64,000 nucleotides of DNA from Oleispira antarctica RB-8. GTDB taxonomy: Bacteria > Pseudomonadota > Gammaproteobacteria > Pseudomonadales > Oceanobacteraceae. Positions 1-64,000 of this stretch are shown piece by piece (the first letter of the stretch is position 1; each line of letters opens with the position of its first letter). The notes beneath the pieces are model-generated. The model did not search any database, was not told the DNA's origin, and worked only from the letters and a program-made list of their open reading frames with translations. The stretch covers positions 1,189,582-1,253,581 of the forward strand of contig FO203512.1 in NCBI GenBank assembly GCA_000967895.1, in the 5' to 3' direction. Position numbers and translations under genes: made by a program.

Positions 1-102
1 CAGCCAGCTATTGGCTGAGCTGTCCTCTTCTTTAACAGGTTTTGCTATTAGAGCAGAGGGGCGACGAAAGAAGGCGCGGCGTGAATGATCAATATTAGCC
101 AT
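1..102 (-). CDS. napF: NapF, ferredoxin-type protein of the periplasmic nitrate reductase operon (5' fragment)
   Basis: Only the first 34 codons are inside the window; the gene runs off the left edge. The N-terminus reads MANIDHSRRAFFRRPS, the short basic 'SRRAFxR' start typical of NapF, a cytoplasmic 4Fe-4S protein thought to help mature the NapA nitrate reductase. The ATG is preceded by a good ribosome-binding site (AGGAAAG). It lies 25 bp downstream of napE on the same strand, the usual napE-napF order, so the rest of the nap operon should follow to the left. The Fe-S cysteine motifs lie outside the window, so the call rests on the N-terminus and on context. Confidence 0.75.
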   Translation of the reverse strand, partial: MANIDHSRRAFFRRPSALIAKPVKEEDSSANSWL

Positions 103-127
103 AATACTTTCCTAAAAAATCCTCACT

Positions 128-295
128 TTAACTACCCGGTGGTCCATTAAGAATTTGCATAAACCAAACCATGAAGCCGTAAGCAGCAATGCCGCCAATG
201 GTTAATGCTGGAATCACTACAAAAGTCAGAAACAGCGAAGTGGTTAACTCAGCTTTTTTAGTGCGGGATTCCATTGAAACTAGTTCTTCAGACAT
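128..295 (-). CDS. napE: NapE, small membrane protein of the periplasmic nitrate reductase operon
   Basis: This 55-residue protein has a charged N-terminal tail (residues 1-17), one transmembrane helix (about 20-45) and the short C-terminus LNGPPGS, as in the NapE family. NapE is an inner-membrane accessory protein of unknown precise role encoded at the head of many nap operons. The ATG at 295 has a GGAG about 10 nt upstream. The gene is first in the visible operon, with napF following. It is well supported by length, topology and gene order. Confidence 0.85.
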   Translation of the reverse strand: MSEELVSMESRTKKAELTTSLFLTFVVIPALTIGGIAAYGFMVWFMQILNGPPGS

Positions 296-635
296 GGCCG
301 AATCACTCCATTGCTAATTAAATACATAATTTATTATCTTAGAAGTAATACTAGAGGTTACCCAAAATAGTGCTATGGAATTGAAATGACAAAAACTGAC
401 ACAGATCATTAAATATCAAGGTTGTGGCCGATATGCACTTTGGGACTTATGTTGTTGATTATTAAATAAATTACAAATGAGAATGGGTATTATTAAGTGT
501 AAATAGTAGGGTTATTATAATGATTCAGAATAGAGAGAATAGAATCATTTAATCATTACTGCAGAATGACTAATGAGTATTTTTTAGGAGCAGGGAGGGA
601 TTAAAAAGTGATGCCGACGATGTCATAATATCCAT
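296..635. other. Intergenic region upstream of the nap operon
   Basis: About 340 bp without a convincing gene lie between napE and the trhO terminator. They must contain the nap promoter, on the minus strand. AT-rich stretches and half-matches to FNR-type sites (perfect TTGAT or ATCAA halves near 415-419 and 455-459, each with a poor partner) are visible, but no complete FNR or NarP site could be supported by eye. Confidence 0.4.
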
Positions 636-664
636 AAAAGGAGTCAACATTTCGTTGAACTCCT
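636..664 (-). terminator. Rho-independent terminator downstream of trhO
   Basis: On the minus strand a stem AGGAGTTCAAC/GTTGACTCCT (one bulged base) with a short loop is followed by TTTTAT. It lies about 30 bp after the trhO stop codon, in the right orientation to end that transcript. Confidence 0.7.
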
Positions 665-692
665 CTTCGTATAAGCGCGCTTTACGTCGACA

Positions 693-1685
693 TTAATTCT
701 TAGAGCGCTGCTCTTCACGGAAGCGAATTTTATCTTGGCGGTGCTTTTCTACTGTTTCTTGAACATCGCTCCCTAAATGAACTTCACCGCGCTTTTTCGC
801 TAACTGCATCTGCAATTCACGTTGTTGAAAACGTTCACGCTGATCTTCGCTGTACTTATCAATGCAGTGCGGGCAGCTTACGCCTTGCAAGTAATCGGCA
901 CTCAGTTTTTCTTCTTCTGTTATTGGGTAGCGACACGCATGGCACTGGTCGTATTGGCCTTTCTCTAAATCGTGGTTCACTGCAACGCGGTTATCAAAAA
1001 CGAAACATTCGCCTTCCCACATTGTCTCTTCTTTTGGCACTTCTTCTAGATATTTAAGAATGCCACCTTCTAAATGATAGACCTCATCGAAGCCTTGCTC
1101 TTTCATATAGGCCGTCGACTTTTCACAACGAATACCGCCTGTGCAGAACATGGCAACTTTCTTTTGCTTAGTGGGGTCCATGTTGTCTTTTACGTATTTT
1201 GGAAATTCGCGAAAGGTCTCAGTATTGGGATTTACTGCGCCCTGGAAGGTACCGATTTGGACTTCGTAATCATTACGCGTATCGACCAGAACCACATCAG
1301 GATCAGAGATCAAAGCATTCCAGTCTTGTGGCTTAACGTAAGTACCCACTACTTGCTTAGGGTCGATGCCTTCAATGCCCATGGTGACGATTTCTTTTTT
1401 CAACTTCACCTTAGTGCGGTAGAAGGGCATGGTTTCGTCGTAAGATTCTTTATGTACGATATTGGCGAGGCGTTCGTCGGTGGCTAACCATGCAAGCAAT
1501 GCGTCGATGCCTTCGCGAGAACCCGCAACGGTGCCATTAATGCCTTCTTGGGCGATCAGTAGAGTGCCACGAACTTCATTAGCTTCCATCGCTTCTAATA
1601 ACGGCTGACGGAGATCTTCGAAATTTTCTAGGGTGACGAATTTATACATCGCGCATACGACGACAGGAGCAGTTTGCTCAGACAT
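693..1685 (-). CDS. trhO: TrhO (YceA), rhodanese-type tRNA uridine(34) hydroxylase
   Basis: The 330-residue protein matches the TrhO/YceA family in length and layout. It has an N-terminal acylphosphatase-like domain (about 10-100), a rhodanese domain (about 125-220) with the active-site loop [10 protein letters not shown] (Cys181, Cys187), and a C-terminal region with two CxxC pairs (Cys248/251 and 271/274) likely to bind a metal. TrhO uses oxygen in the prephenate-independent route to 5-hydroxyuridine at tRNA position 34. It is transcribed alone, ends at a clear terminator, and starts at ATG 1685 after AAGGAAAG. Nothing unusual is seen. Confidence 0.93.
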
Positions 1686-1995
1686 GGGGCTTTCCTTTTA
1701 TTGCGGTCTGGAACGTAAAACCAGAGCATTATTCAAATGTGCTTTAAATAGCAGGCTTCTCTTCTTATAGTTAACAATACTATTATGAGAGGCGGCCTAT
1801 TGTGAGCGCGCGGATTATATACAAATCCGTGCTGTTTTTCCAAACTCCTATGAAACTTAATGGATAAGTGACCGGTAAATCATACTAATTCTAAGTTAAA
1901 CGTTAAGCGGGTGCTTTAATGGCCGTTAACCCTATATAGCGATTATGTAAGTCGCGATTGACGAGAAAAGAGGGCAGTAGCGTGAGGATGAAGAA
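1686..1995. other. Intergenic region between trhO and the small secreted protein gene
   Basis: About 310 bp between divergent genes. It should carry both promoters. I see no reading frame of note, repeat or recognisable operator in it. Confidence 0.4.
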
Positions 1996-2325
1996 ATGAA
2001 AATCACTCGTGGTATTCTTACTCCATATCAGTTTTTATGGTCATTATTTATGATTCTATTCTTCTTCATGGCTTTATTCCCCAATAGAGTAATGGCTGAA
2101 TGTCGCGATTATGACGCTATAGACGCCGCCAATAAGAAAGCCGCTTCCTATTTTAAAGACGGCGAAGTTTTTCATCCTGCTGTTGTACAAAAAATTCATC
2201 ATCCCTCGCGAAAAAAAGAAGTCGCTAGTTATATAAAAACGGGTGACAAGCGCTACAGTATATTCATTTTAGTTGATCAAGATTGTGGCGTTCAATTTCG
2301 CAAGCGAACACGCCAATTGGATTAA
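1996..2325 (+). CDS. Small secreted protein of unknown function
   Basis: The gene encodes 109 residues. A hydrophobic N-terminal segment (about 12-34) ending at VMA-EC looks like a cleaved signal peptide, leaving a mature domain of about 75 residues with two cysteines (near 36 and 97) that could form a disulfide in the periplasm. The mature part is basic and contains 'KEVASYIKTGDKRYSIFILVDQDCGVQFRKR', here shortened to its key region: a short beta-rich module. I do not recognise the family. It stands alone between trhO and the M19-like gene on the same strand, with a weak GAGGATGAAG ribosome-binding site before the ATG. Confidence 0.6.
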   Translation: MKITRGILTPYQFLWSLFMILFFFMALFPNRVMAECRDYDAIDAANKKAASYFKDGEVFHPAVVQKIHHPSRKKEVASYIKTGDKRYSIFILVDQDCGVQFRKRTRQLD

Positions 2326-2739
2326 GAATTTATTCATTGGCGAGACTTGTCTAACGCAAAGTGTGCCAATATTGTTTTCATAATATGCGACTGGGCAAAT
2401 TATGAAATCTGGTTAGTCTTAGCCACTTAGTGACCTTAAGTGACCCAATACGACTAAAAACATGCCTACTTTCTTCGTTTTTTACAGCCTTCAATCATTC
2501 ATCCTCTTATTTCATTCATCGAATGAAATGAATTTGCTATCAGTTTAAAGAATTGCATAAGCAGCGTTACACGTTTTGCACGTCGAATTGTATTTTTGTA
2601 CCTATCGCTCTGATCTTTATTCTACTAAAAATTAACTTAGCTCTGAAATTTAAAAAAGATAATAAAATCAGCCAGAGCCTTGGTGACTCTTCTCACCCTA
2701 TTTGTACTCATCGCAAAACATAAGAATAAAGGGAACGAT
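2326..2739. other. Intergenic region with a palindrome upstream of the M19-like gene
   Basis: This 414-bp AT-rich region should carry the promoter of the following gene. It holds a perfect inverted repeat at 2509-2529 (listed separately). No credible reading frame was found; an in-frame upstream extension of the next gene from 2680 has no ribosome-binding site and was not adopted. Confidence 0.4.
2509..2529. promoter_or_regulatory. Perfect 9-bp inverted repeat, candidate operator
   Basis: ATTTCATTC-ATC-GAATGAAAT is a perfect 9-bp dyad around 3 bp, about 210 bp upstream of the M19-like gene start. Its size and symmetry suit a dimeric repressor such as a TetR or GntR protein. No run of T follows, so it is unlikely to be a terminator. 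Which regulator binds it is unknown. Confidence 0.4.
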
Positions 2740-4980
2740 ATGATCAGCAAATTAAACACCCAGCCTCGCCATCGCTTAATGACACCTTTGGTTTCAGTGA
2801 CGATGTCAATGGCTCTATTAATTGGAACCGTTGGCGAAGCCCAGGCCATGTCAAAAAAACCAACACCACCACCCGAGCCAACGGCGGCCCAAATTGCCGC
2901 AGCGCAAAACTCAGTGCATGAATTAGCGCAAGGCTGTTACGCCATTCAATCACCCGCGAATGGCAAGTATATGAACCGCTTTCATCAAGGGGGCTTGGTG
3001 GATAATGGCTTGAGCTATCAGTTTAAGGCAACCTCGGCTGCCAGTGCGGCTCATTTCTATTTGAAACCGACGTCTTATTTCCATTATATGCTTACCGATC
3101 AAGACGGTCGTTATTTAGCCAGCCATTTACCCAATGAAGTCTCGGCGGGTCGTTATGCCGGTAAGTTCGCTCAGTGGCGAGTTGGCGGGCAATATCAAAC
3201 CGATGGTAGTTATCGTTATAGCTTTCATAGTATTGGTTTGAATAAAGTCTTGCGTCATAACTACGGTGGTCTTGGCTGGTATGCGAATGGTGGTGCTTAT
3301 GTGTTGGACATTTTGAATCCAGCCAATGCTAACAGTGAAACCGGCTTTAACCTCGTTGCGCAAAATGACTGTAAGCCTTTTCCTGAAGCCGATTTGAATG
3401 TGGATGAGTCAGTCTCTCAAGCTTCTGATGTTAACGCGCCAGTAAGGGGAGCAATCGATCCGCATACGCACATTACTTCATATGAATTTATGGGCGGTAA
3501 ATTTTTACACGGCGAACCTTTCAGCCCTTGGGGGATTGAAACGGCATTGCGTGATAGTGCAGAGATTCACGGCCCAGACGGGGCACTCGATATTATTGGC
3601 AACCTAATGGGTTTCGATAATTTAGACAATCGCTACGATACTGCGGGCTATCCAGATTTTCCAGCTTGGCCAGCAAGTAAATCCTTATCTCACATGCAGT
3701 ATTACTATAAGTGGGTAGAGCGTGCGCATAAGGGCGGCCTGAAAATGATGGTCTCTTTGTTAGTTGAAAACGAAGTTTTATGTAATGTACAAAAAACGGT
3801 AAACCCGGCTAGCTGGATTAATCCAAATAACTGCCAAACCTCTAAAAGTATTGATCTACAAATTCAGCGCTTGAATGAAATGCAAACCTACATCGATGCT
3901 CAGCAGGGTGGCCCAGGTAAAGGCTTCTTCCGCTTAGTCAGTACGCCAGCTCAAGCGCGCCAAGTCATTGCTGAAGGCAAAATGGCGATCTTAATGGGCA
4001 TTGAAGCCTCTGAACTATTCGACTGTGGTATTCGTGACTATTGTACGAAAGAGACGATTGAAGCCCAATTGCAGAAAGTCTATAGCGCTGGTGTTCGTAC
4101 TATGTACCCAACACACCGCTTTGATAACCAGTTTGGTGGTGCTCGCCAAGAAGATGGTTTCATTAACGTCGGTCAGTGGTTAGCAACGGGTCGCTTCTTT
4201 GAAACAGAAGCGTGTGATGCAGAAACTCGTGGTCGTAACTTTACGTCTGGTTTCCCGCTAATTGGTAATGTGCCCGTGATCAAAGACATTTTAAATGTGA
4301 TTGGTTTAAATCCTGTTTATGATGAAACTCAGCCGCTATGTAATCGACATGGTTTAAGCGACCTAGGGGTTTATCTAATTAATCGCATGATTGATATGGG
4401 TATGATCATCGAGATGGATCACATGTCGACCAAGACTGCGAATGCGGTAATGGATATTGTTAAAGCGCGCAACTATTCAGGTGTGATTTCTGGCCATAGT
4501 TGGTTGAACTCAGCAGCCGATGGTTCACCTCATGCGGTACAGAAGGGTATCGCAACTCAAGGTGGTGTATTGGCGCCTTACAATAGCCCATCAACCTCTT
4601 TACAGGGTGGTATTGATCGATATCTTACATTGTATGAAGCGACTCCATTCTTAAACGCTGTGCCTTTCTCAACGGATATGGGCGGTATTGGTCATCAAGC
4701 GCCGGCTCGTGATGACGCAGCAACCAATCCACTGCTTTATCCTTTTATTACGGAAGAAGGTATTGAGATCAATAAGCAGACCACGGGCAATCGCACCTTT
4801 GATTTGAATAATGAAGGCTTAGCGCATTACGGCTTAGTGGCTGATCACATTCAAGATATTCGTGAGCAAACTCCCGCACGTATTTATGACTCAGTGATGA
4901 ACTCTGCTGAAGCGTATCTACAAATGTGGGAACGTGCAGAAAGTAATAATGATACTCAGTATGTGAATCCTAATAACTAG
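2740..4980 (+). CDS. Secreted M19-like metal-dependent dipeptidase/amidohydrolase with N-terminal trefoil-like domain
   Basis: The start at ATG 2740 (MISKLNTQ) has AAAGGGA in front, and gives 746 residues with a long signal peptide ending near GEAQA (about residue 36). Residues about 55-205 have aromatic repeats (YAIQSPANGKYMNRF, AQWRV, YSFHSIGLNKVLRHN) like a fascin/beta-trefoil module, perhaps for carbohydrate binding. The rest resembles the renal dipeptidase (M19) TIM barrel: DPHTH near 240, a metal-bridging Glu candidate in MGIEASE, EMDHMS near 559, SGHSW near 585 and STDMGG near 646. M19 enzymes hydrolyse dipeptides at a binuclear zinc site. The substrate here is unknown, and the family assignment is by motif only. 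Confidence 0.65.
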   Translation: MISKLNTQPRHRLMTPLVSVTMSMALLIGTVGEAQAMSKKPTPPPEPTAAQIAAAQNSVHELAQGCYAIQSPANGKYMNRFHQGGLVDNGLSYQFKATSAASAAHFYLKPTSYFHYMLTDQDGRYLASHLPNEVSAGRYAGKFAQWRVGGQYQTDGSYRYSFHSIGLNKVLRHNYGGLGWYANGGAYVLDILNPANANSETGFNLVAQNDCKPFPEADLNVDESVSQASDVNAPVRGAIDPHTHITSYEFMGGKFLHGEPFSPWGIETALRDSAEIHGPDGALDIIGNLMGFDNLDNRYDTAGYPDFPAWPASKSLSHMQYYYKWVERAHKGGLKMMVSLLVENEVLCNVQKTVNPASWINPNNCQTSKSIDLQIQRLNEMQTYIDAQQGGPGKGFFRLVSTPAQARQVIAEGKMAILMGIEASELFDCGIRDYCTKETIEAQLQKVYSAGVRTMYPTHRFDNQFGGARQEDGFINVGQWLATGRFFETEACDAETRGRNFTSGFPLIGNVPVIKDILNVIGLNPVYDETQPLCNRHGLSDLGVYLINRMIDMGMIIEMDHMSTKTANAVMDIVKARNYSGVISGHSWLNSAADGSPHAVQKGIATQGGVLAPYNSPSTSLQGGIDRYLTLYEATPFLNAVPFSTDMGGIGHQAPARDDAATNPLLYPFITEEGIEINKQTTGNRTFDLNNEGLAHYGLVADHIQDIREQTPARIYDSVMNSAEAYLQMWERAESNNDTQYVNPNN

Positions 4981-5041
4981 TGATTACGTACTCCATGAGT
5001 ATGAGAGTTTGACCTCTTAGGCTTTAGACTGGCCTTGTTTT

Positions 5042-5088
5042 ACGGTTGCAGGTTAATTTTAAAATCAACCTGCAACCGTCTTTTTTTT
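5042..5088 (+). terminator. Strong rho-independent terminator after the M19-like gene
   Basis: A 13-bp stem, ACGGTTGCAGGTT pairing with AACCTGCAACCGT, extended by TTTT/AAAA in the loop, is followed by eight T. It ends the + strand transcript 60 bp after the stop codon. Confidence 0.9.
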
Positions 5089-5123
5089 ATTTTTATTTTT
5101 ATTTTTATTTTTATTTTTATTTT
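5081..5123. repeat. Hexanucleotide microsatellite (TTTTTA)6
   Basis: A at 5089, 5095, 5101, 5107, 5113 and 5119 gives an exact 6-bp period: six uninterrupted copies of TTTTTA and a partial one. It follows the terminator's T-run and ends 11 bp from the stop codon of the convergent glycerophosphodiesterase gene. On the minus strand it is a purine/A tract within that gene's 3' UTR. Confidence 0.9.
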
Positions 5124-5134
5124 AAGTTCATTAT

Positions 5135-6403
5135 CTATTTTAAATTCATGCAACTGGCGTAGTAACTAACGGTGCCTGCCCAATCTGAAAATACGCCTTC
5201 AACTTTTACTGTTTTTGCTAAAAAGTCTAACAGTACTAGCATATCGGAATCGGTATTAGTCGCCTCCGTAATGGATTGATAATACCAGCCACCGTGACCA
5301 CTTAACGGGCCTGAGCGCTCTAACGTCCAAGTTACTATTTTTAATCCTGCTGCTTTCGCGAGTAATGCGTATTCAGATTGAATTAACTTATTATCGCTGT
5401 CTAAATCCACTAAAGCCCAGATAGGCGGAGCCACGTAGCGGACGCCATTGGCAAATAACAGATTCATATCGTCAGCAGATACTTCAAAACTAGGATCATC
5501 CATACGCTCATCTAAAAACACCGACTGCTCGCCAAAGGACGGGTTTTCAGTAATCCAAAATAAAACATCATCACGATTAAAAGACTGCAAAAATACATTG
5601 GCTGCGGGGACATTGGCGGCTTGATATTCGCCCAGCATTTTACGCGCGTAATCTTGCTGGCTAAAACCATCGAAAGGCATAGTAACCGCCGCTGATTTTA
5701 ATTCCGGTGTCATTTTTACATTCAGCTGCTTAAATAATTCAATACTTTCTTTATGCGTCATCAATGTACCGCGACTGGCGTAGCCATCGGTGCGCCAGTC
5801 GGCGGTGCCTTTTAAATATTCTGCCACTGTTGTCGCTGCTGGGTTAGCGCCATCCATCTTGCCTTTTAAAGTTTTAAACTGCGCTAAAGTGATGTCGCTG
5901 GTGCAGCACTGTGCACTGGCAGGATTAGTACCATCACTTGGTGTGAAAGGCGTAGAGCACTGGTCGGCCAAGGCGGTATCTAAGATGTTGGTGGTGGTGT
6001 GTAGATCGCATTGCGAATGACGACATACCAGTTCTTTATCGCTGGTGAAGGTTACGTCACATTCTATGATACCCGCGCCCATGCGAGCGGCTGCCATATA
6101 CGACTCTTTGGTATGTTCAGGAAACTGCAGGGCAGCGCCACGGTGGCCAATCGAAAAGTCTGTTTTCTTAAATGGCATTTCAGAACAGCTTTCTAACGAA
6201 GTTTTTAAATCGCTGGTGGCAAGGTCCGCGATTAAAAAATACGGTCTTGGGCCGACTTGAATATTACTGACTTCTAATGGATAACTTGCAGACTGATTTT
6301 GTGATGGGTTGTCGTTATCCGAATCTGAGCCACCACACGCAGTGAGTAGAGAACCCAACAATAAGGTTGATAGGGGGATCGATAATAATGCTGTTTTATT
6401 CAT
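5135..6403 (-). CDS. Lipoprotein glycerophosphodiester phosphodiesterase
   Basis: From ATG 6403 (a GTG at 6418 is also possible; neither has a strong ribosome-binding site) the product has 422 residues. The lipobox LLTAC puts the lipidated Cys at 23, so it is an anchored periplasmic or outer-membrane protein with a short Asp/Ser-rich linker. The GDPD fold is recognised from GHRGAALQFPEHT (catalytic His87), IIECD (metal ligand Glu114) and RHSQCDLHTTTN (second catalytic His129). Such enzymes release glycerol 3-phosphate from glycerophosphodiesters. Extra cysteines (CSEMP, CSTP, QCCTS) suggest disulfides. Several long insertions make it larger than the 250-residue GlpQ core, as in eukaryote-like GDPDs. 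Confidence 0.85.
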   Translation of the reverse strand: MNKTALLSIPLSTLLLGSLLTACGGSDSDNDNPSQNQSASYPLEVSNIQVGPRPYFLIADLATSDLKTSLESCSEMPFKKTDFSIGHRGAALQFPEHTKESYMAAARMGAGIIECDVTFTSDKELVCRHSQCDLHTTTNILDTALADQCSTPFTPSDGTNPASAQCCTSDITLAQFKTLKGKMDGANPAATTVAEYLKGTADWRTDGYASRGTLMTHKESIELFKQLNVKMTPELKSAAVTMPFDGFSQQDYARKMLGEYQAANVPAANVFLQSFNRDDVLFWITENPSFGEQSVFLDERMDDPSFEVSADDMNLLFANGVRYVAPPIWALVDLDSDNKLIQSEYALLAKAAGLKIVTWTLERSGPLSGHGGWYYQSITEATNTDSDMLVLLDFLAKTVKVEGVFSDWAGTVSYYASCMNLK

Positions 6404-6505
6404 GATTAAGTTCGCCACGTCATTTAAAATTAATGAGGCTTTGAGCTTAAATGCACTGTGTGACTAATTGATGGCAGCTGTTTTCAGTTGTCTGCTTTTT
6501 AGCGT

Positions 6506-7408
6506 TTAAAGTTTAAAGTTACTTGTTGGTTTTGGTACTTTCTTAGGCGCGAGTGCCCATTGAACGGTAAGTACACTGCCCAGTACGGCAATAAGACCCA
6601 GCAATGCAAAACCGGTAATGCTTTGTTCGAGTATTACCCAGCCAATAATTACTGCCGATATAGGACTCAATAATCCAAGTGAAGAAACCGCAACAGGGGA
6701 GAGTTTTGCAATACCGTTAAACCATAATACATACGCCAGTGTTGTCCCAAATAATGATAGATAGCCATAACCCAGTATATTCTTGGTAGTCAGTGTTAAC
6801 AAAGGAGGGTCGAGTACCCATGCCAAAGGCGCGAGTAAAGCCCCCGCGATTAACAGTTGCCAGCCGGTAAATGCGAGTAATGGCATATCAGTCCGCCAAC
6901 GACCTGCTAAAAATACACCACAGGTCATTAATACAGCGCCAACCGTGGCAGCCATGATCCCGATGAGATCCCAGGTTGAGCTAGGAGAAAGTAAAAGTAT
7001 CGACATTCCAATCACTGCGATAATACTCGCGGCTAATGCTAATTGTGCTGGTTTACGGCCATCGACTAACCAGATCAAGCACATCATCATTAATGGTTGA
7101 ATAGCGCCCACAACGGCCGCGAGTCCACCCGGCAAACGATAAGCGGCAGTAAATAATAAAACATGAAAAATGGCGAAATTTAAAATTGCCAAAATAAAAA
7201 TTCGTAGCCACTCACTGCGCTGAGGCAAGTGCCTACTCATAAGTACTAGAATAATTCCCGCAGGCAATAACCGTAAACATGCAGCAATGAAGGGCCGATC
7301 AGCAGGTAATAGCTCGGTAGTAATAATATAGGTTGATCCCCAAAGCGTGGGGGCAATGGCCGTTACTAAAATCAATAAGGCCACCGATAACCAAGAACGG
7401 TTTATCAT
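6506..7408 (-). CDS. EamA-family (DMT) transporter
   Basis: The 300-residue protein has ten predicted transmembrane helices in two EamA repeats (about 10-140 and 150-290). The N-terminal LWGSTYIITTELLPADRPF is the usual EamA signature of a WGSxF-type first helix followed by a conserved 'P' loop. These inner-membrane exporters move amino acids or metabolites; the substrate cannot be read from sequence. The start overlaps the stop of the upstream LplT-PlsC gene by 4 bp (ATGA), so the two are translationally coupled and may be co-regulated. Confidence 0.85.
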   Translation of the reverse strand: MINRSWLSVALLILVTAIAPTLWGSTYIITTELLPADRPFIAACLRLLPAGIILVLMSRHLPQRSEWLRIFILAILNFAIFHVLLFTAAYRLPGGLAAVVGAIQPLMMMCLIWLVDGRKPAQLALAASIIAVIGMSILLLSPSSTWDLIGIMAATVGAVLMTCGVFLAGRWRTDMPLLAFTGWQLLIAGALLAPLAWVLDPPLLTLTTKNILGYGYLSLFGTTLAYVLWFNGIAKLSPVAVSSLGLLSPISAVIIGWVILEQSITGFALLGLIAVLGSVLTVQWALAPKKVPKPTSNFKL

Positions 7409-9285
7409 GAAGACTCACGTAATAGCGCTTTAACATCACGCTCTAATGAAGCGGCTGAAACAGAATCAGCAGATTGAAAGGGCGCCGCAGTCAGTGTCAC
7501 TTTAGACCAAAAACGTCGAGGACGCTTGGTTAAAGCATGGCCATCTTTATGACTAAAAACACTGCCCCACATACCGCCTAATGCCATCGGCACGACCGGA
7601 ACAGGAGATTCTTTTAATATGCGCTCGATGCCTGATTTAAACGTATCGACCTCACCATCTGCAGTTAACTTTCCTTCTGGAAAAATACAAATAATTTCTC
7701 CACTTTCTAATTCTTTTTTAATACGTTTGAACGCATTCTCATACACATCAATATTGGCTTTGGGCGAGCAAATAGGAATGGTCTTAGCAATTTTGAAAAA
7801 CGTTTTTAAACCTGTCATTTCAGCAATACTGCGATCCATAACAAAGCGAATAGGGCGATGATAGGTACCTGCAATCAACATTGCATCAACGAAACTGACG
7901 TGATTACACACCAAAACTACAGGGCCAGTCTCTGGAATGTTTTCTAGGCCCTTATCTTGTACACGGTAAAGAGTATGCCCCAACATCCAGATGAAAAAGC
8001 GTAAAACAAACTCCGGTACGCGTGAATAAACGTAAAGAGCGACCACTATGTTCATTAGAGCTAATACTAAAAAGTACTCAGGAATCGTGAGCTCAATAAC
8101 GACTAATGCCAAGATACCAATGGCAGCACTGGCAACCATGAAAATAGCATTGAACATATTATTAGCGGCAATGATTTGAGCACGATTTTTGTCATCACTT
8201 CTATGCTGAATTAACGCTTGTAGTGGCACCACAAACAAACCACCAAAGGCGCTGACCATCGCGATATCAAACATTAAACGCCAGTTTTCAGCTTGCTGAA
8301 TAAACGCCATAGCCGACATGCCATCGATAACCTGAATACCTGACACTGAAAAGTATAAATCGATACCAAAAATACTCATGCCGATCGAGCCGATAGGGAC
8401 GATCCCCAATTCGATTTTATGACCCGACAGTTTTTCACATAACAAAGAACCCATCGCGACGCCCAAAGAAAATAGGGTTAGCAATAAGGTAACAACTTGA
8501 GTGGAGCCGCCTAAATAATCGCGAGCGAAGTTTGGGAACTGAGTTAAATAGCTAGCACCGATAAACCAAAACCAACTGATCGCCATAATGGATAAATACA
8601 CCGAACGATTCTCGCGTGCTTGCCCAAGGGTATTAACCATTTCGGTGAAGGGGTTCCAGTTGATTTTTAAATGAGGGTCGTTGGCCGCAGCTCGGGGAAT
8701 AAATTGACTGGATAAAAAACCTAAGATCGCGAAGAAGACGATACCGCCAGCAATCCAGTATTGGCCTTGTTCAAAATCAAAGAAAATTCCCGCAGTAATC
8801 GTACCGATTAAAATTGCTAGAAAAGTCCCCATTTCTACCAAGGCGTTGCCGCCGACGAGTTCTTCATCATTCAGTTGTTGCGGTAATAATGCGAACTTAA
8901 CCGGGCCAAAAATAGCAGACTGCATTCCCATGAGGAATAACAGCACCATCATCATCCAAATGTTACCCATAAAAATGGCGGTGGCGGCTAAACTCATAAT
9001 AATAACTTCTAAACCTTTTACCCAGCGAATGAGCTGAGATTTTTCCAGTTTATCGGCAATTTGACCCGCAACCGGAGAGAATAAAAAGAAGGGCAAAATA
9101 AATAAGCCAGCGGCTAAATTAGTTAGTAAAGCAGAATCGGACTGAGCACTAATACCACCAAAAGCGATTAATAATAACAGCGCATTTTTATATAAATTGT
9201 CATTAAAAGCGCCTAATGCTTGGGTTAAAAAATAGGGCAGGAATCGGCGTTTATTGAGGAGTGAAAATTGTCCTTGCTGGCTCAT
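7405..9285 (-). CDS. Lysophospholipid transporter LplT-like MFS fused to a PlsC-type acyltransferase
   Basis: This is a 626-residue fusion. Residues about 1-410 are a 12-helix MFS domain of the LplT type (start QALGAFNDNLYKNALL). Residues about 430-626 are a 1-acylglycerophosphate acyltransferase domain with the HX4D box NHVSFVD and the FPEGKLTADG block. LplT flips lysophospholipids inward, and the acyltransferase re-acylates them, so one chain could do both steps of lysophospholipid recycling. Related three-domain proteins add an acyl-ACP synthetase (Aas) at the C-terminus; that domain is absent here, so acyl donors must come from elsewhere. It is first in a two-gene operon with the EamA gene; a TetR gene lies 11 bp upstream on the same strand. 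Confidence 0.85.
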   Translation of the reverse strand: MSQQGQFSLLNKRRFLPYFLTQALGAFNDNLYKNALLLLIAFGGISAQSDSALLTNLAAGLFILPFFLFSPVAGQIADKLEKSQLIRWVKGLEVIIMSLAATAIFMGNIWMMMVLLFLMGMQSAIFGPVKFALLPQQLNDEELVGGNALVEMGTFLAILIGTITAGIFFDFEQGQYWIAGGIVFFAILGFLSSQFIPRAAANDPHLKINWNPFTEMVNTLGQARENRSVYLSIMAISWFWFIGASYLTQFPNFARDYLGGSTQVVTLLLTLFSLGVAMGSLLCEKLSGHKIELGIVPIGSIGMSIFGIDLYFSVSGIQVIDGMSAMAFIQQAENWRLMFDIAMVSAFGGLFVVPLQALIQHRSDDKNRAQIIAANNMFNAIFMVASAAIGILALVVIELTIPEYFLVLALMNIVVALYVYSRVPEFVLRFFIWMLGHTLYRVQDKGLENIPETGPVVLVCNHVSFVDAMLIAGTYHRPIRFVMDRSIAEMTGLKTFFKIAKTIPICSPKANIDVYENAFKRIKKELESGEIICIFPEGKLTADGEVDTFKSGIERILKESPVPVVPMALGGMWGSVFSHKDGHALTKRPRRFWSKVTLTAAPFQSADSVSAASLERDVKALLRESS

Positions 9286-9296
9286 GCTGAACGTCC

Positions 9297-9971
9297 TTAT
9301 TGATTAATAGTAATATTGGCGTCTATGGATGTTTTCCACGACGTTAAATAATGATGAATTAATGAATGGATCATACTGCCTCCATTAACCGCTTGTCTAT
9401 CAACGACTTGCCCATCAACGCCTTGGTAATGATTACTGGTCGAGGCAAAAATTTTATTATCGACTTCGAGCATACAGATACCGTGCACAGACGCCCAAAC
9501 AGTTCGGGAAGCTTGTTGCAGTTCATTGGGTTTAGCTTGAGGCGATAATTTAAGCAGGCGCAATTCAATCAGCTCGAACAATTGATTAATACGGCTCTGT
9601 TGCCAGTCAGGCACATCTTCATCCAGCCTATGTTCAAACAATAAGCGCCATTGAAAGGTATGTTGCTGAGCAAAGAGTAAATATTCTTGTGCAAACAGCA
9701 ACAGCTGTTGCTGAGCATTGAGGTTATCAGCGTCCGACAGCTTCTTCTCTAAAAGCTCACTAATCTGGTCTAGGGTACAAGCATTAACCGCCAATAATAG
9801 ATGTGCGTAGCTGCCAAATAGGTTTATTAGTGTGCCTGGGGAATAACTAACCATTTTGGCAATTTGGCGCAGACTTAACGCTTGGGCGGGTTGTTGCTGT
9901 AAAAATTCTAATACTGAGGTTATTACCCAGGCTTTAAGCTCTTCTGGGCTGTGATCTTTACGACGTGCCAT
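9297..9971 (-). CDS. TetR-family transcriptional regulator
   Basis: The 224-residue protein has an N-terminal TetR helix-turn-helix (about 20-60: LSLRQIAKMVSYSPGTLINLFGSYAHLL) and an all-helical ligand domain with the ASVHGICMLEV segment of the TetR_C WHG type. It directly precedes the LplT-PlsC gene (11 bp) and probably heads that operon. Two palindromes with a common core lie between it and the divergent small gene at 10135, the place expected for its operators, so it probably controls itself, the lipid-recycling genes and the divergent gene. The ligand is unknown; given the operon, a fatty acid or acyl-CoA is a reasonable guess. Confidence 0.88.
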   Translation of the reverse strand: MARRKDHSPEELKAWVITSVLEFLQQQPAQALSLRQIAKMVSYSPGTLINLFGSYAHLLLAVNACTLDQISELLEKKLSDADNLNAQQQLLLFAQEYLLFAQQHTFQWRLLFEHRLDEDVPDWQQSRINQLFELIELRLLKLSPQAKPNELQQASRTVWASVHGICMLEVDNKIFASTSNHYQGVDGQVVDRQAVNGGSMIHSLIHHYLTSWKTSIDANITINQ

Positions 9972-10021
9972 GGGACTTCACCAATTGCTTCACCAAAATA
10001 GTTGACTTGAGCTGATTTCGC

Positions 10022-10054
10022 TCTATTATTCTAAACAGTGTTCAGAATAATAGA
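10022..10054. promoter_or_regulatory. 33-bp near-perfect palindrome, probable TetR operator 1
   Basis: TCTATTATTCT-a-AACA-g-TGTT-c-AGAATAATAGA is symmetric about 10038 with a single mismatched pair. It lies 51 bp upstream of the TetR start codon, between divergent genes. Autoregulation by the neighbouring TetR protein is the simplest reading. Confidence 0.7.
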
Positions 10055-10060
10055 TTTATT

Positions 10061-10075
10061 TTGAACAGTGATCAA
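10061..10075. promoter_or_regulatory. 15-bp palindrome, probable TetR operator 2
   Basis: TTGAaCAgTGaTCAA is symmetric about 10068, exactly 30 bp from the centre of operator 1, and shares its core AACAGTG(T/A)TCA. Spacing near three helical turns would place two dimers on the same DNA face. Confidence 0.55.
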
Positions 10076-10134
10076 GTCTGCGTTGAAAATATAGTTAAAA
10101 TACAGCGGATTCCAATAATTAGATGGGGTGGTTT

Positions 10135-10290
10135 ATGGATAAATTACAAGATATGAAACAAGCGATTAAATATTCTTCGGGTATCGCAGTAACAGCGCTG
10201 TGCGCCTCAACCAGTGAATATGCGCTGGGATTATTGGCAGCCTATTATGGTTTGCGACAGGTTCGTAAGTTAAGACGGCTGATGAGTTAA
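10135..10290 (+). CDS. Small hydrophobic protein, C-terminus cut by a 17-bp duplication
   Basis: This reading frame of 51 codons starts at ATG 10135 after a good ribosome-binding site (GGGGTGG). It has one hydrophobic stretch (about 17-44: IAVTALCAST..LGLLAAYYGL) followed by a basic end, RQVRKLRRLMS, so it is probably a small membrane protein with a cytoplasmic basic tail. It is divergent from the TetR gene, with both candidate operators in the shared promoter. A perfect 17-bp tandem duplication (10271-10304) creates the stop; with one copy the frame would run on for 12 more codons (to about 10337). I do not recognise the family. Confidence 0.55.
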   Translation: MDKLQDMKQAIKYSSGIAVTALCASTSEYALGLLAAYYGLRQVRKLRRLMS

Positions 10291-10304
10291 GACGGCTGAT
10301 GAGT
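10271..10304. repeat. Perfect 17-bp tandem duplication
   Basis: TAAGACGGCTGATGAGT occurs twice in direct contact (10271-10287 and 10288-10304). Its length is not a multiple of three, so it shifts the frame of the small membrane protein gene and introduces its stop. Confidence 0.95.
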
Positions 10305-10424
10305 GAAGAAGTCTCTGCGCAAAATCGTGCTAAATAGCATATTAAACGACAAAGCAGAATCCACAGCAGAGAGACATTAAAATAACCTGACCTTCAGACG
10401 CTGCAATCTCCAGTCCTTCAATCT

Positions 10425-10850
10425 TCAAGTACTCCAATCTTCATTGAGTATTTCAACCAAGGCCGCATACCGATCTTGCCCGATAGACTGGGCAATATCA
10501 TTTTCGATACGAATCATGTGTTCTTTAATGATGATGCGTTTTTGCTGGCCTTGCTCTGTGAAATGGATGATCTTCTCGTTGCCTTTATCGCTTTCTTCCA
10601 GCTTGATCCAATCCAGTTCGGTTAGTCGAACCACGGTCTTGTGTGCCGCTTGGCGAGAGATGTTTAAGCTACGCGCTAATGCAGATATGCTACTGCTCTT
10701 GCCATTCAATACTGCGAGTGCCCGTGCTTGAGCGGTGGTTAGGCTGACGCCCCCTTGGTTTTTCAAAGAGATTAACAGTTCTTCCTCGTACCATTCGTAG
10801 CGTTTAAACAGTAGGGATTTTAAATTTTTTGATAAGTCTGGAATATTCAT
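10425..10850 (-). CDS. MarR-family transcriptional regulator
   Basis: Starting at ATG 10850 (MNIPDLSKNL; a TTG at 10871 is less likely) the product is 141 residues, the usual MarR length. The winged helix is visible at about 50-110: SISALARSLNISRQAAHKTVVRL as the recognition region and the wing around DKGNEKIIHFTEQG. The gene is divergent from a DUF2798 gene, and two identical-format palindromes (TTGTCA-N8-TGACAA) lie in the gap, one of them abutting the start codon. Autorepression and control of the DUF2798 gene are likely. Confidence 0.88.
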   Translation of the reverse strand: MNIPDLSKNLKSLLFKRYEWYEEELLISLKNQGGVSLTTAQARALAVLNGKSSSISALARSLNISRQAAHKTVVRLTELDWIKLEESDKGNEKIIHFTEQGQQKRIIIKEHMIRIENDIAQSIGQDRYAALVEILNEDWST

Positions 10851-10851
10851 G

Positions 10852-10871
10852 TTGTCAATCTTAGTTGACAA
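10852..10871. promoter_or_regulatory. MarR operator 1, TTGTCA-N8-TGACAA
   Basis: The inverted repeat TTGTCAATCTTAGTTGACAA ends 2 bp upstream of the marR-type start codon. Binding there would block translation-start-proximal promoter sequences, as in classic MarR autorepression. Confidence 0.65.
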
Positions 10872-10894
10872 GATGGATCAAGACAACTACTATC

Positions 10895-10914
10895 TTGTCA
10901 TCTAAAGTTGACAA
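10895..10914. promoter_or_regulatory. MarR operator 2, TTGTCA-N8-TGACAA
   Basis: A second copy with the same 6-8-6 format (TTGTCATCTAAAGTTGACAA), 43 bp centre to centre from operator 1 and 53 bp before the divergent DUF2798 start. Two sites of the same format make control by the adjacent MarR protein likely. Confidence 0.65.
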
Positions 10915-10966
10915 TGCTGATTGAGATTATTCAATCACATCAGTCAAAGGATGAAGTAGAAACACA

Positions 10967-11191
10967 ATGAGAAGATTAGAAAAATTTTACTTTCCTTTTT
11001 TTATGGCGGGTTTTATGACAATTATAATGTCATTTACACTCACCGCTATTCATCAAGGTTTTCATCCAGGGTTTTTACTGAACTGGGGGCGGTCTTTTAT
11101 TTTCGCGTTCCCGATTGCATTTCCTTCGGTCGTTTTGATTGCTCCACTGGTGCATAAAATGAGTGAAGCGTTAAAGAGAAAAACGCATTAA
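10967..11191 (+). CDS. DUF2798-family small membrane protein
   Basis: The 74-residue protein has two transmembrane helices (about 8-32 and 44-64) and a basic end. The pattern FPFFMAGFMTIIMSFTLTAIHQGF followed by WGRSFIFAFPIAFPSVVLIAP (split here by a loop) is that of DUF2798, a family of small inner-membrane proteins of unknown function often next to MarR or LysR regulators. It is divergent from the MarR gene with two operators between them. The ribosome-binding site is AAAGGATGA. Confidence 0.75.
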   Translation: MRRLEKFYFPFFMAGFMTIIMSFTLTAIHQGFHPGFLLNWGRSFIFAFPIAFPSVVLIAPLVHKMSEALKRKTH

Positions 11192-11229
11192 ATTGCGCTA
11201 AAATCTAGTCAGTTTCAGCACATAAGTCG

Positions 11230-12867
11230 CTATCGATCTGCAAAGGGATCTATTAAAACGTCTTCAAGTATTTGTTGTTGTGTCAATTCGGCTTCTAGGC
11301 GTAATCGTTCAGTGAAGTCGGCCAGCTTAGCAATAGGCTCTTCTTCTTCATGCTTGTCATCGATTAATACACCTTTGCTATACGCTTTGCTAGATTCTGA
11401 ATTTTCGTTATTTTGTTCGAGTGTCGCTGATAGCAATTGCTGATTGCCCGTTGAAGTAGTGACGGTATTTGAAACGTCATAATTAAAAGTATTGTGGCGA
11501 TACGTTTGCGTCAAAAAATCGGGTTTTTCTAAGTGCCCAAGTGATTTGTAATAAGCACCCTCAAGTTTAAAGTTTTGCTGTTGCTTGGTTGCAGTGACGG
11601 GCCCTTCAGTTTGCTGTCGGGTATTCACCGAGAGTTCGAGGGTAAAGCCTGAATATTCCTCAGGCTTTTGAGCAATATTGAATCTTTCTTTATGGCTAAC
11701 AAAATGAAAACTAAAGTCGGGAATCGGCAGTAGAGCATCTTTGCTTTTTTCTGCATCGGAGGCATCTTGGCTCGTTAATTCATTAGTACGGTCTTGCTCT
11801 ATCTCTTTAGCCCGCTCTAATTCATCTTCATTAATATTAAATCCTGCAGAGAATACATCTTGCATCAGCTGCGCTTGAATATCATCTGCTTGTGCTTTTT
11901 CTGCACTGTCTTTTAGAATATCAAGATAATGCTGTATCACTTGTTCTTTATTTTGCTCGCTGTATACCATCTGCCCAAGTTTAGTGAGTTGGATTTGTGC
12001 CTTATTTCCGTCGTAATTCACTTCGATAAAACGTTCTTCATCGTTGTTTTTATACTCTAATAACAGCGGTTTACTTGTGCCGCCCATACTGTTCAAATTC
12101 AGTTCACTGATAACATCAAAAGAGGCAAGGTCGAGGGTTTTTAAACTGGGGACTCCGTTATTAAAAAGTGTGGTAGAAAATGCTTCTAAATTTTCACTAA
12201 ACTGTTGCAGTTGTTTTATTTCTTCTTTCGTCAGATCGCCTTGGACGTCAAAGCTTATTTCTGTGCTACGGAAACTGGCATGTTGTCCCACGGCATAAAC
12301 ACTAAAATCTTCAAATTCATACATTAACGTATCAGGATTTTTGCCACGACCGCTAAAACTTTCAATAGAAAATTGTATCGTTGCGCCACTTTTGGTTTTT
12401 AACTCTAGGTCAAATGCTTGAGTCCTTGTCTTAGACGAAACAATAAACTCACTGAAATCGACATTGCCTGCGCTGCTATTTTGCGATTGATAGTGGTATT
12501 GTCGCAACTCTTGGTGGTAGCTTTCAGTAGGCTTATTCAATAACTCATTAAAGCGAGTGCCTAAACCTTTGAAACGGTTATCAGAGTTTTCATCATTAAG
12601 CTGGTTGGTAAACTTTTGTGTTTGATCACTGCTTTGCAGCGTATTCGATATTGAGTGTTGAATAAAGGTGGGTTGCGGTTTATATAATTCGCTAAGAGAT
12701 GAGTTTGGTGGTGAGCTAGGCAGGTAAGGAAGTGGCTGAGATAGCGTTAATTTTTCGCCTTTTTCTATTTTTACCAGAGACCTTTCATCGCTAATGACAG
12801 GGCGCATCTCGTTACTCTGCTGCGCTAGCAGAGTAAGCGGTGAACTGGAAAATTTAGATATATCCAT
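11230..12867 (-). CDS. Hypothetical protein, large and hydrophilic
   Basis: Starting at ATG 12867 (MDISKFSSSP) the product is 545 residues; an extended frame reaches TTG 12966, overlapping the stop of the upstream oxygenase gene. There is no signal peptide or transmembrane helix. The N-terminal third is Ser/Gln/Pro-rich and probably disordered. Two similar segments (about 160-210 and 390-430) repeat the pattern 'F.lELs...(G).f', e.g. TRTQAFDLELKTKSGATIQF and KPEEYSGFTLELSVNTRQQT, suggesting a duplicated beta domain. The C-terminal end is acidic and helical. I do not recognise the family. It is downstream of, and perhaps cotranscribed with, the 2OG-oxygenase and aldehyde dehydrogenase genes, although no functional link is evident. 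Confidence 0.6.
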   Translation of the reverse strand: MDISKFSSSPLTLLAQQSNEMRPVISDERSLVKIEKGEKLTLSQPLPYLPSSPPNSSLSELYKPQPTFIQHSISNTLQSSDQTQKFTNQLNDENSDNRFKGLGTRFNELLNKPTESYHQELRQYHYQSQNSSAGNVDFSEFIVSSKTRTQAFDLELKTKSGATIQFSIESFSGRGKNPDTLMYEFEDFSVYAVGQHASFRSTEISFDVQGDLTKEEIKQLQQFSENLEAFSTTLFNNGVPSLKTLDLASFDVISELNLNSMGGTSKPLLLEYKNNDEERFIEVNYDGNKAQIQLTKLGQMVYSEQNKEQVIQHYLDILKDSAEKAQADDIQAQLMQDVFSAGFNINEDELERAKEIEQDRTNELTSQDASDAEKSKDALLPIPDFSFHFVSHKERFNIAQKPEEYSGFTLELSVNTRQQTEGPVTATKQQQNFKLEGAYYKSLGHLEKPDFLTQTYRHNTFNYDVSNTVTTSTGNQQLLSATLEQNNENSESSKAYSKGVLIDDKHEEEEPIAKLADFTERLRLEAELTQQQILEDVLIDPFADR

Positions 12868-12962
12868 AAAGCAGGCCCGTTCGGTATGTGCCATTAAATT
12901 AAGTTCACATACGATATCGGCTACTTTGATGAATACTTTATAGCGCTTTATTATTGAAACTA

Positions 12963-13787
12963 TCAATCTTGCACAAACAACACATCACTGCGGGCAATGT
13001 ATTTAGTGCCGCGGGTAATCGGTACCGAGCTATGCACTCTATGCAACGGGTGCATGCCATGGGGGAAGCAAAGGATTGATCCTGCTGGGGTACGAATATC
13101 AATATCTTTCATCGGTGCGTGACGGCCGACAGGTTGATAAGGATCGTTGCCATTGACTCGAAAGCGGGTAGCACCCCCGTCAAAATCTTCGCTTAAAAAC
13201 ATCAAAAATGTCATTTCACTGTAGCGATCAGGGTAGGCATCCGTCACTAGGTTTTGATCAATTACACGGCTGCCTGGCCAAGCGCCGTCTGTATGAAATT
13301 TAAAGAAATCACCTTCCTTATAACGATAAAAACGAAAGCGCGCATTGATACCGACAGACTGTCTGCCGTCAAATATATTATCAGGGTCGGTTAAACGTGT
13401 GTCGGTTAAAGCAGGCGCTGGCATTAAATGCGCGCAGCGTTGCCAGATAAGTTCATCAGTTGTTTTATCCACTACCCAAGTAACATTGTCATTGTGACGA
13501 ACGTCTCTTGCTAACGATACTGGAGCATCGGGTAAATAACCGAGAGCTTCTGTGGTATCAATAAAGGCTTGGCATTCTTCTGGTGACAAAACATTCAAAA
13601 GTTGAAACGCACCCGGCACCTCTGGAATATCTTTACGCGAAACCGTCAACGGTGCTGCTAACGCCAGACCCGTAGGGTTTTCGCTGTGGCTTGTCCACGT
13701 TGGCAATGAGGGATTCTCAGCGCCCGGTTCACGGGCCACAACATAAAAATCTTTTTTATTTACGTTAGAAGTAATATCAGTATTCAT
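12963..13787 (-). CDS. 2-oxoglutarate/Fe(II)-dependent oxygenase (prolyl 4-hydroxylase-like fold)
   Basis: This 274-residue protein has a double-stranded beta-helix with an iron facial triad: the HxD in FHTDGAWPG (about 167-169) and the distal His in the segment HPLHRVHSSVPITRG near the C-terminus, followed by the Arg/Lys (RGTKYIARSD) that binds 2-oxoglutarate. Neighbouring motifs (RFRFYRYKEGDFF, MTFLMFLSEDFDGG, GATRF) are those of small-molecule or prolyl hydroxylases of the P4Hc type. It lies 13 bp downstream of the aldehyde dehydrogenase gene, and hydroxylation and aldehyde oxidation may act in one pathway. The substrate is unknown. Confidence 0.8.
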   Translation of the reverse strand: MNTDITSNVNKKDFYVVAREPGAENPSLPTWTSHSENPTGLALAAPLTVSRKDIPEVPGAFQLLNVLSPEECQAFIDTTEALGYLPDAPVSLARDVRHNDNVTWVVDKTTDELIWQRCAHLMPAPALTDTRLTDPDNIFDGRQSVGINARFRFYRYKEGDFFKFHTDGAWPGSRVIDQNLVTDAYPDRYSEMTFLMFLSEDFDGGATRFRVNGNDPYQPVGRHAPMKDIDIRTPAGSILCFPHGMHPLHRVHSSVPITRGTKYIARSDVLFVQD

Positions 13788-13800
13788 GCTATTCCCCTTA

Positions 13801-15162
13801 TTAATGATTAATCACAGTAACTTGTGCAAATTGACGATGGCCTTCAACGGAACCATGGAAACCAAAACCGCTTTGCTTCGCGCCAACCCAAGGTGCATCA
13901 CCGCCAGCACCAACGCCTTGGTTAATGCCAATCATGCCAGCTTGTAATTGTTGGGCTACTTTTTTAGCATCACGATCACCAAATACCACCGCGCCTAAAC
14001 CATACACGCTGTCATTAGCACGCTTAATTACGTCATCTAAAGAACCGAAACGGTCGATGGCGACGACAGGGCCAAATGTTTCTTCGCTTTCAATTATCAT
14101 GGTCGGATTAATATTGCTAATAACAGTTGGCGGAATAAAAGGAAGTAAAGGTTTACGTTCTCCAAATAAAAGAGTCGCGCCTTTGTCCAGAGCATCTTCA
14201 ATATGGCTGACAACTTTAGCGTGTTGTTTCGCATTCACTAATGGGCCGATGTTCACGCGACTATCGCGCCAGCTACCGACTTTATATTGTGAAGCGATAC
14301 TCACCACGGCTTGTTCAAATTGCTCGGCAATTTTTTCGTCAACATAAACCCGTTCAGTCGAAGTACACATTTGACCGGCGTTTTCGAAACTAGATGCCAC
14401 GGCAAACTGTGCGGCCGCAAAAACATCCGCATCGTCTAAAACAATCATCGGGTCATTGCCACCCAGTTCCATCACTAAGCGTTTTAGCTGTGGTGCAGCA
14501 TTCGCCATAATGTTGCGACCGGTTTGTAGCGAACCGGTAAATGCCACCATATTAATATTCGATTTTACTAAGGCTTCGCCGACATCACCGCCGCCGTGAG
14601 CAATTTGCAATACACCACTTGGCAAGGTTTCGTTAAGAATATTCACCAACATGTCAGCGACCAATGGCGTTTCTTCTGAAGGTTTTAAAATAACGCTATT
14701 ACCCGCAACCAAGGCCGGCACGATTAAATTGTTCGCCATCGCTAGGGGATAGTTCCACGGTGAAATTACCGCAACGGTGCCAACAGGGCGATATTGAATT
14801 TCACTATTGCCTGCTAAGCGTTGGCTCGCAAAGGCTTTGGCGGTTTCGGCGGCGAGGTAGCGACCACCATGCAAAGTACCACTGGCTTCATAGCCTGCGC
14901 GGCGCGTATCTTTACCCATTTCACGGCTGATCAACATTGCCATGCTTTCTTCTGCATCTTCTAATGCCGCGTAGGCTTGTTGCACAAGACTGCTACGTTC
15001 ATGCAGCGGGCGTTGCCCCCAATTGACTTGTGCCTGTGCGGCCCGCTCTACAATCGTTTTAAGCGCTGCTTCATTTGTGATGGCCACAGAACCAACGACT
15101 TCGCCATTGCTGGGATCGATCGATTCGAGTATTTGTGCTGAAGAACGGTTGAGATCTGTCAT
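13801..15162 (-). CDS. NAD(P)+-dependent aldehyde dehydrogenase (succinate-semialdehyde dehydrogenase type)
   Basis: The 453-residue ALDH-superfamily enzyme has the catalytic Glu in MELGGNDPM and catalytic Cys in NAGQMCTSTERV, with the SPWNYPLAMA cofactor-binding segment and the C-terminal GVGAGGDAPWVGAKQSGFG block. Length and these segments place it with GabD/YneI-like dehydrogenases that oxidise semialdehydes. It is the first gene of an operon with the 2OG-oxygenase. Upstream (15217-15277) is an element shared with the leader of the LysR gene at 39074, so that regulator may control it. The actual substrate is not known. Confidence 0.85.
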   Translation of the reverse strand: MTDLNRSSAQILESIDPSNGEVVGSVAITNEAALKTIVERAAQAQVNWGQRPLHERSSLVQQAYAALEDAEESMAMLISREMGKDTRRAGYEASGTLHGGRYLAAETAKAFASQRLAGNSEIQYRPVGTVAVISPWNYPLAMANNLIVPALVAGNSVILKPSEETPLVADMLVNILNETLPSGVLQIAHGGGDVGEALVKSNINMVAFTGSLQTGRNIMANAAPQLKRLVMELGGNDPMIVLDDADVFAAAQFAVASSFENAGQMCTSTERVYVDEKIAEQFEQAVVSIASQYKVGSWRDSRVNIGPLVNAKQHAKVVSHIEDALDKGATLLFGERKPLLPFIPPTVISNINPTMIIESEETFGPVVAIDRFGSLDDVIKRANDSVYGLGAVVFGDRDAKKVAQQLQAGMIGINQGVGAGGDAPWVGAKQSGFGFHGSVEGHRQFAQVTVINH

Positions 15163-15216
15163 GGTGAAACCCTCTGTATGTCTAGCTAGAATGCGTCAAT
15201 GTAATTGGCAGGCATA

Positions 15217-15277
15217 GTAGGCTTTATTAGATACAAGGGAAATCAAGCAGTAGCTGTAAGAGATACAGGTTTATTTA
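15217..15277. promoter_or_regulatory. ~60-bp element shared with the LysR gene leader (copy A)
   Basis: This copy shares GTAGGCT, TAGATACAA, GCTGTAA and an unbroken AGATACAGGTTTATTTA with 39014-39072, with about 80% identity overall by eye. It contains CTGTA-N5-TACAG, a LysR-type dyad. It begins 55 bp upstream of the aldehyde dehydrogenase start codon. Confidence 0.7.
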
Positions 15278-15280
15278 GGT

Positions 15281-15307
15281 TCTAGATTTTAGGCTCTAGA
15301 TTTTAGG
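15281..15307. repeat. Short direct repeat, TCTAGATTTTAGG twice
   Basis: Two identical 13-bp copies (15281-15293 and 15295-15307) with a 14-bp period lie in the gap between cytochrome b561 and aldehyde dehydrogenase. No function is apparent. Confidence 0.8.
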
Positions 15308-15317
15308 TGTTTAAGGC

Positions 15318-15339
15318 AGCCCCGAAAAGAGACGGGGCT
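15318..15339. terminator. GC-rich hairpin after the cytochrome b561 gene
   Basis: The 7-bp stem AGCCCCG/CGGGGCT with an 8-base loop lies 18 bp after the cytochrome b561 stop. No clear run of T follows on either strand, so it is a weak or factor-assisted terminator at best. Confidence 0.45.
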
Positions 15340-15356
15340 TCACATTCAATACGTAA

Positions 15357-15923
15357 TTAAGGGCGTGGTTTAATCGACATCATACGAGGAAGAACATCTG
15401 CATCACGCGCATCTATAAAACGATGCTTCAGTGCACCAGCGATATGAGCAAATATGGCCACCAGTAATGCGTATACCAATAGTGGGTGTGCTTGTTTAGC
15501 GAGCTTCGCTATTTCTATATTTTTTTCAAATAATACCGGCAGATCGATTAGACCAAATAGACTAACAGGGTAGCCAAACAAGTTTGTCATGGCATAGCCG
15601 CTGAACGGGATGGCCATCATTAACAAATACATTGTAGCGGTAACCGTTTTAGATAGATTTTTTTCCCAAGTGGCGAGCACTTCAGGCAATTCAGGCGTGT
15701 GACTAATGCGGTTCCAAATCACTCGAATAATTGCGAGCATAAGAAAGATAGCACCGAAAGATTTATGCATACCCATGAGTTCCATTTTGTTTGGATCTGC
15801 TTTATCTAAATCTGCCATGTAAGTACCCACGGCGATGAGTATGATGACCATAAGGGCCATTCCCCAGTGCAGAACTTTAGTAAACGTTCCGTAGCCTTGT
15901 TCGTTTATATTTCCAGCATTCAT
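15357..15923 (-). CDS. Cytochrome b561-family membrane protein
   Basis: The 188-residue protein has four transmembrane helices and histidines placed to bind two b hemes (KVLHWGMALM, GMHKSFGAIFL, AHPLLVYALLV, FAHIAGALKHRFI), as in the prokaryotic cytochrome b561 (CybB/YceJ) family of inner-membrane quinol oxidoreductases. It is a single gene; the ATG at 15923 follows AAAGGTG. Its electron donor and acceptor cannot be read here. Confidence 0.88.
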   Translation of the reverse strand: MNAGNINEQGYGTFTKVLHWGMALMVIILIAVGTYMADLDKADPNKMELMGMHKSFGAIFLMLAIIRVIWNRISHTPELPEVLATWEKNLSKTVTATMYLLMMAIPFSGYAMTNLFGYPVSLFGLIDLPVLFEKNIEIAKLAKQAHPLLVYALLVAIFAHIAGALKHRFIDARDADVLPRMMSIKPRP

Positions 15924-16290
15924 AAATCACCTTTTATTTAATTTTTATTTAATTTTTGTACCACTATTAATCAACTTTCAATCACGCGATAGGCAGGAGT
16001 GTTCTTGAAAATCATAGAGCCTACTTTATGGTTTTTATATGGGTTGGTATATAGGGTAGTTATAAACTTATACGTTTTACTCAGCTTCAATACTTATGAG
16101 TAACGCCTGAATTTCAATCACTGGTTAGTACAGCTTAATACAACGCCCCGCATAATATTAAACAAAATCCAGTGACTACGTAGCAGCCACATTGGATTAA
16201 GTGTTTCCCATAATATCTAAGTACGAAGCAACCCCCTTACAATCGATTAGCGTTATTGCAACAGAGATTATCTTTATCGGAGTGTCGCCA
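15924..16290. other. Intergenic region carrying the eut promoter
   Basis: This 367-bp AT-rich region separates the divergent cytochrome b561 gene from eutS. It must hold the main eut promoter. The 34-bp motif shared with the SDR-ackA upstream region is at 16188-16221. An upstream in-frame extension of eutS starting at 16201 has no ribosome-binding site and is not conserved in EutS, so it is left out. Confidence 0.5.
16188..16221. promoter_or_regulatory. 34-bp motif shared between eutS and SDR-ackA promoters (copy 1)
   Basis: Starting CACATTGGATTAAGTGTTT, the site matches 34199-34232 at 27 of 34 positions. It lies about 70 bp upstream of the eutS start, a fitting place for an activator site or core promoter. 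Occurrence at both ends of the ethanolamine locus suggests a common regulator. Confidence 0.65.
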
Positions 16291-16653
16291 GTGAGTCAGT
16301 TTAGTAAAGACAGCTCGTCGGGTATTGAACGAATCATTCAGGAATATGTACCGGGCAAGCAGGTTACTCTGGCGCATTTATTGGCAAATCCTACTGAAGA
16401 GTTATGTCACAAAGTGGGAGTCGAGCATGCAGAAGCGATAGGCATTCTTACACTTACCCCAGGTGAGACAGCCATTATTGCAGGTGATGTCGCTACCAAA
16501 TTTGCGTCAGTAGAAATAGGTTTTTTAGATCGCTTTTCTGGAGCGCTGGTTGTGACAGGCTCGATTGGTGCTGTTGACGAAGCGTTAAGTTCGGTATTGG
16601 AAACACTAGAAACAGTATTGGGGTATCGCGTATGTCCAGCAACACGGACATAA
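16291..16653 (+). CDS. eutS: EutS, BMC-domain shell protein (bent hexamer type)
   Basis: With the GTG start at 16291 (GGAG 8 bp upstream) the product has 120 residues. After a short Ser-rich N-terminus it follows EutS closely: [25 protein letters not shown], then [22 protein letters not shown], then [23 protein letters not shown]. EutS is a circularly permuted BMC-H protein forming bent hexamers at shell edges. It is the first gene of the operon, as in enterobacteria, and overlaps eutP by 22 bp. Confidence 0.93.
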
Positions 16654-17114
16654 AATCGCCAACTGAATCGAAAGCCTTGGCAGATTTTGTCTTGGTCGGT
16701 GAGGTTGGTTGCGGCAAAACCGCTTTGATGAAGGCGTTGCTGCAAAGTGACGGCGAGGTGCGTAAAACCCAAGCCGCTGAATATCACGAACACAATGTCA
16801 TCGATACGCCAGGAGAGTTTATTGGTCGGCCTGCGTATTACGGTGCGTTACTGGCAACGGTTGTTGGGATTAGCACAATCGTCTATTTGCAGCCGGCTAA
16901 TAGTAACGCCTTTTCTATGCCTTCTGGGCTATTGCTGGTCTACCCCAATAAACGCGTTATTGGGGTAGTCAGTAAGACTGATCTACCGGATTCCGATTCG
17001 GTTAGAGCCTGCAAAATCATGCAGGAAAATGGCATTAAAGAGCCCTACTTTGCAACCTCCACGGTGACGAATGAAGGGATTGAACAACTCCGAAGTTACT
17101 TGATGAATTTGTAG
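16632..17114 (+). CDS. eutP: EutP/PduV-family small GTPase-like protein
   Basis: The 160-residue protein has a Walker A loop (GEVGCGKT, residues 23-30), the DTPGEF G3 motif and SKTDLPD, the G4 motif. This is the EutP/PduV layout. The family is Ras-like; some EutP proteins are reported to have acetate kinase activity, and PduV is linked to microcompartment positioning. It sits between eutS and eutQ, the standard order. Confidence 0.9.
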
Positions 17115-17164
17115 GCTTAATCATTGGGTTCAGATCATTACAGGGCCTTCAAAAGGGATGACGC

Positions 17165-17896
17165 ATGAAGACATTAATTACGGCCGAATATGTAAAAAAA
17201 CTGCACCGTGATGGTGAAGTTTCTCTGACAATGACGCCACAAAGCACGATCATAACGCCAGAAGCGCGTGATGTAGCTAAGTCTTTAGGCATTCAGATTA
17301 TCGATGCTGCGGTTAATATTGCCGCTAAACCGGTCGCTCACACTGCGGCGACAAATACAGCGACAAGTACCGCCGCTCTTGCTTCTAGAAATACAGATAA
17401 TACTGATCAGGCGCAGGCAATACGACGCGCTGTTGAAGCCAAACTTCCTGCGGGTAAACACGACTCGGCACTGCTCGAACAATTGGTGGCAAAGGCCATA
17501 CGTGAACTGCAAGGCACTGAAAGTGGCCCTTATTGCGAACGACAAGTATCTGATAATGGCATCGTATTAGTACGAGGTGGTTCGGTAAAATTCGGTCGTT
17601 TTGACGGCGCACCAGACCAACAAATTGGTTTAACTGACGTCATCGGCAGCAGCGATAAAAGTCCTATCGCCGCTGGTTTTATGCAGTGGGAAAAATCCAG
17701 TTTTCCTTGGACTCTAAATTATGACGAAATAGAAGTCATACTCGAAGGCGAGCTGCATATTACCTGCGGTGGAAAGACGTCGATTGGTAAGCCTGGCGAT
17801 GTGATGTTTGTGCCAAAGGGCTCCAGCATTGAATTTGGAACACCTACCAAAGTGCGTTTCGTTTATATCACCTACCCAGCGAATTGGGCGGATTAG
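17165..17896 (+). CDS. eutQ: EutQ, cupin-fold ethanolamine-utilisation protein
   Basis: This 243-residue protein has a basic N-terminal segment (LITAEYVKKLHRDGEVSL...ITPEARDVAKSLGIQII), an Ala/Thr-rich linker (about 55-80), and a C-terminal cupin barrel (about 130-243: YDEIEVILEGELHITCGG, KPGDVMFVPKGSSIEFG). EutQ is needed for microcompartment biogenesis during anaerobic growth and is reported to act as an acetate kinase. The ribosome-binding site AAGGGATGACGC precedes the ATG. The linker is longer than in enterobacterial EutQ. Confidence 0.92.
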   Translation: MKTLITAEYVKKLHRDGEVSLTMTPQSTIITPEARDVAKSLGIQIIDAAVNIAAKPVAHTAATNTATSTAALASRNTDNTDQAQAIRRAVEAKLPAGKHDSALLEQLVAKAIRELQGTESGPYCERQVSDNGIVLVRGGSVKFGRFDGAPDQQIGLTDVIGSSDKSPIAAGFMQWEKSSFPWTLNYDEIEVILEGELHITCGGKTSIGKPGDVMFVPKGSSIEFGTPTKVRFVYITYPANWAD

Positions 17897-17910
17897 TGGA
17901 CAATCTGAAC

Positions 17911-18789
17911 ATGCCTTCTTTTATCACCGAGTCGTGGTTACGGCAGGAATTTGGCTTGGGTCACGGCACAGAGATACACCTGCCTGCTCATTCTAAGTTG
18001 ACCCCTTCGGCGGCACAATTATTGGCCGAGCGAAAGATTCGTACTCGTTATATTGACGATGAAGGCCGGGTATATCTCTCTGAGGGTGGGTTGGGGTCGC
18101 AAGCACAATCACAGGCTCAAGCTCACTCACAAACTCATGCTCAACGTCAGACTGAGCAAAAAGTAACGCGTGTTCATCCACTCACAAGTGGTAATGCTCA
18201 ACCGGCAAATAATTGTGCGGTTTGCAGCAGTCACGTCGACAAAAAACCTGAATTATTAACACTGCTCGACGACAAAGAGCTGGTGCCTAAAACCCATCCG
18301 CGAATTCGTCTTCGAGGCAAACTCGATACCTTAATCGCACAAACCGTGTTTGTGCAAACACAGTTTGATCCCGCTAAAAAATACCCTTTATTGCACAAGT
18401 TGTTGGCAGATTTACGTTCATACATTGGCAATATATTGCGCTGCGAAGTGACGGGTGAAACCTTGTTACCGTTGGGTATGGGCAAGCTTGATGATGACGT
18501 TATTCACCGTATTTCACACCAACCACTCAAGTACTTAGGGCACGACCATATTTTACCAGAACAATGTCATGGCCCTAACGTCGCACAGTTAAATTTATTA
18601 CGGGCGTTGGTGCGTGAAGTAGAGCTAGAGGCATGCAGTACTTTTATTGATGATACGTACAAGCTTACTCGTGAAGACATCGTTCAAGGTTTAAATCGAC
18701 TCAGCAGTGCTTTCTATGTGCTCATGTTAATTACCTTGGTCAGCGAATCCGGCATCACAGTATCATTGGAAAAGGTCGCTTCCTTATGA
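17911..18789 (+). CDS. eutT: EutT, cobalamin adenosyltransferase
   Basis: From ATG 17911 (MPSFITESWLRQEFGLG), where EutT proteins begin, the product has 292 residues. EutT makes adenosylcobalamin for ethanolamine ammonia-lyase. The N-terminal domain has EIHLPAHSKLTPSAAQLLAE; the C-terminal adenosyltransferase domain has HPRIRLRGKLDTLIAQ, LRSYIGNILRCEVTGE and HDHILPEQCHGPNVAQLNLLRA (split). The metal motif known from Salmonella EutT, H-X11-CC-X2-C, is here His89-X11-Asn101-Cys102-X2-Cys105, so the first Cys is replaced. A Gln/His/Ala-rich linker (about 62-84) separates the domains. The stop overlaps the eutD start (ATGA). Confidence 0.9.
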   Translation: MPSFITESWLRQEFGLGHGTEIHLPAHSKLTPSAAQLLAERKIRTRYIDDEGRVYLSEGGLGSQAQSQAQAHSQTHAQRQTEQKVTRVHPLTSGNAQPANNCAVCSSHVDKKPELLTLLDDKELVPKTHPRIRLRGKLDTLIAQTVFVQTQFDPAKKYPLLHKLLADLRSYIGNILRCEVTGETLLPLGMGKLDDDVIHRISHQPLKYLGHDHILPEQCHGPNVAQLNLLRALVREVELEACSTFIDDTYKLTREDIVQGLNRLSSAFYVLMLITLVSESGITVSLEKVASL

Positions 18790-19766
18790 ATGTCGTGCAG
18801 CAATGTCGCACTGAGTGCAAACAGTCACCGCAGAGAATCGTTTTTGCCGATTCTCTGGATGTGCGCGTATTACAGGCTGCCAACGAATTACAGAAGCAGG
18901 GTTTAGCCGAGCCTATTCTAATAGGTAACCCTTTTGAAATACGCGACTATGCCTATCGTAACGGAATTGCGATGCCTTGTTTTGCTGTGGTCGACCCTGA
19001 ACGCTCGGGCTACCTTGAGCCGTTCGTTAATGCCTATCTTGAAAATAGTGATGCGAACACTGAGCGTGATAGTGCCGAAGCATTACTGCGCAAACCCCTT
19101 TTTTATGCAGCAATGATGGTTAAGCAAAACCAAGCTGACGTCTGTATTGCCGGTAATTTGTCGACCAGCGGTGATGTATTACGCGCTGCCTTAAAAGTGA
19201 TTGGCATTGCGGAACAACATAGAACGGTTTCTTCTTTTTTTGTGATGACGTCTCCCGATGGCTCCGACGTTCGCTTGTTTGCCGATGCGGCAGTCGTTCC
19301 TGAGCCAACGGTTGAACAGCTGGCTGACATTACGATTGATACTGCCCGTAATTTTGAAAAGCTCACAGGCGAGAAGGCTCGGGTTGCCATGTTGTCATTC
19401 TCGAGCAAAGGCAGTTCGAATCATCCAGCGGCGGTGCATGTGCGCGAAGCCTTTGATTTAGTACGTCGCAAATCTCCCGATCTTATTGTCGATGGTGAGC
19501 TGCAATTTGATGCTGCCGTTGATCCTATTGTTGCCGATCATAAAGCTCCGGACAGTCCCTTACACGGATCTTCAAATGTGATGATTTTTCCATCACTCAA
19601 TGCCGGAAATATTGCCTACAAAGTTGCTCAGCGCCTTGCTCATTACCAAGCGCTGGGGCCATTACTGCAAGGTTTACGAAAGCCCATGCACGATTTGTCG
19701 AGGGGATGCAGCGCCGACGATATTGTCGATATTGCGATTCTCGCGTCGTGCCTGGCAAAAAAATAA
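18786..19766 (+). CDS. eutD: EutD, phosphotransacetylase
   Basis: The 326-residue enzyme converts acetyl-CoA and phosphate to acetyl phosphate. It is a single-domain phosphotransacetylase, with RIVFADSLDVRVLQAA at the start, GNLSTSGDVLRAALKVIG, MLSFSSKGSS and VADHKAPDSPLHGSSNVMIFPSLNAGNIAYK (shortened), which contain the CoA and phosphate-binding residues. Length and placement between eutT and eutM are as in enterobacteria. Together with the convergent ackA it would yield ATP and acetate. The ATG overlaps the eutT stop. Confidence 0.93.
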   Translation: MNVVQQCRTECKQSPQRIVFADSLDVRVLQAANELQKQGLAEPILIGNPFEIRDYAYRNGIAMPCFAVVDPERSGYLEPFVNAYLENSDANTERDSAEALLRKPLFYAAMMVKQNQADVCIAGNLSTSGDVLRAALKVIGIAEQHRTVSSFFVMTSPDGSDVRLFADAAVVPEPTVEQLADITIDTARNFEKLTGEKARVAMLSFSSKGSSNHPAAVHVREAFDLVRRKSPDLIVDGELQFDAAVDPIVADHKAPDSPLHGSSNVMIFPSLNAGNIAYKVAQRLAHYQALGPLLQGLRKPMHDLSRGCSADDIVDIAILASCLAKK

Positions 19767-19789
19767 TACTTTCCTGAGGAGGAATAACA

Positions 19790-20089
19790 ATGAACGAAGC
19801 ACTAGGCATTATCGAAACAAAAGGTCTGACTGCGCTGATAGAAGCGTCCGATGCCATGGTTAAAGCGGCACGCGTTGAGCTGGTTGGTTACAAGCAAATT
19901 GGTAGCGGTTTGGTTACTGCATTTGTGCGTGGCGATGTGGCGGCTTGCAAAGCAGCAACTGACGCTGGGGCCGCGGCAGCACAGCGACTGGGTGAGCTAG
20001 TTGCGGTGCATGTAATACCAAGACCGCACGGTGATTTGGAATTGATTTTTCCGATTACGCCGAGTGGTAAATCGTCTGCTGACAGTTAG
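19790..20089 (+). CDS. eutM: EutM, hexameric BMC-H shell protein (canonical pore)
   Basis: The 99-residue BMC-H protein ([20 protein letters not shown]...) keeps the usual pore loop KQIGSGLV, with Ser at the pore-lining position. It would form flat hexamers tiling the shell faces. A strong ribosome-binding site (GAGGAGG) precedes it, in keeping with the high dosage of this main shell protein. It is followed after 38 bp by a second, very similar copy. Confidence 0.95.
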
Positions 20090-20127
20090 TCGGCGGCCGA
20101 AAATCAATTCATAAAGAGGACACTCCC

Positions 20128-20493
20128 ATGATGGAAGCGTTAGGCATTATTGAAACAAAAGGATTGACCGCATTAATTGAGGCGTCCGATGCCATGGTCA
20201 AGGCGGCCAGAGTTGAACTGGTGGGTTATCAACAGATTGGTCACGGTTATGTGTCTGCAATGGTAAGAGGCGATGTCGCAGCGTGTAAAGCTGCGACAGA
20301 TGCTGGTGCAGCAGCGGCGCAACGCTTAGGTGAAATCGTTTCTGTGCACGTAATTCCACGGCCGCATGGCGATTTGGAAGCGATATTTCCTCTCACCCCA
20401 AAGTCAGTCAGTACGAAGAGTGCTGACACCGAAAACAGTAATAACAATACCAACAGTGCCAAAAAAACCGTGGTGAAAAAGACCGCAGGTTAA
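20128..20493 (+). CDS. Second EutM-like BMC-H shell protein with His pore and Lys-rich tail
   Basis: The product is 121 residues. The first ~90 are nearly identical to the preceding EutM ([36 protein letters not shown]), so this is a tandem duplicate. Two features differ: the pore loop reads QIGHGYV, with His where EutM has Ser, and a 25-residue tail ([16 protein letters not shown] then TVVKKTAG) that is Asn/Ser- then Lys-rich follows the BMC domain. The His pore could change metabolite selectivity or bind metal; the tail could contact cargo or nucleic acid as EutK's C-terminal domain is thought to do. The start is an ATGATG after AAAGAGGACAC. Confidence 0.93.
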
Positions 20494-20511
20494 CAAATGG
20501 ATGGTTGAATT

Positions 20512-20814
20512 ATGAGGCTTGCAAAAGTCATAGGTCAGGTCGTTGCAACGATACGCAGCGATCGCTTGGGTATGGATAAGTTGTCGTTGATCAAGTTTAT
20601 CGATCAGTCGGGCGAGGAGGAATCTTCGGTAGCTGTGGCGGTTGATAGGCTGGGTGCTGGCGAAGGTGAATGGGTTCTCGTCGTGGGAGGGAGTTCCGCA
20701 CGCATGTCGATGGATAGCAGCGGTCAGGTCCCGATTGACCTTAGCGTGGTTGGCATTGTCGATGAAGTCACCAGCAATAATTCTTCTTGGTTTCATAAGA
20801 ATCAGCAGTACTAG
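20512..20814 (+). CDS. eutN: EutN, pentameric BMC vertex protein
   Basis: The 100-residue protein is of the BMC-P (EutN/CcmL) family: MRLAKVIGQVVATIRSD, the KLSLIKFIDQ strand, and GAGEGEWVLVVGGSSAR, ending in VPIDLSVVGIVDEV. BMC-P pentamers cap the shell vertices. It lies between the eutM pair and eutE as in the standard operon. Confidence 0.94.
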   Translation: MRLAKVIGQVVATIRSDRLGMDKLSLIKFIDQSGEEESSVAVAVDRLGAGEGEWVLVVGGSSARMSMDSSGQVPIDLSVVGIVDEVTSNNSSWFHKNQQY

Positions 20815-20826
20815 CGGAGGTATGGC

Positions 20827-22233
20827 ATGACACAACAGCATTTAGATTCACAGCAACTCGAAATGATCGTAAAGCGAGTGATTGAGCAGTTGCATGCACC
20901 TCAAAAAGACGGCGAGCGCTATGGCGTGTACCAAACCTTAGACGATGCCGTCGCCGCCGCGAAGATTGCTCAACCTCAAATTCGCAGTCTGGCCAAGCGT
21001 AACGCCATTATCGCTTCCATTCGTAAATTGGCGAGCGAACATATACAAGAACTGTCTGAGTTGGCGGTGCAAGAAACGGGATTTGGTCGAGTGAGTGACA
21101 AAATTCGCAAGAATCGCTTAGTCATCGACAGAACTCCTGGCACAGAGGTGCTCATTCCCATGGCCATCACGGGTGATCATGGTTTATCGCTGGTGGAAAA
21201 TGCGCCGTGGGGTGTTATCGCTTCGGTCACACCTTCTACCAATCCGTCGGCAACGATTATAAATAACAGTATCAGCATGATTGCAGCCGGAAATGCCGTT
21301 GTATTTTCGCCTCACCCAGCGGCAAAAGCCGTATCGCAACGCACGATTCAATTGGTCAATCAGGCATCGGTAAAAGCAGGCGGGCCTAACGGTATTGTCA
21401 CGTGCTTAGAGGTTCCCACTCTTGAAGCGGCAACGCAGTTATTTTCTTATCCGGGTATTCATCTATTGACCGTCACCGGAGGCGACGCAGTGGTATCGGC
21501 GGCGCGTAAAGTAACAGACAAGCGACTTATTGCCGCAGGTCCTGGTAATCCTCCTGTCGTAGTTGATGAAACCGCAGACATTGAGCGCGCTGCCATTAGC
21601 ATCGTGCAGGGCGCCTCTTTTGATAACAATATTGTGTGTGTAGACGAAAAAGAAATCATCGCCGTCGAGTCGATTGCTGATGCTTTAAAAGCTGCAATGG
21701 TGAGAAATGGTGCGGTAGAGATATCTGCACAACAGGCTGAGGCCGTTGCGCAACTGGTATTGCATGATTACCCAGGTCCAAAAGCAGCGCCTAAAAGTGA
21801 ATGGGTGGGGCGAGATGCGGCGAAGATTGCCGCCGCCGCAGGTTTTGAAGTGCCTGCTTCAACGCGTTTGCTGTTATTGGAAGCAGATTACGACCATGTT
21901 TTTGCTCGTACTGAAATGATGATGCCAGTGATTGCGATGAGCAGAGCCCGTGATTGCGATCAAGCAATTGATTGGGCGATTGAACTAGAGAATGACAATA
22001 AACACTCCGCCGCCATGCATTCGCGCAATATTGACAATCTATCGCGTATGGCAGAAGAAATTAATACCAGTTTATTCGTCAAAAATGGTCCTTGTATCGC
22101 AGGTTTAGGTGCTGGTGGTGAGGGGTGGGCGTCAATGACTATTTCCACACCCACTGGCGAGGGCGTTACCAATGCTGCAACGTTTGTACGCAAGCGTCGC
22201 TGCACCTTAGTAGACGCATTTCGGATTGTATAA
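20827..22233 (+). CDS. eutE: EutE, CoA-acylating acetaldehyde dehydrogenase
   Basis: The 468-residue enzyme oxidises acetaldehyde to acetyl-CoA with NAD+. It has the N-terminal amphipathic helix SQQLEMIVKRVIEQLHAP, a likely encapsulation peptide, joined by a short linker to the ALDH fold (VTPSTNPSATIINNSISMIAAGN, shortened; catalytic Cys in FDNNIVCVDEKE). C-terminal GLGAGGEGWASMTISTPTGEG is typical of EutE/PduP. The ribosome-binding site AGCGGAGG is strong. Confidence 0.95.
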   Translation: MTQQHLDSQQLEMIVKRVIEQLHAPQKDGERYGVYQTLDDAVAAAKIAQPQIRSLAKRNAIIASIRKLASEHIQELSELAVQETGFGRVSDKIRKNRLVIDRTPGTEVLIPMAITGDHGLSLVENAPWGVIASVTPSTNPSATIINNSISMIAAGNAVVFSPHPAAKAVSQRTIQLVNQASVKAGGPNGIVTCLEVPTLEAATQLFSYPGIHLLTVTGGDAVVSAARKVTDKRLIAAGPGNPPVVVDETADIERAAISIVQGASFDNNIVCVDEKEIIAVESIADALKAAMVRNGAVEISAQQAEAVAQLVLHDYPGPKAAPKSEWVGRDAAKIAAAAGFEVPASTRLLLLEADYDHVFARTEMMMPVIAMSRARDCDQAIDWAIELENDNKHSAAMHSRNIDNLSRMAEEINTSLFVKNGPCIAGLGAGGEGWASMTISTPTGEGVTNAATFVRKRRCTLVDAFRIV

Positions 22234-22242
22234 GGGGGATTT

Positions 22243-23088
22243 ATGAATAGCAGTATGACAGCCGTAAACGAATTATTGATAGAGGCTGCGACTATGGTTA
22301 ATGACGATAGTTTGGCGCCTTATCGTGGGTCATTTAAAGTGGGCATTGACTTGGGCACCGCTGATATTCAAACCGTTGTGCTGGATGAAAATAACCAGCC
22401 GTTGGCGTGTTATTTAGACTGGGCCGATGTCGTCCAAGATGGTGTTGTTGTGGATTATCACGGCGCTTGTCTGATTGTGAAAGACCAATTGCGTCGCGCT
22501 AACGAACGCTTGGGTATCGATATTGAACAGGCAACGACCTCGTTTCCCCCGGGCACAGACCCTCGAATCTCGATTAACGTGGTTGAATCTGCTGGCATTG
22601 AAGTGGCCGGTGTTATTGATGAACCCAGCAGCGTTGCCACGTTGTTGAAATTACAGAACGCCGCGGTGGTGGATATTGGGGGTGGCACTACTGGCACCGC
22701 TATTATCGAAAATGGCCAGGTCGTCAAATCAGTCGACGATCCTACTGGGGGGCACCATATTACGCTGACCCTGGCAGGTCATCACCACATGTCCTATGAA
22801 GACGCCGAACTATTGAAGCGCAGTGATACGTCCGGCGAAGTGTTGTCGATCGTGAAACCCGTGATTGCGAAAATGGCCGACCTAGTAAAGCAGCATATTG
22901 CTGAGCACGCCCCACCTGCGATATACCTCACTGGCGGTTGTTGTGCATTACAGGGTTTTGCCAAGGTCTTTGCGGCTGAATTTCAGGATGTAGAGGTCAT
23001 ATTTCCCACGCAGCCGTTGTATTTAACGCCGTTGGCCATTGCCGCGTTTGGTGCTACCGAAAGCGTGCGCCAGCAACGGGCTGGTTAG
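22243..23088 (+). CDS. eutJ: EutJ, Hsp70-like ATPase of the eut microcompartment
   Basis: The 281-residue protein has the actin/Hsp70 ATPase folds: FKVGIDLGTADIQTVVLDE (phosphate 1), AAVVDIGGGTTGTAI (phosphate 2) and IYLTGGCCALQGFAKVF (adenosine). EutJ is a putative chaperone in ethanolamine operons; its client is not established. It is located between eutE and eutG, the enterobacterial order. Confidence 0.92.
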   Translation: MNSSMTAVNELLIEAATMVNDDSLAPYRGSFKVGIDLGTADIQTVVLDENNQPLACYLDWADVVQDGVVVDYHGACLIVKDQLRRANERLGIDIEQATTSFPPGTDPRISINVVESAGIEVAGVIDEPSSVATLLKLQNAAVVDIGGGTTGTAIIENGQVVKSVDDPTGGHHITLTLAGHHHMSYEDAELLKRSDTSGEVLSIVKPVIAKMADLVKQHIAEHAPPAIYLTGGCCALQGFAKVFAAEFQDVEVIFPTQPLYLTPLAIAAFGATESVRQQRAG

Positions 23089-23089
23089 C

Positions 23090-24331
23090 ATGACGACTTC
23101 ATTGGATGCCTCATCAATAGATGCTTCTGTCATTACTAGCATCATTACTCACACAGTCGATGAGCTAACGCCCAAAAACTTGTTTAATTTTAATTCGCCA
23201 CGCCAAACCATCGTGGGCGAAGGATCAATACTGAAGCTTGGAACATTGCTGCAAACGCTGAATGTGAAACACGTATTAATCGTCGCTGACGAAGTCGTTT
23301 ATCAAAAAGGTTTATTGGCGAGCGCACTGCGTTGTCTGGCTCGGGCCAACATAGCAGTCACGGTATTTTCTGGTATCGAGCGCGAACCTTCTAGTGATGT
23401 TGTAGAGCAAGGCGTGGCAATGCTCGCACAGAGTAAGGCTGATTTTGTATTGGGATTTGGGGGCGGTTCAGCCATGGATGCGGCGAAGGCCATTGCTCTA
23501 TTAGGGAGCTGCAATGCCAGCCTTGATGAGTTAACAGAACCTGGCTTTGATCAGCGCCGAACCATCGGTCTTGGTGCAGTGCCGACCACCGCAGGCACAG
23601 GCTCAGAAGTCACTGATATCAGTGTCATTATGCACGCCGATCGCAGCAAAAAATTCATTGCCAAAAATCTTGATTTAATGCCCGACCTCGCCGTGATTGA
23701 CCCTACTTTGATGTTGGGTTTGCCCGCGTCGGTGACCGCCGCGACGGGTATTGATGCCTTGACCCACGCCATTGAAGCGTATGTTGCGCACGGCGCCAAC
23801 CACTTATCTCAAGCGCTGGCGATCTCAGCGATTAAAGTAATACCCCATGCGCTCTCCATTGCAGTCGGCGATGGCACAGAGTTGTCCGCTCGGTTGGAAA
23901 TGGCCGTCGCGTCTTATAGTGCGGGCCTGTCTTTTAGTAATTCTGGTTTGGGCTTAGTACATGCATTGTCGCATCAGGTCGGTGCGCAATATGGCGTTGC
24001 ACATGGCGTAGCCAATGGCATTCTTTTGCCTCACGTAATGACCTTTAACGCCTTGGTGTGTCGCAGGGAATACGCCGATATCGCGCGTGCATTAGGAGCA
24101 ACGAACGAAGGTATGAACGAGCGACAGCAATGTGAGGCCGGTATTGAATCCGTGCGTCAGTTACTGAGCGATATTGGCTTGCCGAATAGCTTTGCAGAAT
24201 TTGGTTTGGCGGTGGAAGATTTTGGCGAGCTAGCCGACGCCACCTTGCAGGATATCTGTATTACAACCAACCCTCGGCGCGTGACAAAAACAGACATTAT
24301 TCAACTTTTACAACAGGTCGCTAACGGATAG
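23090..24331 (+). CDS. eutG: EutG, iron-dependent alcohol dehydrogenase
   Basis: Starting at ATG 23090, just after the eutJ stop, the product has 413 residues. It reduces acetaldehyde to ethanol, regenerating NAD+ for EutE. The N-terminal helix SSIDASVITSIITHTVDELT resembles encapsulation peptides. The Fe-ADH body shows FGGGSAMDAAK (NAD binding), TTAGTGSEVTDISV, and the iron ligands in TGIDALTHAIEAYV, GLGLVHALSHQVGAQYGVAHG (split). An upstream in-frame start at 23039 lies inside eutJ and is unlikely. Confidence 0.94.
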   Translation: MTTSLDASSIDASVITSIITHTVDELTPKNLFNFNSPRQTIVGEGSILKLGTLLQTLNVKHVLIVADEVVYQKGLLASALRCLARANIAVTVFSGIEREPSSDVVEQGVAMLAQSKADFVLGFGGGSAMDAAKAIALLGSCNASLDELTEPGFDQRRTIGLGAVPTTAGTGSEVTDISVIMHADRSKKFIAKNLDLMPDLAVIDPTLMLGLPASVTAATGIDALTHAIEAYVAHGANHLSQALAISAIKVIPHALSIAVGDGTELSARLEMAVASYSAGLSFSNSGLGLVHALSHQVGAQYGVAHGVANGILLPHVMTFNALVCRREYADIARALGATNEGMNERQQCEAGIESVRQLLSDIGLPNSFAEFGLAVEDFGELADATLQDICITTNPRRVTKTDIIQLLQQVANG

Positions 24332-24362
24332 CGATCGGCATTAATTCACTGGAGAAAAGAGC

Positions 24363-25649
24363 ATGGAATTACTAAACCAGATTATCCTCTACATTATGAT
24401 GACCTTTATGGTCATTGGTGCGCTAGATCGTATTCTTCAGCAGTTTGGCGGTTCTGAGCCGGTGCTCGGTAAAATTGGCTTAGGCCGCGTAGGCAAATCG
24501 ATTGGCGGTGCCGGAAGTCAGTTCGAAGAGGGGTTTAATGCCATGGGGGCTTTAGCCCTAGCGATGGTTGGTATTATCGCAATTGCCCCCGTATTGGCTA
24601 AAATATTATCGCCTATCGTGGTGCCTATTTATACAGCATTGGGCGCTGATCCTGCCATGTTTGCCACGACCTTGCTGGCTAACGATATGGGTGGGTATTT
24701 TCTTGCTAAAGAAATGGCGACAGCCGTGGATGGCACCATCAATTATGGTGCTTGGATGTATGCAGGCCTAATTCTAGGCGCGATGATGGGGCCGACCATC
24801 GTTTTCTCTATTCCAGTCGCCGTGGGCATAATCGATATCAAAGATCGTCCCTATCTGGCCGCAGGTGTCTTGGCGGGTATTGTCACGATTCCTTTAGGCT
24901 GTATTGCCGGTGGTTTGGCGGCGATGGCTTCGACCGTAATGGTGCCGGGGACCGAACAGGCGATTGAATTCAATCTGCCGTTGATCTTTATGAACTTGAT
25001 TCCCGTGCTGATCGTATCGGCCTTAATCGCAGCGGGATTGTGGGCTATGCCTCAACGCATGATTAACGGCTTTGCCATCTTCGCTAAGTTTTTAGTGGCG
25101 TTTATCACGCTTGGGCTTATGTCAGCGGTATTGGAGACGACGGTGGGGATTACCTTGATTCCCGGTATGGACCCTATCTTTATGGCCGAAGGCGATATTC
25201 CAGGAGTCGATATGCGCGCTATCGAAGTGATTGGTTCTATCGCCATTATTCTTCTGGGTGCTTATCCGATGGTCTTGTTATTAACCCGTTGGTTTGAAAA
25301 ACCTTTGCTAAAAATGGGCGGTGTATTGAAGGTTAACCCTGTCGCTGCAACCGGCTTAATTGCTACCTTAGCCAATAACATTCCTATGTTTCAGGTCATG
25401 AAAGACATGGATAGCCGCGGCAAAATTTTATGCTCAGCCTTTGCGGTGAGTGCAGCATTTACCTTTGGTGACCATCTTGGATTCACGGCAGCCAATAAGC
25501 CAGACATGATCATGGCGGTTATTATTGGCAAATTGGTGGGAGGGATTACCGCTGTACTATTCGCCATGATGTTGGCCGATAAAATGATTGCCTCGATAGA
25601 AAATAATTCACCGACTTCTGACGTAGCAGAGACCGCTAATGAGTCGTAA
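24363..25649 (+). CDS. eutH: EutH, ethanolamine permease
   Basis: The 428-residue membrane protein has about 11 transmembrane segments and matches EutH (FEEGFNAMGALALAMVGIIA, LLANDMGGYFLAKEMA, FGDHLGFTAANKPDMI). EutH facilitates ethanolamine entry at low concentration or acidic pH. The 3' end overlaps eutA by 11 bp. Confidence 0.94.
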   Translation: MELLNQIILYIMMTFMVIGALDRILQQFGGSEPVLGKIGLGRVGKSIGGAGSQFEEGFNAMGALALAMVGIIAIAPVLAKILSPIVVPIYTALGADPAMFATTLLANDMGGYFLAKEMATAVDGTINYGAWMYAGLILGAMMGPTIVFSIPVAVGIIDIKDRPYLAAGVLAGIVTIPLGCIAGGLAAMASTVMVPGTEQAIEFNLPLIFMNLIPVLIVSALIAAGLWAMPQRMINGFAIFAKFLVAFITLGLMSAVLETTVGITLIPGMDPIFMAEGDIPGVDMRAIEVIGSIAIILLGAYPMVLLLTRWFEKPLLKMGGVLKVNPVAATGLIATLANNIPMFQVMKDMDSRGKILCSAFAVSAAFTFGDHLGFTAANKPDMIMAVIIGKLVGGITAVLFAMMLADKMIASIENNSPTSDVAETANES

Positions 25650-27069
25650 AACGGTGCACAGCGTAGGTATTGATATTGGTACCACAACGACTCAAGTCAT
25701 ATTTTCACAATTGACGATGGTTAATCGTGCGCCCGTCACGCAGGTGCCACGGTATGAATTTGTGGAGCGCAATATTTGCTTTCAAAGCCCCGTTAGTCGC
25801 ACGCCCCTGACGGATGACGGCTTGGTTGATATCGATCGTTTACAAGCATTCATTGATGCTCAGTTTGTCGCGGCCGAACTGACGCTAGAAGACATAGAAA
25901 CAGGGGCCATTATTATTACGGGTGAATCCTCCAAGGCGATCAATGCACGCGACGCCATTATGGGATTGGCTGATCGCTTGGGTGATTTTGTTGTCGCCAC
26001 CGCTGGGCCTAATTTGGAATCGGTTATCGCAGGGCGCGGTAGCGGCGCTGGGGAATACTCCAAGGCGCACCACGCCCGAGTGCTCAACATCGATATTGGT
26101 GGTGGTACGAGCAATTACGTGGTGTTTGAAAGCGGTAATGTGGTGGATACGGCTTGCCTGAATGTAGGGGGGCATTTACTTGAAACCGATACTCAGGGCG
26201 GTGTGATAAAAATACACAAACCCGCCCGTCTTGTTATTGCCGAATTGTTTGGCGATCACGTCGATGCAGCGCAGCTCGATCATGACCGCGTTAAAAAAGT
26301 CGTCAATCGCATGGCTGAATTAATTGTGGAATGCATCAGTGCTACGCCTTCGACGCTATGCAATCAACTGATGATGACTCCTGCACTTCAGGGAGATAAA
26401 GGCTTTGATGTGATCTTTCTTAGCGGGGGCGTAGGTGACTGTTATTACCAACTGCGCGACGCTGAGCTTGATGCGTTTAAATGGCAAGATATCGGCGTGT
26501 TGTTAGCCGGCGCGTTATTAAAAAATTCTCAGTTAGGGGCCTATACGGTTAAGCAACCATCACAAACTTTGCAAGCCACCGTGATCGGTGCAGGTGCCTA
26601 TTCGCTGTCGCTGTCGGGGGCTTCAATTTGGTTAAATACCGACGAGCTTCCGGTGCGAAATATTCCCGTGGTGCAACCCAATATAGATTGGCAGCAAGCT
26701 GAACCTAATGTTTGCGAACACATAATCAGCGCTGGCAAGCGTATGGATTTACGCTTGGGCGAAGACCGCTACGCCATCGCCTTTGATAACCGTATGCCGG
26801 TTAATTATAAATCGGTCAGTCACACGGCGCAGCAGCTAGCCACCTATTTTCTGCAACATGGTAATAAGCGTGATCCCGCAATTGTGATAACGCAAAACGA
26901 TTTAGGCAAAGTCCTCGGCATGGAATTACAACCGTTAATTGACCCGCAACAATTGCTGGTGATTGACGAAGTACGTGCTCGCGAAGGCGATTTTATCGAT
27001 ATTGGTCAGAGTTTTTTTGACGGCGACGTAGTGCCGCTAACCATCAAGTCACTGGCATTCCCGGCATAG
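25639..27069 (+). CDS. eutA: EutA, reactivating factor for ethanolamine ammonia-lyase
   Basis: This 476-residue protein of the actin-like ATPase superfamily begins with SVGIDIGTTTTQVIFSQL and has VLNIDIGGGTSNYVVFESG and VIFLSGGVGDCYY. EutA exchanges damaged cobalamin on EutBC for free adenosylcobalamin using ATP. It immediately precedes eutB, with its start inside the eutH 3' end, indicating translational coupling. Confidence 0.94.
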   Translation: MSRKTVHSVGIDIGTTTTQVIFSQLTMVNRAPVTQVPRYEFVERNICFQSPVSRTPLTDDGLVDIDRLQAFIDAQFVAAELTLEDIETGAIIITGESSKAINARDAIMGLADRLGDFVVATAGPNLESVIAGRGSGAGEYSKAHHARVLNIDIGGGTSNYVVFESGNVVDTACLNVGGHLLETDTQGGVIKIHKPARLVIAELFGDHVDAAQLDHDRVKKVVNRMAELIVECISATPSTLCNQLMMTPALQGDKGFDVIFLSGGVGDCYYQLRDAELDAFKWQDIGVLLAGALLKNSQLGAYTVKQPSQTLQATVIGAGAYSLSLSGASIWLNTDELPVRNIPVVQPNIDWQQAEPNVCEHIISAGKRMDLRLGEDRYAIAFDNRMPVNYKSVSHTAQQLATYFLQHGNKRDPAIVITQNDLGKVLGMELQPLIDPQQLLVIDEVRAREGDFIDIGQSFFDGDVVPLTIKSLAFPA

Positions 27070-27084
27070 GACAAGGAGATTTTT

Positions 27085-28446
27085 ATGAGATTAAAAACGA
27101 CATTATTTGGGAAGGTCTACCAGTTTCGTGACGTGAAAGACGTCTTGGCCAAAGCCAACGAACTGCGTTCTGGAGATGTGCTGGCAGGCATTGCCGCAGA
27201 AACGGCGCAGCAAAGGGTTGCCGCCAAGCAAGTACTTGGCGATATGAGTCTGCAAACGCTACGGGAAAACCCTATTGTTCCATATGAGATAGACGCGATT
27301 ACCCGTGTGATTCAAGACGCGGTCAATACCTCTGTGTACGACGAGATCAAGAACTGGACCGTCAGTGAACTGCGTGAATATATCTTGGGTGATGGCCCGA
27401 CGCATGAAGACTATGAACGTTTACGCAAAGGCCTCACATCAGAGATGGTTGCTGCCGTGTGTAAAATTTGTTCAAACGCCGACTTAATGGTTGGGGCAAA
27501 AAAGTTGTACGTGATATCAAAAGCCAATTGTACCTTGGGTATTCCAGGCCGTTTTTCTTCGCGCTTACAACCGAACGATACCCGTGATGATATTGACAGT
27601 ATTATTACGCAGACTTACGAAGGTCTTTCTTATGGCTGCGGTGATGCTGTTATTGGTGTTAATCCCGTTACCGAGTCGGTCGAAAATACCCGCCGTATTC
27701 TTGATGCCCTGAAAGAAGTTACCGACAAATGGAATATTCCGACCCAGAGTTGTGTGCTAGCGCATGTGACCAATCAGATGGCGGCGATTGAAAAGGGCGC
27801 ACCTGGTGGACTGATTTTCCAAAGTTTATCGGGCACCGAAAAAGGCCTAAATGAGTTTGGGGTGACGGTTAAAATGCTCGACGAAGCCTACGACCTTGGC
27901 AAGCACTACTGCAATCTCGCCGGCGACAATATGATGTATTTCGAGACAGGGCAAGGTTCGGCGTTGTCGGCGAATGCGCATTATGGCGCTGACCAAGTGA
28001 CCGTTGAAGCGCGTAATTATGGTCTTGCTAAGCGCTACAATCCTCACTTGCTCAATACGGTGGTTGGTTTTATCGGCCCTGAGTATCTGTTCAACCATCA
28101 ACAAATTACCCGTGCCGCATTAGAAGATCATTTTATGGGCAAGCTCACGGGCATCCCTATGGGATGTGATGCTTGCTATACCAATCATGCTGATACCGAC
28201 CAAAATTCGAATGAAAATCTGAACGTATTGCTCGCGGCGGCAGGTTGTAATTATGTGATGTCATTGCCATTGGGTGACGACATTATGCTGAATTACCAAA
28301 CAACGAGTTATCACGACGTTGCGACTGCGCGACGCTTGCTGGGCTATCGACCTGCTCCAGAATTTGAAGCGTGGATGGAAACGATGGGCTTGATGGAAAA
28401 CGGTGAATTGACGGCCCGCGCGGGCGATCCTTCCATATTTTTTTGA
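27085..28446 (+). CDS. eutB: EutB, ethanolamine ammonia-lyase large subunit
   Basis: The 453-residue TIM-barrel subunit holds the active site that, with adenosylcobalamin, converts ethanolamine to acetaldehyde and ammonia. It is highly typical in length and sequence (KTTLFGKVYQFRDVKDVLAK, LGIPGRFSSRLQPNDTRDD, YFETGQGSALSANAHYGADQ, MGCDACYTNHADTDQNSNEN). The ribosome-binding site is AAGGAGA. eutC follows after 15 bp. Confidence 0.97.
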   Translation: MRLKTTLFGKVYQFRDVKDVLAKANELRSGDVLAGIAAETAQQRVAAKQVLGDMSLQTLRENPIVPYEIDAITRVIQDAVNTSVYDEIKNWTVSELREYILGDGPTHEDYERLRKGLTSEMVAAVCKICSNADLMVGAKKLYVISKANCTLGIPGRFSSRLQPNDTRDDIDSIITQTYEGLSYGCGDAVIGVNPVTESVENTRRILDALKEVTDKWNIPTQSCVLAHVTNQMAAIEKGAPGGLIFQSLSGTEKGLNEFGVTVKMLDEAYDLGKHYCNLAGDNMMYFETGQGSALSANAHYGADQVTVEARNYGLAKRYNPHLLNTVVGFIGPEYLFNHQQITRAALEDHFMGKLTGIPMGCDACYTNHADTDQNSNENLNVLLAAAGCNYVMSLPLGDDIMLNYQTTSYHDVATARRLLGYRPAPEFEAWMETMGLMENGELTARAGDPSIFF

Positions 28447-28461
28447 TTAAAGGTGATAACC

Positions 28462-29403
28462 ATGGATGAGCAAAGTATTCAAAGTATCGTGAAGTCGGTG
28501 CTACGCGAACTGGGTGAGACTAATCTTCCAGAGGGCAAAATCATGACGATAAAGCCTGATGAAACCGACAGTGCGCCTGCCGCGTTGTCTGCTGAAAAAA
28601 TAAATACCGATGCGAACGCACAAACAGAGACAGACAGTAAAGAGAGTCTGGAAGACCTGAGTCTGGATAAATTTATCCGCTGGAATGGCATTCGCAATGC
28701 CCATAACGCAAGTATTAACGACGACATGATCAGCCAAACAGGAGCGCGTGTTTGTCAGGGTAGGGCGGGTCCGCGACCACGTACTATTTCTTTATTACGT
28801 TTTCTTGCCGACCATTCGCGCTCCAAGGATACCGTGATTAAAGAGATCGATTCTGAGTGGTTGGTCGAACGTAATTTGTTGGAAGTGACGTCACGCTCAA
28901 GTGATAAAAGTGAGTATCTGACTCGCCCTGATTTAGGCCGACAGCTGTCTGATGAGGGTAAAAAACTCGTACTGGAAAAGTGCAAAAAGTCCCCACAGGT
29001 ACAAGTCATTATTTCTGATGGTTTGAGCACCGACGCCGTCACCAGTAATTACGATGAAATTCTGCCACCGTTATTGAAGGGGCTAGAAAATGCAGGCTTC
29101 GATGTAGGCACTCCGTTCTTTCTGCGTTACGGACGTGTTAAAGCACAGGATGAAGTTGGTTATATGTTGCAAGCAGAGGTGAATTTGTTGTTGATCGGCG
29201 AACGCCCTGGGCTTGGACAATCTGAAAGCCTGAGTTGTTACTGCGTTTATAAACCAAGCCCAGAGACGGTGGAGTCAGATCGCATGGTGATTTCCAATAT
29301 CCATAAGTCGGGCACTCCTCCGGTCGAGGCGGCCGCGGTTATTGTTGATCTTACCAAAAAAATGCTGGAGCAAAAGGCCAGCGGACTCAATTTGAAACGC
29401 TAA
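28462..29403 (+). CDS. eutC: EutC, ethanolamine ammonia-lyase small subunit
   Basis: From ATG 28462, which has AAAGGTGA in front (a GTG at 28453 is part of that site), the product has 313 residues. The N-terminal helix DEQSIQSIVKSVLRELGE is a typical encapsulation and lyase-targeting peptide. A Thr/Asp/Glu-rich linker (about 25-65) precedes the cobalamin-binding domain (DKFIRWNGIRNAHNASIND, ARVCQGRAGPRPRT, VIISDGLSTDAV, LLIGERPGLGQSESLSCY). It is somewhat longer than enterobacterial EutC (about 295) because of the linker. Confidence 0.96.
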   Translation: MDEQSIQSIVKSVLRELGETNLPEGKIMTIKPDETDSAPAALSAEKINTDANAQTETDSKESLEDLSLDKFIRWNGIRNAHNASINDDMISQTGARVCQGRAGPRPRTISLLRFLADHSRSKDTVIKEIDSEWLVERNLLEVTSRSSDKSEYLTRPDLGRQLSDEGKKLVLEKCKKSPQVQVIISDGLSTDAVTSNYDEILPPLLKGLENAGFDVGTPFFLRYGRVKAQDEVGYMLQAEVNLLLIGERPGLGQSESLSCYCVYKPSPETVESDRMVISNIHKSGTPPVEAAAVIVDLTKKMLEQKASGLNLKR

Positions 29404-29451
29404 GTCCATGCGGAAAATATCACGCGTAGACAACTATAAAGGACAAGTAAT

Positions 29452-30108
29452 ATGAGTGTATTAGACGAACTTAAAGCATCGGTACTTGCAACTCGGGTCA
29501 TCGCTTCGGTAGACCAAGGCATGATAGAGCTATTTAAACTGAATAAAGACCAGCGTTGCATAGGCATACTGACGGCCGATTGTGATGACGTGACCTATGT
29601 CGCGATTGATGAAGCCACGAAAGCGGCTAATGTCGACGTCGTATACGCCCGTTCTTTTTATGCGGGTGCGGCGCATTCTTCGGGGCCTTTATCGGGTGAA
29701 GTTATTGCTATTTTAGCAGGGCCAGGACCTGCGGATGTACGCGCTGGCTTGCAACGCGCGCGGGAGGTTATCGAGCATGAAGCGGCATTTAAGTCGGCCA
29801 ATGAAGATGGCAGTCTGGCGTTTTTCGCACATTTAGTCTCTGCAACAGGCAGTTACCTTTCTAAAGAAGGGGGGATCGCACGAGGCGAGGCGATGGCCTA
29901 CCTGATTGCGCCGCCATTGGAAGCCATGTTTGGCATGGACGCTGCGTTAAAAGCGGCCGATGTGAAAGTGGCTACGTTCTTTGCCCCACCTTCTGAAACA
30001 AACTATGGCGGCGGTTACCTAACAGGTTCCCAAGCGGCTTGCAGCGCAGCCTGTGATGCTTTTCAGCAAGCTGTACTTGATGTGGCAGGCATGCCCATTG
30101 ATATCTAA
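29452..30108 (+). CDS. eutL: EutL, trimeric tandem-BMC shell protein
   Basis: The 218-residue protein has two fused BMC domains (about 1-105 and 110-218) and matches EutL: VLATRVIASVDQGMIELF, YARSFYAGAAHSSGPLSGEV, and the end PPSETNYGGGYLTGSQAACSAACDAF (shortened). EutL trimers have a gated central pore and bind ethanolamine. In E. coli eutK and eutR follow; here a PduS-like gene follows after 33 bp. Confidence 0.95.
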   Translation: MSVLDELKASVLATRVIASVDQGMIELFKLNKDQRCIGILTADCDDVTYVAIDEATKAANVDVVYARSFYAGAAHSSGPLSGEVIAILAGPGPADVRAGLQRAREVIEHEAAFKSANEDGSLAFFAHLVSATGSYLSKEGGIARGEAMAYLIAPPLEAMFGMDAALKAADVKVATFFAPPSETNYGGGYLTGSQAACSAACDAFQQAVLDVAGMPIDI

Positions 30109-30141
30109 TAGATTGATCGCCAACGGTAAGGAAATAACGCT

Positions 30142-31476
30142 ATGAGCGCTCTGGTGGAACAAGTAAGACAAGCCGGTGTCGTCGGTGCGGGTGGCGCTGG
30201 ATTTCCTTGCTATGCAAAAATTACTTCAGCCGCCGATGTGCTGATCGCCAACGGTGCGGAATGCGAGCCTCTTTTGAACAAAGACCAGCTTGTCATGCAA
30301 CATTTTACCGAATACATGCTTGAAGGCATGCAACTGCTGATGCAGCAGATCGGCGCGAGTCGAGGTGTGCTGGCTATTAAGCAAAAACATCAAGATTCGA
30401 TTGCGCATCTTGAGCCTTTGTTGCCTGCCAATATCGAGTTGAAAATCATGCCTAACGTGTATCCCGCGGGGGATGAATACGAGTTGGTTTACGAGGTGAC
30501 GGGCAAAAGAATTCCTGCTGGTGGGTTACCAAAAGATGTCGGGGTGTTGGTACAAAATGTCGAAACCTTGGTCAATGTGTATCACGCCGCTCAAGGTAAA
30601 CCCGTGACCCATACGATGTTAACGGTGCACGGTGAAGTCGAACGGCCGTTTACCGCTTGGCTTCCCATTGGTATGTCTTATGCCAATGTGATTGCGCTTG
30701 CGGGCGCAATAACCTGCGAGTCACCGGTGATCGTAGAGGGCGGCATGATGATGGGAAGCATCGAATATGATTTTTCCACACCGATAACGGCAACGACTAG
30801 CGGTTTGCTGGTATTACCACAAGATTCTCATGTTGTGGTCAAAAAAACAGAACCCGAGCATGTCTCTAAGCGCATCGCTAAGGCGGCTTGCGATCAATGC
30901 ACCTTGTGTACCGAGATGTGCCCACGTTATTTACTCGGCTACCCCGTTCAACCCCACTTGGTGATGCGTGCCTTATTAACGACGGATGAGATTAGCGAAA
31001 CGCTATCACTGCATGCGCAGGCGTGTTGCGAATGCAATGTGTGTACGTTGTGGGCTTGCCCCGAACAATTGAATCCAAGCGATGTGTGCGCAGCGACTAA
31101 GCGCGACTTAAAGGTTCATGGTTTGTGGCAATCTGCCGAGCAATTGCAGGCCCAGACTCGGCCAGTACACAGTATGCGCGAATATCGGGGTGTACCCACT
31201 TCACGACTGACCAGACGCCTTGGTTTAGCACAATACGATCGCAAGTCAGCCCCGTGGTTAGATATCAGCGAACCGCCAGAGCATGTTGCGATTTCCTTGC
31301 GCTCGCGCATGGGATCTAGCCCTGTTTCCATCGTCAATATTGGCGACCAAGTTATGGTGGGTGATGTTATTGCCGAAGTGTCCGGCGATGCCTTGGGAGT
31401 GCCAGTGCATGCAAGTATCAGCGGTACCGTGTGCGCGATTGGTGAGCGAATAGAAATTCAACGGAATAAGGTTTAA
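30142..31476 (+). CDS. PduS-like corrinoid reductase (RnfC/SLBB family, two 4Fe-4S clusters)
   Basis: This 444-residue protein has the RnfC N-terminal FMN/NAD-binding layout (GVVGAGGAGFPCYAKI, LIANGAECEPLLNKDQ, NVYPAGDEYELVYEVTG), an SLBB beta-grasp segment (about 150-215), and two 4Fe-4S motifs, CDQCTLCTEMCPRY (about 251) and CCECNVCTLWACPEQ (about 295). A C-terminal biotinyl-like barrel follows. This is PduS, which reduces cob(III)alamin to cob(I)alamin for the adenosyltransferase in propanediol microcompartments. In an eut operon it could serve EutT, or move electrons across the shell with the next gene's product. Standard eut operons lack it. Confidence 0.9.
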   Translation: MSALVEQVRQAGVVGAGGAGFPCYAKITSAADVLIANGAECEPLLNKDQLVMQHFTEYMLEGMQLLMQQIGASRGVLAIKQKHQDSIAHLEPLLPANIELKIMPNVYPAGDEYELVYEVTGKRIPAGGLPKDVGVLVQNVETLVNVYHAAQGKPVTHTMLTVHGEVERPFTAWLPIGMSYANVIALAGAITCESPVIVEGGMMMGSIEYDFSTPITATTSGLLVLPQDSHVVVKKTEPEHVSKRIAKAACDQCTLCTEMCPRYLLGYPVQPHLVMRALLTTDEISETLSLHAQACCECNVCTLWACPEQLNPSDVCAATKRDLKVHGLWQSAEQLQAQTRPVHSMREYRGVPTSRLTRRLGLAQYDRKSAPWLDISEPPEHVAISLRSRMGSSPVSIVNIGDQVMVGDVIAEVSGDALGVPVHASISGTVCAIGERIEIQRNKV

Positions 31477-31479
31477 CAA

Positions 31480-32034
31480 ATGAGAAATGGAAGTGCGATT
31501 GGCATGATCGAGATGAACTCGATTGCTAAGGGTTATGCCGTGGGTGACGCTATGTTGAAAGCGGCTAACGTTGAAATATTGTTTAACCGAACGATTTGTC
31601 CTGGCAAATTTATGGTGATGGTATCAGGTGATATCGCGGCCGTTGAAGCCGCTATGGACGCTGGCTTGGGCTTGGGCCATGAGACGGTTGTTGATGAGCT
31701 GATTATTCCTAATGTGCATACCTCGGTATTTGCTGCGATAAGCGGCACTCGTGTGATAGAGCAAACTGCGGCGCTGGGTATTATCGAAACCTTTTCAGTG
31801 GCCTCTATTATCGAAGCGGCCGACGCAGCTGTTAAAGCGGCCAATATTGAGTTGATTGATATTCATCTGGCGATGGCGATTGGCGGCAAGGGCTACGCGA
31901 CAATGACGGGGGATGTTGCTTCCGTTACCGCAGCGGTTGAGGCCGGTATTGCTTATATCAAAGACAAGGGTGTCATCGTAGATTACGTTGTTATTCCCCA
32001 GCCCAGAGAAGAGATCTTGCGCGACAAAGTATAA
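31480..32034 (+). CDS. PduT-like tandem-BMC shell trimer with pore Fe-S cysteine
   Basis: The 184-residue protein has two BMC domains (about 5-90 and 97-180: GMIEMNSIAKGYAVGDAMLK and GIIETFSVASIIEAADAAV). The loop NRTICPGKFMVMVSGD puts Cys40 where PduT has Cys38, the residue that holds a 4Fe-4S cluster in the trimer's central pore. It follows the PduS-like gene by 3 bp, the pairing expected if the reductase passes electrons through the shell. The 3' end and the following 45 bp consist of four 15-bp repeats. Confidence 0.92.
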   Translation: MRNGSAIGMIEMNSIAKGYAVGDAMLKAANVEILFNRTICPGKFMVMVSGDIAAVEAAMDAGLGLGHETVVDELIIPNVHTSVFAAISGTRVIEQTAALGIIETFSVASIIEAADAAVKAANIELIDIHLAMAIGGKGYATMTGDVASVTAAVEAGIAYIKDKGVIVDYVVIPQPREEILRDKV

Positions 32035-32080
32035 AGCGACAAAGTATAGGGCGAAGAAATATAGGGTGAAGAAATATAGT
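32021..32080. repeat. Four tandem 15-bp repeats across the pduT-like stop codon
   Basis: Units GCGACAAAGTATAAA, GCGACAAAGTATAGG, GCGAAGAAATATAGG and GTGAAGAAATATAGT follow one another from 32021 to 32080. As 15 is a multiple of three, each unit carries an in-frame stop: R/S-D-K-V-stop twice, then G-E-E-I-stop twice. They fill most of the gap to the convergent ackA gene, where no terminator hairpin was found. Confidence 0.93.
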
Positions 32081-32101
32081 GCAGGCTAAATGGAAATGGA
32101 C

Positions 32102-33289
32102 TTAACTGAGTAATCTCTGAGTATGTCGTGCAATCATCCACTCTTCTTTGGTGGGGATTGCCCATACCGTTACAGGGCTGTCGCCTGCGCTAATGCACAA
32201 AGAATGTCTTTCATTATGATAAGCATCGACTCTAATTCCAGCCCAGCCAGCCAGCTTGCAAACTCGGCTGCGAATAGCGGCACAGTGCTCGCCAATTCCG
32301 GCGGTGAAAACCAGAGCATCCAAACCTCCTAAAATGGCCGTCAGTGCGCCCAGTTCCCGATTAATCCGATATACATAAAAATCAATGGCTTCGCGTGCTT
32401 GCTCGGCATCGCTTTCAAGTAGCGTTTGCATGTCACCGCTGATGCCTGATAAACCCAAAAGCCCAGACTGTTTATACAGCAGCTCGGTAATGTCTTCATT
32501 GCTCATGTGGAGCACCTCTAACAAGTATAAAATAACCCCAGGGTCCAGGTCGCCGCAGCGTGTTGCCATTGGTAGTCCATCCAGTGCTGTAAAACCCATC
32601 GTCGTTGCGACACTGCGGCCTCCTTGCATGGCGCACATACTGGCACCATTACCCAAATGTGCGACGATGACGTTTGCCGATGCGGCGTCTTTACCGATGA
32701 GGTTAGGTAAACACTCGGCCATGTATTCGTAAGAGAGCCCATGAAAACCGTATCGTTTCACCCCTTGTTCATAAAGCGGTTGTGGCAAAGCGAACTGTCT
32801 AGCGACTTTAGGTAACGTGCTATGGAATGAGGTATCGAAGCATGCAACTTGAGGAACATTTGGCATAAGCTCTGCCAGAATACGAATGGCGGCTACGTTG
32901 TGCGATTCATGCAAAGGGGCGAGTGCATCGAGAGTATCGAGGTGTTCCAGAACCTGTTCTGTTATGCGTACCGGCGCGTCGTATAGGCCACCCCCATGAA
33001 CGACTCTATGGCCGATGGCAACGATGTCTCTTGCAGTCTGTGTGTGGGTTCCCACACTCAAACCCCAATCAAGAAGGGCCGACATAGCTTGTGCATGATT
33101 GCTGCCATTTATGAGGCGCTTGTCAATAATTGAAACGCCGTTAGCATCAAATACTTGTAATCTGGGTATCGCACCAATAGCCACTATTTCGCCGGTTTTT
33201 ATCACCGTCAATGTATGATCAATACTGCCATACAATCCAAATTTGATACTGGAAGAACCGCAGTTAATTACTAAAATTTTGCCACTCAT
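32102..33289 (-). CDS. ackA: Acetate kinase
   Basis: With the start at ATG 33289 (MSGKILVINCGSSSIKFGLY) the product has 395 residues, typical for AckA; an ATG six codons upstream is also possible. Motifs: NCGSSSIKF (phosphate 1), GHRVVHGG, ACFDTSFHSTLP, YGFHGLSYEY, AHLGNGASMCA and FTAGIGEHCAAIR. It makes ATP and acetate from acetyl phosphate supplied by EutD. It is convergent with the eut operon and 42 bp downstream of an SDR gene, whose promoter shares a motif with eutS. Confidence 0.95.
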   Translation of the reverse strand: MSGKILVINCGSSSIKFGLYGSIDHTLTVIKTGEIVAIGAIPRLQVFDANGVSIIDKRLINGSNHAQAMSALLDWGLSVGTHTQTARDIVAIGHRVVHGGGLYDAPVRITEQVLEHLDTLDALAPLHESHNVAAIRILAELMPNVPQVACFDTSFHSTLPKVARQFALPQPLYEQGVKRYGFHGLSYEYMAECLPNLIGKDAASANVIVAHLGNGASMCAMQGGRSVATTMGFTALDGLPMATRCGDLDPGVILYLLEVLHMSNEDITELLYKQSGLLGLSGISGDMQTLLESDAEQAREAIDFYVYRINRELGALTAILGGLDALVFTAGIGEHCAAIRSRVCKLAGWAGIRVDAYHNERHSLCISAGDSPVTVWAIPTKEEWMIARHTQRLLS

Positions 33290-33349
33290 CTGCAGTTCAC
33301 CAGCCATATCCTCTATAGAAACTCAGCCCAGCTATTTATTGGCAGTCGT

Positions 33350-34123
33350 TTATTGGCAAGTGTAGCCGCCATCGATCACCAATTCCGTGCCGGTTACAAA
33401 TTTTGATTCATCGGATGCGAGATACAATATTCCAGAAGCAATATCATCAGGTGCGCCAACATGGCCAATTGGGTGCAGGCTATCAAGCTTCGCCTTGAAT
33501 GCCTCAGAACCTTCTGGTGAATCTGCGGCAAGGGCTGCAACTAATGGTGTCCAGATGAAACCTGGGTGTACAGAGTTGACCCGGATATTGTCTTTTGCAT
33601 AGATGAGCGCATCGTTCTTACTCATCAATCGAACAGCCCCTTTGGATGCATGGTAGGGCGGTAAATCAGCAGCTCCGACAAGGCCGTAGATGGAAGATAA
33701 GTTGATAATACTGCCTGAGGAAGCTTTCTTTAGATAGGGAATGGCGTACTTGGTACACAGAAAAACACCGGTAACGTTGATGTTCATGACCGCTTCCCAC
33801 TCTTGTTTGGTTATCTCATGGGTTGGTTTGTTTGCTCCGGCGATGCCGGCGTTATTGACTAAGATATCGATCGAGCCAAACTCGCTGAAGACCTTAGCAA
33901 AAACATCCTTCACATTGTCTTCGTCAGCAGTATTAAGATGCCAATATTGCGCCACACCACCGGCGGTAATTATTTCATCTCTTAAGTTCATGCCTGCTTC
34001 ATCATTGATGTCTGTGATGGCGACTTTAGCGCCTTCTTTAGCGAGTAATAGGGCGGTTGCTCCTCCTATTCCTAGTGCGGCACCGGTGATTACTGCGACT
34101 TTACCTTCGACTCTTTTCATCAT
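33350..34123 (-). CDS. Short-chain dehydrogenase/reductase (classical SDR)
   Basis: The start at 34123 (ATGATGAAAAGAGTC) has AGAGGGA in front and gives 257 residues; an upstream ATG at 34144 is less likely. The classical SDR fold shows TGAALGIGGA (NAD(P) binding), NNAGIAG, SSIYG and the catalytic YHASK. It resembles cyclic-alcohol and 3-oxoacyl reductases. It heads a two-gene operon with ackA, and the eutS-like motif lies upstream, so it may handle an alcohol or aldehyde formed in ethanolamine metabolism; this is inference. Confidence 0.85.
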   Translation of the reverse strand: MMKRVEGKVAVITGAALGIGGATALLLAKEGAKVAITDINDEAGMNLRDEIITAGGVAQYWHLNTADEDNVKDVFAKVFSEFGSIDILVNNAGIAGANKPTHEITKQEWEAVMNINVTGVFLCTKYAIPYLKKASSGSIINLSSIYGLVGAADLPPYHASKGAVRLMSKNDALIYAKDNIRVNSVHPGFIWTPLVAALAADSPEGSEAFKAKLDSLHPIGHVGAPDDIASGILYLASDESKFVTGTELVIDGGYTCQ

Positions 34124-34198
34124 AATTCCCTCTATAAACACCAATGGTTAGAAGGTTAGAATAGAGGGAATAGGGTTCACGGTGATATCCGTTATGGG

Positions 34199-34232
34199 CA
34201 CATTGAACTAAGTGTTTTCCACAATAGCTCTG
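34199..34232. promoter_or_regulatory. 34-bp motif shared with the eutS promoter (copy 2)
   Basis: Starting CACATTGAACTAAGTGTTT, this site matches 16188-16221 at 27 of 34 positions. It lies 76 bp upstream of the SDR-ackA operon on one side and 74 bp upstream of the APH/kinase gene on the other, so it could serve either. It reads in the same direction as the APH/kinase gene. Confidence 0.65.
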
Positions 34233-34305
34233 ATTTTTTTGTCCCGTAAAATTAAGATAAATAATCATTCAAACGCGCAGTATCAAAAATCAGGGAGTGT
34301 TTGCA

Positions 34306-35898
34306 ATGCACAACGACAACCAGCAGCAGGCTCTTATATCCGCATTACATAACCCTTCGATATTTCCCTCTCCAAACAACGACTGGCAGTTAATTGAAAC
34401 CCATATTTCTTGGGTGATTTTATGCGGTCCATATGCCTACAAAATCAAAAAAGCATTGAATCTTGGTTTCCTCAACTGCACGACCTTAGCTAGCCGTAAG
34501 TTTTATTGTGAAGAAGAATTACGACTGAATAGCAGACTGGCTCCTCAGTATTATTTGCAGGTGGTATCGATTACTGGAATCCCATCAGAACCACAGTTTG
34601 AAGGGCAGGGCGATGCTTTTGAATACGCCGTTAAAATGAAGCGTTTTCCACCCAATGTTCTCTTAAGTAAAATGATTGAAGGTTCGTATTTACAAGCTCA
34701 ACATATTGATCAACTGATTACTCAGGTGGCCGAATTTCATCTGAGTATTCCAGCGGCAACAGTGACTATGTCACTCGGTGATCCTGACCGGGTTCACGCG
34801 CCTGCGTTAGAAAATTTTGATCAAATCCGTGAGCGTATCAACGACTCGTTTAATGTTGAGCGGATCGAGCAGTTACAAGCGTGGACAGATAAAGAATATC
34901 AACGCCGTTATACAATATTTGAACAACGCAAACAGCAAGGCTTTGTGCGCGAATGCCATGGCGACATGCACTTGGGCAATATGGTGATGATTGACGACAG
35001 CCCGCTCATCTTTGACGGCATTGAATTTAATCCTGATTTGTACTGGATCGATGTGATGAGCGAAGTGGCTTTCTTGTTTATGGATTTAGAAAATAATGGC
35101 CGACGAGATTATGCTTACCGATTTCTGAATGGCTATTTAGAATTAACGGGTGATTATTCTGGCTTGCAGGTATTTCGCTACTACCTGACATATCGTGCGA
35201 TTGTGCGAGCGAAAGTGGCCACTATCCGTATTGAACAGCAACGAGAAAGCCATTCGCAATCGGATTCGCTCAATGAATTTGAACGTTATATGCAATTAGC
35301 AGTCACTTATTCCTATTCACCGCCCCCTATTTTACTCATCACGCATGGATTATCGGGTAGCGGAAAATCAACGCTCTCTGCGCCACTGGCTGAGCAGTTA
35401 GGTGCGATCAGAATACGTTCAGATCGTGAGCGACAACGCTTATTAGGTCGGGGGAAGCAAGAGGGCGAAGCGTCGGATATTGAGAAAGGTGTTTACTCTT
35501 CAACTGCGACTGCAGAAACCTATGCTGTTCTTGAGAGCTTGGCGGCTAAAACCCTTAGTGCGGGTTATTCGGTGATTATTGATGCGACGTTTCTCACCCG
35601 CCAGCAAAGAGATCCGTTCAAGCAGTTGGCGAATCGTTTTGGGATACCGATGAGAATTTTGTTTTTTCATGCAGAACCAGACGTACTTAAACAGCGTATT
35701 GAGGAGCGCCAGCGCGGGGGGCTTGATATATCTGAAGCAGATTCGGCGGTGCTCGCGCATCAAATAGAGGGTTACACCGGGCTGGATGTAGATGAACAGT
35801 GCGATACGATTATCATCGATACACAATTGCCGTGCAGCGGACCAAAAATAGTAGCGTTGGTTAAAGGTTCATTGAATCACTCAGGCCTGAGTGAGTGA
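34306..35898 (+). CDS. Aminoglycoside phosphotransferase-like domain fused to a P-loop kinase
   Basis: From ATG 34306 (CAGGGAG 8 bp upstream) the product has 530 residues. Residues about 30-320 form an APH/protein-kinase-like fold with the catalytic loop CHGDMHLGNMVMI and IFDGIEFNP as the metal-binding DxD-like motif. Residues about 340-520 are a zeta-toxin/gluconate-kinase-like P-loop domain (THGLSGSGKST, IDATFLTRQQR). This bifunctional architecture is common and uncharacterised in proteobacteria. Its substrate is unknown; antibiotic resistance should not be assumed. Its 3' end overlaps the convergent response regulator gene by 18 bp. Confidence 0.85.
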   Translation: MHNDNQQQALISALHNPSIFPSPNNDWQLIETHISWVILCGPYAYKIKKALNLGFLNCTTLASRKFYCEEELRLNSRLAPQYYLQVVSITGIPSEPQFEGQGDAFEYAVKMKRFPPNVLLSKMIEGSYLQAQHIDQLITQVAEFHLSIPAATVTMSLGDPDRVHAPALENFDQIRERINDSFNVERIEQLQAWTDKEYQRRYTIFEQRKQQGFVRECHGDMHLGNMVMIDDSPLIFDGIEFNPDLYWIDVMSEVAFLFMDLENNGRRDYAYRFLNGYLELTGDYSGLQVFRYYLTYRAIVRAKVATIRIEQQRESHSQSDSLNEFERYMQLAVTYSYSPPPILLITHGLSGSGKSTLSAPLAEQLGAIRIRSDRERQRLLGRGKQEGEASDIEKGVYSSTATAETYAVLESLAAKTLSAGYSVIIDATFLTRQQRDPFKQLANRFGIPMRILFFHAEPDVLKQRIEERQRGGLDISEADSAVLAHQIEGYTGLDVDEQCDTIIIDTQLPCSGPKIVALVKGSLNHSGLSE

Positions 35899-36501
35899 TT
35901 CAGCTTCTATCTTAATCCGTACCAATTGAGCCAGTGTTCGCACTTCTAATTTTTGCATAACGTGAGAGCGATGGACTTCGACCGTTCTCTCGCTGATGTT
36001 AAGATCTGAAGCAATGACTTTATTCATATCTCCGTTAGCGACACGATTAAATATTTCACTCTCGCGATCAGACAACGAACTGATTCGGCCTGATTGCTCT
36101 CGTTGATAACATCGGCTTTTGTTCTGACTTTGATTAAGCAGCAGTGCTTCGTTGATTCTATCCAACAGTTCTTGCTCACGGAACGGTTTGCGAATGAAGT
36201 CTAAGGCTCCCTTGCGCATGGCCTCTACTGCCATCGGAATATCTCCGTGGCCAGTAATAAAAATAATCGGTAACGATGATTGCTGTTGATTGAGTTGATC
36301 TTGTAGGTCTAATCCACTCATTCGAGGCATGCGAATATCAAGTACCAAGCAACCTTCTTTATTTGGGTCGTAATGCTTTAAAAAATCAAATGCCGAACTA
36401 TAAAGCTCATAGTTTTGTTCTACTGCATCCAGCAGCAACGCCAACCCATTACGAACACCTTCGTCGTCGTCAACAATAAAAACAGTCTGATGGCTACCCA
36501 T
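35881..36501 (-). CDS. FixJ-type response regulator (receiver + LuxR HTH)
   Basis: The 206-residue protein has a receiver domain (phosphoacceptor Asp55 in LDIRMPRMSG, HGDIPMAVEAMRKGALDFIRKPF as the helix-4/Lys region) and a LuxR helix-turn-helix (about 140-200: SDRESEIFNRVANGDMNKVI, ISERTVEVHRSHVM). This is the FixJ/TtrR/StyR layout. It is 10 bp downstream of the sensor kinase gene, clearly its partner. Its location next to the ackA-SDR end of the eut locus makes it a candidate regulator of ethanolamine genes, which lack eutR. Confidence 0.92.
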   Translation of the reverse strand: MGSHQTVFIVDDDEGVRNGLALLLDAVEQNYELYSSAFDFLKHYDPNKEGCLVLDIRMPRMSGLDLQDQLNQQQSSLPIIFITGHGDIPMAVEAMRKGALDFIRKPFREQELLDRINEALLLNQSQNKSRCYQREQSGRISSLSDRESEIFNRVANGDMNKVIASDLNISERTVEVHRSHVMQKLEVRTLAQLVRIKIEAESLTQA

Positions 36502-36511
36502 TTCGTCTATC

Positions 36512-38887
36512 CTATTTTTCTACCGGAAGCGTAAAAAAGAATGTGGCTCCCGCGGAATTATTATTGTAAAACTTAAGTTGCCCACCATGTTCAGTAATAA
36601 TAGCCTGACTAATGGACAAGCCCATTCCCATACCATGCTCTTTTGTTGATAAGAAAGGCGTGAACAGGTTCTCTTCTATTTGCTTTGATACACCGCAGCC
36701 GCTGTCAATAACACAGACTTCTATCGTGTCGTTAAACTGAGCGCGTAATAATACGGTATTGCCGTATCGACAATTCACGGACGTCATTGCGTCCATGGCA
36801 TTACGTAATAGATTCAATACAACTTGTTGAATCTGAACCTTATCAACTAATACGGGTGGCAGGTTAATCCCGATATCAATTTTAATCGTAATATCTCGAA
36901 TACGCGCTTCCGCTTCAGCGAGTTTAACAATATCTTCAATCAACATATTGATATCAGTCACTTCCACCGTACGATCACCTCTTTTAGACATCATTTGCAT
37001 GCGTTCGATAACCGCCCCAGCGCGCTGCGCATGTTCACTCAACTTGTCAAAAGTATCGGATAATTGTTCGTGTTTTCCTTTCTCGAATAGACGTTTTCCA
37101 GCTTGAGCGTAAAGTGATATAGCCGTTAATGGCTGGTTAATTTCGTGAGCTATTCCTACCGCCATTTCACCCAGCATATTAAGACGGTCAGCATGAGCGA
37201 GTTGTTCAATATGTTGTCGGGCTTCATTTTCTGCGGCTTGTTGTTGAGACAAATCTCTAATGACGGCCACAAATTTTTTGGTTACGTGGCTATTTATTTC
37301 ACTCACCAATAAGTGAATTGGGAACATAACACCATTTTTGCACTTAGCGTTCGTTTCGCACCCTATGCTTAAGCTTCCAATCTCGCCCGTTTTTAAAGCA
37401 CGATATATAGAATGCTCATACTTATTAGGGGGTGAATCGGGCATTAATATTTTGATATGACAGCCGATGATTTCTTCACACGTATAACCAAACATACTTT
37501 GAGCGGCACGATTAAATGCTTGAATAATACCTTTAGCATTAATTGTGATGACGGCTTCTACCGCTGCTTCTACAACGGCATCAGAAAATGCATGGCTTTC
37601 AATCAATCCTCTTTCGACTTGTTTGTTATCAGTAATATCGGTAATAAAGCCCTCAATACGATGAATATTATCTTGTTCTGAATAAAAAATTTCGCCTCGT
37701 TCCCAAACCCAGTGCTTTCTATTTTCTTTGGTTAGAATGCGGTATTCCATTTCGAAGGTCATGTTTAGTTTAGCCGCTTCTTGAACCGTCTCGTAAACGA
37801 AATCATAGTCATCGGGGTGAATTAACTCACCCCATAATATGCGTTGTTGTTCGAAGTCATTTTTCGAATAGCCCGTTAATAATTCACACCCTTCACTGAC
37901 AAATTCCATGGGCCAATTTTTCTTATGAAAACCTCTATAAGCCATGCCTGGCAGATTCTTAAATAGATGAGCCACAATCTTTCTATTATTGCGAATCTGA
38001 TAAGCCTGACCTCGCGAGATCAAGGTAGCGTATACAGAAAGTGCTGCAATACTACTGAGCAAAATTAGCAGCGTTATTATGGCGCTTGAAAATCTTGTAT
38101 AAGCTTTTAAAACAGATTCTTCTTTGGGTATTACGCTCAGCTGCCAGGTTAAATTATACAGCTCGAACTGGCGCTGCTGAATCCATTTTGGGTCTACTTC
38201 ATGACGTTTAGAATTGGTCGAGAACAGCGGCTGCCCATTGATCGATATTTCTAGGTTATGCTCGGCGATTAGATCCAGCGGAAAAAGGCTTTCCAGTAAC
38301 GGTGCAATCAAAAGCACGCTCCCCATGAAGCCATCAAACTTCAGGCCATCGAGACTTGCGCGATAGACAGGAATATAGATTCCAAAACCTTTACCGCCAT
38401 GAGCTGAATCGAGGGGTTGGGTGAACACAACGGTATTGCGATCACGAGCGGCTTTTACCGCCGCAAATGCGGGTGGATTAGATCGAAGATCAAAATCTAA
38501 CGCAGATTTATTTTCCTTGAGTGGTACTACCCAGCGGACGTGCAGCGACGTGTCTACCCAGCCAATTCTTTTATATCCTGGTTGAGCCTCATAAATACTA
38601 TTGGCGATGGCTTCCCAATCTACGCGTGAAATTCCCGCTGACAGCTCCCATTGGCGGGCGAGTCTTGAGAGTGATACCGTTCTATTATCAATGTCTTTTA
38701 CTATTAATGCTTCAATACCTCGACCCACAGAGGTGGTTACTTTATCGATATGCACCCGCTCCCGAGCATCGAGAAAGTACCACACAAGTGCGACCACAAT
38801 CGCAACAGCCAAGCCTGCCAATGCTGAGTAAAAAAACGCGGTGCGTCGGGTCTCTAGCCCCGTTTTCGAATCAGGGTGATTATTCAT
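36512..38887 (-). CDS. Sensor histidine kinase, CHASE-PAS-PAS-HisKA-HATPase
   Basis: The 791-residue membrane protein has a first transmembrane helix (about 18-40), a periplasmic CHASE domain (about 75-260: GWVDTSLHVRWVVP, GFGIYIPVYR), a second helix (about 280-305), two PAS domains with PAC segments (about 315-430 and 440-545), a FixL-like HisKA domain with the phosphoacceptor in GIAHEINQPLTAISLYA, and an HATPase (GCGVSKQ, GMGMGLSISQ). CHASE domains sense small extracellular molecules. No heme-binding FixL PAS signature is evident. It pairs with the response regulator downstream. Confidence 0.93.
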   Translation of the reverse strand: MNNHPDSKTGLETRRTAFFYSALAGLAVAIVVALVWYFLDARERVHIDKVTTSVGRGIEALIVKDIDNRTVSLSRLARQWELSAGISRVDWEAIANSIYEAQPGYKRIGWVDTSLHVRWVVPLKENKSALDFDLRSNPPAFAAVKAARDRNTVVFTQPLDSAHGGKGFGIYIPVYRASLDGLKFDGFMGSVLLIAPLLESLFPLDLIAEHNLEISINGQPLFSTNSKRHEVDPKWIQQRQFELYNLTWQLSVIPKEESVLKAYTRFSSAIITLLILLSSIAALSVYATLISRGQAYQIRNNRKIVAHLFKNLPGMAYRGFHKKNWPMEFVSEGCELLTGYSKNDFEQQRILWGELIHPDDYDFVYETVQEAAKLNMTFEMEYRILTKENRKHWVWERGEIFYSEQDNIHRIEGFITDITDNKQVERGLIESHAFSDAVVEAAVEAVITINAKGIIQAFNRAAQSMFGYTCEEIIGCHIKILMPDSPPNKYEHSIYRALKTGEIGSLSIGCETNAKCKNGVMFPIHLLVSEINSHVTKKFVAVIRDLSQQQAAENEARQHIEQLAHADRLNMLGEMAVGIAHEINQPLTAISLYAQAGKRLFEKGKHEQLSDTFDKLSEHAQRAGAVIERMQMMSKRGDRTVEVTDINMLIEDIVKLAEAEARIRDITIKIDIGINLPPVLVDKVQIQQVVLNLLRNAMDAMTSVNCRYGNTVLLRAQFNDTIEVCVIDSGCGVSKQIEENLFTPFLSTKEHGMGMGLSISQAIITEHGGQLKFYNNNSAGATFFFTLPVEK

Positions 38888-39013
38888 AGCTCATGATTTA
38901 TGGCTCTTTATTATTAAAATTATTATTTTATTGTAAACCATTCTACAAGAGGCACATTAGCCTATATCAATGTTCATTGCTTTAATGGTTTTCATAAACG
39001 ATTCGCCACTGTG

Positions 39014-39072
39014 GTAGGCTCTGTAGATACAACTAAATCCAATCAATGGCTGTAAAGATACAGGTTTATTTA
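39014..39072. promoter_or_regulatory. ~60-bp element shared with the aldehyde dehydrogenase promoter (copy B)
   Basis: This copy ends 1 bp before the LysR start codon. It has AGATACA twice and the dyad CTGTA-N4-TACAG, matching copy A at 15217-15277. A LysR regulator binding both its own leader and a target promoter is the straightforward explanation. Confidence 0.7.
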
Positions 39073-39073
39073 T

Positions 39074-39994
39074 ATGAGTACGTCGAGCCGATTGGCAAAG
39101 TTAGAACTAAAACAGCTCAGAGTGCTGCGATCCTTATTACGAGAGCGCAATGTCTCTCGGGTAGCCGAGCAATTAGGTGTAAGCCAGCAAACCGTGAGCG
39201 AGCAACTTAAACGCTTACGCGACATCTTTGATGATCGTTTATTTGTACGCACTAGCAACGGCATCATTCCTACTCCCATCGCCGAACGTCTATCTCCTCG
39301 ATTAGATAAGTTACTAAATGATGTGGAAGCATTATTAGAAGGGGAGTCTTTCGACCCCGCGGCAGTGGACGGTATTTTGAATATCAGCGCCACCGATTTT
39401 GAGCAGCGCGCCGTTTTACCCAAATTATTAAAAGCTTTACGCCAGCAAGCGGCCAGTTTGAAGGTGATTGTGCATAAGTTAGAAATTGACCAAATGGCTC
39501 AGCAGTTATTAACCGGGCAGATTGATTTAGTCTTCAGTACGCCCAACTTTGTTCCTAATAACTGCCCAACCATGCACCTGTATCAAGAGAACTATGTGTG
39601 CGTTTCAGCCAAAGGATCGCACTTGATTAGCGAGTCGAATAAAATGCGTTTAACGCAACTTATGTCGCCACAAGAACTTTCTTTATTCGATCATATTGTG
39701 GTATCGCCTTCACGGGCACACTTACGCGGTATGGCCGATGATTGGTTTGAGGCAAAAGGGCTACAGCGCAATGTCGTATTATCGGTACCGTCATTTGCAG
39801 CGGCCGCAGAGTGCGTTGCAGAAACTGATATCCTAGCATTTTTGCCATCGCGGTTATTACCAGACCCAAGACTTCAGCAAGTACATTTAACCGAATATCC
39901 GCCGGGCTTTGATGTAATCGCTGCTTGGCATTCACGCTCGGGACAAGATCCGTTGCATGTGTGGATAAGAGGACTATTGGTTGAGTTATTTTAA
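39074..39994 (+). CDS. LysR-family transcriptional regulator
   Basis: This 306-residue protein has the N-terminal LysR winged helix (about 8-66: LKQLRVLRSLLRERNVSRVA, LGVSQQTVSEQLKRLRDIFD) and the effector domain (about 95-300), in the NodD/LinR-like subgroup (DDRLFVRTSNGIIPTPIAERL). The gene is divergent from the sensor kinase. There is no classical ribosome-binding site; the leader up to the ATG is the ~60-bp element shared with the aldehyde dehydrogenase operon at 15162, the likeliest target. Confidence 0.9.
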   Translation: MSTSSRLAKLELKQLRVLRSLLRERNVSRVAEQLGVSQQTVSEQLKRLRDIFDDRLFVRTSNGIIPTPIAERLSPRLDKLLNDVEALLEGESFDPAAVDGILNISATDFEQRAVLPKLLKALRQQAASLKVIVHKLEIDQMAQQLLTGQIDLVFSTPNFVPNNCPTMHLYQENYVCVSAKGSHLISESNKMRLTQLMSPQELSLFDHIVVSPSRAHLRGMADDWFEAKGLQRNVVLSVPSFAAAAECVAETDILAFLPSRLLPDPRLQQVHLTEYPPGFDVIAAWHSRSGQDPLHVWIRGLLVELF

Positions 39995-40100
39995 GCGTTG
40001 TGCGCTACCTTGATACTGTATGGCAAGGTTGGCTTTCTTAAAAATATCTTTCCTGCAGTTCATTATCTTACGTAAAATATAATGCGTATGATAAGTGTTT

Positions 40101-40119
40101 GCATTTAATATTCATTATC
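40101..40119. promoter_or_regulatory. Possible Fur box upstream of the TonB-dependent receptor
   Basis: On the minus strand, GATAATGAATATTAAATGC matches the 19-bp Fur consensus at about 12 positions, with a perfect GATAATGA half. It lies 44 bp before the receptor start. A moderate match, supported by the iron-related neighbours. Confidence 0.4.
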
Positions 40120-40163
40120 GTTAATGTGTGCCCCATAATATTTCCTATAGGGTTCAGCGACCA

Positions 40164-42332
40164 ATGAAATCTGTATTTTTACCCTCTTGCTTTATGCTCA
40201 GTCTACTTAGTCAGCAGGTTTTAGCCGCCAATCAAGAAGCCACATCGGCAGCCAGCGCAGTCAAATTAGACAAGCAAACCATCTCGACTAGCCGCGGCGA
40301 AAAAGACGCCTCGACAATTCCACACATGGTTACCGTGATTGAATCTGAAGATCTACAATTAGCCGTTGCGGCAAGCGGCGACATCATGAGTGCATTGAGT
40401 AAGCTGCTCCCTAGCTTCTCTCCAACTCGACAAAAACTAACGGGCAGTGCAGAAACGTTTCGAGGCCGTACGCCGTTATTTTTAGTCGACGGTATTCCGC
40501 AGAGCAATCCGTTGCGTGATGGTGCCCGCGATGGCTTTACCATCGATCCTTCTTTAATCGCACGTATTGAAGTTATTCATGGCGCCAATGCCAGCATGGG
40601 CTTAGGCGCATCGGGTGGCATCATTAATATTATTACCCGTAAAAATTCAGATATCGAAGGGGTTCAGCAGCATGTGAATACCTCGATTACCAGTGCTGAT
40701 AATTTTGAAGGTGATAGCCTAGAGTATAAGTTGGGCTACAGCATTGCGGCTAAGAAAGATGCTTTCGATGTGCTTGCATCTGTGCAACTTAAAGAGAGTG
40801 GCCTGTATTACGACGCCGATGGCGACAAAATTGGCGTGAGCGAAACACACGGCGACTTAATGGATTCTTCACAGCAAGATTATTTCGTAAAGCTGGGTTA
40901 TGACATTAACGAAAGCGAGCGTTTAGAGTTACTGGCAAACTACTATCAAATTGAAAACAGTGGTGACTACGTTAATGTGCCTGGTGATCGAGATGCAGGC
41001 ATTGGTGCGACTACAAAAAAAGGTGACCCTTTAGGCGATCCTAATAAAAACTTAACCACCAATGTTGCAATAACATACAGTAATAGTGATCTTGCGGGCG
41101 GTATCTTGGCCACTCAATTGTATTACCAAGAGCGCGAAGCACAATACGGCTCAACGGCGACAAATGATCGTTTTCAAGACATCACCATTGCACCGGTTGG
41201 CACGTTATACGACCAATCAAGCATCAAGTCGAATCGAACAGGTATACGTTCAACTTACGATAAAACCAATCTAGCGGATACCGGCATTAATATTGTGGGT
41301 GGTTTCGATATTATGCAGCTAACAGCGTATCAAGAAATGATTCAAACAGGGCGTAAGTGGGTTCCTGAAATAGACCTATTAACCTATGCGCCGTTTGTTC
41401 AGTTAGAGCGTCAGTTTTTTGAGAAGTTAACCCTATCGTCAGGACTGCGTTACGAAACGAGTGAAGTCAGCGTTGATGATTACACCACGTTGGCGTATTA
41501 CGGAGGCCGTGATGGTGCAACGCCGGGTAATGATGTTGATGGCGGCAATGATAACTCCAGCGAAAGTTTACTCAACTTTGGTGCCATTTATGCGGTTACC
41601 GATGAACTGAGTTTATACACCTCGTACGCCGAAGGCTTTGCTTTACCCAGTATTGGTTCCATTTTACGCGGCATTGAAGAAAGCAATGTTGATGTGGATA
41701 CGCTGGTGGATATTAAACCCGTTATCAGCGAAAACTATGAAATTGGATTCAATTATAATAGCGCCGATTGGCATGCCCAGTTGAGCTACTTCCAATCGGA
41801 TTCAAAGCTAGGCACTACGTTGGTTCAAGATGAGACAGGCTCTTACAAGGTAAAGCGCCAAAAAACACAAGTGAAAGGGTATGAGCTGCAACTGTCGTAT
41901 TGGCTGAATCATGCCGTTGAAGTGGGCGGTTATTATTCCCAGTTAATCGGACGTACTGACTCGACCGGTAATGGCAACCTAGACAGTGATTTATTAAGCC
42001 GTGATATTAGCCCTGATAAATTATCGACTTTTGTTAATGCTGATCTTAGCGATACGGTGAAATTAAATGTGCAAGCAAATCATTATTTCGATCGCAGCTT
42101 TAGTGGCCCAGGGGCTGATAGTGCAGGAGCTTTAGACTTTGAAAGCTATAGCATCGTGGATCTGTCTGTTGCGTGGATCCTGCCAAAGGGTACTTTAACG
42201 TCCAGTGTGGGTAACCTGTTAGGCGAGCAGTATTTCGACTATTATGCGCAAACGAATAACGCCAGCGCCACGACTAACTACATGGCGGGTCGAGGTCGTA
42301 CATTAACGGTAGGTTATGGCCTAGATTTTTAA
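40164..42332 (+). CDS. TonB-dependent outer-membrane receptor, siderophore type
   Basis: The start at ATG 40164 (MKSVFLPSCFMLSLLSQQVLA) gives a signal peptide and 722 residues. The plug domain (about 40-165) has STSRGEKDASTIPHMVTVIE, as a TonB box/plug start, FLVDGIPQSNPLRDG and IEVIHGANASMGLGASGGIINIITRK (shortened). The 22-strand barrel follows and ends in the outer-membrane signature (GRGRTLTVGYGLDF). It probably imports a ferric siderophore. A Fur-like site is upstream, and a PepSY protein gene follows, as in many ferri-siderophore loci. Confidence 0.92.
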   Translation: MKSVFLPSCFMLSLLSQQVLAANQEATSAASAVKLDKQTISTSRGEKDASTIPHMVTVIESEDLQLAVAASGDIMSALSKLLPSFSPTRQKLTGSAETFRGRTPLFLVDGIPQSNPLRDGARDGFTIDPSLIARIEVIHGANASMGLGASGGIINIITRKNSDIEGVQQHVNTSITSADNFEGDSLEYKLGYSIAAKKDAFDVLASVQLKESGLYYDADGDKIGVSETHGDLMDSSQQDYFVKLGYDINESERLELLANYYQIENSGDYVNVPGDRDAGIGATTKKGDPLGDPNKNLTTNVAITYSNSDLAGGILATQLYYQEREAQYGSTATNDRFQDITIAPVGTLYDQSSIKSNRTGIRSTYDKTNLADTGINIVGGFDIMQLTAYQEMIQTGRKWVPEIDLLTYAPFVQLERQFFEKLTLSSGLRYETSEVSVDDYTTLAYYGGRDGATPGNDVDGGNDNSSESLLNFGAIYAVTDELSLYTSYAEGFALPSIGSILRGIEESNVDVDTLVDIKPVISENYEIGFNYNSADWHAQLSYFQSDSKLGTTLVQDETGSYKVKRQKTQVKGYELQLSYWLNHAVEVGGYYSQLIGRTDSTGNGNLDSDLLSRDISPDKLSTFVNADLSDTVKLNVQANHYFDRSFSGPGADSAGALDFESYSIVDLSVAWILPKGTLTSSVGNLLGEQYFDYYAQTNNASATTNYMAGRGRTLTVGYGLDF

Positions 42333-42434
42333 CGAATAGCTGATTTTACCTATTATCTTACTTTGTGATTAACCTAAGAATAATGCACTGTTTAATCGTG
42401 CACTATTCTTGGGTATTTATGTGTTCCAACGCTT

Positions 42435-43589
42435 ATGAATTTTTATCTTTTTTTCCGCAAACTCCATCTTTATTCCACTTTAGTCGCCATTATTCCGTTG
42501 GCTATTATCTCGGTAACCGGTTTATTACTATCATTTGAAGCCGAAATAACGCAATGGCAAGCAGAGGAACGTCATGAAAATGATGCCCAGTTTATTCTTG
42601 CCCCTGAAGCACTGGATGCACTGCATCTGCATACCGAGCAGATATTAGAAGAAAATCCACAATGCAAACTTACGTATATTCGTCACGACATAGAGGCTGA
42701 ATCGCTGCCTTGGATTTATCTTTCTTGCCCAGAAGAGCGAAAGAAATTTGTTGTGAATCTTAATACCAATCAACACTACCCCTTAGAAAAAGAGGGTTTT
42801 CAATTAATACTGGATCTGCACCGCACGCTGCTATTAGGCAACGTAGGTCGCAATCTAGTGGGAATCGCAACATTAATCATTATTTTTAATATCATTTCAG
42901 GTTTAGCACTTTGGTTTATTCGAGGCAAAAAAATAAAGCTGGATAAAGACAAATTTAAAATAACGACTCGATCAGGTTTAAGTCTGCGTCACCTGCATTC
43001 GGTGGTCGCATTGTACTTAACCCCGATACTTTTAATCATATCGTTAACCGGGGTAAGCTGGACTTGGCGCTCTGAAATCTATCAAGGGCTGGCTTACCTA
43101 CAAAATAAAGAGCAAGCAATGCCTGCTATGCTCACTCAGGCTCACAGTAATCCTTATGATCAAAGCATGAATCTCCACGCTCACATGGCCAGTACAAAGT
43201 CTGTGTATAAAAAAATAGCACAAGACTATCCGCAGTATAAAATACTGGGAATATCGATTGCGAAAACCCCTACGGCTTTAATGACAGTACGATTAAAAGA
43301 AAAGACAAATCTGGCTTTTACTCCTCATCTTTATTTATCGTTAGATGCTTACACGTTAGAAGAATTGTATAAAACAGATGGCTGGCAAGCGGATGTAGAA
43401 GACAGTATTTACAGCTATCGCATCATGCAATATGGCTTACATACGGGGTTTTTATTTGGCACTGCTGGAAAAATATTATGGGCAATATGCGATTTACTCT
43501 TCATCGCTTGTATTTTAGCTTTAGGTATTTATCTGTGGTTAAAACGTCGTTCAGTCGATACTAAATCAAAGCTAAAGAGTACGCGATGA
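42435..43589 (+). CDS. PepSY-associated transmembrane protein (iron-uptake type)
   Basis: The 384-residue inner-membrane protein has four main transmembrane helices (about 10-32, 140-160, 190-215, 350-370) and PepSY domains in the periplasmic loops (about 35-120 and 250-330). It has FRKLHLYSTLVAIIPLAIIS and RHLHSVVALYLTPILLIISLTG (split), with helix-embedded histidines that could bind heme. Such proteins (PiuB/FoxB-like) follow siderophore receptors and are thought to reduce or release ferric siderophore iron. It overlaps the next gene by 4 bp. Confidence 0.85.
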   Translation: MNFYLFFRKLHLYSTLVAIIPLAIISVTGLLLSFEAEITQWQAEERHENDAQFILAPEALDALHLHTEQILEENPQCKLTYIRHDIEAESLPWIYLSCPEERKKFVVNLNTNQHYPLEKEGFQLILDLHRTLLLGNVGRNLVGIATLIIIFNIISGLALWFIRGKKIKLDKDKFKITTRSGLSLRHLHSVVALYLTPILLIISLTGVSWTWRSEIYQGLAYLQNKEQAMPAMLTQAHSNPYDQSMNLHAHMASTKSVYKKIAQDYPQYKILGISIAKTPTALMTVRLKEKTNLAFTPHLYLSLDAYTLEELYKTDGWQADVEDSIYSYRIMQYGLHTGFLFGTAGKILWAICDLLFIACILALGIYLWLKRRSVDTKSKLKSTR

Positions 43590-43810
43590 TTCTTCTGTTC
43601 ACGCTATTGCAGCTTATGTGGCTAAGTCTTACCAGCGGATTTTTAATCTTCTGGTTAATCTATTTCGGCTATTTAAAGCTCAGCCCTAAAGTAAGGCGCT
43701 TAAATAAGAAACGTCAAAATAAGCTCATCAACATAGCCCAGTTTTGGTTATACAGGGCTGTATGGGCGATGCTAACAAATGGACTTATGTTTCTTGTCGT
43801 TCATTTTTAA
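43586..43810 (+). CDS. Small two-helix membrane protein of the iron-uptake operon
   Basis: The 74-residue protein has two hydrophobic helices (about 4-28 and 52-72) joined by a very basic loop (KLSPKVRRLNKKRQNKL). Its ATG overlaps the PepSY gene stop (ATGA), so it belongs to that operon and perhaps partners with the PepSY protein. I do not recognise a named family. Confidence 0.65.
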   Translation: MILLFTLLQLMWLSLTSGFLIFWLIYFGYLKLSPKVRRLNKKRQNKLINIAQFWLYRAVWAMLTNGLMFLVVHF

Positions 43811-43822
43811 TTTTTGTCAGAA

Positions 43823-44725
43823 TTACTCAGATGATTTAAGCTGTTTAACCAAATCGGGTAATAACAAGACGTTCTTTTCAAACCCTTTTATTAAACCATA
43901 ACACACCGTTATGCTGTGTTTATTACCGTCCCACCAAGCCCCAGGTGCTCTGCAAAAGGGCTCCATATAAATAGTAATATCGGTTTTTAGATTGAGTAAA
44001 CTATTAATTCGTTTAAGGACTTCTGCTAAGCTAGTGAATGATTTTAACGTGCGGTATATCTGTTTTTGTTCTTCGCTATTAGGTTTAATCCAAACAACGT
44101 TAATGCGCCCAGGGAAAAGACCTTTACTGTCTTTTACTCTCACCAAGTCCCAGGTCTTATTAAATTTAAAATCAGTCACTTTGGTGGCTAACCAAGCCAA
44201 TGCTTGGCGGGTTTTTTCAAACTCGATATCACAATCCCACGCTCTTTCGACGGGTAATATTTTATCTCTTCTTAACGCCTCTAATTTATCGGGATTAGAG
44301 CCATAAGCCAAACACGTTACCTCATAGAATCGTTGAATTGCCAGAGGATGAGTATCCCAGTAGACAGGCGGGCTATGTTTTTCTTCTTCCCATACCAGCA
44401 TCCACTCACCCGATATCGCCAGTAGTTTATTCAATAAATCAGGATTAATATCTTTCTTATTAAAGTCGTCAGCCATCATTAACAGCATCAATGCGATCTG
44501 ATCAGCGGCTTGCTCTTGCCCGCCTAAAATAGGAATATCATTTAATTCGATAACCGCATGGGCCAACTCATGCAGTAATGTAAATTCCAAATTACTCTGT
44601 ACATAAAAATCTTGCTGAAACGCTCTTGCAGGATCAAAAAAAATATCGCTCGAAGAATTTGAAGTCAAAACACACAATAGAAAGGCTATGGTTAAGCGAC
44701 GGATGTTGAACAAGAAAGCAAGCAT
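43823..44725 (-). CDS. DUF4344-family putative metallopeptidase
   Basis: The 300-residue protein has an N-terminal signal sequence (about 1-27) and a zinc-type HELAH motif in FTLLHELAHAVIELNDIP, followed by GGQEQAADQIALMLL, which supplies the third ligand Glu. These are marks of DUF4344, a periplasmic gluzincin-like family of unknown substrate. It is convergent with the iron-uptake operon. Two cysteine-containing segments (CLAYGSN and CRAPGAWWDGNKHSITVCYG) are typical of the family. Confidence 0.8.
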   Translation of the reverse strand: MLAFLFNIRRLTIAFLLCVLTSNSSSDIFFDPARAFQQDFYVQSNLEFTLLHELAHAVIELNDIPILGGQEQAADQIALMLLMMADDFNKKDINPDLLNKLLAISGEWMLVWEEEKHSPPVYWDTHPLAIQRFYEVTCLAYGSNPDKLEALRRDKILPVERAWDCDIEFEKTRQALAWLATKVTDFKFNKTWDLVRVKDSKGLFPGRINVVWIKPNSEEQKQIYRTLKSFTSLAEVLKRINSLLNLKTDITIYMEPFCRAPGAWWDGNKHSITVCYGLIKGFEKNVLLLPDLVKQLKSSE

Positions 44726-44952
44726 ACAAAATAACCTTTATTATCGGCTTTTATTATAGCCAATAATAAAAATCATAATAGTGTCTTCCATCAAGGAAGC
44801 AGTGAACTTGGGTTGAGATCGTATTTAAAAATCAAAAAATCACGCCTCATAGTAAGAATGGAACAGGTTAGAGCGTAAAGCGCATAATACTGAGTTTTAG
44901 TTCATCATAAATACCTATGATTATCATTTGTTTGTCACAAAAAGCTTGATTT

Positions 44953-44971
44953 GATAATAGTAATCATTATC
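44953..44971. promoter_or_regulatory. Fur box upstream of the propeller lipoprotein
   Basis: GATAATAGTAATCATTATC matches the 19-bp Fur consensus at 17 positions, 42 bp before the lipoprotein start. A second partial site (TATGATTATCATTTG, about 44916-44930) lies just upstream, so Fur could bind an extended region. Confidence 0.8.
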
Positions 44972-45013
44972 ATTAGCTACTGATAAAATAGATACTAGAT
45001 CACAGGACATAAG

Positions 45014-46450
45014 ATGAATAAGAAGTACTTACTTGTAGCAATGTTAGCCAGCAGTTTATTGACTGCGTGCAATAACAATACAAACGACAGCCAAAAAACG
45101 ACAGTTACTGTTGATGACAATGTTCAAAACTATCGAGGGGCACAGCTGCAATTGGTCAAAGAACCAGAATTTGTGATGACAAAGAGCACGAGTTCTGTAA
45201 ATGACCAAATTCACTTTTACCTTACCCGCGCCGCTTCCCTCGATCTTAATATCTATAATGCAAACAAAGAAGTTGTAAGCACAAAAACAGGTATCAGTTT
45301 AAGTTCGGAGCATACGATCAACATTGGATCTACCTACGATGACTCTGCTCTTGAGTATGGGGCATATACCTACGAGGCGACTTTTACTCTTATTAACAGC
45401 GAATACAAAGAAACATTTAAGGGCAGTTTCACCAAGCAATTAAAAGAAATAAAACATTTTGAAGAAAAAATTTCTGATATCAGTATTTTAGGCAATGAAT
45501 TACTAATCGCGACGGGCGATATGATGGACCCGATTAAACTCTTTAGTCTAGACATTAATACGACCAATATAGACACCGATCTAAATGAACTAACCGCAGA
45601 CATAACTGAAACCTTGCCAGCCCCTATTTATGATATGGCGAATACAGAAAAATTCATCTACATCGGCGGACGATTTAGCGAGTGGATGGGTGGGCAATTA
45701 TTATTAGAATATAACAAAGAAACTAAAACAGCGCGTAGTCTTGATGGCTTGTTTTCTTGTAAAACAGCAACAGAAACCCCTTCTTGCACCTCTGTATTCA
45801 GTTTAGTTAATACTGATAAGGGGCTTTACATTGGTACCGATAACGGATTATTTTTATTCAACAAAGATGAAAATAATCAAGACCAGTTAGTGAAAATAAT
45901 CGATCATGGTTTGGATGAAAATACCGATATAAAAACACTCTACCAAGATAGTAAAGGTCATGTTTGGGCTGGTTCTATGATCAAAGAAGGTATTACTTTT
46001 TTTGACGGAACTGATTGGCATCCGCTGACATCTGAAACCTCAGCGATACCAGCAGGAGGCTATCTTGCAATCGCAGAAGGCGAAAACAACGATTACTATT
46101 TTGCTAATAATGTATCGGGCCTTGTTAAGTATAATACCGAGACTGAAACGGCCGAAATTTTCACTCCACGTAATTCAGATATTATTGACCATAACTTAGT
46201 ATCAGTGGCTTACACCGATAGCGTTATTGTTGGGTCCCACGATTACGGCATTGCCAAACTGCAAGATACGAATAAGTGGGTTATAACGAATAATACCAAC
46301 TCAATGATGCAAACCATTGAAACAAGCAGCTGTCAGTGGTCACCAGATAGTCCTGCTTGCAAAGACGTATTGGTAGTAGAGCGCATCATACAAAATAGTG
46401 AAGGGCGCACCTTCACGGCCGTTGGAAAATCGATTTACGAAATTTTCTAA
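45014..46450 (+). CDS. Fur-regulated lipoprotein with beta-propeller-like repeats
   Basis: The 478-residue protein has a lipoprotein signal (LLTAC, lipidated Cys19). Residues about 45-140 form a beta-sandwich-like region with DQIHFYLTRAASLDLNIYN. The remainder shows two-component-regulator-propeller repeats (GLYIGTDNGLFLFNKDE, LYQDSKGHVWAGSMIKEG, NNVSGLVKYNTET, VGSHDYGIAKLQDTN). It is probably anchored at the cell envelope. The strong Fur box and the neighbouring receptor and PepSY genes suggest a role under iron limitation, perhaps an accessory iron or heme-binding surface protein. The exact function is unknown. Confidence 0.75.
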   Translation: MNKKYLLVAMLASSLLTACNNNTNDSQKTTVTVDDNVQNYRGAQLQLVKEPEFVMTKSTSSVNDQIHFYLTRAASLDLNIYNANKEVVSTKTGISLSSEHTINIGSTYDDSALEYGAYTYEATFTLINSEYKETFKGSFTKQLKEIKHFEEKISDISILGNELLIATGDMMDPIKLFSLDINTTNIDTDLNELTADITETLPAPIYDMANTEKFIYIGGRFSEWMGGQLLLEYNKETKTARSLDGLFSCKTATETPSCTSVFSLVNTDKGLYIGTDNGLFLFNKDENNQDQLVKIIDHGLDENTDIKTLYQDSKGHVWAGSMIKEGITFFDGTDWHPLTSETSAIPAGGYLAIAEGENNDYYFANNVSGLVKYNTETETAEIFTPRNSDIIDHNLVSVAYTDSVIVGSHDYGIAKLQDTNKWVITNNTNSMMQTIETSSCQWSPDSPACKDVLVVERIIQNSEGRTFTAVGKSIYEIF

Positions 46451-46564
46451 TTAACTAAGGGAGGTGCCTTAATCTAGGTCAACATTTAAAATGACTGATT
46501 AATTAACTCCCTTTATCCAGGTTTTTCGAACTCGTAGACAGTTGCAATCATTGCTCTTTTTCAC

Positions 46565-46684
46565 CTAAAGCGATTTTTTTGCTAGATCAACTTTATTTAA
46601 TACGTTGTATTTATTCAGTTGATAACCGAGTACTAGGGCACTGCCTGCGATGGCATCAATACGCCCGTAATTAATAAATGGCTC
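46565..46684 (-). pseudogene. Relic of a periplasmic solute-binding protein (C-terminal end)
   Basis: On the minus strand, between two stops, 39 codons read EPFINYGRIDAIAGSALVLG followed by YQLNKYNVLNKVDLAKKSL. The 'GRIDAIAGS' segment and what follows look like the C-terminal lobe of family 3 solute-binding proteins. There is no start codon or upstream partner in any frame, so it is probably what remains of a deleted gene. The assignment is from pattern recognition only. Confidence 0.4.
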
Positions 46685-46744
46685 TCATTGTGTATGGCTA
46701 GAATAGTATATTAAACAAGGTTTGATGCTCTCTAAATAACGCAT

Positions 46745-47995
46745 TTATAAAATCCAATATAAGGCCTCCAGTGCCACGGCTACCTGAATGCGGTTTTCTG
46801 CCAAGGGTCTTGGCAACATTTCTTCCGCTTTCGTCAGTCGTCTTAATAAAGTATTTCTGTGAGTATGCAGTTTTTTAGCGGCTTCTGTAGCATTACAGCC
46901 ACACTCAAGAAAAGCATGTAATGATTGCCTAACGGTGGTGGGGGCCTGAGCCAGTTCCCCTAATACGTGCTCAGAATAATGCTGAATGGATTTTGCATCT
47001 TTCGATAAAAAAGCCATCAAGCGCACGCGTTCATAACTTACTAATTGAATATTAGACTCTAGTCTTCCCAATACGCGTTGTGCTGCTTGGGCATCGAGGT
47101 AGGCCCGACGAAAACCATCGATTCCATTACCACCACTACCAAAACTGATGCGTATTCCTGTGTGTTTTTTCAGCACAGTTTCTAGAATTTTTTCATTCAC
47201 CGAAAATTCGGCTGAAGCCCATACCCAGATGACGGACGGGCTGGCGATTACTTTCAAAGAATGATTTTGCTGGCAAGCTTTCTGAAATACCGTTGCGACA
47301 TTTTCCAGTGCCGAAATTTCAGTGTCGATTTCTTCACTCCAAACAATCGCGCTGTGATGCGTATGCTTAAACGAATAATTTAATAGGCCGGAAGCTCTGG
47401 TTAAGTCACGTTCTTCGCCGCTGATTATTTTACCGACTAATTCTCTTTGTTCTTCGATTCCACCGCGTTTTTTATCGGCAGTGATTAACTCCAAGCGCTC
47501 TAGCCAGAGTTTCAAAGAAGCTTCGTTATACGTGCGCATGGAAATAGAAGACAGTTCCAATAACTGCTGCAGTTCCAACGGATCTTTTGTCAGCTGAAAT
47601 ACTATTTTCATCCAATATTGCCAAGCAATATCTTGAATCGCGTGGGCATTTTTTTGCAGTATCTCAGCCGCTTGGGCTTGGTACATTTCGGCGGTACTAT
47701 CCACCGACTCATAAACCGCATAGGGGGTTACTGCCTGCTCAGGGGATTTGATAATCGCGTTTAACCAATGAATGATACTGGCACGAATTGCCCGCCTGTG
47801 TTTTGCCTGCATAACGGGGTCATCATGTAGATCATCTTTGCCATTACCTTGGAAGTTAACCCCTTCTAATGCGTCTATAAACAGTTTACTGGCGGCCAGC
47901 TCCAGCCCTAATTCTGCACCACAGCGCATTAACTCTGTGATTCGATCAGATGCTTTAGGCCAATTTTGATGCGTATTAGTGGCGATATTGAACAT
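46745..47995 (-). CDS. PucR/CdaR-type transcriptional regulator
   Basis: The most likely start is ATG 47995 (MFNIATNTHQNW), giving 416 residues; an ATG at 48061 is possible. The C-terminal PucR helix-turn-helix (about 355-412: LHAFLECGCNATEAAKKLHT, HRNTLLRRLTKAEEML) and a middle GGDEF-like segment (GIRISFGSGGNGIDGFRRAYLDAQAAQ) define the family. It is divergent from the AlmA-like operon by 131 bp and is the natural candidate to control it. Confidence 0.85.
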   Translation of the reverse strand: MFNIATNTHQNWPKASDRITELMRCGAELGLELAASKLFIDALEGVNFQGNGKDDLHDDPVMQAKHRRAIRASIIHWLNAIIKSPEQAVTPYAVYESVDSTAEMYQAQAAEILQKNAHAIQDIAWQYWMKIVFQLTKDPLELQQLLELSSISMRTYNEASLKLWLERLELITADKKRGGIEEQRELVGKIISGEERDLTRASGLLNYSFKHTHHSAIVWSEEIDTEISALENVATVFQKACQQNHSLKVIASPSVIWVWASAEFSVNEKILETVLKKHTGIRISFGSGGNGIDGFRRAYLDAQAAQRVLGRLESNIQLVSYERVRLMAFLSKDAKSIQHYSEHVLGELAQAPTTVRQSLHAFLECGCNATEAAKKLHTHRNTLLRRLTKAEEMLPRPLAENRIQVAVALEALYWIL

Positions 47996-48126
47996 GGTCT
48001 GAATACCTGTAAATGGTGCACTTTGCACAAAATAATACTTAAGTAGTGGTATTTTGTACATTGTTTACTGGCTATTAGGTACATAAAATGAACAACGTCG
48101 AATAACATTAAAAATAAAGGCAAGTT

Positions 48127-49686
48127 ATGAGTGCTCACTCCAAGGGATCTAACCCAGATACAGATGTATTGATTATTGGTGCCGGTATTTCCGGTATTGG
48201 TCTGGCTTATTATTTACAACGCGATCAGCCGAACAAGCGCTTCACCATTCTAGAGTCTCGGGGTGATATCGGTGGCACTTGGGACTTGTTCCGTTACCCA
48301 GGCATTCGCTCTGATTCAGACTTATACACATTTGGTTATGAATTCAAACCTTGGAAAAGTCCTAAAGCGATTGCTGACGCGGGCTCTATTATGGATTACC
48401 TGCGCGAAGCCGTAGACGAAAATCAGATACAGAAAAAAATCCGTTTTAATAGCCGAGTCGTTAACGCTAACTGGTCGAGTGAAGATGCTCATTGGCGAGT
48501 AGAGTTTACCGATACCGCCACAGGAAAAACTGAAGTAATGACGGCGCGCTGGTTATTCTCGGCAGCGGGTTATTATCGCTATGACGAAGGTTTCACTCCG
48601 AATTTCAACGGTCGTGAAAACTTTAAGGGTCAGATTATCCATCCGCAAACCTGGCCTGAAGATCTGGACTATCAAGGTAAAAAAGTCGTTGTCATCGGCA
48701 GTGGCGCGACGGCGGTGACCCTGGTTCCGGCGATGGCAGACAAAGCAGAACATGTCACCATGTTGCAGCGTACGCCAACGTATGTGGTGAGCTTGCCAAC
48801 AGAAGACCCGATTGCCAATGTGATTAAAAAAATATTCCCAGAGAAGTTAGCGTACAAAATGGTGCGCAGTAAAAATATTAATCTGAGTCGTTGGTGGTGG
48901 GGTTTTTGCCAGCGCTTTCCAAATGCAGCACGCAAATTAATTCGTTTAGGTAATAAAAAATTATTACCGAAAGACTATCCCGTCGATACGCACTTTAACC
49001 CGCCATACAATCCTTGGGATCAGCGTTTATGTGCGGTAACCGACGGTGATTTATTCGAGTCCATTAGTAAAGGCGATGCCTCCATCGTTACCGACCATAT
49101 CGATACCTTCACCGAAAAAGGGATAAAACTGAAATCAGGTCAGCAACTGGACGCAGACATTGTAATCACCGCAACGGGCCTAAACGTACAACTGTTTGGT
49201 GGCATTGATTATACCGTGGATGGTGAACCGATTGATTATCCCAAGTCGGTTGCTTATAAAAGTTTAATGCTGAGCGGTGTGCCGAATTTTGCTTACGCGA
49301 TTGGTTATACAAACTCTTCTTGGACATTAAAAATTGGTCTGATCTGCGAACACTTATGCCGCATCATGGAGCACATGACAGAGCAAGATAAACTGATCTG
49401 TCAGCCAGAATTGCCAGACCCGAATATGCCAACAAGGCCACTATTAGATTTTGGTGCGGGTTATGTTCAGCGGGCCATTGATAACTTACCACGTCGAGGT
49501 ATGAGTGCTCCTTGGGATGTTGCCATGGACTATAAAGTAGATGCGAAAAACTTGCGCTTTGGTTCAGTCACCGACGATTGCCTGAAATTTTACGCCAGTG
49601 CAAAAGCACCGCTAAAATCTGCCGAAGCAAAAAAAGATTCACCTTCTAAGCAGAAGACACAAGCAAAAGCGGAGGCTGAAGTATGA
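48127..49686 (+). CDS. AlmA-like flavin-containing monooxygenase
   Basis: The 519-residue flavoprotein has the FAD motif [13 protein letters not shown] (about 17-29), the Baeyer-Villiger/FMO signature [12 protein letters not shown] (about 163-174), the NADPH motif [14 protein letters not shown] and ATGLNVQL near residue 350. [21 protein letters not shown] and [18 protein letters not shown] closely follow the AlmA group, which acts on long-chain n-alkanes in Acinetobacter and Alcanivorax. It starts a three-gene operon with overlapping starts. The C-terminal tail (about 495-519) is Lys/Ala-rich. Confidence 0.85.
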
Positions 49687-50516
49687 AGCAGTTTAATAAC
49701 AAAGTCGTTGTTGTCACTGGCGCTGCTTCGGGCATGGGGCGAGAGTATGCGCTGGAATTTGCACGCCTTGGCGCTCTGGTTGCGATGACTGACGTTAATG
49801 AAAAAGTCTTAGCTGAAACCCATTCCATGGTGCAGAAAATTACCGATAAATACACCTGCTGTGAAGTGATGAATATCGCCTCGCAAGAGGATGTTCTGGC
49901 CTTTGCTGAAAAAGTAAAAAACAAACTTGGCAATGCCCATGTGATTATTAATAACGCCGGTATTGGCGGCGGTGGGGCTCCAGTCTGGGCTCAAGACATG
50001 GATCAATTTCAGCTGACGATGAATGTGAATTTTTTCTCAGTGGTGAGTATGACCAAAGCGTTTTTGCCGCAGTTATTGAGCAATCAAGAAGGCGCAGTGG
50101 TCAACGTATCCAGCGTATTCGGTTTAATAGGAACGCCAGGCACCAGTGATTATTGTGCGTCGAAATTTGCCGTACGTGGCTTCAGCGAATCGCTCATGGT
50201 TGAACTGGCCGATACGCCTATTTCGGTTCACCTTGTACACCCAGGCGGTATCAAAACCAATATCGCGAAAGACTCTAAAAATGGTGCTGAGTTTGAAGAA
50301 AAGTATTTGAAAACCAGCCCATTAACCGCAGTGCGTATCGTGATTGACGGCATTAAAACCGGCAAGCAACGAATGGTATTTGGCCATCAATCATCGTTGC
50401 TGCGCTTTTTAACACTGTTACCGCTGAAGTTACGCAACTGGACATTAAATCGCGAGATGAGTGATCTACGTGATCCTGAACATTACGAACTGTTATCTGC
50501 AATGGGAGAAAAATAA
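49683..50516 (+). CDS. Short-chain dehydrogenase/reductase of the AlmA-like operon
   Basis: The 277-residue SDR has [20 protein letters not shown] (NAD(P) motif), [18 protein letters not shown] and catalytic [13 protein letters not shown]. It starts within the stop of the monooxygenase gene (ATGA), so it is translationally coupled to it. It probably oxidises or reduces an alcohol/ketone produced from alkanes. The hydrophobic C-terminal helix (about 235-250) may touch the membrane. Confidence 0.88.
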
Positions 50517-51391
50517 TGACAAAAATAACTCAACCAGAAATTGAAGCTCGCAAAGATATTGATTTTGGCTTGGATGAAAATATACCAAGGTATTGGCACT
50601 CTAGCGATCCTTTTAAAACACGCATACACGATGCTTTGCAGTCGACTTTTCCGGAAGGCGAGCGCTACTTTATTTCCAGTGTGCGTGCTTTTCGCGACAA
50701 AATTACCGACCCGCAGCTGATACACGAAGTAAAAGAATTTACCGTGCAAGAAGCCCAGCACGGCATTGCGCATACCAAATACAACAACCTGTTAGAAAAA
50801 CAGGGAATGCCAATGGAGCGCTTATTGGCCGAGCATAAAGACAAAACCAAAGAAGACGAGCGTAAATGGTCACCAGAATATAATCTCGCGATAACGGCAG
50901 CGGCAGAACACTTTACTGCGTTGCTGGCCGATACTTACTTCACGAACAAAGAAACTACTGCGAGCATGCACCCTAAAATGAGAGCTTTATTTGCGTGGCA
51001 TGCCATTGAAGAAATGGAGCACAGATCGGTTGCCTTCAATGTAATGAAAGATGTCGCGAAAGTGGGTTACTGGAAACGTGCCACAGCGATGGTTCACGCG
51101 ACCAAAATCATCTCTCATTTCATGTTCCACTTTGCCGACCAGATGTTAGAAGCTGACGGTTTTACTAAGTGGCAGCGCCGCAAAATGTTTATCAAAAACA
51201 TTCCATGGCTATATGGCCCAAGAAAAGGCCTTTTCTCATCCTTTACCCCGAACTTACTGCGTTACTTTAAGCCGAGTTTTCACCCAGAAGATATTCCTGT
51301 GGTGCATAATTATGGCGAATGGGTAAAAAGTTATGATGCAACCGGTAATCCACATCAAGCCTGTCATGCGTTGATAGCGGCAGCTTATTAA
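50516..51391 (+). CDS. Predicted metal-dependent hydrolase (PF10118 family)
   Basis: This 291-residue all-helical protein has many conserved His and Glu residues in pairs (TVQEAQHGIAHTKYNN, AAAEHFTALLADTYF, WHAIEEMEHRSVAFNVM), a diiron/ferritin-like arrangement typical of the PF10118 family. These proteins are annotated as metal-dependent hydrolases without firm biochemical proof and often accompany alkane monooxygenase or SDR genes. Its ATG overlaps the SDR stop by 1 bp (TAATG). Confidence 0.85.
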   Translation: MTKITQPEIEARKDIDFGLDENIPRYWHSSDPFKTRIHDALQSTFPEGERYFISSVRAFRDKITDPQLIHEVKEFTVQEAQHGIAHTKYNNLLEKQGMPMERLLAEHKDKTKEDERKWSPEYNLAITAAAEHFTALLADTYFTNKETTASMHPKMRALFAWHAIEEMEHRSVAFNVMKDVAKVGYWKRATAMVHATKIISHFMFHFADQMLEADGFTKWQRRKMFIKNIPWLYGPRKGLFSSFTPNLLRYFKPSFHPEDIPVVHNYGEWVKSYDATGNPHQACHALIAAAY

Positions 51392-51403
51392 ACTCTATAA
51401 AAA

Positions 51404-51435
51404 AACCGCCCAATATATGAAAATAAAGGGCGGTT
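51404..51435 (-). terminator. Terminator between the hydrolase and aldehyde dehydrogenase genes
   Basis: AACCGCCC pairs with GGGCGGTT around a 16-base loop. On the minus strand the stem is followed by seven T, so it ends the aldehyde dehydrogenase transcript; on the + strand it may also slow the AlmA-like operon's transcript. Confidence 0.85.
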
Positions 51436-51456
51436 ATAGATTCAATCAATAAAAAA

Positions 51457-52881
51457 TCACAATCTAAATTTCAGCATCAGGTTAATAACATTCTTAAATA
51501 CTGAGCCGTAAGGCGGCGATAACATCAGAATGATTTTAGAAGTCATGCCCGACTGCTTAAATACTGGGCGCAGTTTCGAAAACTCTTTAAAGCCTTCTTC
51601 ACCATGGTAATGGCCCATGCCGCTGTTACCAATACCACCAAATGGCATGTCGTGCTGAGCAACGTGGAACATGCAGTCGTTGATGCATACGCCGCCAGAA
51701 AGCGTTCTGTAGAATAAATCGTCTTGAGTCTTTTTGTCGTTAGAGAACATGTATAACCCAAGAGGACGATCACGTTCGTTGATGTACTCAACAACTTCAT
51801 CCAATGATTTATACGTTTTGATCGGTAGCAGTGGGCCGAAGATTTCGTCTTGCATTATGATCATGTCATCGCTTGGATTTACGATTACATGTGGTGCAAT
51901 TTTTTTACTTTCTTCATTTAGGGTATCACCTTGTAATAGGTTAACAACCTCGGCGCCTTTTTCTTTTGCATCTTCTAATGTGGCTTTCAAACGGCTAAAA
52001 GCGGCTTCGTCGATAATCGCGGTTAAGTCTGAATTGTTCACGCTGTCGTAACGGCTGCTAACGATTTCTTTGGCGTGCTTAACAAATTCTTCAACTTTGC
52101 CTTCTGGTACGAATATGTAATCAGGGGCAACACAGGTTTGGCCGGCGTTTAAGAATTTGGTGAAGGTCATTCGTTCTGCCGCTGTGCGCACGTCGAAGTC
52201 CGGGGCCAGAATGGTTGGCGACTTACCGCCCAGCTCTAGAGTAACTGGCGTCAGGTTTTTAGACGCGGCTTCCATAACGATTTTACCCGTTGCGGCAGAA
52301 CCGGTGAATACCATGTGGTCCCAAGGCATGGAAGAAAATTCACGCGCCGAGGTGGCTGGAATGACGGCCAATACCGATTCGTCAAAGACAGCAGATACTA
52401 ATTCATCAATTAGGCGGCACAAGTTTTGTGAGTTGGCGGCCATTTTAACAATGCAGCGGTTGCCCGCGGCTAAGGCGCTAACGCATGGGCTGAGTGCTAG
52501 GAATAATGGGTAGTTCCATGGAGTCACAACACCAACAACGCCTTTAGGCTGAGGGATCAGTTTGTTGCTTGCCCCTTTAAACGTTAAGCCAACGTGACGG
52601 CTTTTGGGTTTAGCCCACTTGCTGATGCGTTTTTTGGCGTAGCTTACCGAACCTAATAACGGGGTTATTTCCAATAGCATGGTTTCGTTGGTAGAGCGGC
52701 CGCCATAATCTTTGTCGATGGCTGCGCAGATGCGGTCTGCATTGTTTTCTATCAGTTGAGCCAGCTTTTCTAGGTTGTCTTTACGTTCGTTGATGCTTGG
52801 GTAAGCATGCTGACGCGAGGCCTTGTATTGCGTTTGATAGGTGGCCTGAAGTCTTTCTGATGGAGTCATAGGTGAATTCAT
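51457..52881 (-). CDS. Coniferyl-aldehyde dehydrogenase-type ALDH
   Basis: The start at ATG 52881 (MNSPMTPSERLQATY) gives 474 residues. It belongs to the class 3/fatty-aldehyde dehydrogenase group (CalB-like): TPWNYPLFLALSPCVSALAAG (split), catalytic Glu in LELGGKSPTI, catalytic Cys in NAGQTCVAPDYIF, and PFGGIGNSGMGHYHGEEGF. A hydrophobic end (KIILMLSPPYGSVFKNVINLML, shortened) suggests membrane association. In this context it would oxidise fatty aldehydes formed from alkanes. It is convergent with the AlmA-like operon and divergent from the AraC gene. Confidence 0.88.
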   Translation of the reverse strand: MNSPMTPSERLQATYQTQYKASRQHAYPSINERKDNLEKLAQLIENNADRICAAIDKDYGGRSTNETMLLEITPLLGSVSYAKKRISKWAKPKSRHVGLTFKGASNKLIPQPKGVVGVVTPWNYPLFLALSPCVSALAAGNRCIVKMAANSQNLCRLIDELVSAVFDESVLAVIPATSAREFSSMPWDHMVFTGSAATGKIVMEAASKNLTPVTLELGGKSPTILAPDFDVRTAAERMTFTKFLNAGQTCVAPDYIFVPEGKVEEFVKHAKEIVSSRYDSVNNSDLTAIIDEAAFSRLKATLEDAKEKGAEVVNLLQGDTLNEESKKIAPHVIVNPSDDMIIMQDEIFGPLLPIKTYKSLDEVVEYINERDRPLGLYMFSNDKKTQDDLFYRTLSGGVCINDCMFHVAQHDMPFGGIGNSGMGHYHGEEGFKEFSKLRPVFKQSGMTSKIILMLSPPYGSVFKNVINLMLKFRL

Positions 52882-52972
52882 TTTGTTAGGATTGTTAGAG
52901 TAATTACTCAGTAGAGTGTACCTAGTATGAATTGATAAATCGAGAGTTGAGACTAGGAATTCGGGCATAAAA

Positions 52973-53002
52973 AACCGCCCCCTGAATATCAGTAGGGCGG
53001 TT
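52973..53002. terminator. Terminator hairpin between the divergent ALDH and AraC genes
   Basis: The same 8-bp stem as 51404-51435 (AACCGCCC/GGGCGGTT), flanked by A-run and T-run on both sides, so it can work in both directions. It sits upstream of both neighbouring genes, where no transcript is expected to end. Confidence 0.75.
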
Positions 53003-53152
53003 CTTTTGATCTCGTTAAAAGTGAGGCTGCTTTTATAGCGCCTTAATCTTTAATACTCCTGTGTTGTTTGAGCACTAAATTGGTGTATCTATTTTGAATT
53101 TATTAGAATAGGTTGATCTGGCTTTCATGTTAATAAATCCAAAGAGCTTCCT

Positions 53153-54010
53153 GTGACTGAATCGATTTTCTGGCGTAATGCCGATATGCCTTATGTTGAA
53201 TTACGCCGAGTCGAAGACGGTCGTAAAGTTAGCTACGCTCCGCATTCACACAAGCAATGGTCGATTGGCGCGATTACTCATGGCATCAGTACTTTCCAGT
53301 ATCGCGATGACCTGTATCCAATAAAGGAAACAGATCTGGTGATGATGAATCCTGATTGGGTGCATACCTGTAATCCGGTAGACAATCAGCCGTGGGCTTA
53401 TTGGATGATGTATATCGATGCGGATTGGCTGACGCAATTGAGATTTGAAGCGGGTTTGATTCCAGAGAAATGCTGGCAAGATATCCATCAGCCGATGATC
53501 AAGCTAGATCAAGCATCAAATCAAAAAGAAGGTAACAATCACTGGTACTCACTTTATTGTGAAGTCGTTGAGGTTTTGGTTAGTACAGAAGCTGACTTGC
53601 TAGAAAAGCAGTCCTGTTTTATCGATTATATAACGACTCTGATGAGTTGGTTCAGTGATGCTCCTCAGACTGATGTAGACAATGCATCTGCACCACAGGA
53701 AAGCCTGAGCGCTGTTGCTGAGTTTCTTGATCAATCATTAGCAACCATGCCAACATTAGAGAATTTAACCACTTTAGCAAATTGTAGCGAAGGTCATTTA
53801 ATTCGCAGTTTCCGTCGACAGTATGGTTTAACGCCTCATGCCTATTTACTGAATCGTCGTATACAAAAAAGCCGAGAGTTATTGCAACAAGGAATAGAGC
53901 TTGTTGATGTAGCTCAGCAATTAGCTTTTTCCGATCAGGCACATTTTCAGCGTACGTTTAAAAAGCTGACAGCGACTACTCCGGGGCAATATCAAAATAA
54001 TCGCAGTTAA
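53153..54010 (+). CDS. AraC-family transcriptional regulator
   Basis: The 285-residue protein has an N-terminal cupin sensing domain (about 15-130: YAPHSHKQWSIGAITHGIST, LVMMNPDWVHTCNPV) and a C-terminal AraC double helix-turn-helix (about 180-280: LANCSEGHLIRSFRRQYGLT, VAQQLAFSDQAHFQRTFKKL). The start is GTG or TTG-like at 53153 after GAGCTTCCTG. It is divergent from the aldehyde dehydrogenase gene and could regulate that gene or the LysE exporter, which is convergent with it. The inducer is unknown. Confidence 0.88.
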   Translation: MTESIFWRNADMPYVELRRVEDGRKVSYAPHSHKQWSIGAITHGISTFQYRDDLYPIKETDLVMMNPDWVHTCNPVDNQPWAYWMMYIDADWLTQLRFEAGLIPEKCWQDIHQPMIKLDQASNQKEGNNHWYSLYCEVVEVLVSTEADLLEKQSCFIDYITTLMSWFSDAPQTDVDNASAPQESLSAVAEFLDQSLATMPTLENLTTLANCSEGHLIRSFRRQYGLTPHAYLLNRRIQKSRELLQQGIELVDVAQQLAFSDQAHFQRTFKKLTATTPGQYQNNRS

Positions 54011-54033
54011 CCCGTTATAGAAAGTTATGAAAA

Positions 54034-54636
54034 CTATAAAAATTCAGTGCTGAATATAACAACGATACAACTTAAAAATAATAGTAACGCTAGCAACTGA
54101 TTAAACCGTTTAAGGTATTTTGGCTGATGAATAGCGTCACGAAAAAATGCCCCTGCGACGACCCAGCTTGATAATGACAGCCAGCAAATAACAGCATACA
54201 AAGCCGTAAATATTATTAATATTTGCAACTCACCATTCGGTGCATAGGTGCTAATTCCTGCTGCAGATGCTAGCCAAGCTTTTGGGTTCAACCACTGCAT
54301 TAAAGCACCGGTCCAAAACCCTGGGGCTTTAATGTGATCTGAAGATAATTCACCGTCAGAGCGGGCTAATAAAAAACTCAGATACAATAAAAAACCAATA
54401 CCTGCCCAGCGCAAGACAGTAAATAGGGCTGGCCACAGTTCGAATAATTGATTCAGCCCTAAGCCCACCGCGACAAATAAAACAAGAAACCCCAATGTGG
54501 CACCGCTGACGAATATTAGGCCTCGAATAAGAGGGTAGCGGCTACCGCTGCTTAAGCCCACTAGGTTGACAGGGCCCGGAGATATCGAGGCCGCAAGGGC
54601 AAAGGCCGACATGGATAATAAAATAGAAAGTGACAT
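54034..54636 (-). CDS. LysE/RhtB-family amino-acid exporter
   Basis: The 200-residue inner-membrane protein has six hydrophobic helices and the LysE family start SISPGPVNLVGLSSGSRYPL, then SGATLGFLVLFVAVGLGLNQ (the conserved Gly-rich helix), and MQWLNPKAWLASAAG. Such exporters remove amino acids or toxic analogues. It is a single gene, convergent with the AraC regulator, a common pairing. Confidence 0.88.
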   Translation of the reverse strand: MSLSILLSMSAFALAASISPGPVNLVGLSSGSRYPLIRGLIFVSGATLGFLVLFVAVGLGLNQLFELWPALFTVLRWAGIGFLLYLSFLLARSDGELSSDHIKAPGFWTGALMQWLNPKAWLASAAGISTYAPNGELQILIIFTALYAVICWLSLSSWVVAGAFFRDAIHQPKYLKRFNQLLALLLFLSCIVVIFSTEFL

Positions 54637-55037
54637 GGTTTCCTCACATTTAAACAGAGATCTGTATTAGGGGAGGAAGTTTGTCGTAATCGATAGGGGC
54701 CGTATTGAATGAAACTGATCAGTTAGATAACTTGGTGACGTTATACACGGCTACTAGTTACAAGAGAATAATAGAGAAAACATTACCTAGCGCCGTTTAC
54801 CAATAGCTAAGGCGATCGGGATATTCGCATGACTAAAATTAAGAAAAAATCCTGCCTGCTTTCGCTCAATAGAGGGTGCTGAATAGTGACTTTAATTCTT
54901 TTAATAAATTATAGCTAACACCTGTTTTATTAGTAATAAATAGTCTATTAAAACAGTCGTTTTTTGTTCTAATAACATTTCAATACGCTAAAATTAATAC
55001 AGTATTTAAAATTTAAAAATTAATTTAAGGTGACGGT
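54637..55037. other. Intergenic region between the LysE exporter and HNH gene
   Basis: About 400 bp, becoming strongly AT-rich toward the HNH gene. It marks the transition into the accessory block. No credible gene, repeat or tRNA-like structure was seen; a 17-codon frame starting MTKIKKKSC at about 54828 has no ribosome-binding site. Confidence 0.4.
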
Positions 55038-56723
55038 ATGTACGCTTTAAAAGTTGAACGGCATTTCGATAATAACTTCTCTCAAGGTTCTCTTTATTGC
55101 ATCAGTGAGAGTACGGGAGAGAGCACGAGCAATAACGAAAGTATCCGCTACAACGATCAACCCGACCTAGAAAACTTTAGTGAAAGCAATGAGCAACTCG
55201 AAAATCAAATCACCAAGCTTGCAGGGCAAATCAACGCCGCTAATTATCGCTTTCTAAAACTCATTGCAGAATTTGATCGCAGACAAGCTTGGTCCGGTTA
55301 TGGGCTACGTTCGTGTGCGCATTGGTTAAATTGGAAATGTGGTATTTCCATGAACCCAGCCCGAGAGAAGGTTAGAACTGCACGCGCATTAGAAGGCTTG
55401 CCAGGAATCAATGCGGCGTTTCAAAAAGGCGAGCTAAGTTTTTCCAAAGTACGGGCAATGACCAGAATCGCCACTGAAGAAAATGAATCCTATTTATTAA
55501 ACATCGCCGAGTACGGCACAGTGCATCATGTAGAAGTTTTGGTTAAAGCATCTCGAACCGTTAGTCGTATCGCCGATAAGCAAGAAGACTTCAATGCAGC
55601 AGACCTTGGGCTAAGTGAAGATCAGCAGTTAAAAAGACAAGAAGAACAACAAGACGATTTACAGCAAGAAAGCCGCAGCGTGAGCTGTTATCAAGACGAT
55701 GATGGTATGTGGATTATAAAAGCTAGGTTACCCGCCGAAGAAGGCGGCTTAATTGCAAAGGCGCTTAAAGAACTCGGTGATCGATTAGCCAATGTTGGTT
55801 GTGAAGCGCATCAAGATAGTGCAAAAAGCGTTTCAGCTGAAACGTTTTCGATGAACCAGATGCTTGAAGACAAGACAGAAGAGAAGCTTACTTTTCCTCA
55901 GCGCAGAGCCGATGCGTTAATTGCAATAACAGAGCATTACCTCGCCTCTGCAAATAGTTCGTCTTCTATCGATTCAATCAGCTCCCTAAAAGGCGCAGAG
56001 CGTTGTCAGCTAATTATGCATGTTCGGGCAGGCCCGCTAAACCAAGGGACTGGCACTGATTTAGAGGCTGATTTAGGAGTAAGCCTAGATGGCAGGTGGT
56101 TAATACCCAACGCCGCTCGTCGTATAGCGTGTGATGCAGGCTTGCTGGTTGTAGAAGAGGATAGCGTAGGCAATGTATTGAATATTGGCCGACGCTCACG
56201 AATTATTCCCCCCGCCATGTCCCGTGCATTAGCGATTCGTGACGGCGGTTGCCAGTTTCCGGGCTGTTGTGAAACCCGATATGTAGAGGGTCATCATATA
56301 AAGCACTGGGCCGATGGCGGTGATACTAAGCTGGATAATTTAGTGACGTTATGTCGGCATCATCATAGGGAATTGCATAAAGGGTCGTTCTTCCTTTCAC
56401 TTAAGCCAGTGACTCAGCCAGCAACCGCTAGCAAGCCACAGCGCTTTGCCGAGCGCTTATGTTTTTCTAAAGTAGATCGTTATTTTAATACGCCTTTTAA
56501 CCGTACTTCTAATAATAAAAATGAAGAACATGTTATAGCCGCCAACCCCGCTAAGTTTACCTGCGCTTGTTGTGATCCTGCTGAATTGGGCAAGAATATT
56601 CCTAGGCTGATCTATAACGCGATAGATGAAAAGACGGCCGTTACTAAATGGGCAGGTGAATCTATGGATTTGGGAATGGCGATTGATGGGTTGTTGGGTG
56701 CGAGTAAAAAGAGACTTCAGTAA
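55038..56723 (+). CDS. DUF222/13E12-type HNH endonuclease
   Basis: The 561-residue protein has a DUF222 helical domain (about 50-330: LKLIAEFDRRQAWSGYGLRS, CAHWLNWKCGISMNPAREKV, RTARALEGLPGINAAFQKGE) and a C-terminal HNH nuclease (about 400-450: GGCQFPGCCETRYVEGHHIK, then HWADGGDTKLDNLVTLCRHHHRELH, shortened), with both zinc CxxC-like pairs and the catalytic His. This family is abundant in actinobacteria and some gammaproteobacteria, often as mobile or accessory genes; its role is not established. A good ribosome-binding site (AAGGTGACGGT) precedes the ATG. The gene is alone. Confidence 0.88.
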   Translation: MYALKVERHFDNNFSQGSLYCISESTGESTSNNESIRYNDQPDLENFSESNEQLENQITKLAGQINAANYRFLKLIAEFDRRQAWSGYGLRSCAHWLNWKCGISMNPAREKVRTARALEGLPGINAAFQKGELSFSKVRAMTRIATEENESYLLNIAEYGTVHHVEVLVKASRTVSRIADKQEDFNAADLGLSEDQQLKRQEEQQDDLQQESRSVSCYQDDDGMWIIKARLPAEEGGLIAKALKELGDRLANVGCEAHQDSAKSVSAETFSMNQMLEDKTEEKLTFPQRRADALIAITEHYLASANSSSSIDSISSLKGAERCQLIMHVRAGPLNQGTGTDLEADLGVSLDGRWLIPNAARRIACDAGLLVVEEDSVGNVLNIGRRSRIIPPAMSRALAIRDGGCQFPGCCETRYVEGHHIKHWADGGDTKLDNLVTLCRHHHRELHKGSFFLSLKPVTQPATASKPQRFAERLCFSKVDRYFNTPFNRTSNNKNEEHVIAANPAKFTCACCDPAELGKNIPRLIYNAIDEKTAVTKWAGESMDLGMAIDGLLGASKKRLQ

Positions 56724-56763
56724 GTATGCCTCATAGAGGCATACTAGAATTCCAATCTGTTAA

Positions 56764-57117
56764 CTACTTGCAGTTAATTACTTCTGCATCAATGGTTATA
56801 AACCACATGCCATCTTTCTCTGCTAGTGCTTCGATCTCACTTCTATCCAGTGTGATAGAACACTCGGATGAAACTGATAACGTTATTTTGTTAAGTCCTT
56901 TATCCAGTACATCACTTTCAAATGAACTAATTTCGTATCGCCATGAATTTGAGCTTCCGGGTTTCAGCTGAAACGCCAAATTATCTACTTCATTAGTCGT
57001 TGCAATGAACTCACCTTGGAAATTAATGCTTTCATCTAAGTCATTTTTAATTGTGACCATCTGAACAGATGAGCAAGAGGCGATAAGTAGAAAAAAGGTG
57101 AGTATTAAAATTCTCAA
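56764..57117 (-). CDS. Small lipoprotein, last gene of a three-gene cluster
   Basis: The 117-residue protein starts at TTG 57117, overlapping the stop of the preceding gene. Its signal has a lipobox (LLIASC, lipidated Cys15). The mature part is a beta-rich, acidic domain (KNDLDESINFQGEFIATTNE) with a second Cys pair (C104 and C116 region: SSECSITLDRSE ... VINCK). It is not a recognised family. Position at the end of the operon and envelope location fit an immunity or accessory protein. Confidence 0.65.
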   Translation of the reverse strand: MRILILTFFLLIASCSSVQMVTIKNDLDESINFQGEFIATTNEVDNLAFQLKPGSSNSWRYEISSFESDVLDKGLNKITLSVSSECSITLDRSEIEALAEKDGMWFITIDAEVINCK

Positions 57118-57671
57118 TCAAAGTTACTCATGCACACTGTTTTTTGATCTTCATTTAAGTGCTGGGTTAATGCTTGAGCATTATGGTTAACGAAGTCGTG
57201 TTTCTTCTTTTTATTTTTACCTTCGTGCCCAAAGTAGGCATTGAGTCTATTACAGTTGGAATCTATCAGGAAAGGCAGCTCTTTCATGATTACTGAGAAA
57301 CTATCCGTGTTATTCAAGAAAATCGGCATTAAGTCTTCAGCTAGATACTCTTGAAATGCACCTGAGTTTTTTGCCTGTGCATAAAATGAAAAATACATGA
57401 TTACCTTAAGCCTCTTCTTGCTAATTTTTCCATTAGTCTGATCAGACTCTATGTTTCTAGAATAGATCCGCTCAAGTTCCTTGAATAACTCTAGGGAATC
57501 AGGCTGCTTCACACCGTTGTCGTCAAAATAGGTATATTTATGTTCATTAACATTCAATAAGCTAGATAGAATATTATGGTAATCATTTTCCTCAGAATGG
57601 GTTTGATTGCTAGCGTTGATATTAGAGCAAGCCATTAATAAAAAGGTACTAAGTACAATTAGATGTTTCAT
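57114..57671 (-). CDS. Lipoprotein of unknown function, middle gene of the cluster
   Basis: The 185-residue protein has a lipobox (LLMAC, lipidated Cys15). The mature domain is helical and hydrophilic (VNEHKYTYFDDNGVKQPDSL, SLELFKELERIYSRN, KRLKVIMYFSFYAQAKNSGA) with two or three late cysteines (near 148 and 181). No family is recognised. It starts 3 bp after the L,D-transpeptidase-like gene with AAGGAT as ribosome-binding site, so the two are tightly coupled. Confidence 0.65.
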   Translation of the reverse strand: MKHLIVLSTFLLMACSNINASNQTHSEENDYHNILSSLLNVNEHKYTYFDDNGVKQPDSLELFKELERIYSRNIESDQTNGKISKKRLKVIMYFSFYAQAKNSGAFQEYLAEDLMPIFLNNTDSFSVIMKELPFLIDSNCNRLNAYFGHEGKNKKKKHDFVNHNAQALTQHLNEDQKTVCMSNFD

Positions 57672-57674
57672 AGA

Positions 57675-58034
57675 TTAATCCTTAATGGTTATCGTCACAT
57701 TATGGCCATTTTTGGGAGTGATCGCATTGTAAATTTCAATCATTATATTTTCATCAATTACGACGCAGCCATCAGACCATTTAGGGTAAGGTGGTTTTCC
57801 CATATGAACAAATATTTCTGTGAACCCTACTACTCCAGGTATAAAAATGGCTTCTCTTGGGTTACCTCTAGAGTTCTTTTTTCTAGACATAGTCGTGGCT
57901 GAGCACTTTAGATATGAACCGGCTGGAATTTTCTTCATCAAATTCCAATAGCATTTTGTAGTTATTTCCTTGTTAGGCGAAGTAAACTTTAAAATGCCAT
58001 CGGTCTTATCTCTTTTTATCGTAATTTCATACAT
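57675..58034 (-). CDS. DUF5675-like (L,D-transpeptidase-like) small protein without signal peptide
   Basis: The 119-residue protein begins MYEITIKRDKTDGILKF and has no signal peptide. The segments KKIPAGSYLKCSATT, FIPGVVGFTEIFVHMGKPPY and KWSDGCVVIDENIM follow the small L,D-transpeptidase-like DUF5675 pattern: a beta sheet with conserved His and S(D)GC(V/I) with the catalytic-type Cys (near 90). L,D-transpeptidase enzymes act on peptidoglycan in the periplasm; the lack of a signal peptide implies export by another route or a different role. It is first of three tightly packed genes, followed by two lipoproteins. The ribosome-binding site is AAGGA. Confidence 0.6.
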   Translation of the reverse strand: MYEITIKRDKTDGILKFTSPNKEITTKCYWNLMKKIPAGSYLKCSATTMSRKKNSRGNPREAIFIPGVVGFTEIFVHMGKPPYPKWSDGCVVIDENIMIEIYNAITPKNGHNVTITIKD

Positions 58035-58342
58035 ATCAATTTCCTTATCTGTGCTTTATTGCCCTTGCCATCAAGACTAGCTGCCTTTCAATGGCTGCCG
58101 AATGCTAAACATATTGAGAAAGTGCTACAAATGAAAGTACTGCAAAATCTACTCATTTAGTACTAATGTAGTATCTAGATGAGTCGATTGGAATAGAGGC
58201 AGCGATTGATTAACCTAACGGAAAGCCCTTGTGACTAATAAGGCATTAACATTGATATAATACATTGTTACTATATGTGGATTACTACTGCTGTCTGTCG
58301 CCTTGCATAAATAAGAGCAGGCACGGACGAAAAGGATTTCCC
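58035..58342. other. Intergenic region between the three-gene cluster and the TPR gene
   Basis: About 308 bp between divergent genes; it should contain both promoters. I see no gene, repeat or defined operator. An in-frame extension of the TPR gene to 58265 lacks a ribosome-binding site. Confidence 0.4.
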
Positions 58343-59158
58343 GTGAAGTACCTGCTATTAAGCCTATCTTTATTACTCTGCTTTCAGACCGCGCAAGCGC
58401 TGGAAGCAAAGCAATTTCATGCCTACACCGAACACATCCGTAATAATCAACTTAATGCTGTAGAACTCTATTTAGAGCAGAACAAAGCGACTGCTAAGAC
58501 TGATCCAGATTATACCGTTATCTTTTTGAACTACCATTTTGGTAAAGGGCGTACCGTCCGAACAATCGTTGCGCAAGGTGAAGCTCAGCCCGGTGATTTA
58601 GAATTAACTAAACAAGATGACCCAACCATTAAAGGGTTTATTCGTGAAGAAGTTAGTCTAGATAAAATCACCATCCTTAAAGCTCTTCGTACTGCTCAAA
58701 ATAATCTTAAGTCATTTCCTAATCAGCTCGATATTCATTTTGGCATAGTCACCATTGCACAAAACATTGGTGAGCATTCTGTTATGGCCGACCAGTTAAT
58801 CAACATGCTTAAAACTTCAAAAGAAATCGACAATAAATGGCAGTGGGGAAAAGTCGGCTCTATGGAGGGTGATCCTGAAGAATTCATGATTCAAGGCTTG
58901 TTGCCGCGTACTGCTATGTTGTTTCGGCTGGAGTCGGAAGAGGGTGATCGCTTGTTGATTAACGTTTCTGAAGCATTGATTCAGTATTATCCGAATAAGG
59001 TTTATGGCTATGCCAATTTAGGGTCGCTGTATGGTGCGACTAAAAAGTATGACGAAGCTAGGAAGTATTATGTAAAAGCTTTGGAAGTTGATCCGGGTGA
59101 TGAAGTTGTAAGAGCTAATCTGAAGCATCTTAATGAAAAGAAGAATTCGAAGAATTAG
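58343..59158 (+). CDS. Secreted TPR-repeat protein
   Basis: The GTG start at 58343 has AAAGGA 8 bp upstream and yields 271 residues with a signal peptide (MKYLLLSLSLLLCFQTAQA-LEA). The rest is helical, with a clear TPR at the C-terminus (about 225-260: VYGYANLGSLYGATKKYDEA, RKYYVKALEVDPGDE). It is probably a periplasmic scaffold protein, and 36 bp separate it from the GajA-like gene. Any part in phage defence is unproven; its secretion argues against it. Confidence 0.75.
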   Translation: MKYLLLSLSLLLCFQTAQALEAKQFHAYTEHIRNNQLNAVELYLEQNKATAKTDPDYTVIFLNYHFGKGRTVRTIVAQGEAQPGDLELTKQDDPTIKGFIREEVSLDKITILKALRTAQNNLKSFPNQLDIHFGIVTIAQNIGEHSVMADQLINMLKTSKEIDNKWQWGKVGSMEGDPEEFMIQGLLPRTAMLFRLESEEGDRLLINVSEALIQYYPNKVYGYANLGSLYGATKKYDEARKYYVKALEVDPGDEVVRANLKHLNEKKNSKN

Positions 59159-59194
59159 CGAATGCCAAAAGAAATTAAATTTTAAGAGAAATGT

Positions 59195-61123
59195 ATGTAC
59201 TTAAGTAATTTGAAAGTAACTGGTTTTCGCTGTTTTGACGAAGCATTCGATATTTCTTTTGGTGATGGACTTAATGTCATTGTCGGTGAAAATGGTGCAG
59301 GAAAAACTGCAATCATTAGTGCGATCAGACAGCTATTTCAAGACTCGGAGTCTGGTAGATACAGTATAAGTAGTGATGATTTCTTTTGTGCATTTCAATC
59401 AGGGGCTGTAGCTGCTACTGATTTTGTAATTAAGGCTGATTTTGAAGGTCTTAAGCTTAAAGAGAAAGTTGCACTTTTACCTTGGACTGGAGGCACAGAT
59501 AGAGCAACCTTAAATTTACAAGCCGAAAATAAAGAGAAAAGAGGACGTTATAAAAAAACTATGTGGGGTGGTACTGCAAAAGGTTCTCAATTTGATCCAG
59601 AGTTGGTTGAATTAATCCAATGTATTTATCTACCTCCCTTGCGCGATGCTGAATCAAAACTAACTAATGGTAGGCAATCTAGACTTTCTAAATTACTCAA
59701 AGCTATTAATCGCAATGAATTAAAAGAATGTCGTAAAAATGAAGAGGCTCATCCGTTAGAAGAAAAATTCAAAAGCTTTAATGAAACTTTAGCTACCGAT
59801 GAGCAGCTAAGTATTAAAAAGGCAAATGCATTAATTTCAGAACATCTAGGTAAGGCAATAGGTCATCACTTTGGGCAAAGTACACGGATTCAGTTTGCTG
59901 AAAGTGATTTTACAAAGATAGTAGAAAGCCTAACTTTGTTGTTTTTTCCTGATATGTCAGAGCAAGATCAAGGGTTATTTAGAAGTCTAAGCCAAAATAG
60001 TCTTGGGTATAATAATTTATTGTATATAGCTTCAATTTTAGCAGAGTTAACATTAGATGATATTGACGAAGAAGAAGGCCTTCTATTCAAATTGTTGCTA
60101 ATAGAGGAACCTGAGGCTCATTTACACCCTCAATTACAGATTAGATTACTAGACCATTTAAAATCAGTAGCTAATGATGATAATAATGTTCAGGTCGTAG
60201 TGACAAGCCATTCAACGGTTTTAGCCTCTTCAGTAGATATTGATTCTATTATTCATTTGTCTAGATCGACACCTCCTATAGCGACACCTCTGCGTTTATG
60301 CGATGTTTTAGATACAAGTAAGCAGTTTATTAATCGTTGGCTGGACGTTACGAAATCAAATCTACTCTTTGCTAGTGGTGTAATACTCGTTGAAGGTATT
60401 GCTGAGCAAATGTTAATACCTGTGTTAGCGAAAGAAATTCTTAAGAATCAAGTTATAGGTAAAAGAAGCCTTGAGGATCAAGGTATATCGACCATAAACT
60501 TAAATGGAATATATTTTAAACATTTCATGAGGTTCTACTGCAACCTAACAGGTCTTGAGGATGAAGATGATCAAGATGGTATTAATATTCCTATCCGTTG
60601 TTCAGGTATAACTGACCTAGATCCGCCTAAAAAAGTGAGTGTAACGGATGGAGAGGGGAATGAAGTTTTAACACCTCTAAAGCCTTTTGATGGCAATATT
60701 CCTGATGGAGAAAATCATGCACTTCGATTGGTCGAAACCATCTCAGCATCTAATAATACTCGGTTATTTGTTAGTAAATATAAAACACTTGAATATGACT
60801 TGGCAATGGAAGGGAATAATGCAGCTGTAATGGCTGAAATTCTTGCTTCACTTTGGCCAAAGCCAAAAACAGGGTCCAGTCTAGTATTTGACGAACTTAC
60901 GCGAATAGCAAGTATTGACTGGCTTGAGAAAAGTTCTGAAGAAAAATCGCATGCAGCTTATGAAATTCTTAAGCGAGTTGATGATGCTAACGTTGGGAAA
61001 GGTGTTTTTGCACAAGTTCTAACCGACAAGATAGCTAATGGCGATTGCTTAATAAAGATTCCAGAATATATACAGAAAGCTATTTTTTGGGCATCTTCAA
61101 TTGAATGTGAGGCAGTTGAGTAA
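59195..61123 (+). CDS. GajA-like OLD-family ATPase/TOPRIM nuclease (Gabija defence)
   Basis: The 642-residue protein has an ABC/SMC-type ATPase (Walker A GENGAGKT, residues 31-38; signature and Walker B in LLIEEPEAHLHPQLQIRL, near 302) and a TOPRIM domain (about 390-600: VILVEGIAEQMLIPVLA with the catalytic Glu near 398, TINLNGIYFKHFMRF). This is the OLD/GajA architecture. In Gabija, GajA is a nucleotide-sensing DNA-nicking enzyme that assembles with GajB and halts phage replication. The next gene overlaps by 1 bp and encodes a UvrD-like helicase, the GajB partner. It is larger than the Bacillus GajA (578). Confidence 0.88.
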   Translation: MYLSNLKVTGFRCFDEAFDISFGDGLNVIVGENGAGKTAIISAIRQLFQDSESGRYSISSDDFFCAFQSGAVAATDFVIKADFEGLKLKEKVALLPWTGGTDRATLNLQAENKEKRGRYKKTMWGGTAKGSQFDPELVELIQCIYLPPLRDAESKLTNGRQSRLSKLLKAINRNELKECRKNEEAHPLEEKFKSFNETLATDEQLSIKKANALISEHLGKAIGHHFGQSTRIQFAESDFTKIVESLTLLFFPDMSEQDQGLFRSLSQNSLGYNNLLYIASILAELTLDDIDEEEGLLFKLLLIEEPEAHLHPQLQIRLLDHLKSVANDDNNVQVVVTSHSTVLASSVDIDSIIHLSRSTPPIATPLRLCDVLDTSKQFINRWLDVTKSNLLFASGVILVEGIAEQMLIPVLAKEILKNQVIGKRSLEDQGISTINLNGIYFKHFMRFYCNLTGLEDEDDQDGINIPIRCSGITDLDPPKKVSVTDGEGNEVLTPLKPFDGNIPDGENHALRLVETISASNNTRLFVSKYKTLEYDLAMEGNNAAVMAEILASLWPKPKTGSSLVFDELTRIASIDWLEKSSEEKSHAAYEILKRVDDANVGKGVFAQVLTDKIANGDCLIKIPEYIQKAIFWASSIECEAVE

Positions 61124-62883
61124 TGACTGTGTTCACTGATGAGCAGCAAACTTATATCCAATCAAGTATTAATGAACATGTTTACTTAGAAGCATGTCCA
61201 GGAAGTGGTAAAACAGAAGTCGTCGCGGCAAAAGTAGCAAGAGAAGCTGATGGCTGGGATAAGTATCCAGGAGGAATGGCTATTCTTTCTTTTGCCAATA
61301 GCTCTACTGAAGAATTGAAGAGGCGAATATTTAAGTATTTACCCAGTTCTAGTAGTTTGTTTCCTCACTTTTTAGGAACAATCGACAGTTTTATATATAA
61401 GAATATCGTAAATCCTTTAGCTAGTCAGTTTACTGACTATAGAGATGCTGATGGAGATTGCTCGATTCGAATAGTCGAAGCTTCTTCAATTATCGGTTTT
61501 AGAACGACGTGGGGAATTGCTGGTAGAGGTAATGTTTACGCGCACCATTATTCCATTGATATTGGAAATGGGGGTGTTGTTTTTAATACTGGTGATAATA
61601 TTACTGATCGAGCATTGAATGCAGTTGAACTTGAAGACTGGCAGCAGAAAGATTTAATTGATACAAAAGAACGAATGCTTAAAGGTGGGTATGCAACTTA
61701 TAAGGATGTTGAGTCTTTGGCACTTAAAGCACTTTGTCAAAAAGATTTTGAGCATTACTTGAAATTATTAGCTCTAAAATATCCATTAATTATCATCGAT
61801 GAGTGTCAGGATTTATCTGCTGAGCAGTTAATGATTTTAAAACAACTTTCAGGGGGGGGAGTGAGGTTACATTTTATAGGAGATCTTCATCAATCTATAT
61901 ATGGATTTAGAGATGTTGATCCTAATGCTGTAAAGCAGTTTACTTTAGAAAACTCTTTTACGAATGTTGAACTCACAAGAAATTTTCGTAGCTGCCAAAA
62001 GATCATAAACCTATGTGGAACCTTAATAGGGCGGCATAATATAGTTGGTCAATTGACGCGACTAGAGCCATCATGCTATTTAGCTCAGTATGAAACCTCA
62101 CCTACGGAATTAGTGAGTATTTTTGAAGAATTAAGTGCTGATTATAATAATGCTGTAATAGTAGCGCGGGGGCATTCAGTCCTACAAAAATTTCGAACTT
62201 CTGCCACTAATCTAAAACCTATCCATAAATTAGCTTTAGCCATTAAGTTATTTAATTATGATGATATGGAGGCAATAGATGAATCTATAACGTTATATTC
62301 TGAGTTTATTAGGTATTATATTAGTGAAAGTGTTAAGCCAAATAGTTTTAACTGTCCACAAATTATAGAATCGAATCTAACTTGGAGAAGATTTCTTTTT
62401 TTGTCGCTAGAATATATTAGTGATGAAACATTGAGAGATATGGACGTCAATTGGTCAAGTTGGACTAAAAAAGCTAAAGAAAATATACGTTCCTTACCTG
62501 AAGAAAGCTTTGTATTTGATGAGGTTAAAGCTGTAATTAAAGTGATGGAAACAATAAATTTACGCGCGCCTTCTGGTGAGGCTAGTGATCTTGTATGTGA
62601 TTCATTAGGTCAGGTAATGAGTGTGAAAGTGGGTCGGCGAAAAACAACCATTCATGGTGCTAAAGGCGAAACCCATGACGTAACTATGTTAGTCTCGGCA
62701 GCAAGTGCTAGTGGGCAGCCAGGTTCGCACTGGAAGAGCTGGTTGAAAGATGAAAATAGTGAAGCTGCAAGATTTGCGTATGTAGCTTCATCGCGGCCGA
62801 AGCACCGTTTAATCTGGGGTGTTAAGAAACTTAAGCTAGTAGAGCGGAAAAAATTCGAAGAGCTAGGGTTTCATATTATTTAA
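61123..62883 (+). CDS. GajB-like UvrD/Rep-family helicase (Gabija defence)
   Basis: The 586-residue superfamily 1 helicase has motif I ACPGSGKTE (24-32), motif II LIIIDECQDLS (near 223), motif III LHFIGDLHQSIYGFRDVD, motif IV LTRNFRSC, motif V TTIHGAKGETHDVTMLV (near 510) and motif VI FAYVASSRPKHRL. It is coupled to the GajA-like gene by a TAATG overlap. In Gabija, GajB is a UvrD-like ATPase that activates or supports GajA. The AT-rich codon use differs from the neighbouring valS. A bidirectional terminator follows. Confidence 0.88.
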   Translation: MTVFTDEQQTYIQSSINEHVYLEACPGSGKTEVVAAKVAREADGWDKYPGGMAILSFANSSTEELKRRIFKYLPSSSSLFPHFLGTIDSFIYKNIVNPLASQFTDYRDADGDCSIRIVEASSIIGFRTTWGIAGRGNVYAHHYSIDIGNGGVVFNTGDNITDRALNAVELEDWQQKDLIDTKERMLKGGYATYKDVESLALKALCQKDFEHYLKLLALKYPLIIIDECQDLSAEQLMILKQLSGGGVRLHFIGDLHQSIYGFRDVDPNAVKQFTLENSFTNVELTRNFRSCQKIINLCGTLIGRHNIVGQLTRLEPSCYLAQYETSPTELVSIFEELSADYNNAVIVARGHSVLQKFRTSATNLKPIHKLALAIKLFNYDDMEAIDESITLYSEFIRYYISESVKPNSFNCPQIIESNLTWRRFLFLSLEYISDETLRDMDVNWSSWTKKAKENIRSLPEESFVFDEVKAVIKVMETINLRAPSGEASDLVCDSLGQVMSVKVGRRKTTIHGAKGETHDVTMLVSAASASGQPGSHWKSWLKDENSEAARFAYVASSRPKHRLIWGVKKLKLVERKKFEELGFHII

Positions 62884-62920
62884 GTCGTATCTGCTTAGTT
62901 CCTTATTGCACGCATAAATA

Positions 62921-62944
62921 AAAAACCGGCATAAGCCGGTTTTT
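62921..62944. terminator. Bidirectional terminator between gajB-like gene and valS
   Basis: AAAAACCGGC-ATAA-GCCGGTTTTT is a perfect 10-bp inverted repeat. T-runs follow on both strands, so it ends both convergent transcripts. Confidence 0.93.
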
Positions 62945-62981
62945 TGTTTCAATCAGTAAATCAAACTAAACCACTTTAAAA

Positions 62982-64000
62982 CTAAAGCGCCTTAATCTTC
63001 TCAATCTGATCTTTCAACTTAGTGATATCACGAGCAAACCCTGTGGCTTTCTCTTTTTCTTTATCAATCACAGCCGGTGGCGCTTTATCAGTGAAGCCTG
63101 GGTTACCGAGTTTGTTATTCACACGCTCGATTTCTTTATCCAGTTTTTCTACCGACTTAGTCAAACGCGCAACTTCTTGATCTTTATCGATGAAGCCTGC
63201 CATTGGAATAAGAACTTCCATATCACCGACTAATTGCGTCACTGACATAGGCTCTTCATCACCGTCGTTCAACCACGTTAGGCTTTCTAACTGGGCAAGT
63301 TTCTTCAAGAAGGTTTGGTTTTCTTCAGCACGACGGAAGTCATCGTCACCGCCATTCTTGAATAACAAGTCTAATGGCTTGCTTGGTGGAATGTTCTTCT
63401 CACCACGAATATTACGTACCGCTGTAATAACGTCTTGTAGCCATTTAATGTCAGCTTCAGCTTCAGCATCACGGAACGCGTCTTGCGCAACAGGATATGG
63501 TGCTAGCATGATCGTTTCGCCGTCTTTACCTGCAAGTACTTTCACTTGCTGCCAAATTTCTTCGGTGATGAACGGCATAATCGGGTGCGCTAAACGCATG
63601 GTCGCTTCTAATACGCGAACCAAGGTGCCTAGCGTGCCGCGCTTAGCTTCTACGCTGGAGTTTTCATCCCACAGTACTGGCTTAGACAATTCTAAGTACC
63701 AGCCGCAGTATTCGTTCCAGATGAATTCGTATAACGCTTGTGCCGCTAGATCGAAACGGTAGTTGTCGAAGTGACGCGTTACTTCGGCTTCTACAAACTG
63801 TAGGCGAGAAATAATCCAGCGATCGGCTAGGGATAGAATCGCTTCTTCGCCATTAGCACCACACGCTGCTTTCATTGCGTCGGTAATCACAATCTTGGTG
63901 CCGTTTTCAGCAGCGGCTTCTACAACTTCGTCGCCAGCAACAGACAACATCACGTAGCGTGAGGCGTTCCAGATTTTATTACAGAAGTTGCGGTAACCTT
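62982..64000 (-). CDS. valS: Valyl-tRNA synthetase, C-terminal part
   Basis: The frame is open to the right edge, with [16 protein letters not shown] continuing into [13 protein letters not shown], so only about 340 C-terminal residues are present. They include the anticodon-binding domain ([66 protein letters not shown]) and the C-terminal coiled-coil arm (about the last 65 residues: [39 protein letters not shown]) that touches tRNA(Val). ValS is an essential class I synthetase. It marks the return to core genome beside the Gabija genes. Confidence 0.96.

Follow-up and report, generated by a model that had tools for sequence, protein, structure and literature searches.

Two copies of a candidate FixJ-type operator flank an ethanolamine utilization locus in Oleispira antarctica

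Introduction

The closest described systems are the rhizobial FixLJ pair and ThsSR of Shewanella. FixJ acts on fixK and nifA; published accounts give an S. meliloti site (TAAGTAATTTCCCTTA) and the SELEX forms GTAGTTTCCC and GTAMGTAG (PMC4999443), a fixK site of R. palustris (GTACGTAG; PMC13327599), and footprints from −69 to −31. ThsSR (Shal_3128/9) senses thiosulfate, and its FixJ-like regulator controls the adjoining operon in a gammaproteobacterium via the element TATGTGGTTTACCACAAT (PMC5408782). Control of ethanolamine utilization (eut) was described in three ways in a 2018 review: by the AraC-type EutR, by EutVW, of which EutV is an RNA-binding ANTAR antiterminator, and by the sigma-54 enhancer protein EatR (PMC5821096). 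Each is, like the system proposed here, dedicated to the ethanolamine operon, and none, as that review presents them, is a FixJ-type DNA-binding response regulator.

The locus analyzed here lies in a 64-kb stretch of the genome of O. antarctica RB-8 (referred to as the window), in which a long eut operon is flanked by two copies, A and B, of a 34-bp motif (Table 1). As in rhizobial FixLJ, a FixJ-type regulator is encoded next to a FixL-like kinase and the motif has a TAAGT..TTTCC core; as in ThsSR, a gammaproteobacterial FixJ-like regulator would be involved. The proposed targets differ from those of FixLJ, being the eut operon and an AAA-kinase gene, and thiosulfate sensing sets ThsSR apart.

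Table 1. Features of the window discussed in the text.
Feature	Position	Strand	Basis or remark
Upstream box of copy A (possible operator O1), CTACGTAGCAGCCACATT	16176..16193	+	Matrix score and position
Motif copy A, upstream of eutS	16188..16221	+	Direct reading, genome and window search, shuffles
Core box of copy A (candidate operator O2), TTAAGTGTTTCCCATAAT	16197..16214	+	Aligns with FixJ and ThsR operators
−10-like TACAAT for eutS	16238..16243	+	23 bp after O2; consensus match only
eut operon, start GTG 16291	16291..32034	+	Family profile matches
ackA, acetate/propionate kinase family	32102..33307	-	Annotation
SDR family oxidoreductase, first gene of leftward operon	33350..34120	-	Annotation
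−10-like TATTCT for SDR-ackA	34158..34163	-	4/6 consensus match
Motif copy B, divergent intergenic region	34199..34232	+	Direct reading, genome and window search, shuffles
CACATT common to copies A and B	34199..34204	+	Sequence
Core box of copy B (candidate operator O2), CTAAGTGTTTTCCACAAT	34208..34225	+	Operator alignments
−10-like TAAAAT for AAA-kinase gene	34247..34252	+	21 bp after O2
APH-like + AAA_33 kinase gene	34306..35898	+	Site B upstream, same orientation as site A at eutS
FixJ-type response regulator, proposed binder	35881..36501	-	Helix ISERTVEVHRS
CHASE-PAS-PAS histidine kinase, FixL-like	36512..38887	-	Family matches, FixL alignment

Results

Direct reading and recounting gave 27 identical positions of 34 between copies A and B, as the first-pass annotation had stated. 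This is also the best ungapped 34-mer match between the region upstream of eutS and the intergenic region of site B; 300 Markov-shuffled pairs reached 20.7 on average and 24 at most. When up to three mismatches were allowed, the 28-bp core CACATTGRAYTAAGTGTTTYCCAYAATA had two matches in the window (none in 100 shuffles), and in the whole 4.4-Mb genome it again had two copies, sites A and B (backwards control, 0). Many copies away from promoters, as expected of an interspersed repeat, were therefore not found: both copies lie in promoter regions flanking the eut locus, which rules out such a repeat. The likeness of A and B stops near the operator edges, and the flanks are unrelated. Among the 141 relatives searched, none carried CACATTGRAYTAAGTGTTTYCCAYAATA; viral contigs held no match to a 27-bp form of the motif, and the window gave no Rfam hit at the gathering threshold. 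A larger regulon was rejected as well, the core at up to three mismatches having 56 matches in the genome versus 79 for the backwards control. ORFs were inspected around five of the 54 weaker core matches: those at L141, L143, and L149 fall within ORFs, as does one before a second ackA (in L168), and that at L142 is intergenic, the nearer start being 225 bp away.

At eutS, the GTG start codon is located 69 bp past copy A, and the −10-like hexamer, which lacks a good −35 and was not reported by a sigma-70 scan, follows O2. The motif at eutS had been taken to begin at 16188; a related element may reach upstream from there to 16176, an extension not seen at site B. This possible O1 contains the palindrome CTACGTAG (compare the SELEX class GTAMGTAG) and lies 21 bp, or two helical turns, from O2. 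By a matrix not trained on O1 it ranks fourth among all positions of the window, and nine positions score as high or higher with the reversed matrix, so that O1 is possible and backed mainly by its position. At site B, the full 18-bp O1 position (34187-34204) holds no recognizable box (matrix score −3.2, window rank 1689); a tandem operator is thus unsupported there.

Which gene site B serves was reconsidered. The spacing of 70–76 bp to a start codon given in the first-pass annotation describes eutS and the AAA-kinase gene (73 bp to its ATG, + strand), but not SDR-ackA, which is oriented in reverse on the other side of site B, its ATG being 78 bp from the 5′ edge of the motif. As a promoter element, site B suits SDR-ackA no better than the AAA-kinase gene, though SDR-ackA might share it in reverse. 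The distance from box to −10-like hexamer is alike at the eutS and AAA-kinase promoters (23 and 21 bp), although the sigma-70 scan did not report the AAA-kinase TAAAAT, and AATAAT, 34 bp after O2 of site B, scores the same. A possible link between the AAA-kinase family and the mycobacterial DosR regulon is taken as a lead only, and no claim is built on it.

The core shows the TAAGT/TACGTA..TTTCC pattern of published FixJ and ThsR sites, with A closer to the FixJ forms and B to ThsR. Against the S. meliloti FixJ site, the score of A was reached by 0.27% and that of B by 1.8% of 9138 window 34-mers; the best alignment of that site to A needs a one-base gap. Against the Shewanella ThsR site, the score of B was reached by 0.16% and that of A by 0.88% of window 34-mers. 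Once one gap is allowed, CTAAGTGTTTTCCACAAT and the ThsR operator are identical at 15 of 17 aligned bases; GTTTNCCACAAT of ThsR matches the right part of site B, and the left part and the spacing are off by one base. Site B is a poor fit to the SELEX form GTAGTTTCCC, a score as good being reached by 31% of window 34-mers. The site lies at about −36 to −74 from the presumed start, to be compared with the FixLJ footprints given above.

A matrix built from the two window sites alone was used for box searches in relatives. Near FixJ homologues of three order-mates it matched CTACGTAGTTTCCACAAT (L044), CTACGTAGTTTCCACAGT (L039), and CTAGGTAGTTACCGCAAT (L045), which start 80, 136, and 132 bp, respectively, upstream of an FNR/CRP-type ORF, a layout equal to the FixJ-to-fixK arrangement. 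CTAAGTGTTTTCCACAAT and the L044 box agree at 15/18 positions without gaps, and the L044 and L039 homologues have ISERTVEVHR in common with the protein of the window. The L045 box scores barely above its reversed control (10.8 versus 9.8). Of the five loci where fixJ has an FNR-type gene nearby, three have a box; L062 and L063 have none, and the helix of their fixJ product differs. Across 36 FixJ-homologue loci there was no global enrichment (the matrix score averaged 8.75 and peaked at 16.0, versus 8.06 and 14.9 with the reversed matrix). The strict textbook FixJ box was absent from all 53 loci retrieved with the kinase, mostly from Rhizobiales.

The best NCBIfam match of the regulator is FixJ (227.7 bits; equivalog cut-off, 255), and its first PDB match is StyR, followed by FixJ; the next best FixJ match of the genome (E 4e-17) covers the receiver part only. 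In the PAS domain of FixL, a histidine is the haem ligand, and a nearby arginine also has a known role. The kinase of the window, unlike FixL, has a CHASE domain and carries Gly and Cys at these positions of the alignment, which disfavours haem oxygen sensing. A kinase search of genome contigs returned 53 loci with only 24–48% best-segment identity, and hence no close relatives and no material for footprinting; among plasmids, 197 records matched, every one at <60% identity, with no match extending over 80% of the kinase length. Close relatives of the kinase-regulator pair, which would speak to co-inheritance, were not found in the genome contigs and plasmids searched. Five congeners had no full-length counterpart of the FixJ-type protein (best E 6e-18) or of the AAA-kinase gene (one partial match). 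In none of the 36 FixJ-homologue loci was there a match to ackA or the AAA kinase at E 1e-10; one had a weak SDR match.

The eut operon reads eutS, eutP-like, eutQ, eutT, eutD-like, two eutM, eutN-like, eutE-like, eutJ, eutG-like, eutH, eutA-like, eutB, eutC, eutL, RnfC-like, and PduT-like, where “-like” denotes a match that falls short of the family cut-off or is to a broader family. With a GC content of 46–51% (36–45% in the rest of the window) and eutS present in none of five congeners, the cassette appears foreign. Long eut operons are sporadic in the order (eutS in 9 of 390 genomes), and 31 plasmid records match eutS, with at most 66.7% identity among the best 8 of the 31. The motif is not a general property of eut loci: it was absent from all eight other eutS upstream regions in the order (400 bp each; best score 8.5 versus 39.5, 300 shuffles of one reaching 16.7), of which G097, G569, G626, G542, and G717 are weaker tests, as eutS is maybe not the first gene of the transcript. 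Two earlier assumptions need amending. SDR-ackA is not the unique supply of acetate kinase, since the genome has a second ackA and EutQ (above the family cut-off; a EutP-like protein is below it). Absence of eutR is correct for the long eut locus but not for the genome, which encodes an EutR-like AraC protein next to a short eutBC-eat locus ∼320 kb away (41% identity to E. coli EutR over residues 34-346; NF007522, 238.8 bits, cut-off 319).

Discussion

We lean towards the motif being an operator for the FixJ-type regulator of the window. This regulator, already named as a candidate in the first-pass annotation, is favoured because of the operator resemblance, the FixJ-linked boxes in three order-mates, and the promoter geometry. 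The earlier proposal that one regulator serves both promoters remains the best reading, with binding being predicted from sequence and with site B fitting the AAA-kinase gene as well. At eutS, the core, perhaps together with the second box, would act just upstream of the −10-like hexamer; since this lacks a good −35, recruitment of RNA polymerase would fall to a phosphorylated dimer centred at ∼−44. The AAA-kinase gene would be controlled in the same way from site B, as possibly would SDR-ackA from the other face of that site. In response to a periplasmic signal, the membrane kinase would phosphorylate the regulator and thereby switch on ethanolamine catabolism together with the flanking genes. 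In its fullest form, which we regard as doubtful, the membrane CHASE-PAS kinase and its regulator sense an extracellular signal, perhaps ethanolamine, and drive a horizontally acquired microcompartment operon via FixJ operators before eutS, while the separate EutR-like protein runs the short eutBC-eat locus.

That EutR-like protein could instead bind both sites and so co-regulate the two eut loci with the flanking genes. AraC-type half-sites often recur 21 bp apart, as CACATT and CAYAAT do in the motif, and a direct-repeat site would explain why A and B share the CACATT half although B lacks a full O1. EutR itself binds just upstream of the −35 at eut P1 (PMC5821096). Despite this, the divergent eutBC-eat promoter of the EutR-like gene does not contain the motif (best core score 8.0), nor does the E. 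coli eutS upstream region (4.8), and the core resembles FixJ operators, which makes control by the EutR-like protein unlikely.

Another regulator, for example the LysR-type protein at 39074, whose gene adjoins the kinase gene, or one encoded outside the window, appears quite unlikely. LysR sites are often imperfect palindromes, and binding upstream of their own gene is usual for LysR proteins; the kinase-LysR intergenic region has no core-like box (best score 4.7), which also means that no autoregulation was seen, and the two sites in this genome are fewer than one would expect of a global regulator. That the copies are a duplicated promoter scrap from the assembly of the region, with no shared regulator today, would suit the foreign look of the cassette and the congeners' lack of full-length FixJ-type and AAA-kinase counterparts, but is very improbable given that the likeness ends where site selection would end it and that position and −10-like spacing are preserved at both sites.

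The arrangement suggests use of an adjacent two-component module for control of the eut cassette, with sites before eutS and the module's flanking genes. How a new host wires a sporadic long eut operon into its control is a question worth knowing the answer to. If our reading is true, a DNA-binding two-component route would be added to EutR, EutV, and EatR (PMC5821096), in the form of a two-site regulon small enough for full testing.

Results

The first-pass annotation had taken a motif shared by the eutS and SDR-ackA promoters as a sign of one regulator controlling both. Direct reading and a recount bear out the two stretches (sites A and B), which are identical at 27 of 34 positions. No better 34-mer match exists between the two intergenic regions, and 300 Markov-shuffled pairs of these regions gave a mean of 20.7 and a maximum of 24 matches. 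The degenerate 28-mer CACATTGRAYTAAGTGTTTYCCAYAATA, allowing up to three mismatches, matched twice in the window (0 in 100 shuffles) and twice in the whole 4.4-Mb genome, both times at sites A and B (backwards control, 0), and was absent from 141 relatives. Sites A and B are a real and unique pair of putative regulatory sites. The 17-bp core, again with up to three mismatches, had 56 genomic matches versus 79 for its control; given this lack of enrichment, no larger regulon is visible.

Site A precedes eutS, the first gene of the long eut operon. Site B lies between the leftward SDR-ackA and a rightward APH-like/AAA_33 kinase gene, which converges on the genes for a FixJ-type regulator and a CHASE-PAS-PAS FixL-like kinase. 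Site B faces the AAA-kinase gene as site A faces eutS, in identical orientation (73 versus 69 bp from motif end to start codon); SDR-ackA is 78 bp from site B on the opposite side, in reverse orientation. GC content is 46-51% in the eut genes and SDR-ackA (16001-34000) and 36-45% elsewhere in the window; none of 5 congeners has eutS. The RnfC-like and PduT-like genes ending the eut operon, a pairing that recurs in four other genomes (G630, G073, G097, and G573), perhaps serve electron transfer across the shell.

Both cores, A (TTAAGTGTTTCCCATAAT) and B (CTAAGTGTTTTCCACAAT), align with the Sinorhizobium meliloti FixJ site TAAGTAATTTCCCTTA (from the excerpted PMC4999443); among 9138 window 34-mers, counted including those overlapping the sites themselves, 0.27% reach the score of A and 1.8% that of B. 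They likewise align with the 18-bp Shewanella ThsR element TATGTGGTTTACCACAAT (from the excerpted PMC5408782), 0.16% scoring like B and 0.88% like A; the SELEX form GTAGTTTCCC matches A alone (0.8%, against 31% for B).

At eutS, a −10-like TACAAT follows the core (O2) by 23 bp; toward the AAA-kinase gene, TAAAAT follows by 21 bp, with a rival AATAAT 34 bp after O2, and toward SDR-ackA, there is a weaker TATTCT. A sigma-70 scan called no promoter at any of these positions, which fits activator-dependent promoters without a −35 and is also what chance would give. A possible second box upstream of O2 at eutS (O1, CTACGTAGCAGCCACATT) ranks fourth in the 64-kb window with a matrix that included order-mate boxes and left out the upstream element. 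It is spaced 21 bp, two turns, from O2, and its CTACGTAG is reminiscent of GTAMGTAG and GTACGTAG, two FixJ forms. With the presumed eutS start, O1-O2 would occupy roughly −74 to −36, compared with −69 to −31 for the published FixJ footprints at fixK (excerpted PMC4999443). Support for O1 is weakened by nine positions scoring as high with the reversed matrix, and the matching stretch at site B is no box (score −3.2, rank 1689). CACATTG at the motif start may be the right half of an upstream box at eutS, although it is kept at site B too. On the minus strand, a terminator scan flags an 8-bp stem containing the palindrome CTACGTAG; instead of a terminator, this may be an operator dyad.

Across 36 loci from the top of the FixJ homologue list (45-56% identity), a matrix derived solely from the two window sites revealed no global box enrichment (mean best score 8.75 versus 8.06 reversed; maxima 16.0 versus 14.9). 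The top match, CTACGTAGTTTCCACAAT in L044, as well as CTACGTAGTTTCCACAGT in L039 and CTAGGTAGTTACCGCAAT in L045, lies 80-136 bp upstream of an FNR/CRP-type ORF adjoining fixJ, a layout like the known FixJ-to-fixK arrangement (excerpted PMC4999443); this pattern is exploratory, having been noticed after the ranking was known. Scores as high occur in 0.4%, 1.3%, and 2.7%, respectively, of 3000 random 250-bp stretches of these loci, and the L045 box (10.8) is only slightly above its reversed control in the same stretch (9.8). A box is lacking at L062 and L063, which likewise have an FNR-type gene near fixJ; the FixJ helix is SPRTIEIYR in these two and ISERTVEVHR in L044, L039, and the window protein. 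The boxed arrangement may be an equivalent, among gammaproteobacteria, of the FixJ-fixK relay; in L039 and L044, a gene for a universal stress protein lies next door as well.

In FixL, a histidine is the haem ligand and a nearby arginine is functionally relevant. The window kinase combines PAS domains with a CHASE domain (PF03924, E 5.6e-11). In an alignment to FixL structures, it has glycine and cysteine at these positions, so it is FixL-like by sequence and probably not a haem oxygen sensor.

Coordinates of the features discussed (window unless a locus is named)
Feature	Position	Remark
Site A	16188-16221	core O2 16197-16214
Site B	34199-34232	core O2 34208-34225
O1	16176-16193	
Stem	16172-16190	
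TACAAT	16238	
TAAAAT	34247	
RnfC-like, PduT-like genes	30142-32034	
SDR-ackA	ATG 34120	leftward
AAA-kinase gene	ATG 34306	rightward
FixJ-type regulator	35881-36501	minus strand
FixL-like kinase	36512-38887	minus strand
FixJ homologue, FNR/CRP-type gene with box	L039 7827-9197; L044 8031-9413; L045 7157-8125	order-mates
G630 eut cassette	L178 88-17468	
Acetate-kinase-like genes beside eut	L048 2408-3541; L180 7314-8294; L200 18602-19831	
Short ethanolamine locus	G000:C1:886426-891471 (L199 9427-14472)	eutBC, ethanolamine permease; divergent EutR-like AraC gene

Discussion

The motif is absent upstream of eutS in 8 of 8 other eutS loci among 390 genomes of the order. In one genome, G630, the same eut cassette (57-94% identity) is flanked by a tRNA-Lys gene and nadA; the 60 kb examined there gave no match to SDR, ackA, AAA-kinase, or FixLJ, and no regulator gene adjoins the eut genes. 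This setting suggests a tRNA-site insertion; by eye, an apparent second tRNA-Lys copy directly precedes the tRNA-Lys gene. The data fit a motif present only where FixLJ genes adjoin eut; as a single positive case, this proves little.

Alternatively, the motif might be bound by the EutR-like AraC protein of the host (41% to Escherichia coli EutR, below the NCBIfam cut-off), whose genome holds a long as well as a short eut locus, a pairing that the excerpted PMC11101070 calls unique to Klebsiella pneumoniae. Neither the short eutBC-eat promoter nor the region upstream of eutS in E. coli carries the motif, which makes EutR a less likely binder.

The metabolic link drawn through SDR-ackA, as supplier of acetate kinase, holds loosely, because the genome carries another acetate kinase gene, one that scores higher, and a EutQ above its cut-off (NCBIfam names EutQ acetate kinase; the EutP-like protein is below its own). 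In its favor, acetate-kinase-like genes adjoin eut in three order-mates, before eutS in G097 and G569 (below the family cut-off or by tblastn only) and after EutR in G573 (above it), which makes a functional tie plausible.

The excerpted 2018 review names three eut regulators, EutR, EutV, and EatR (PMC5821096), and in searches of open-licence papers, we found neither a report of FixJ-type control of eut nor a paper bringing FixL and eutS together. Sites A and B are most likely FixJ-type operators common to the eut operon and the genes adjoining the regulator.
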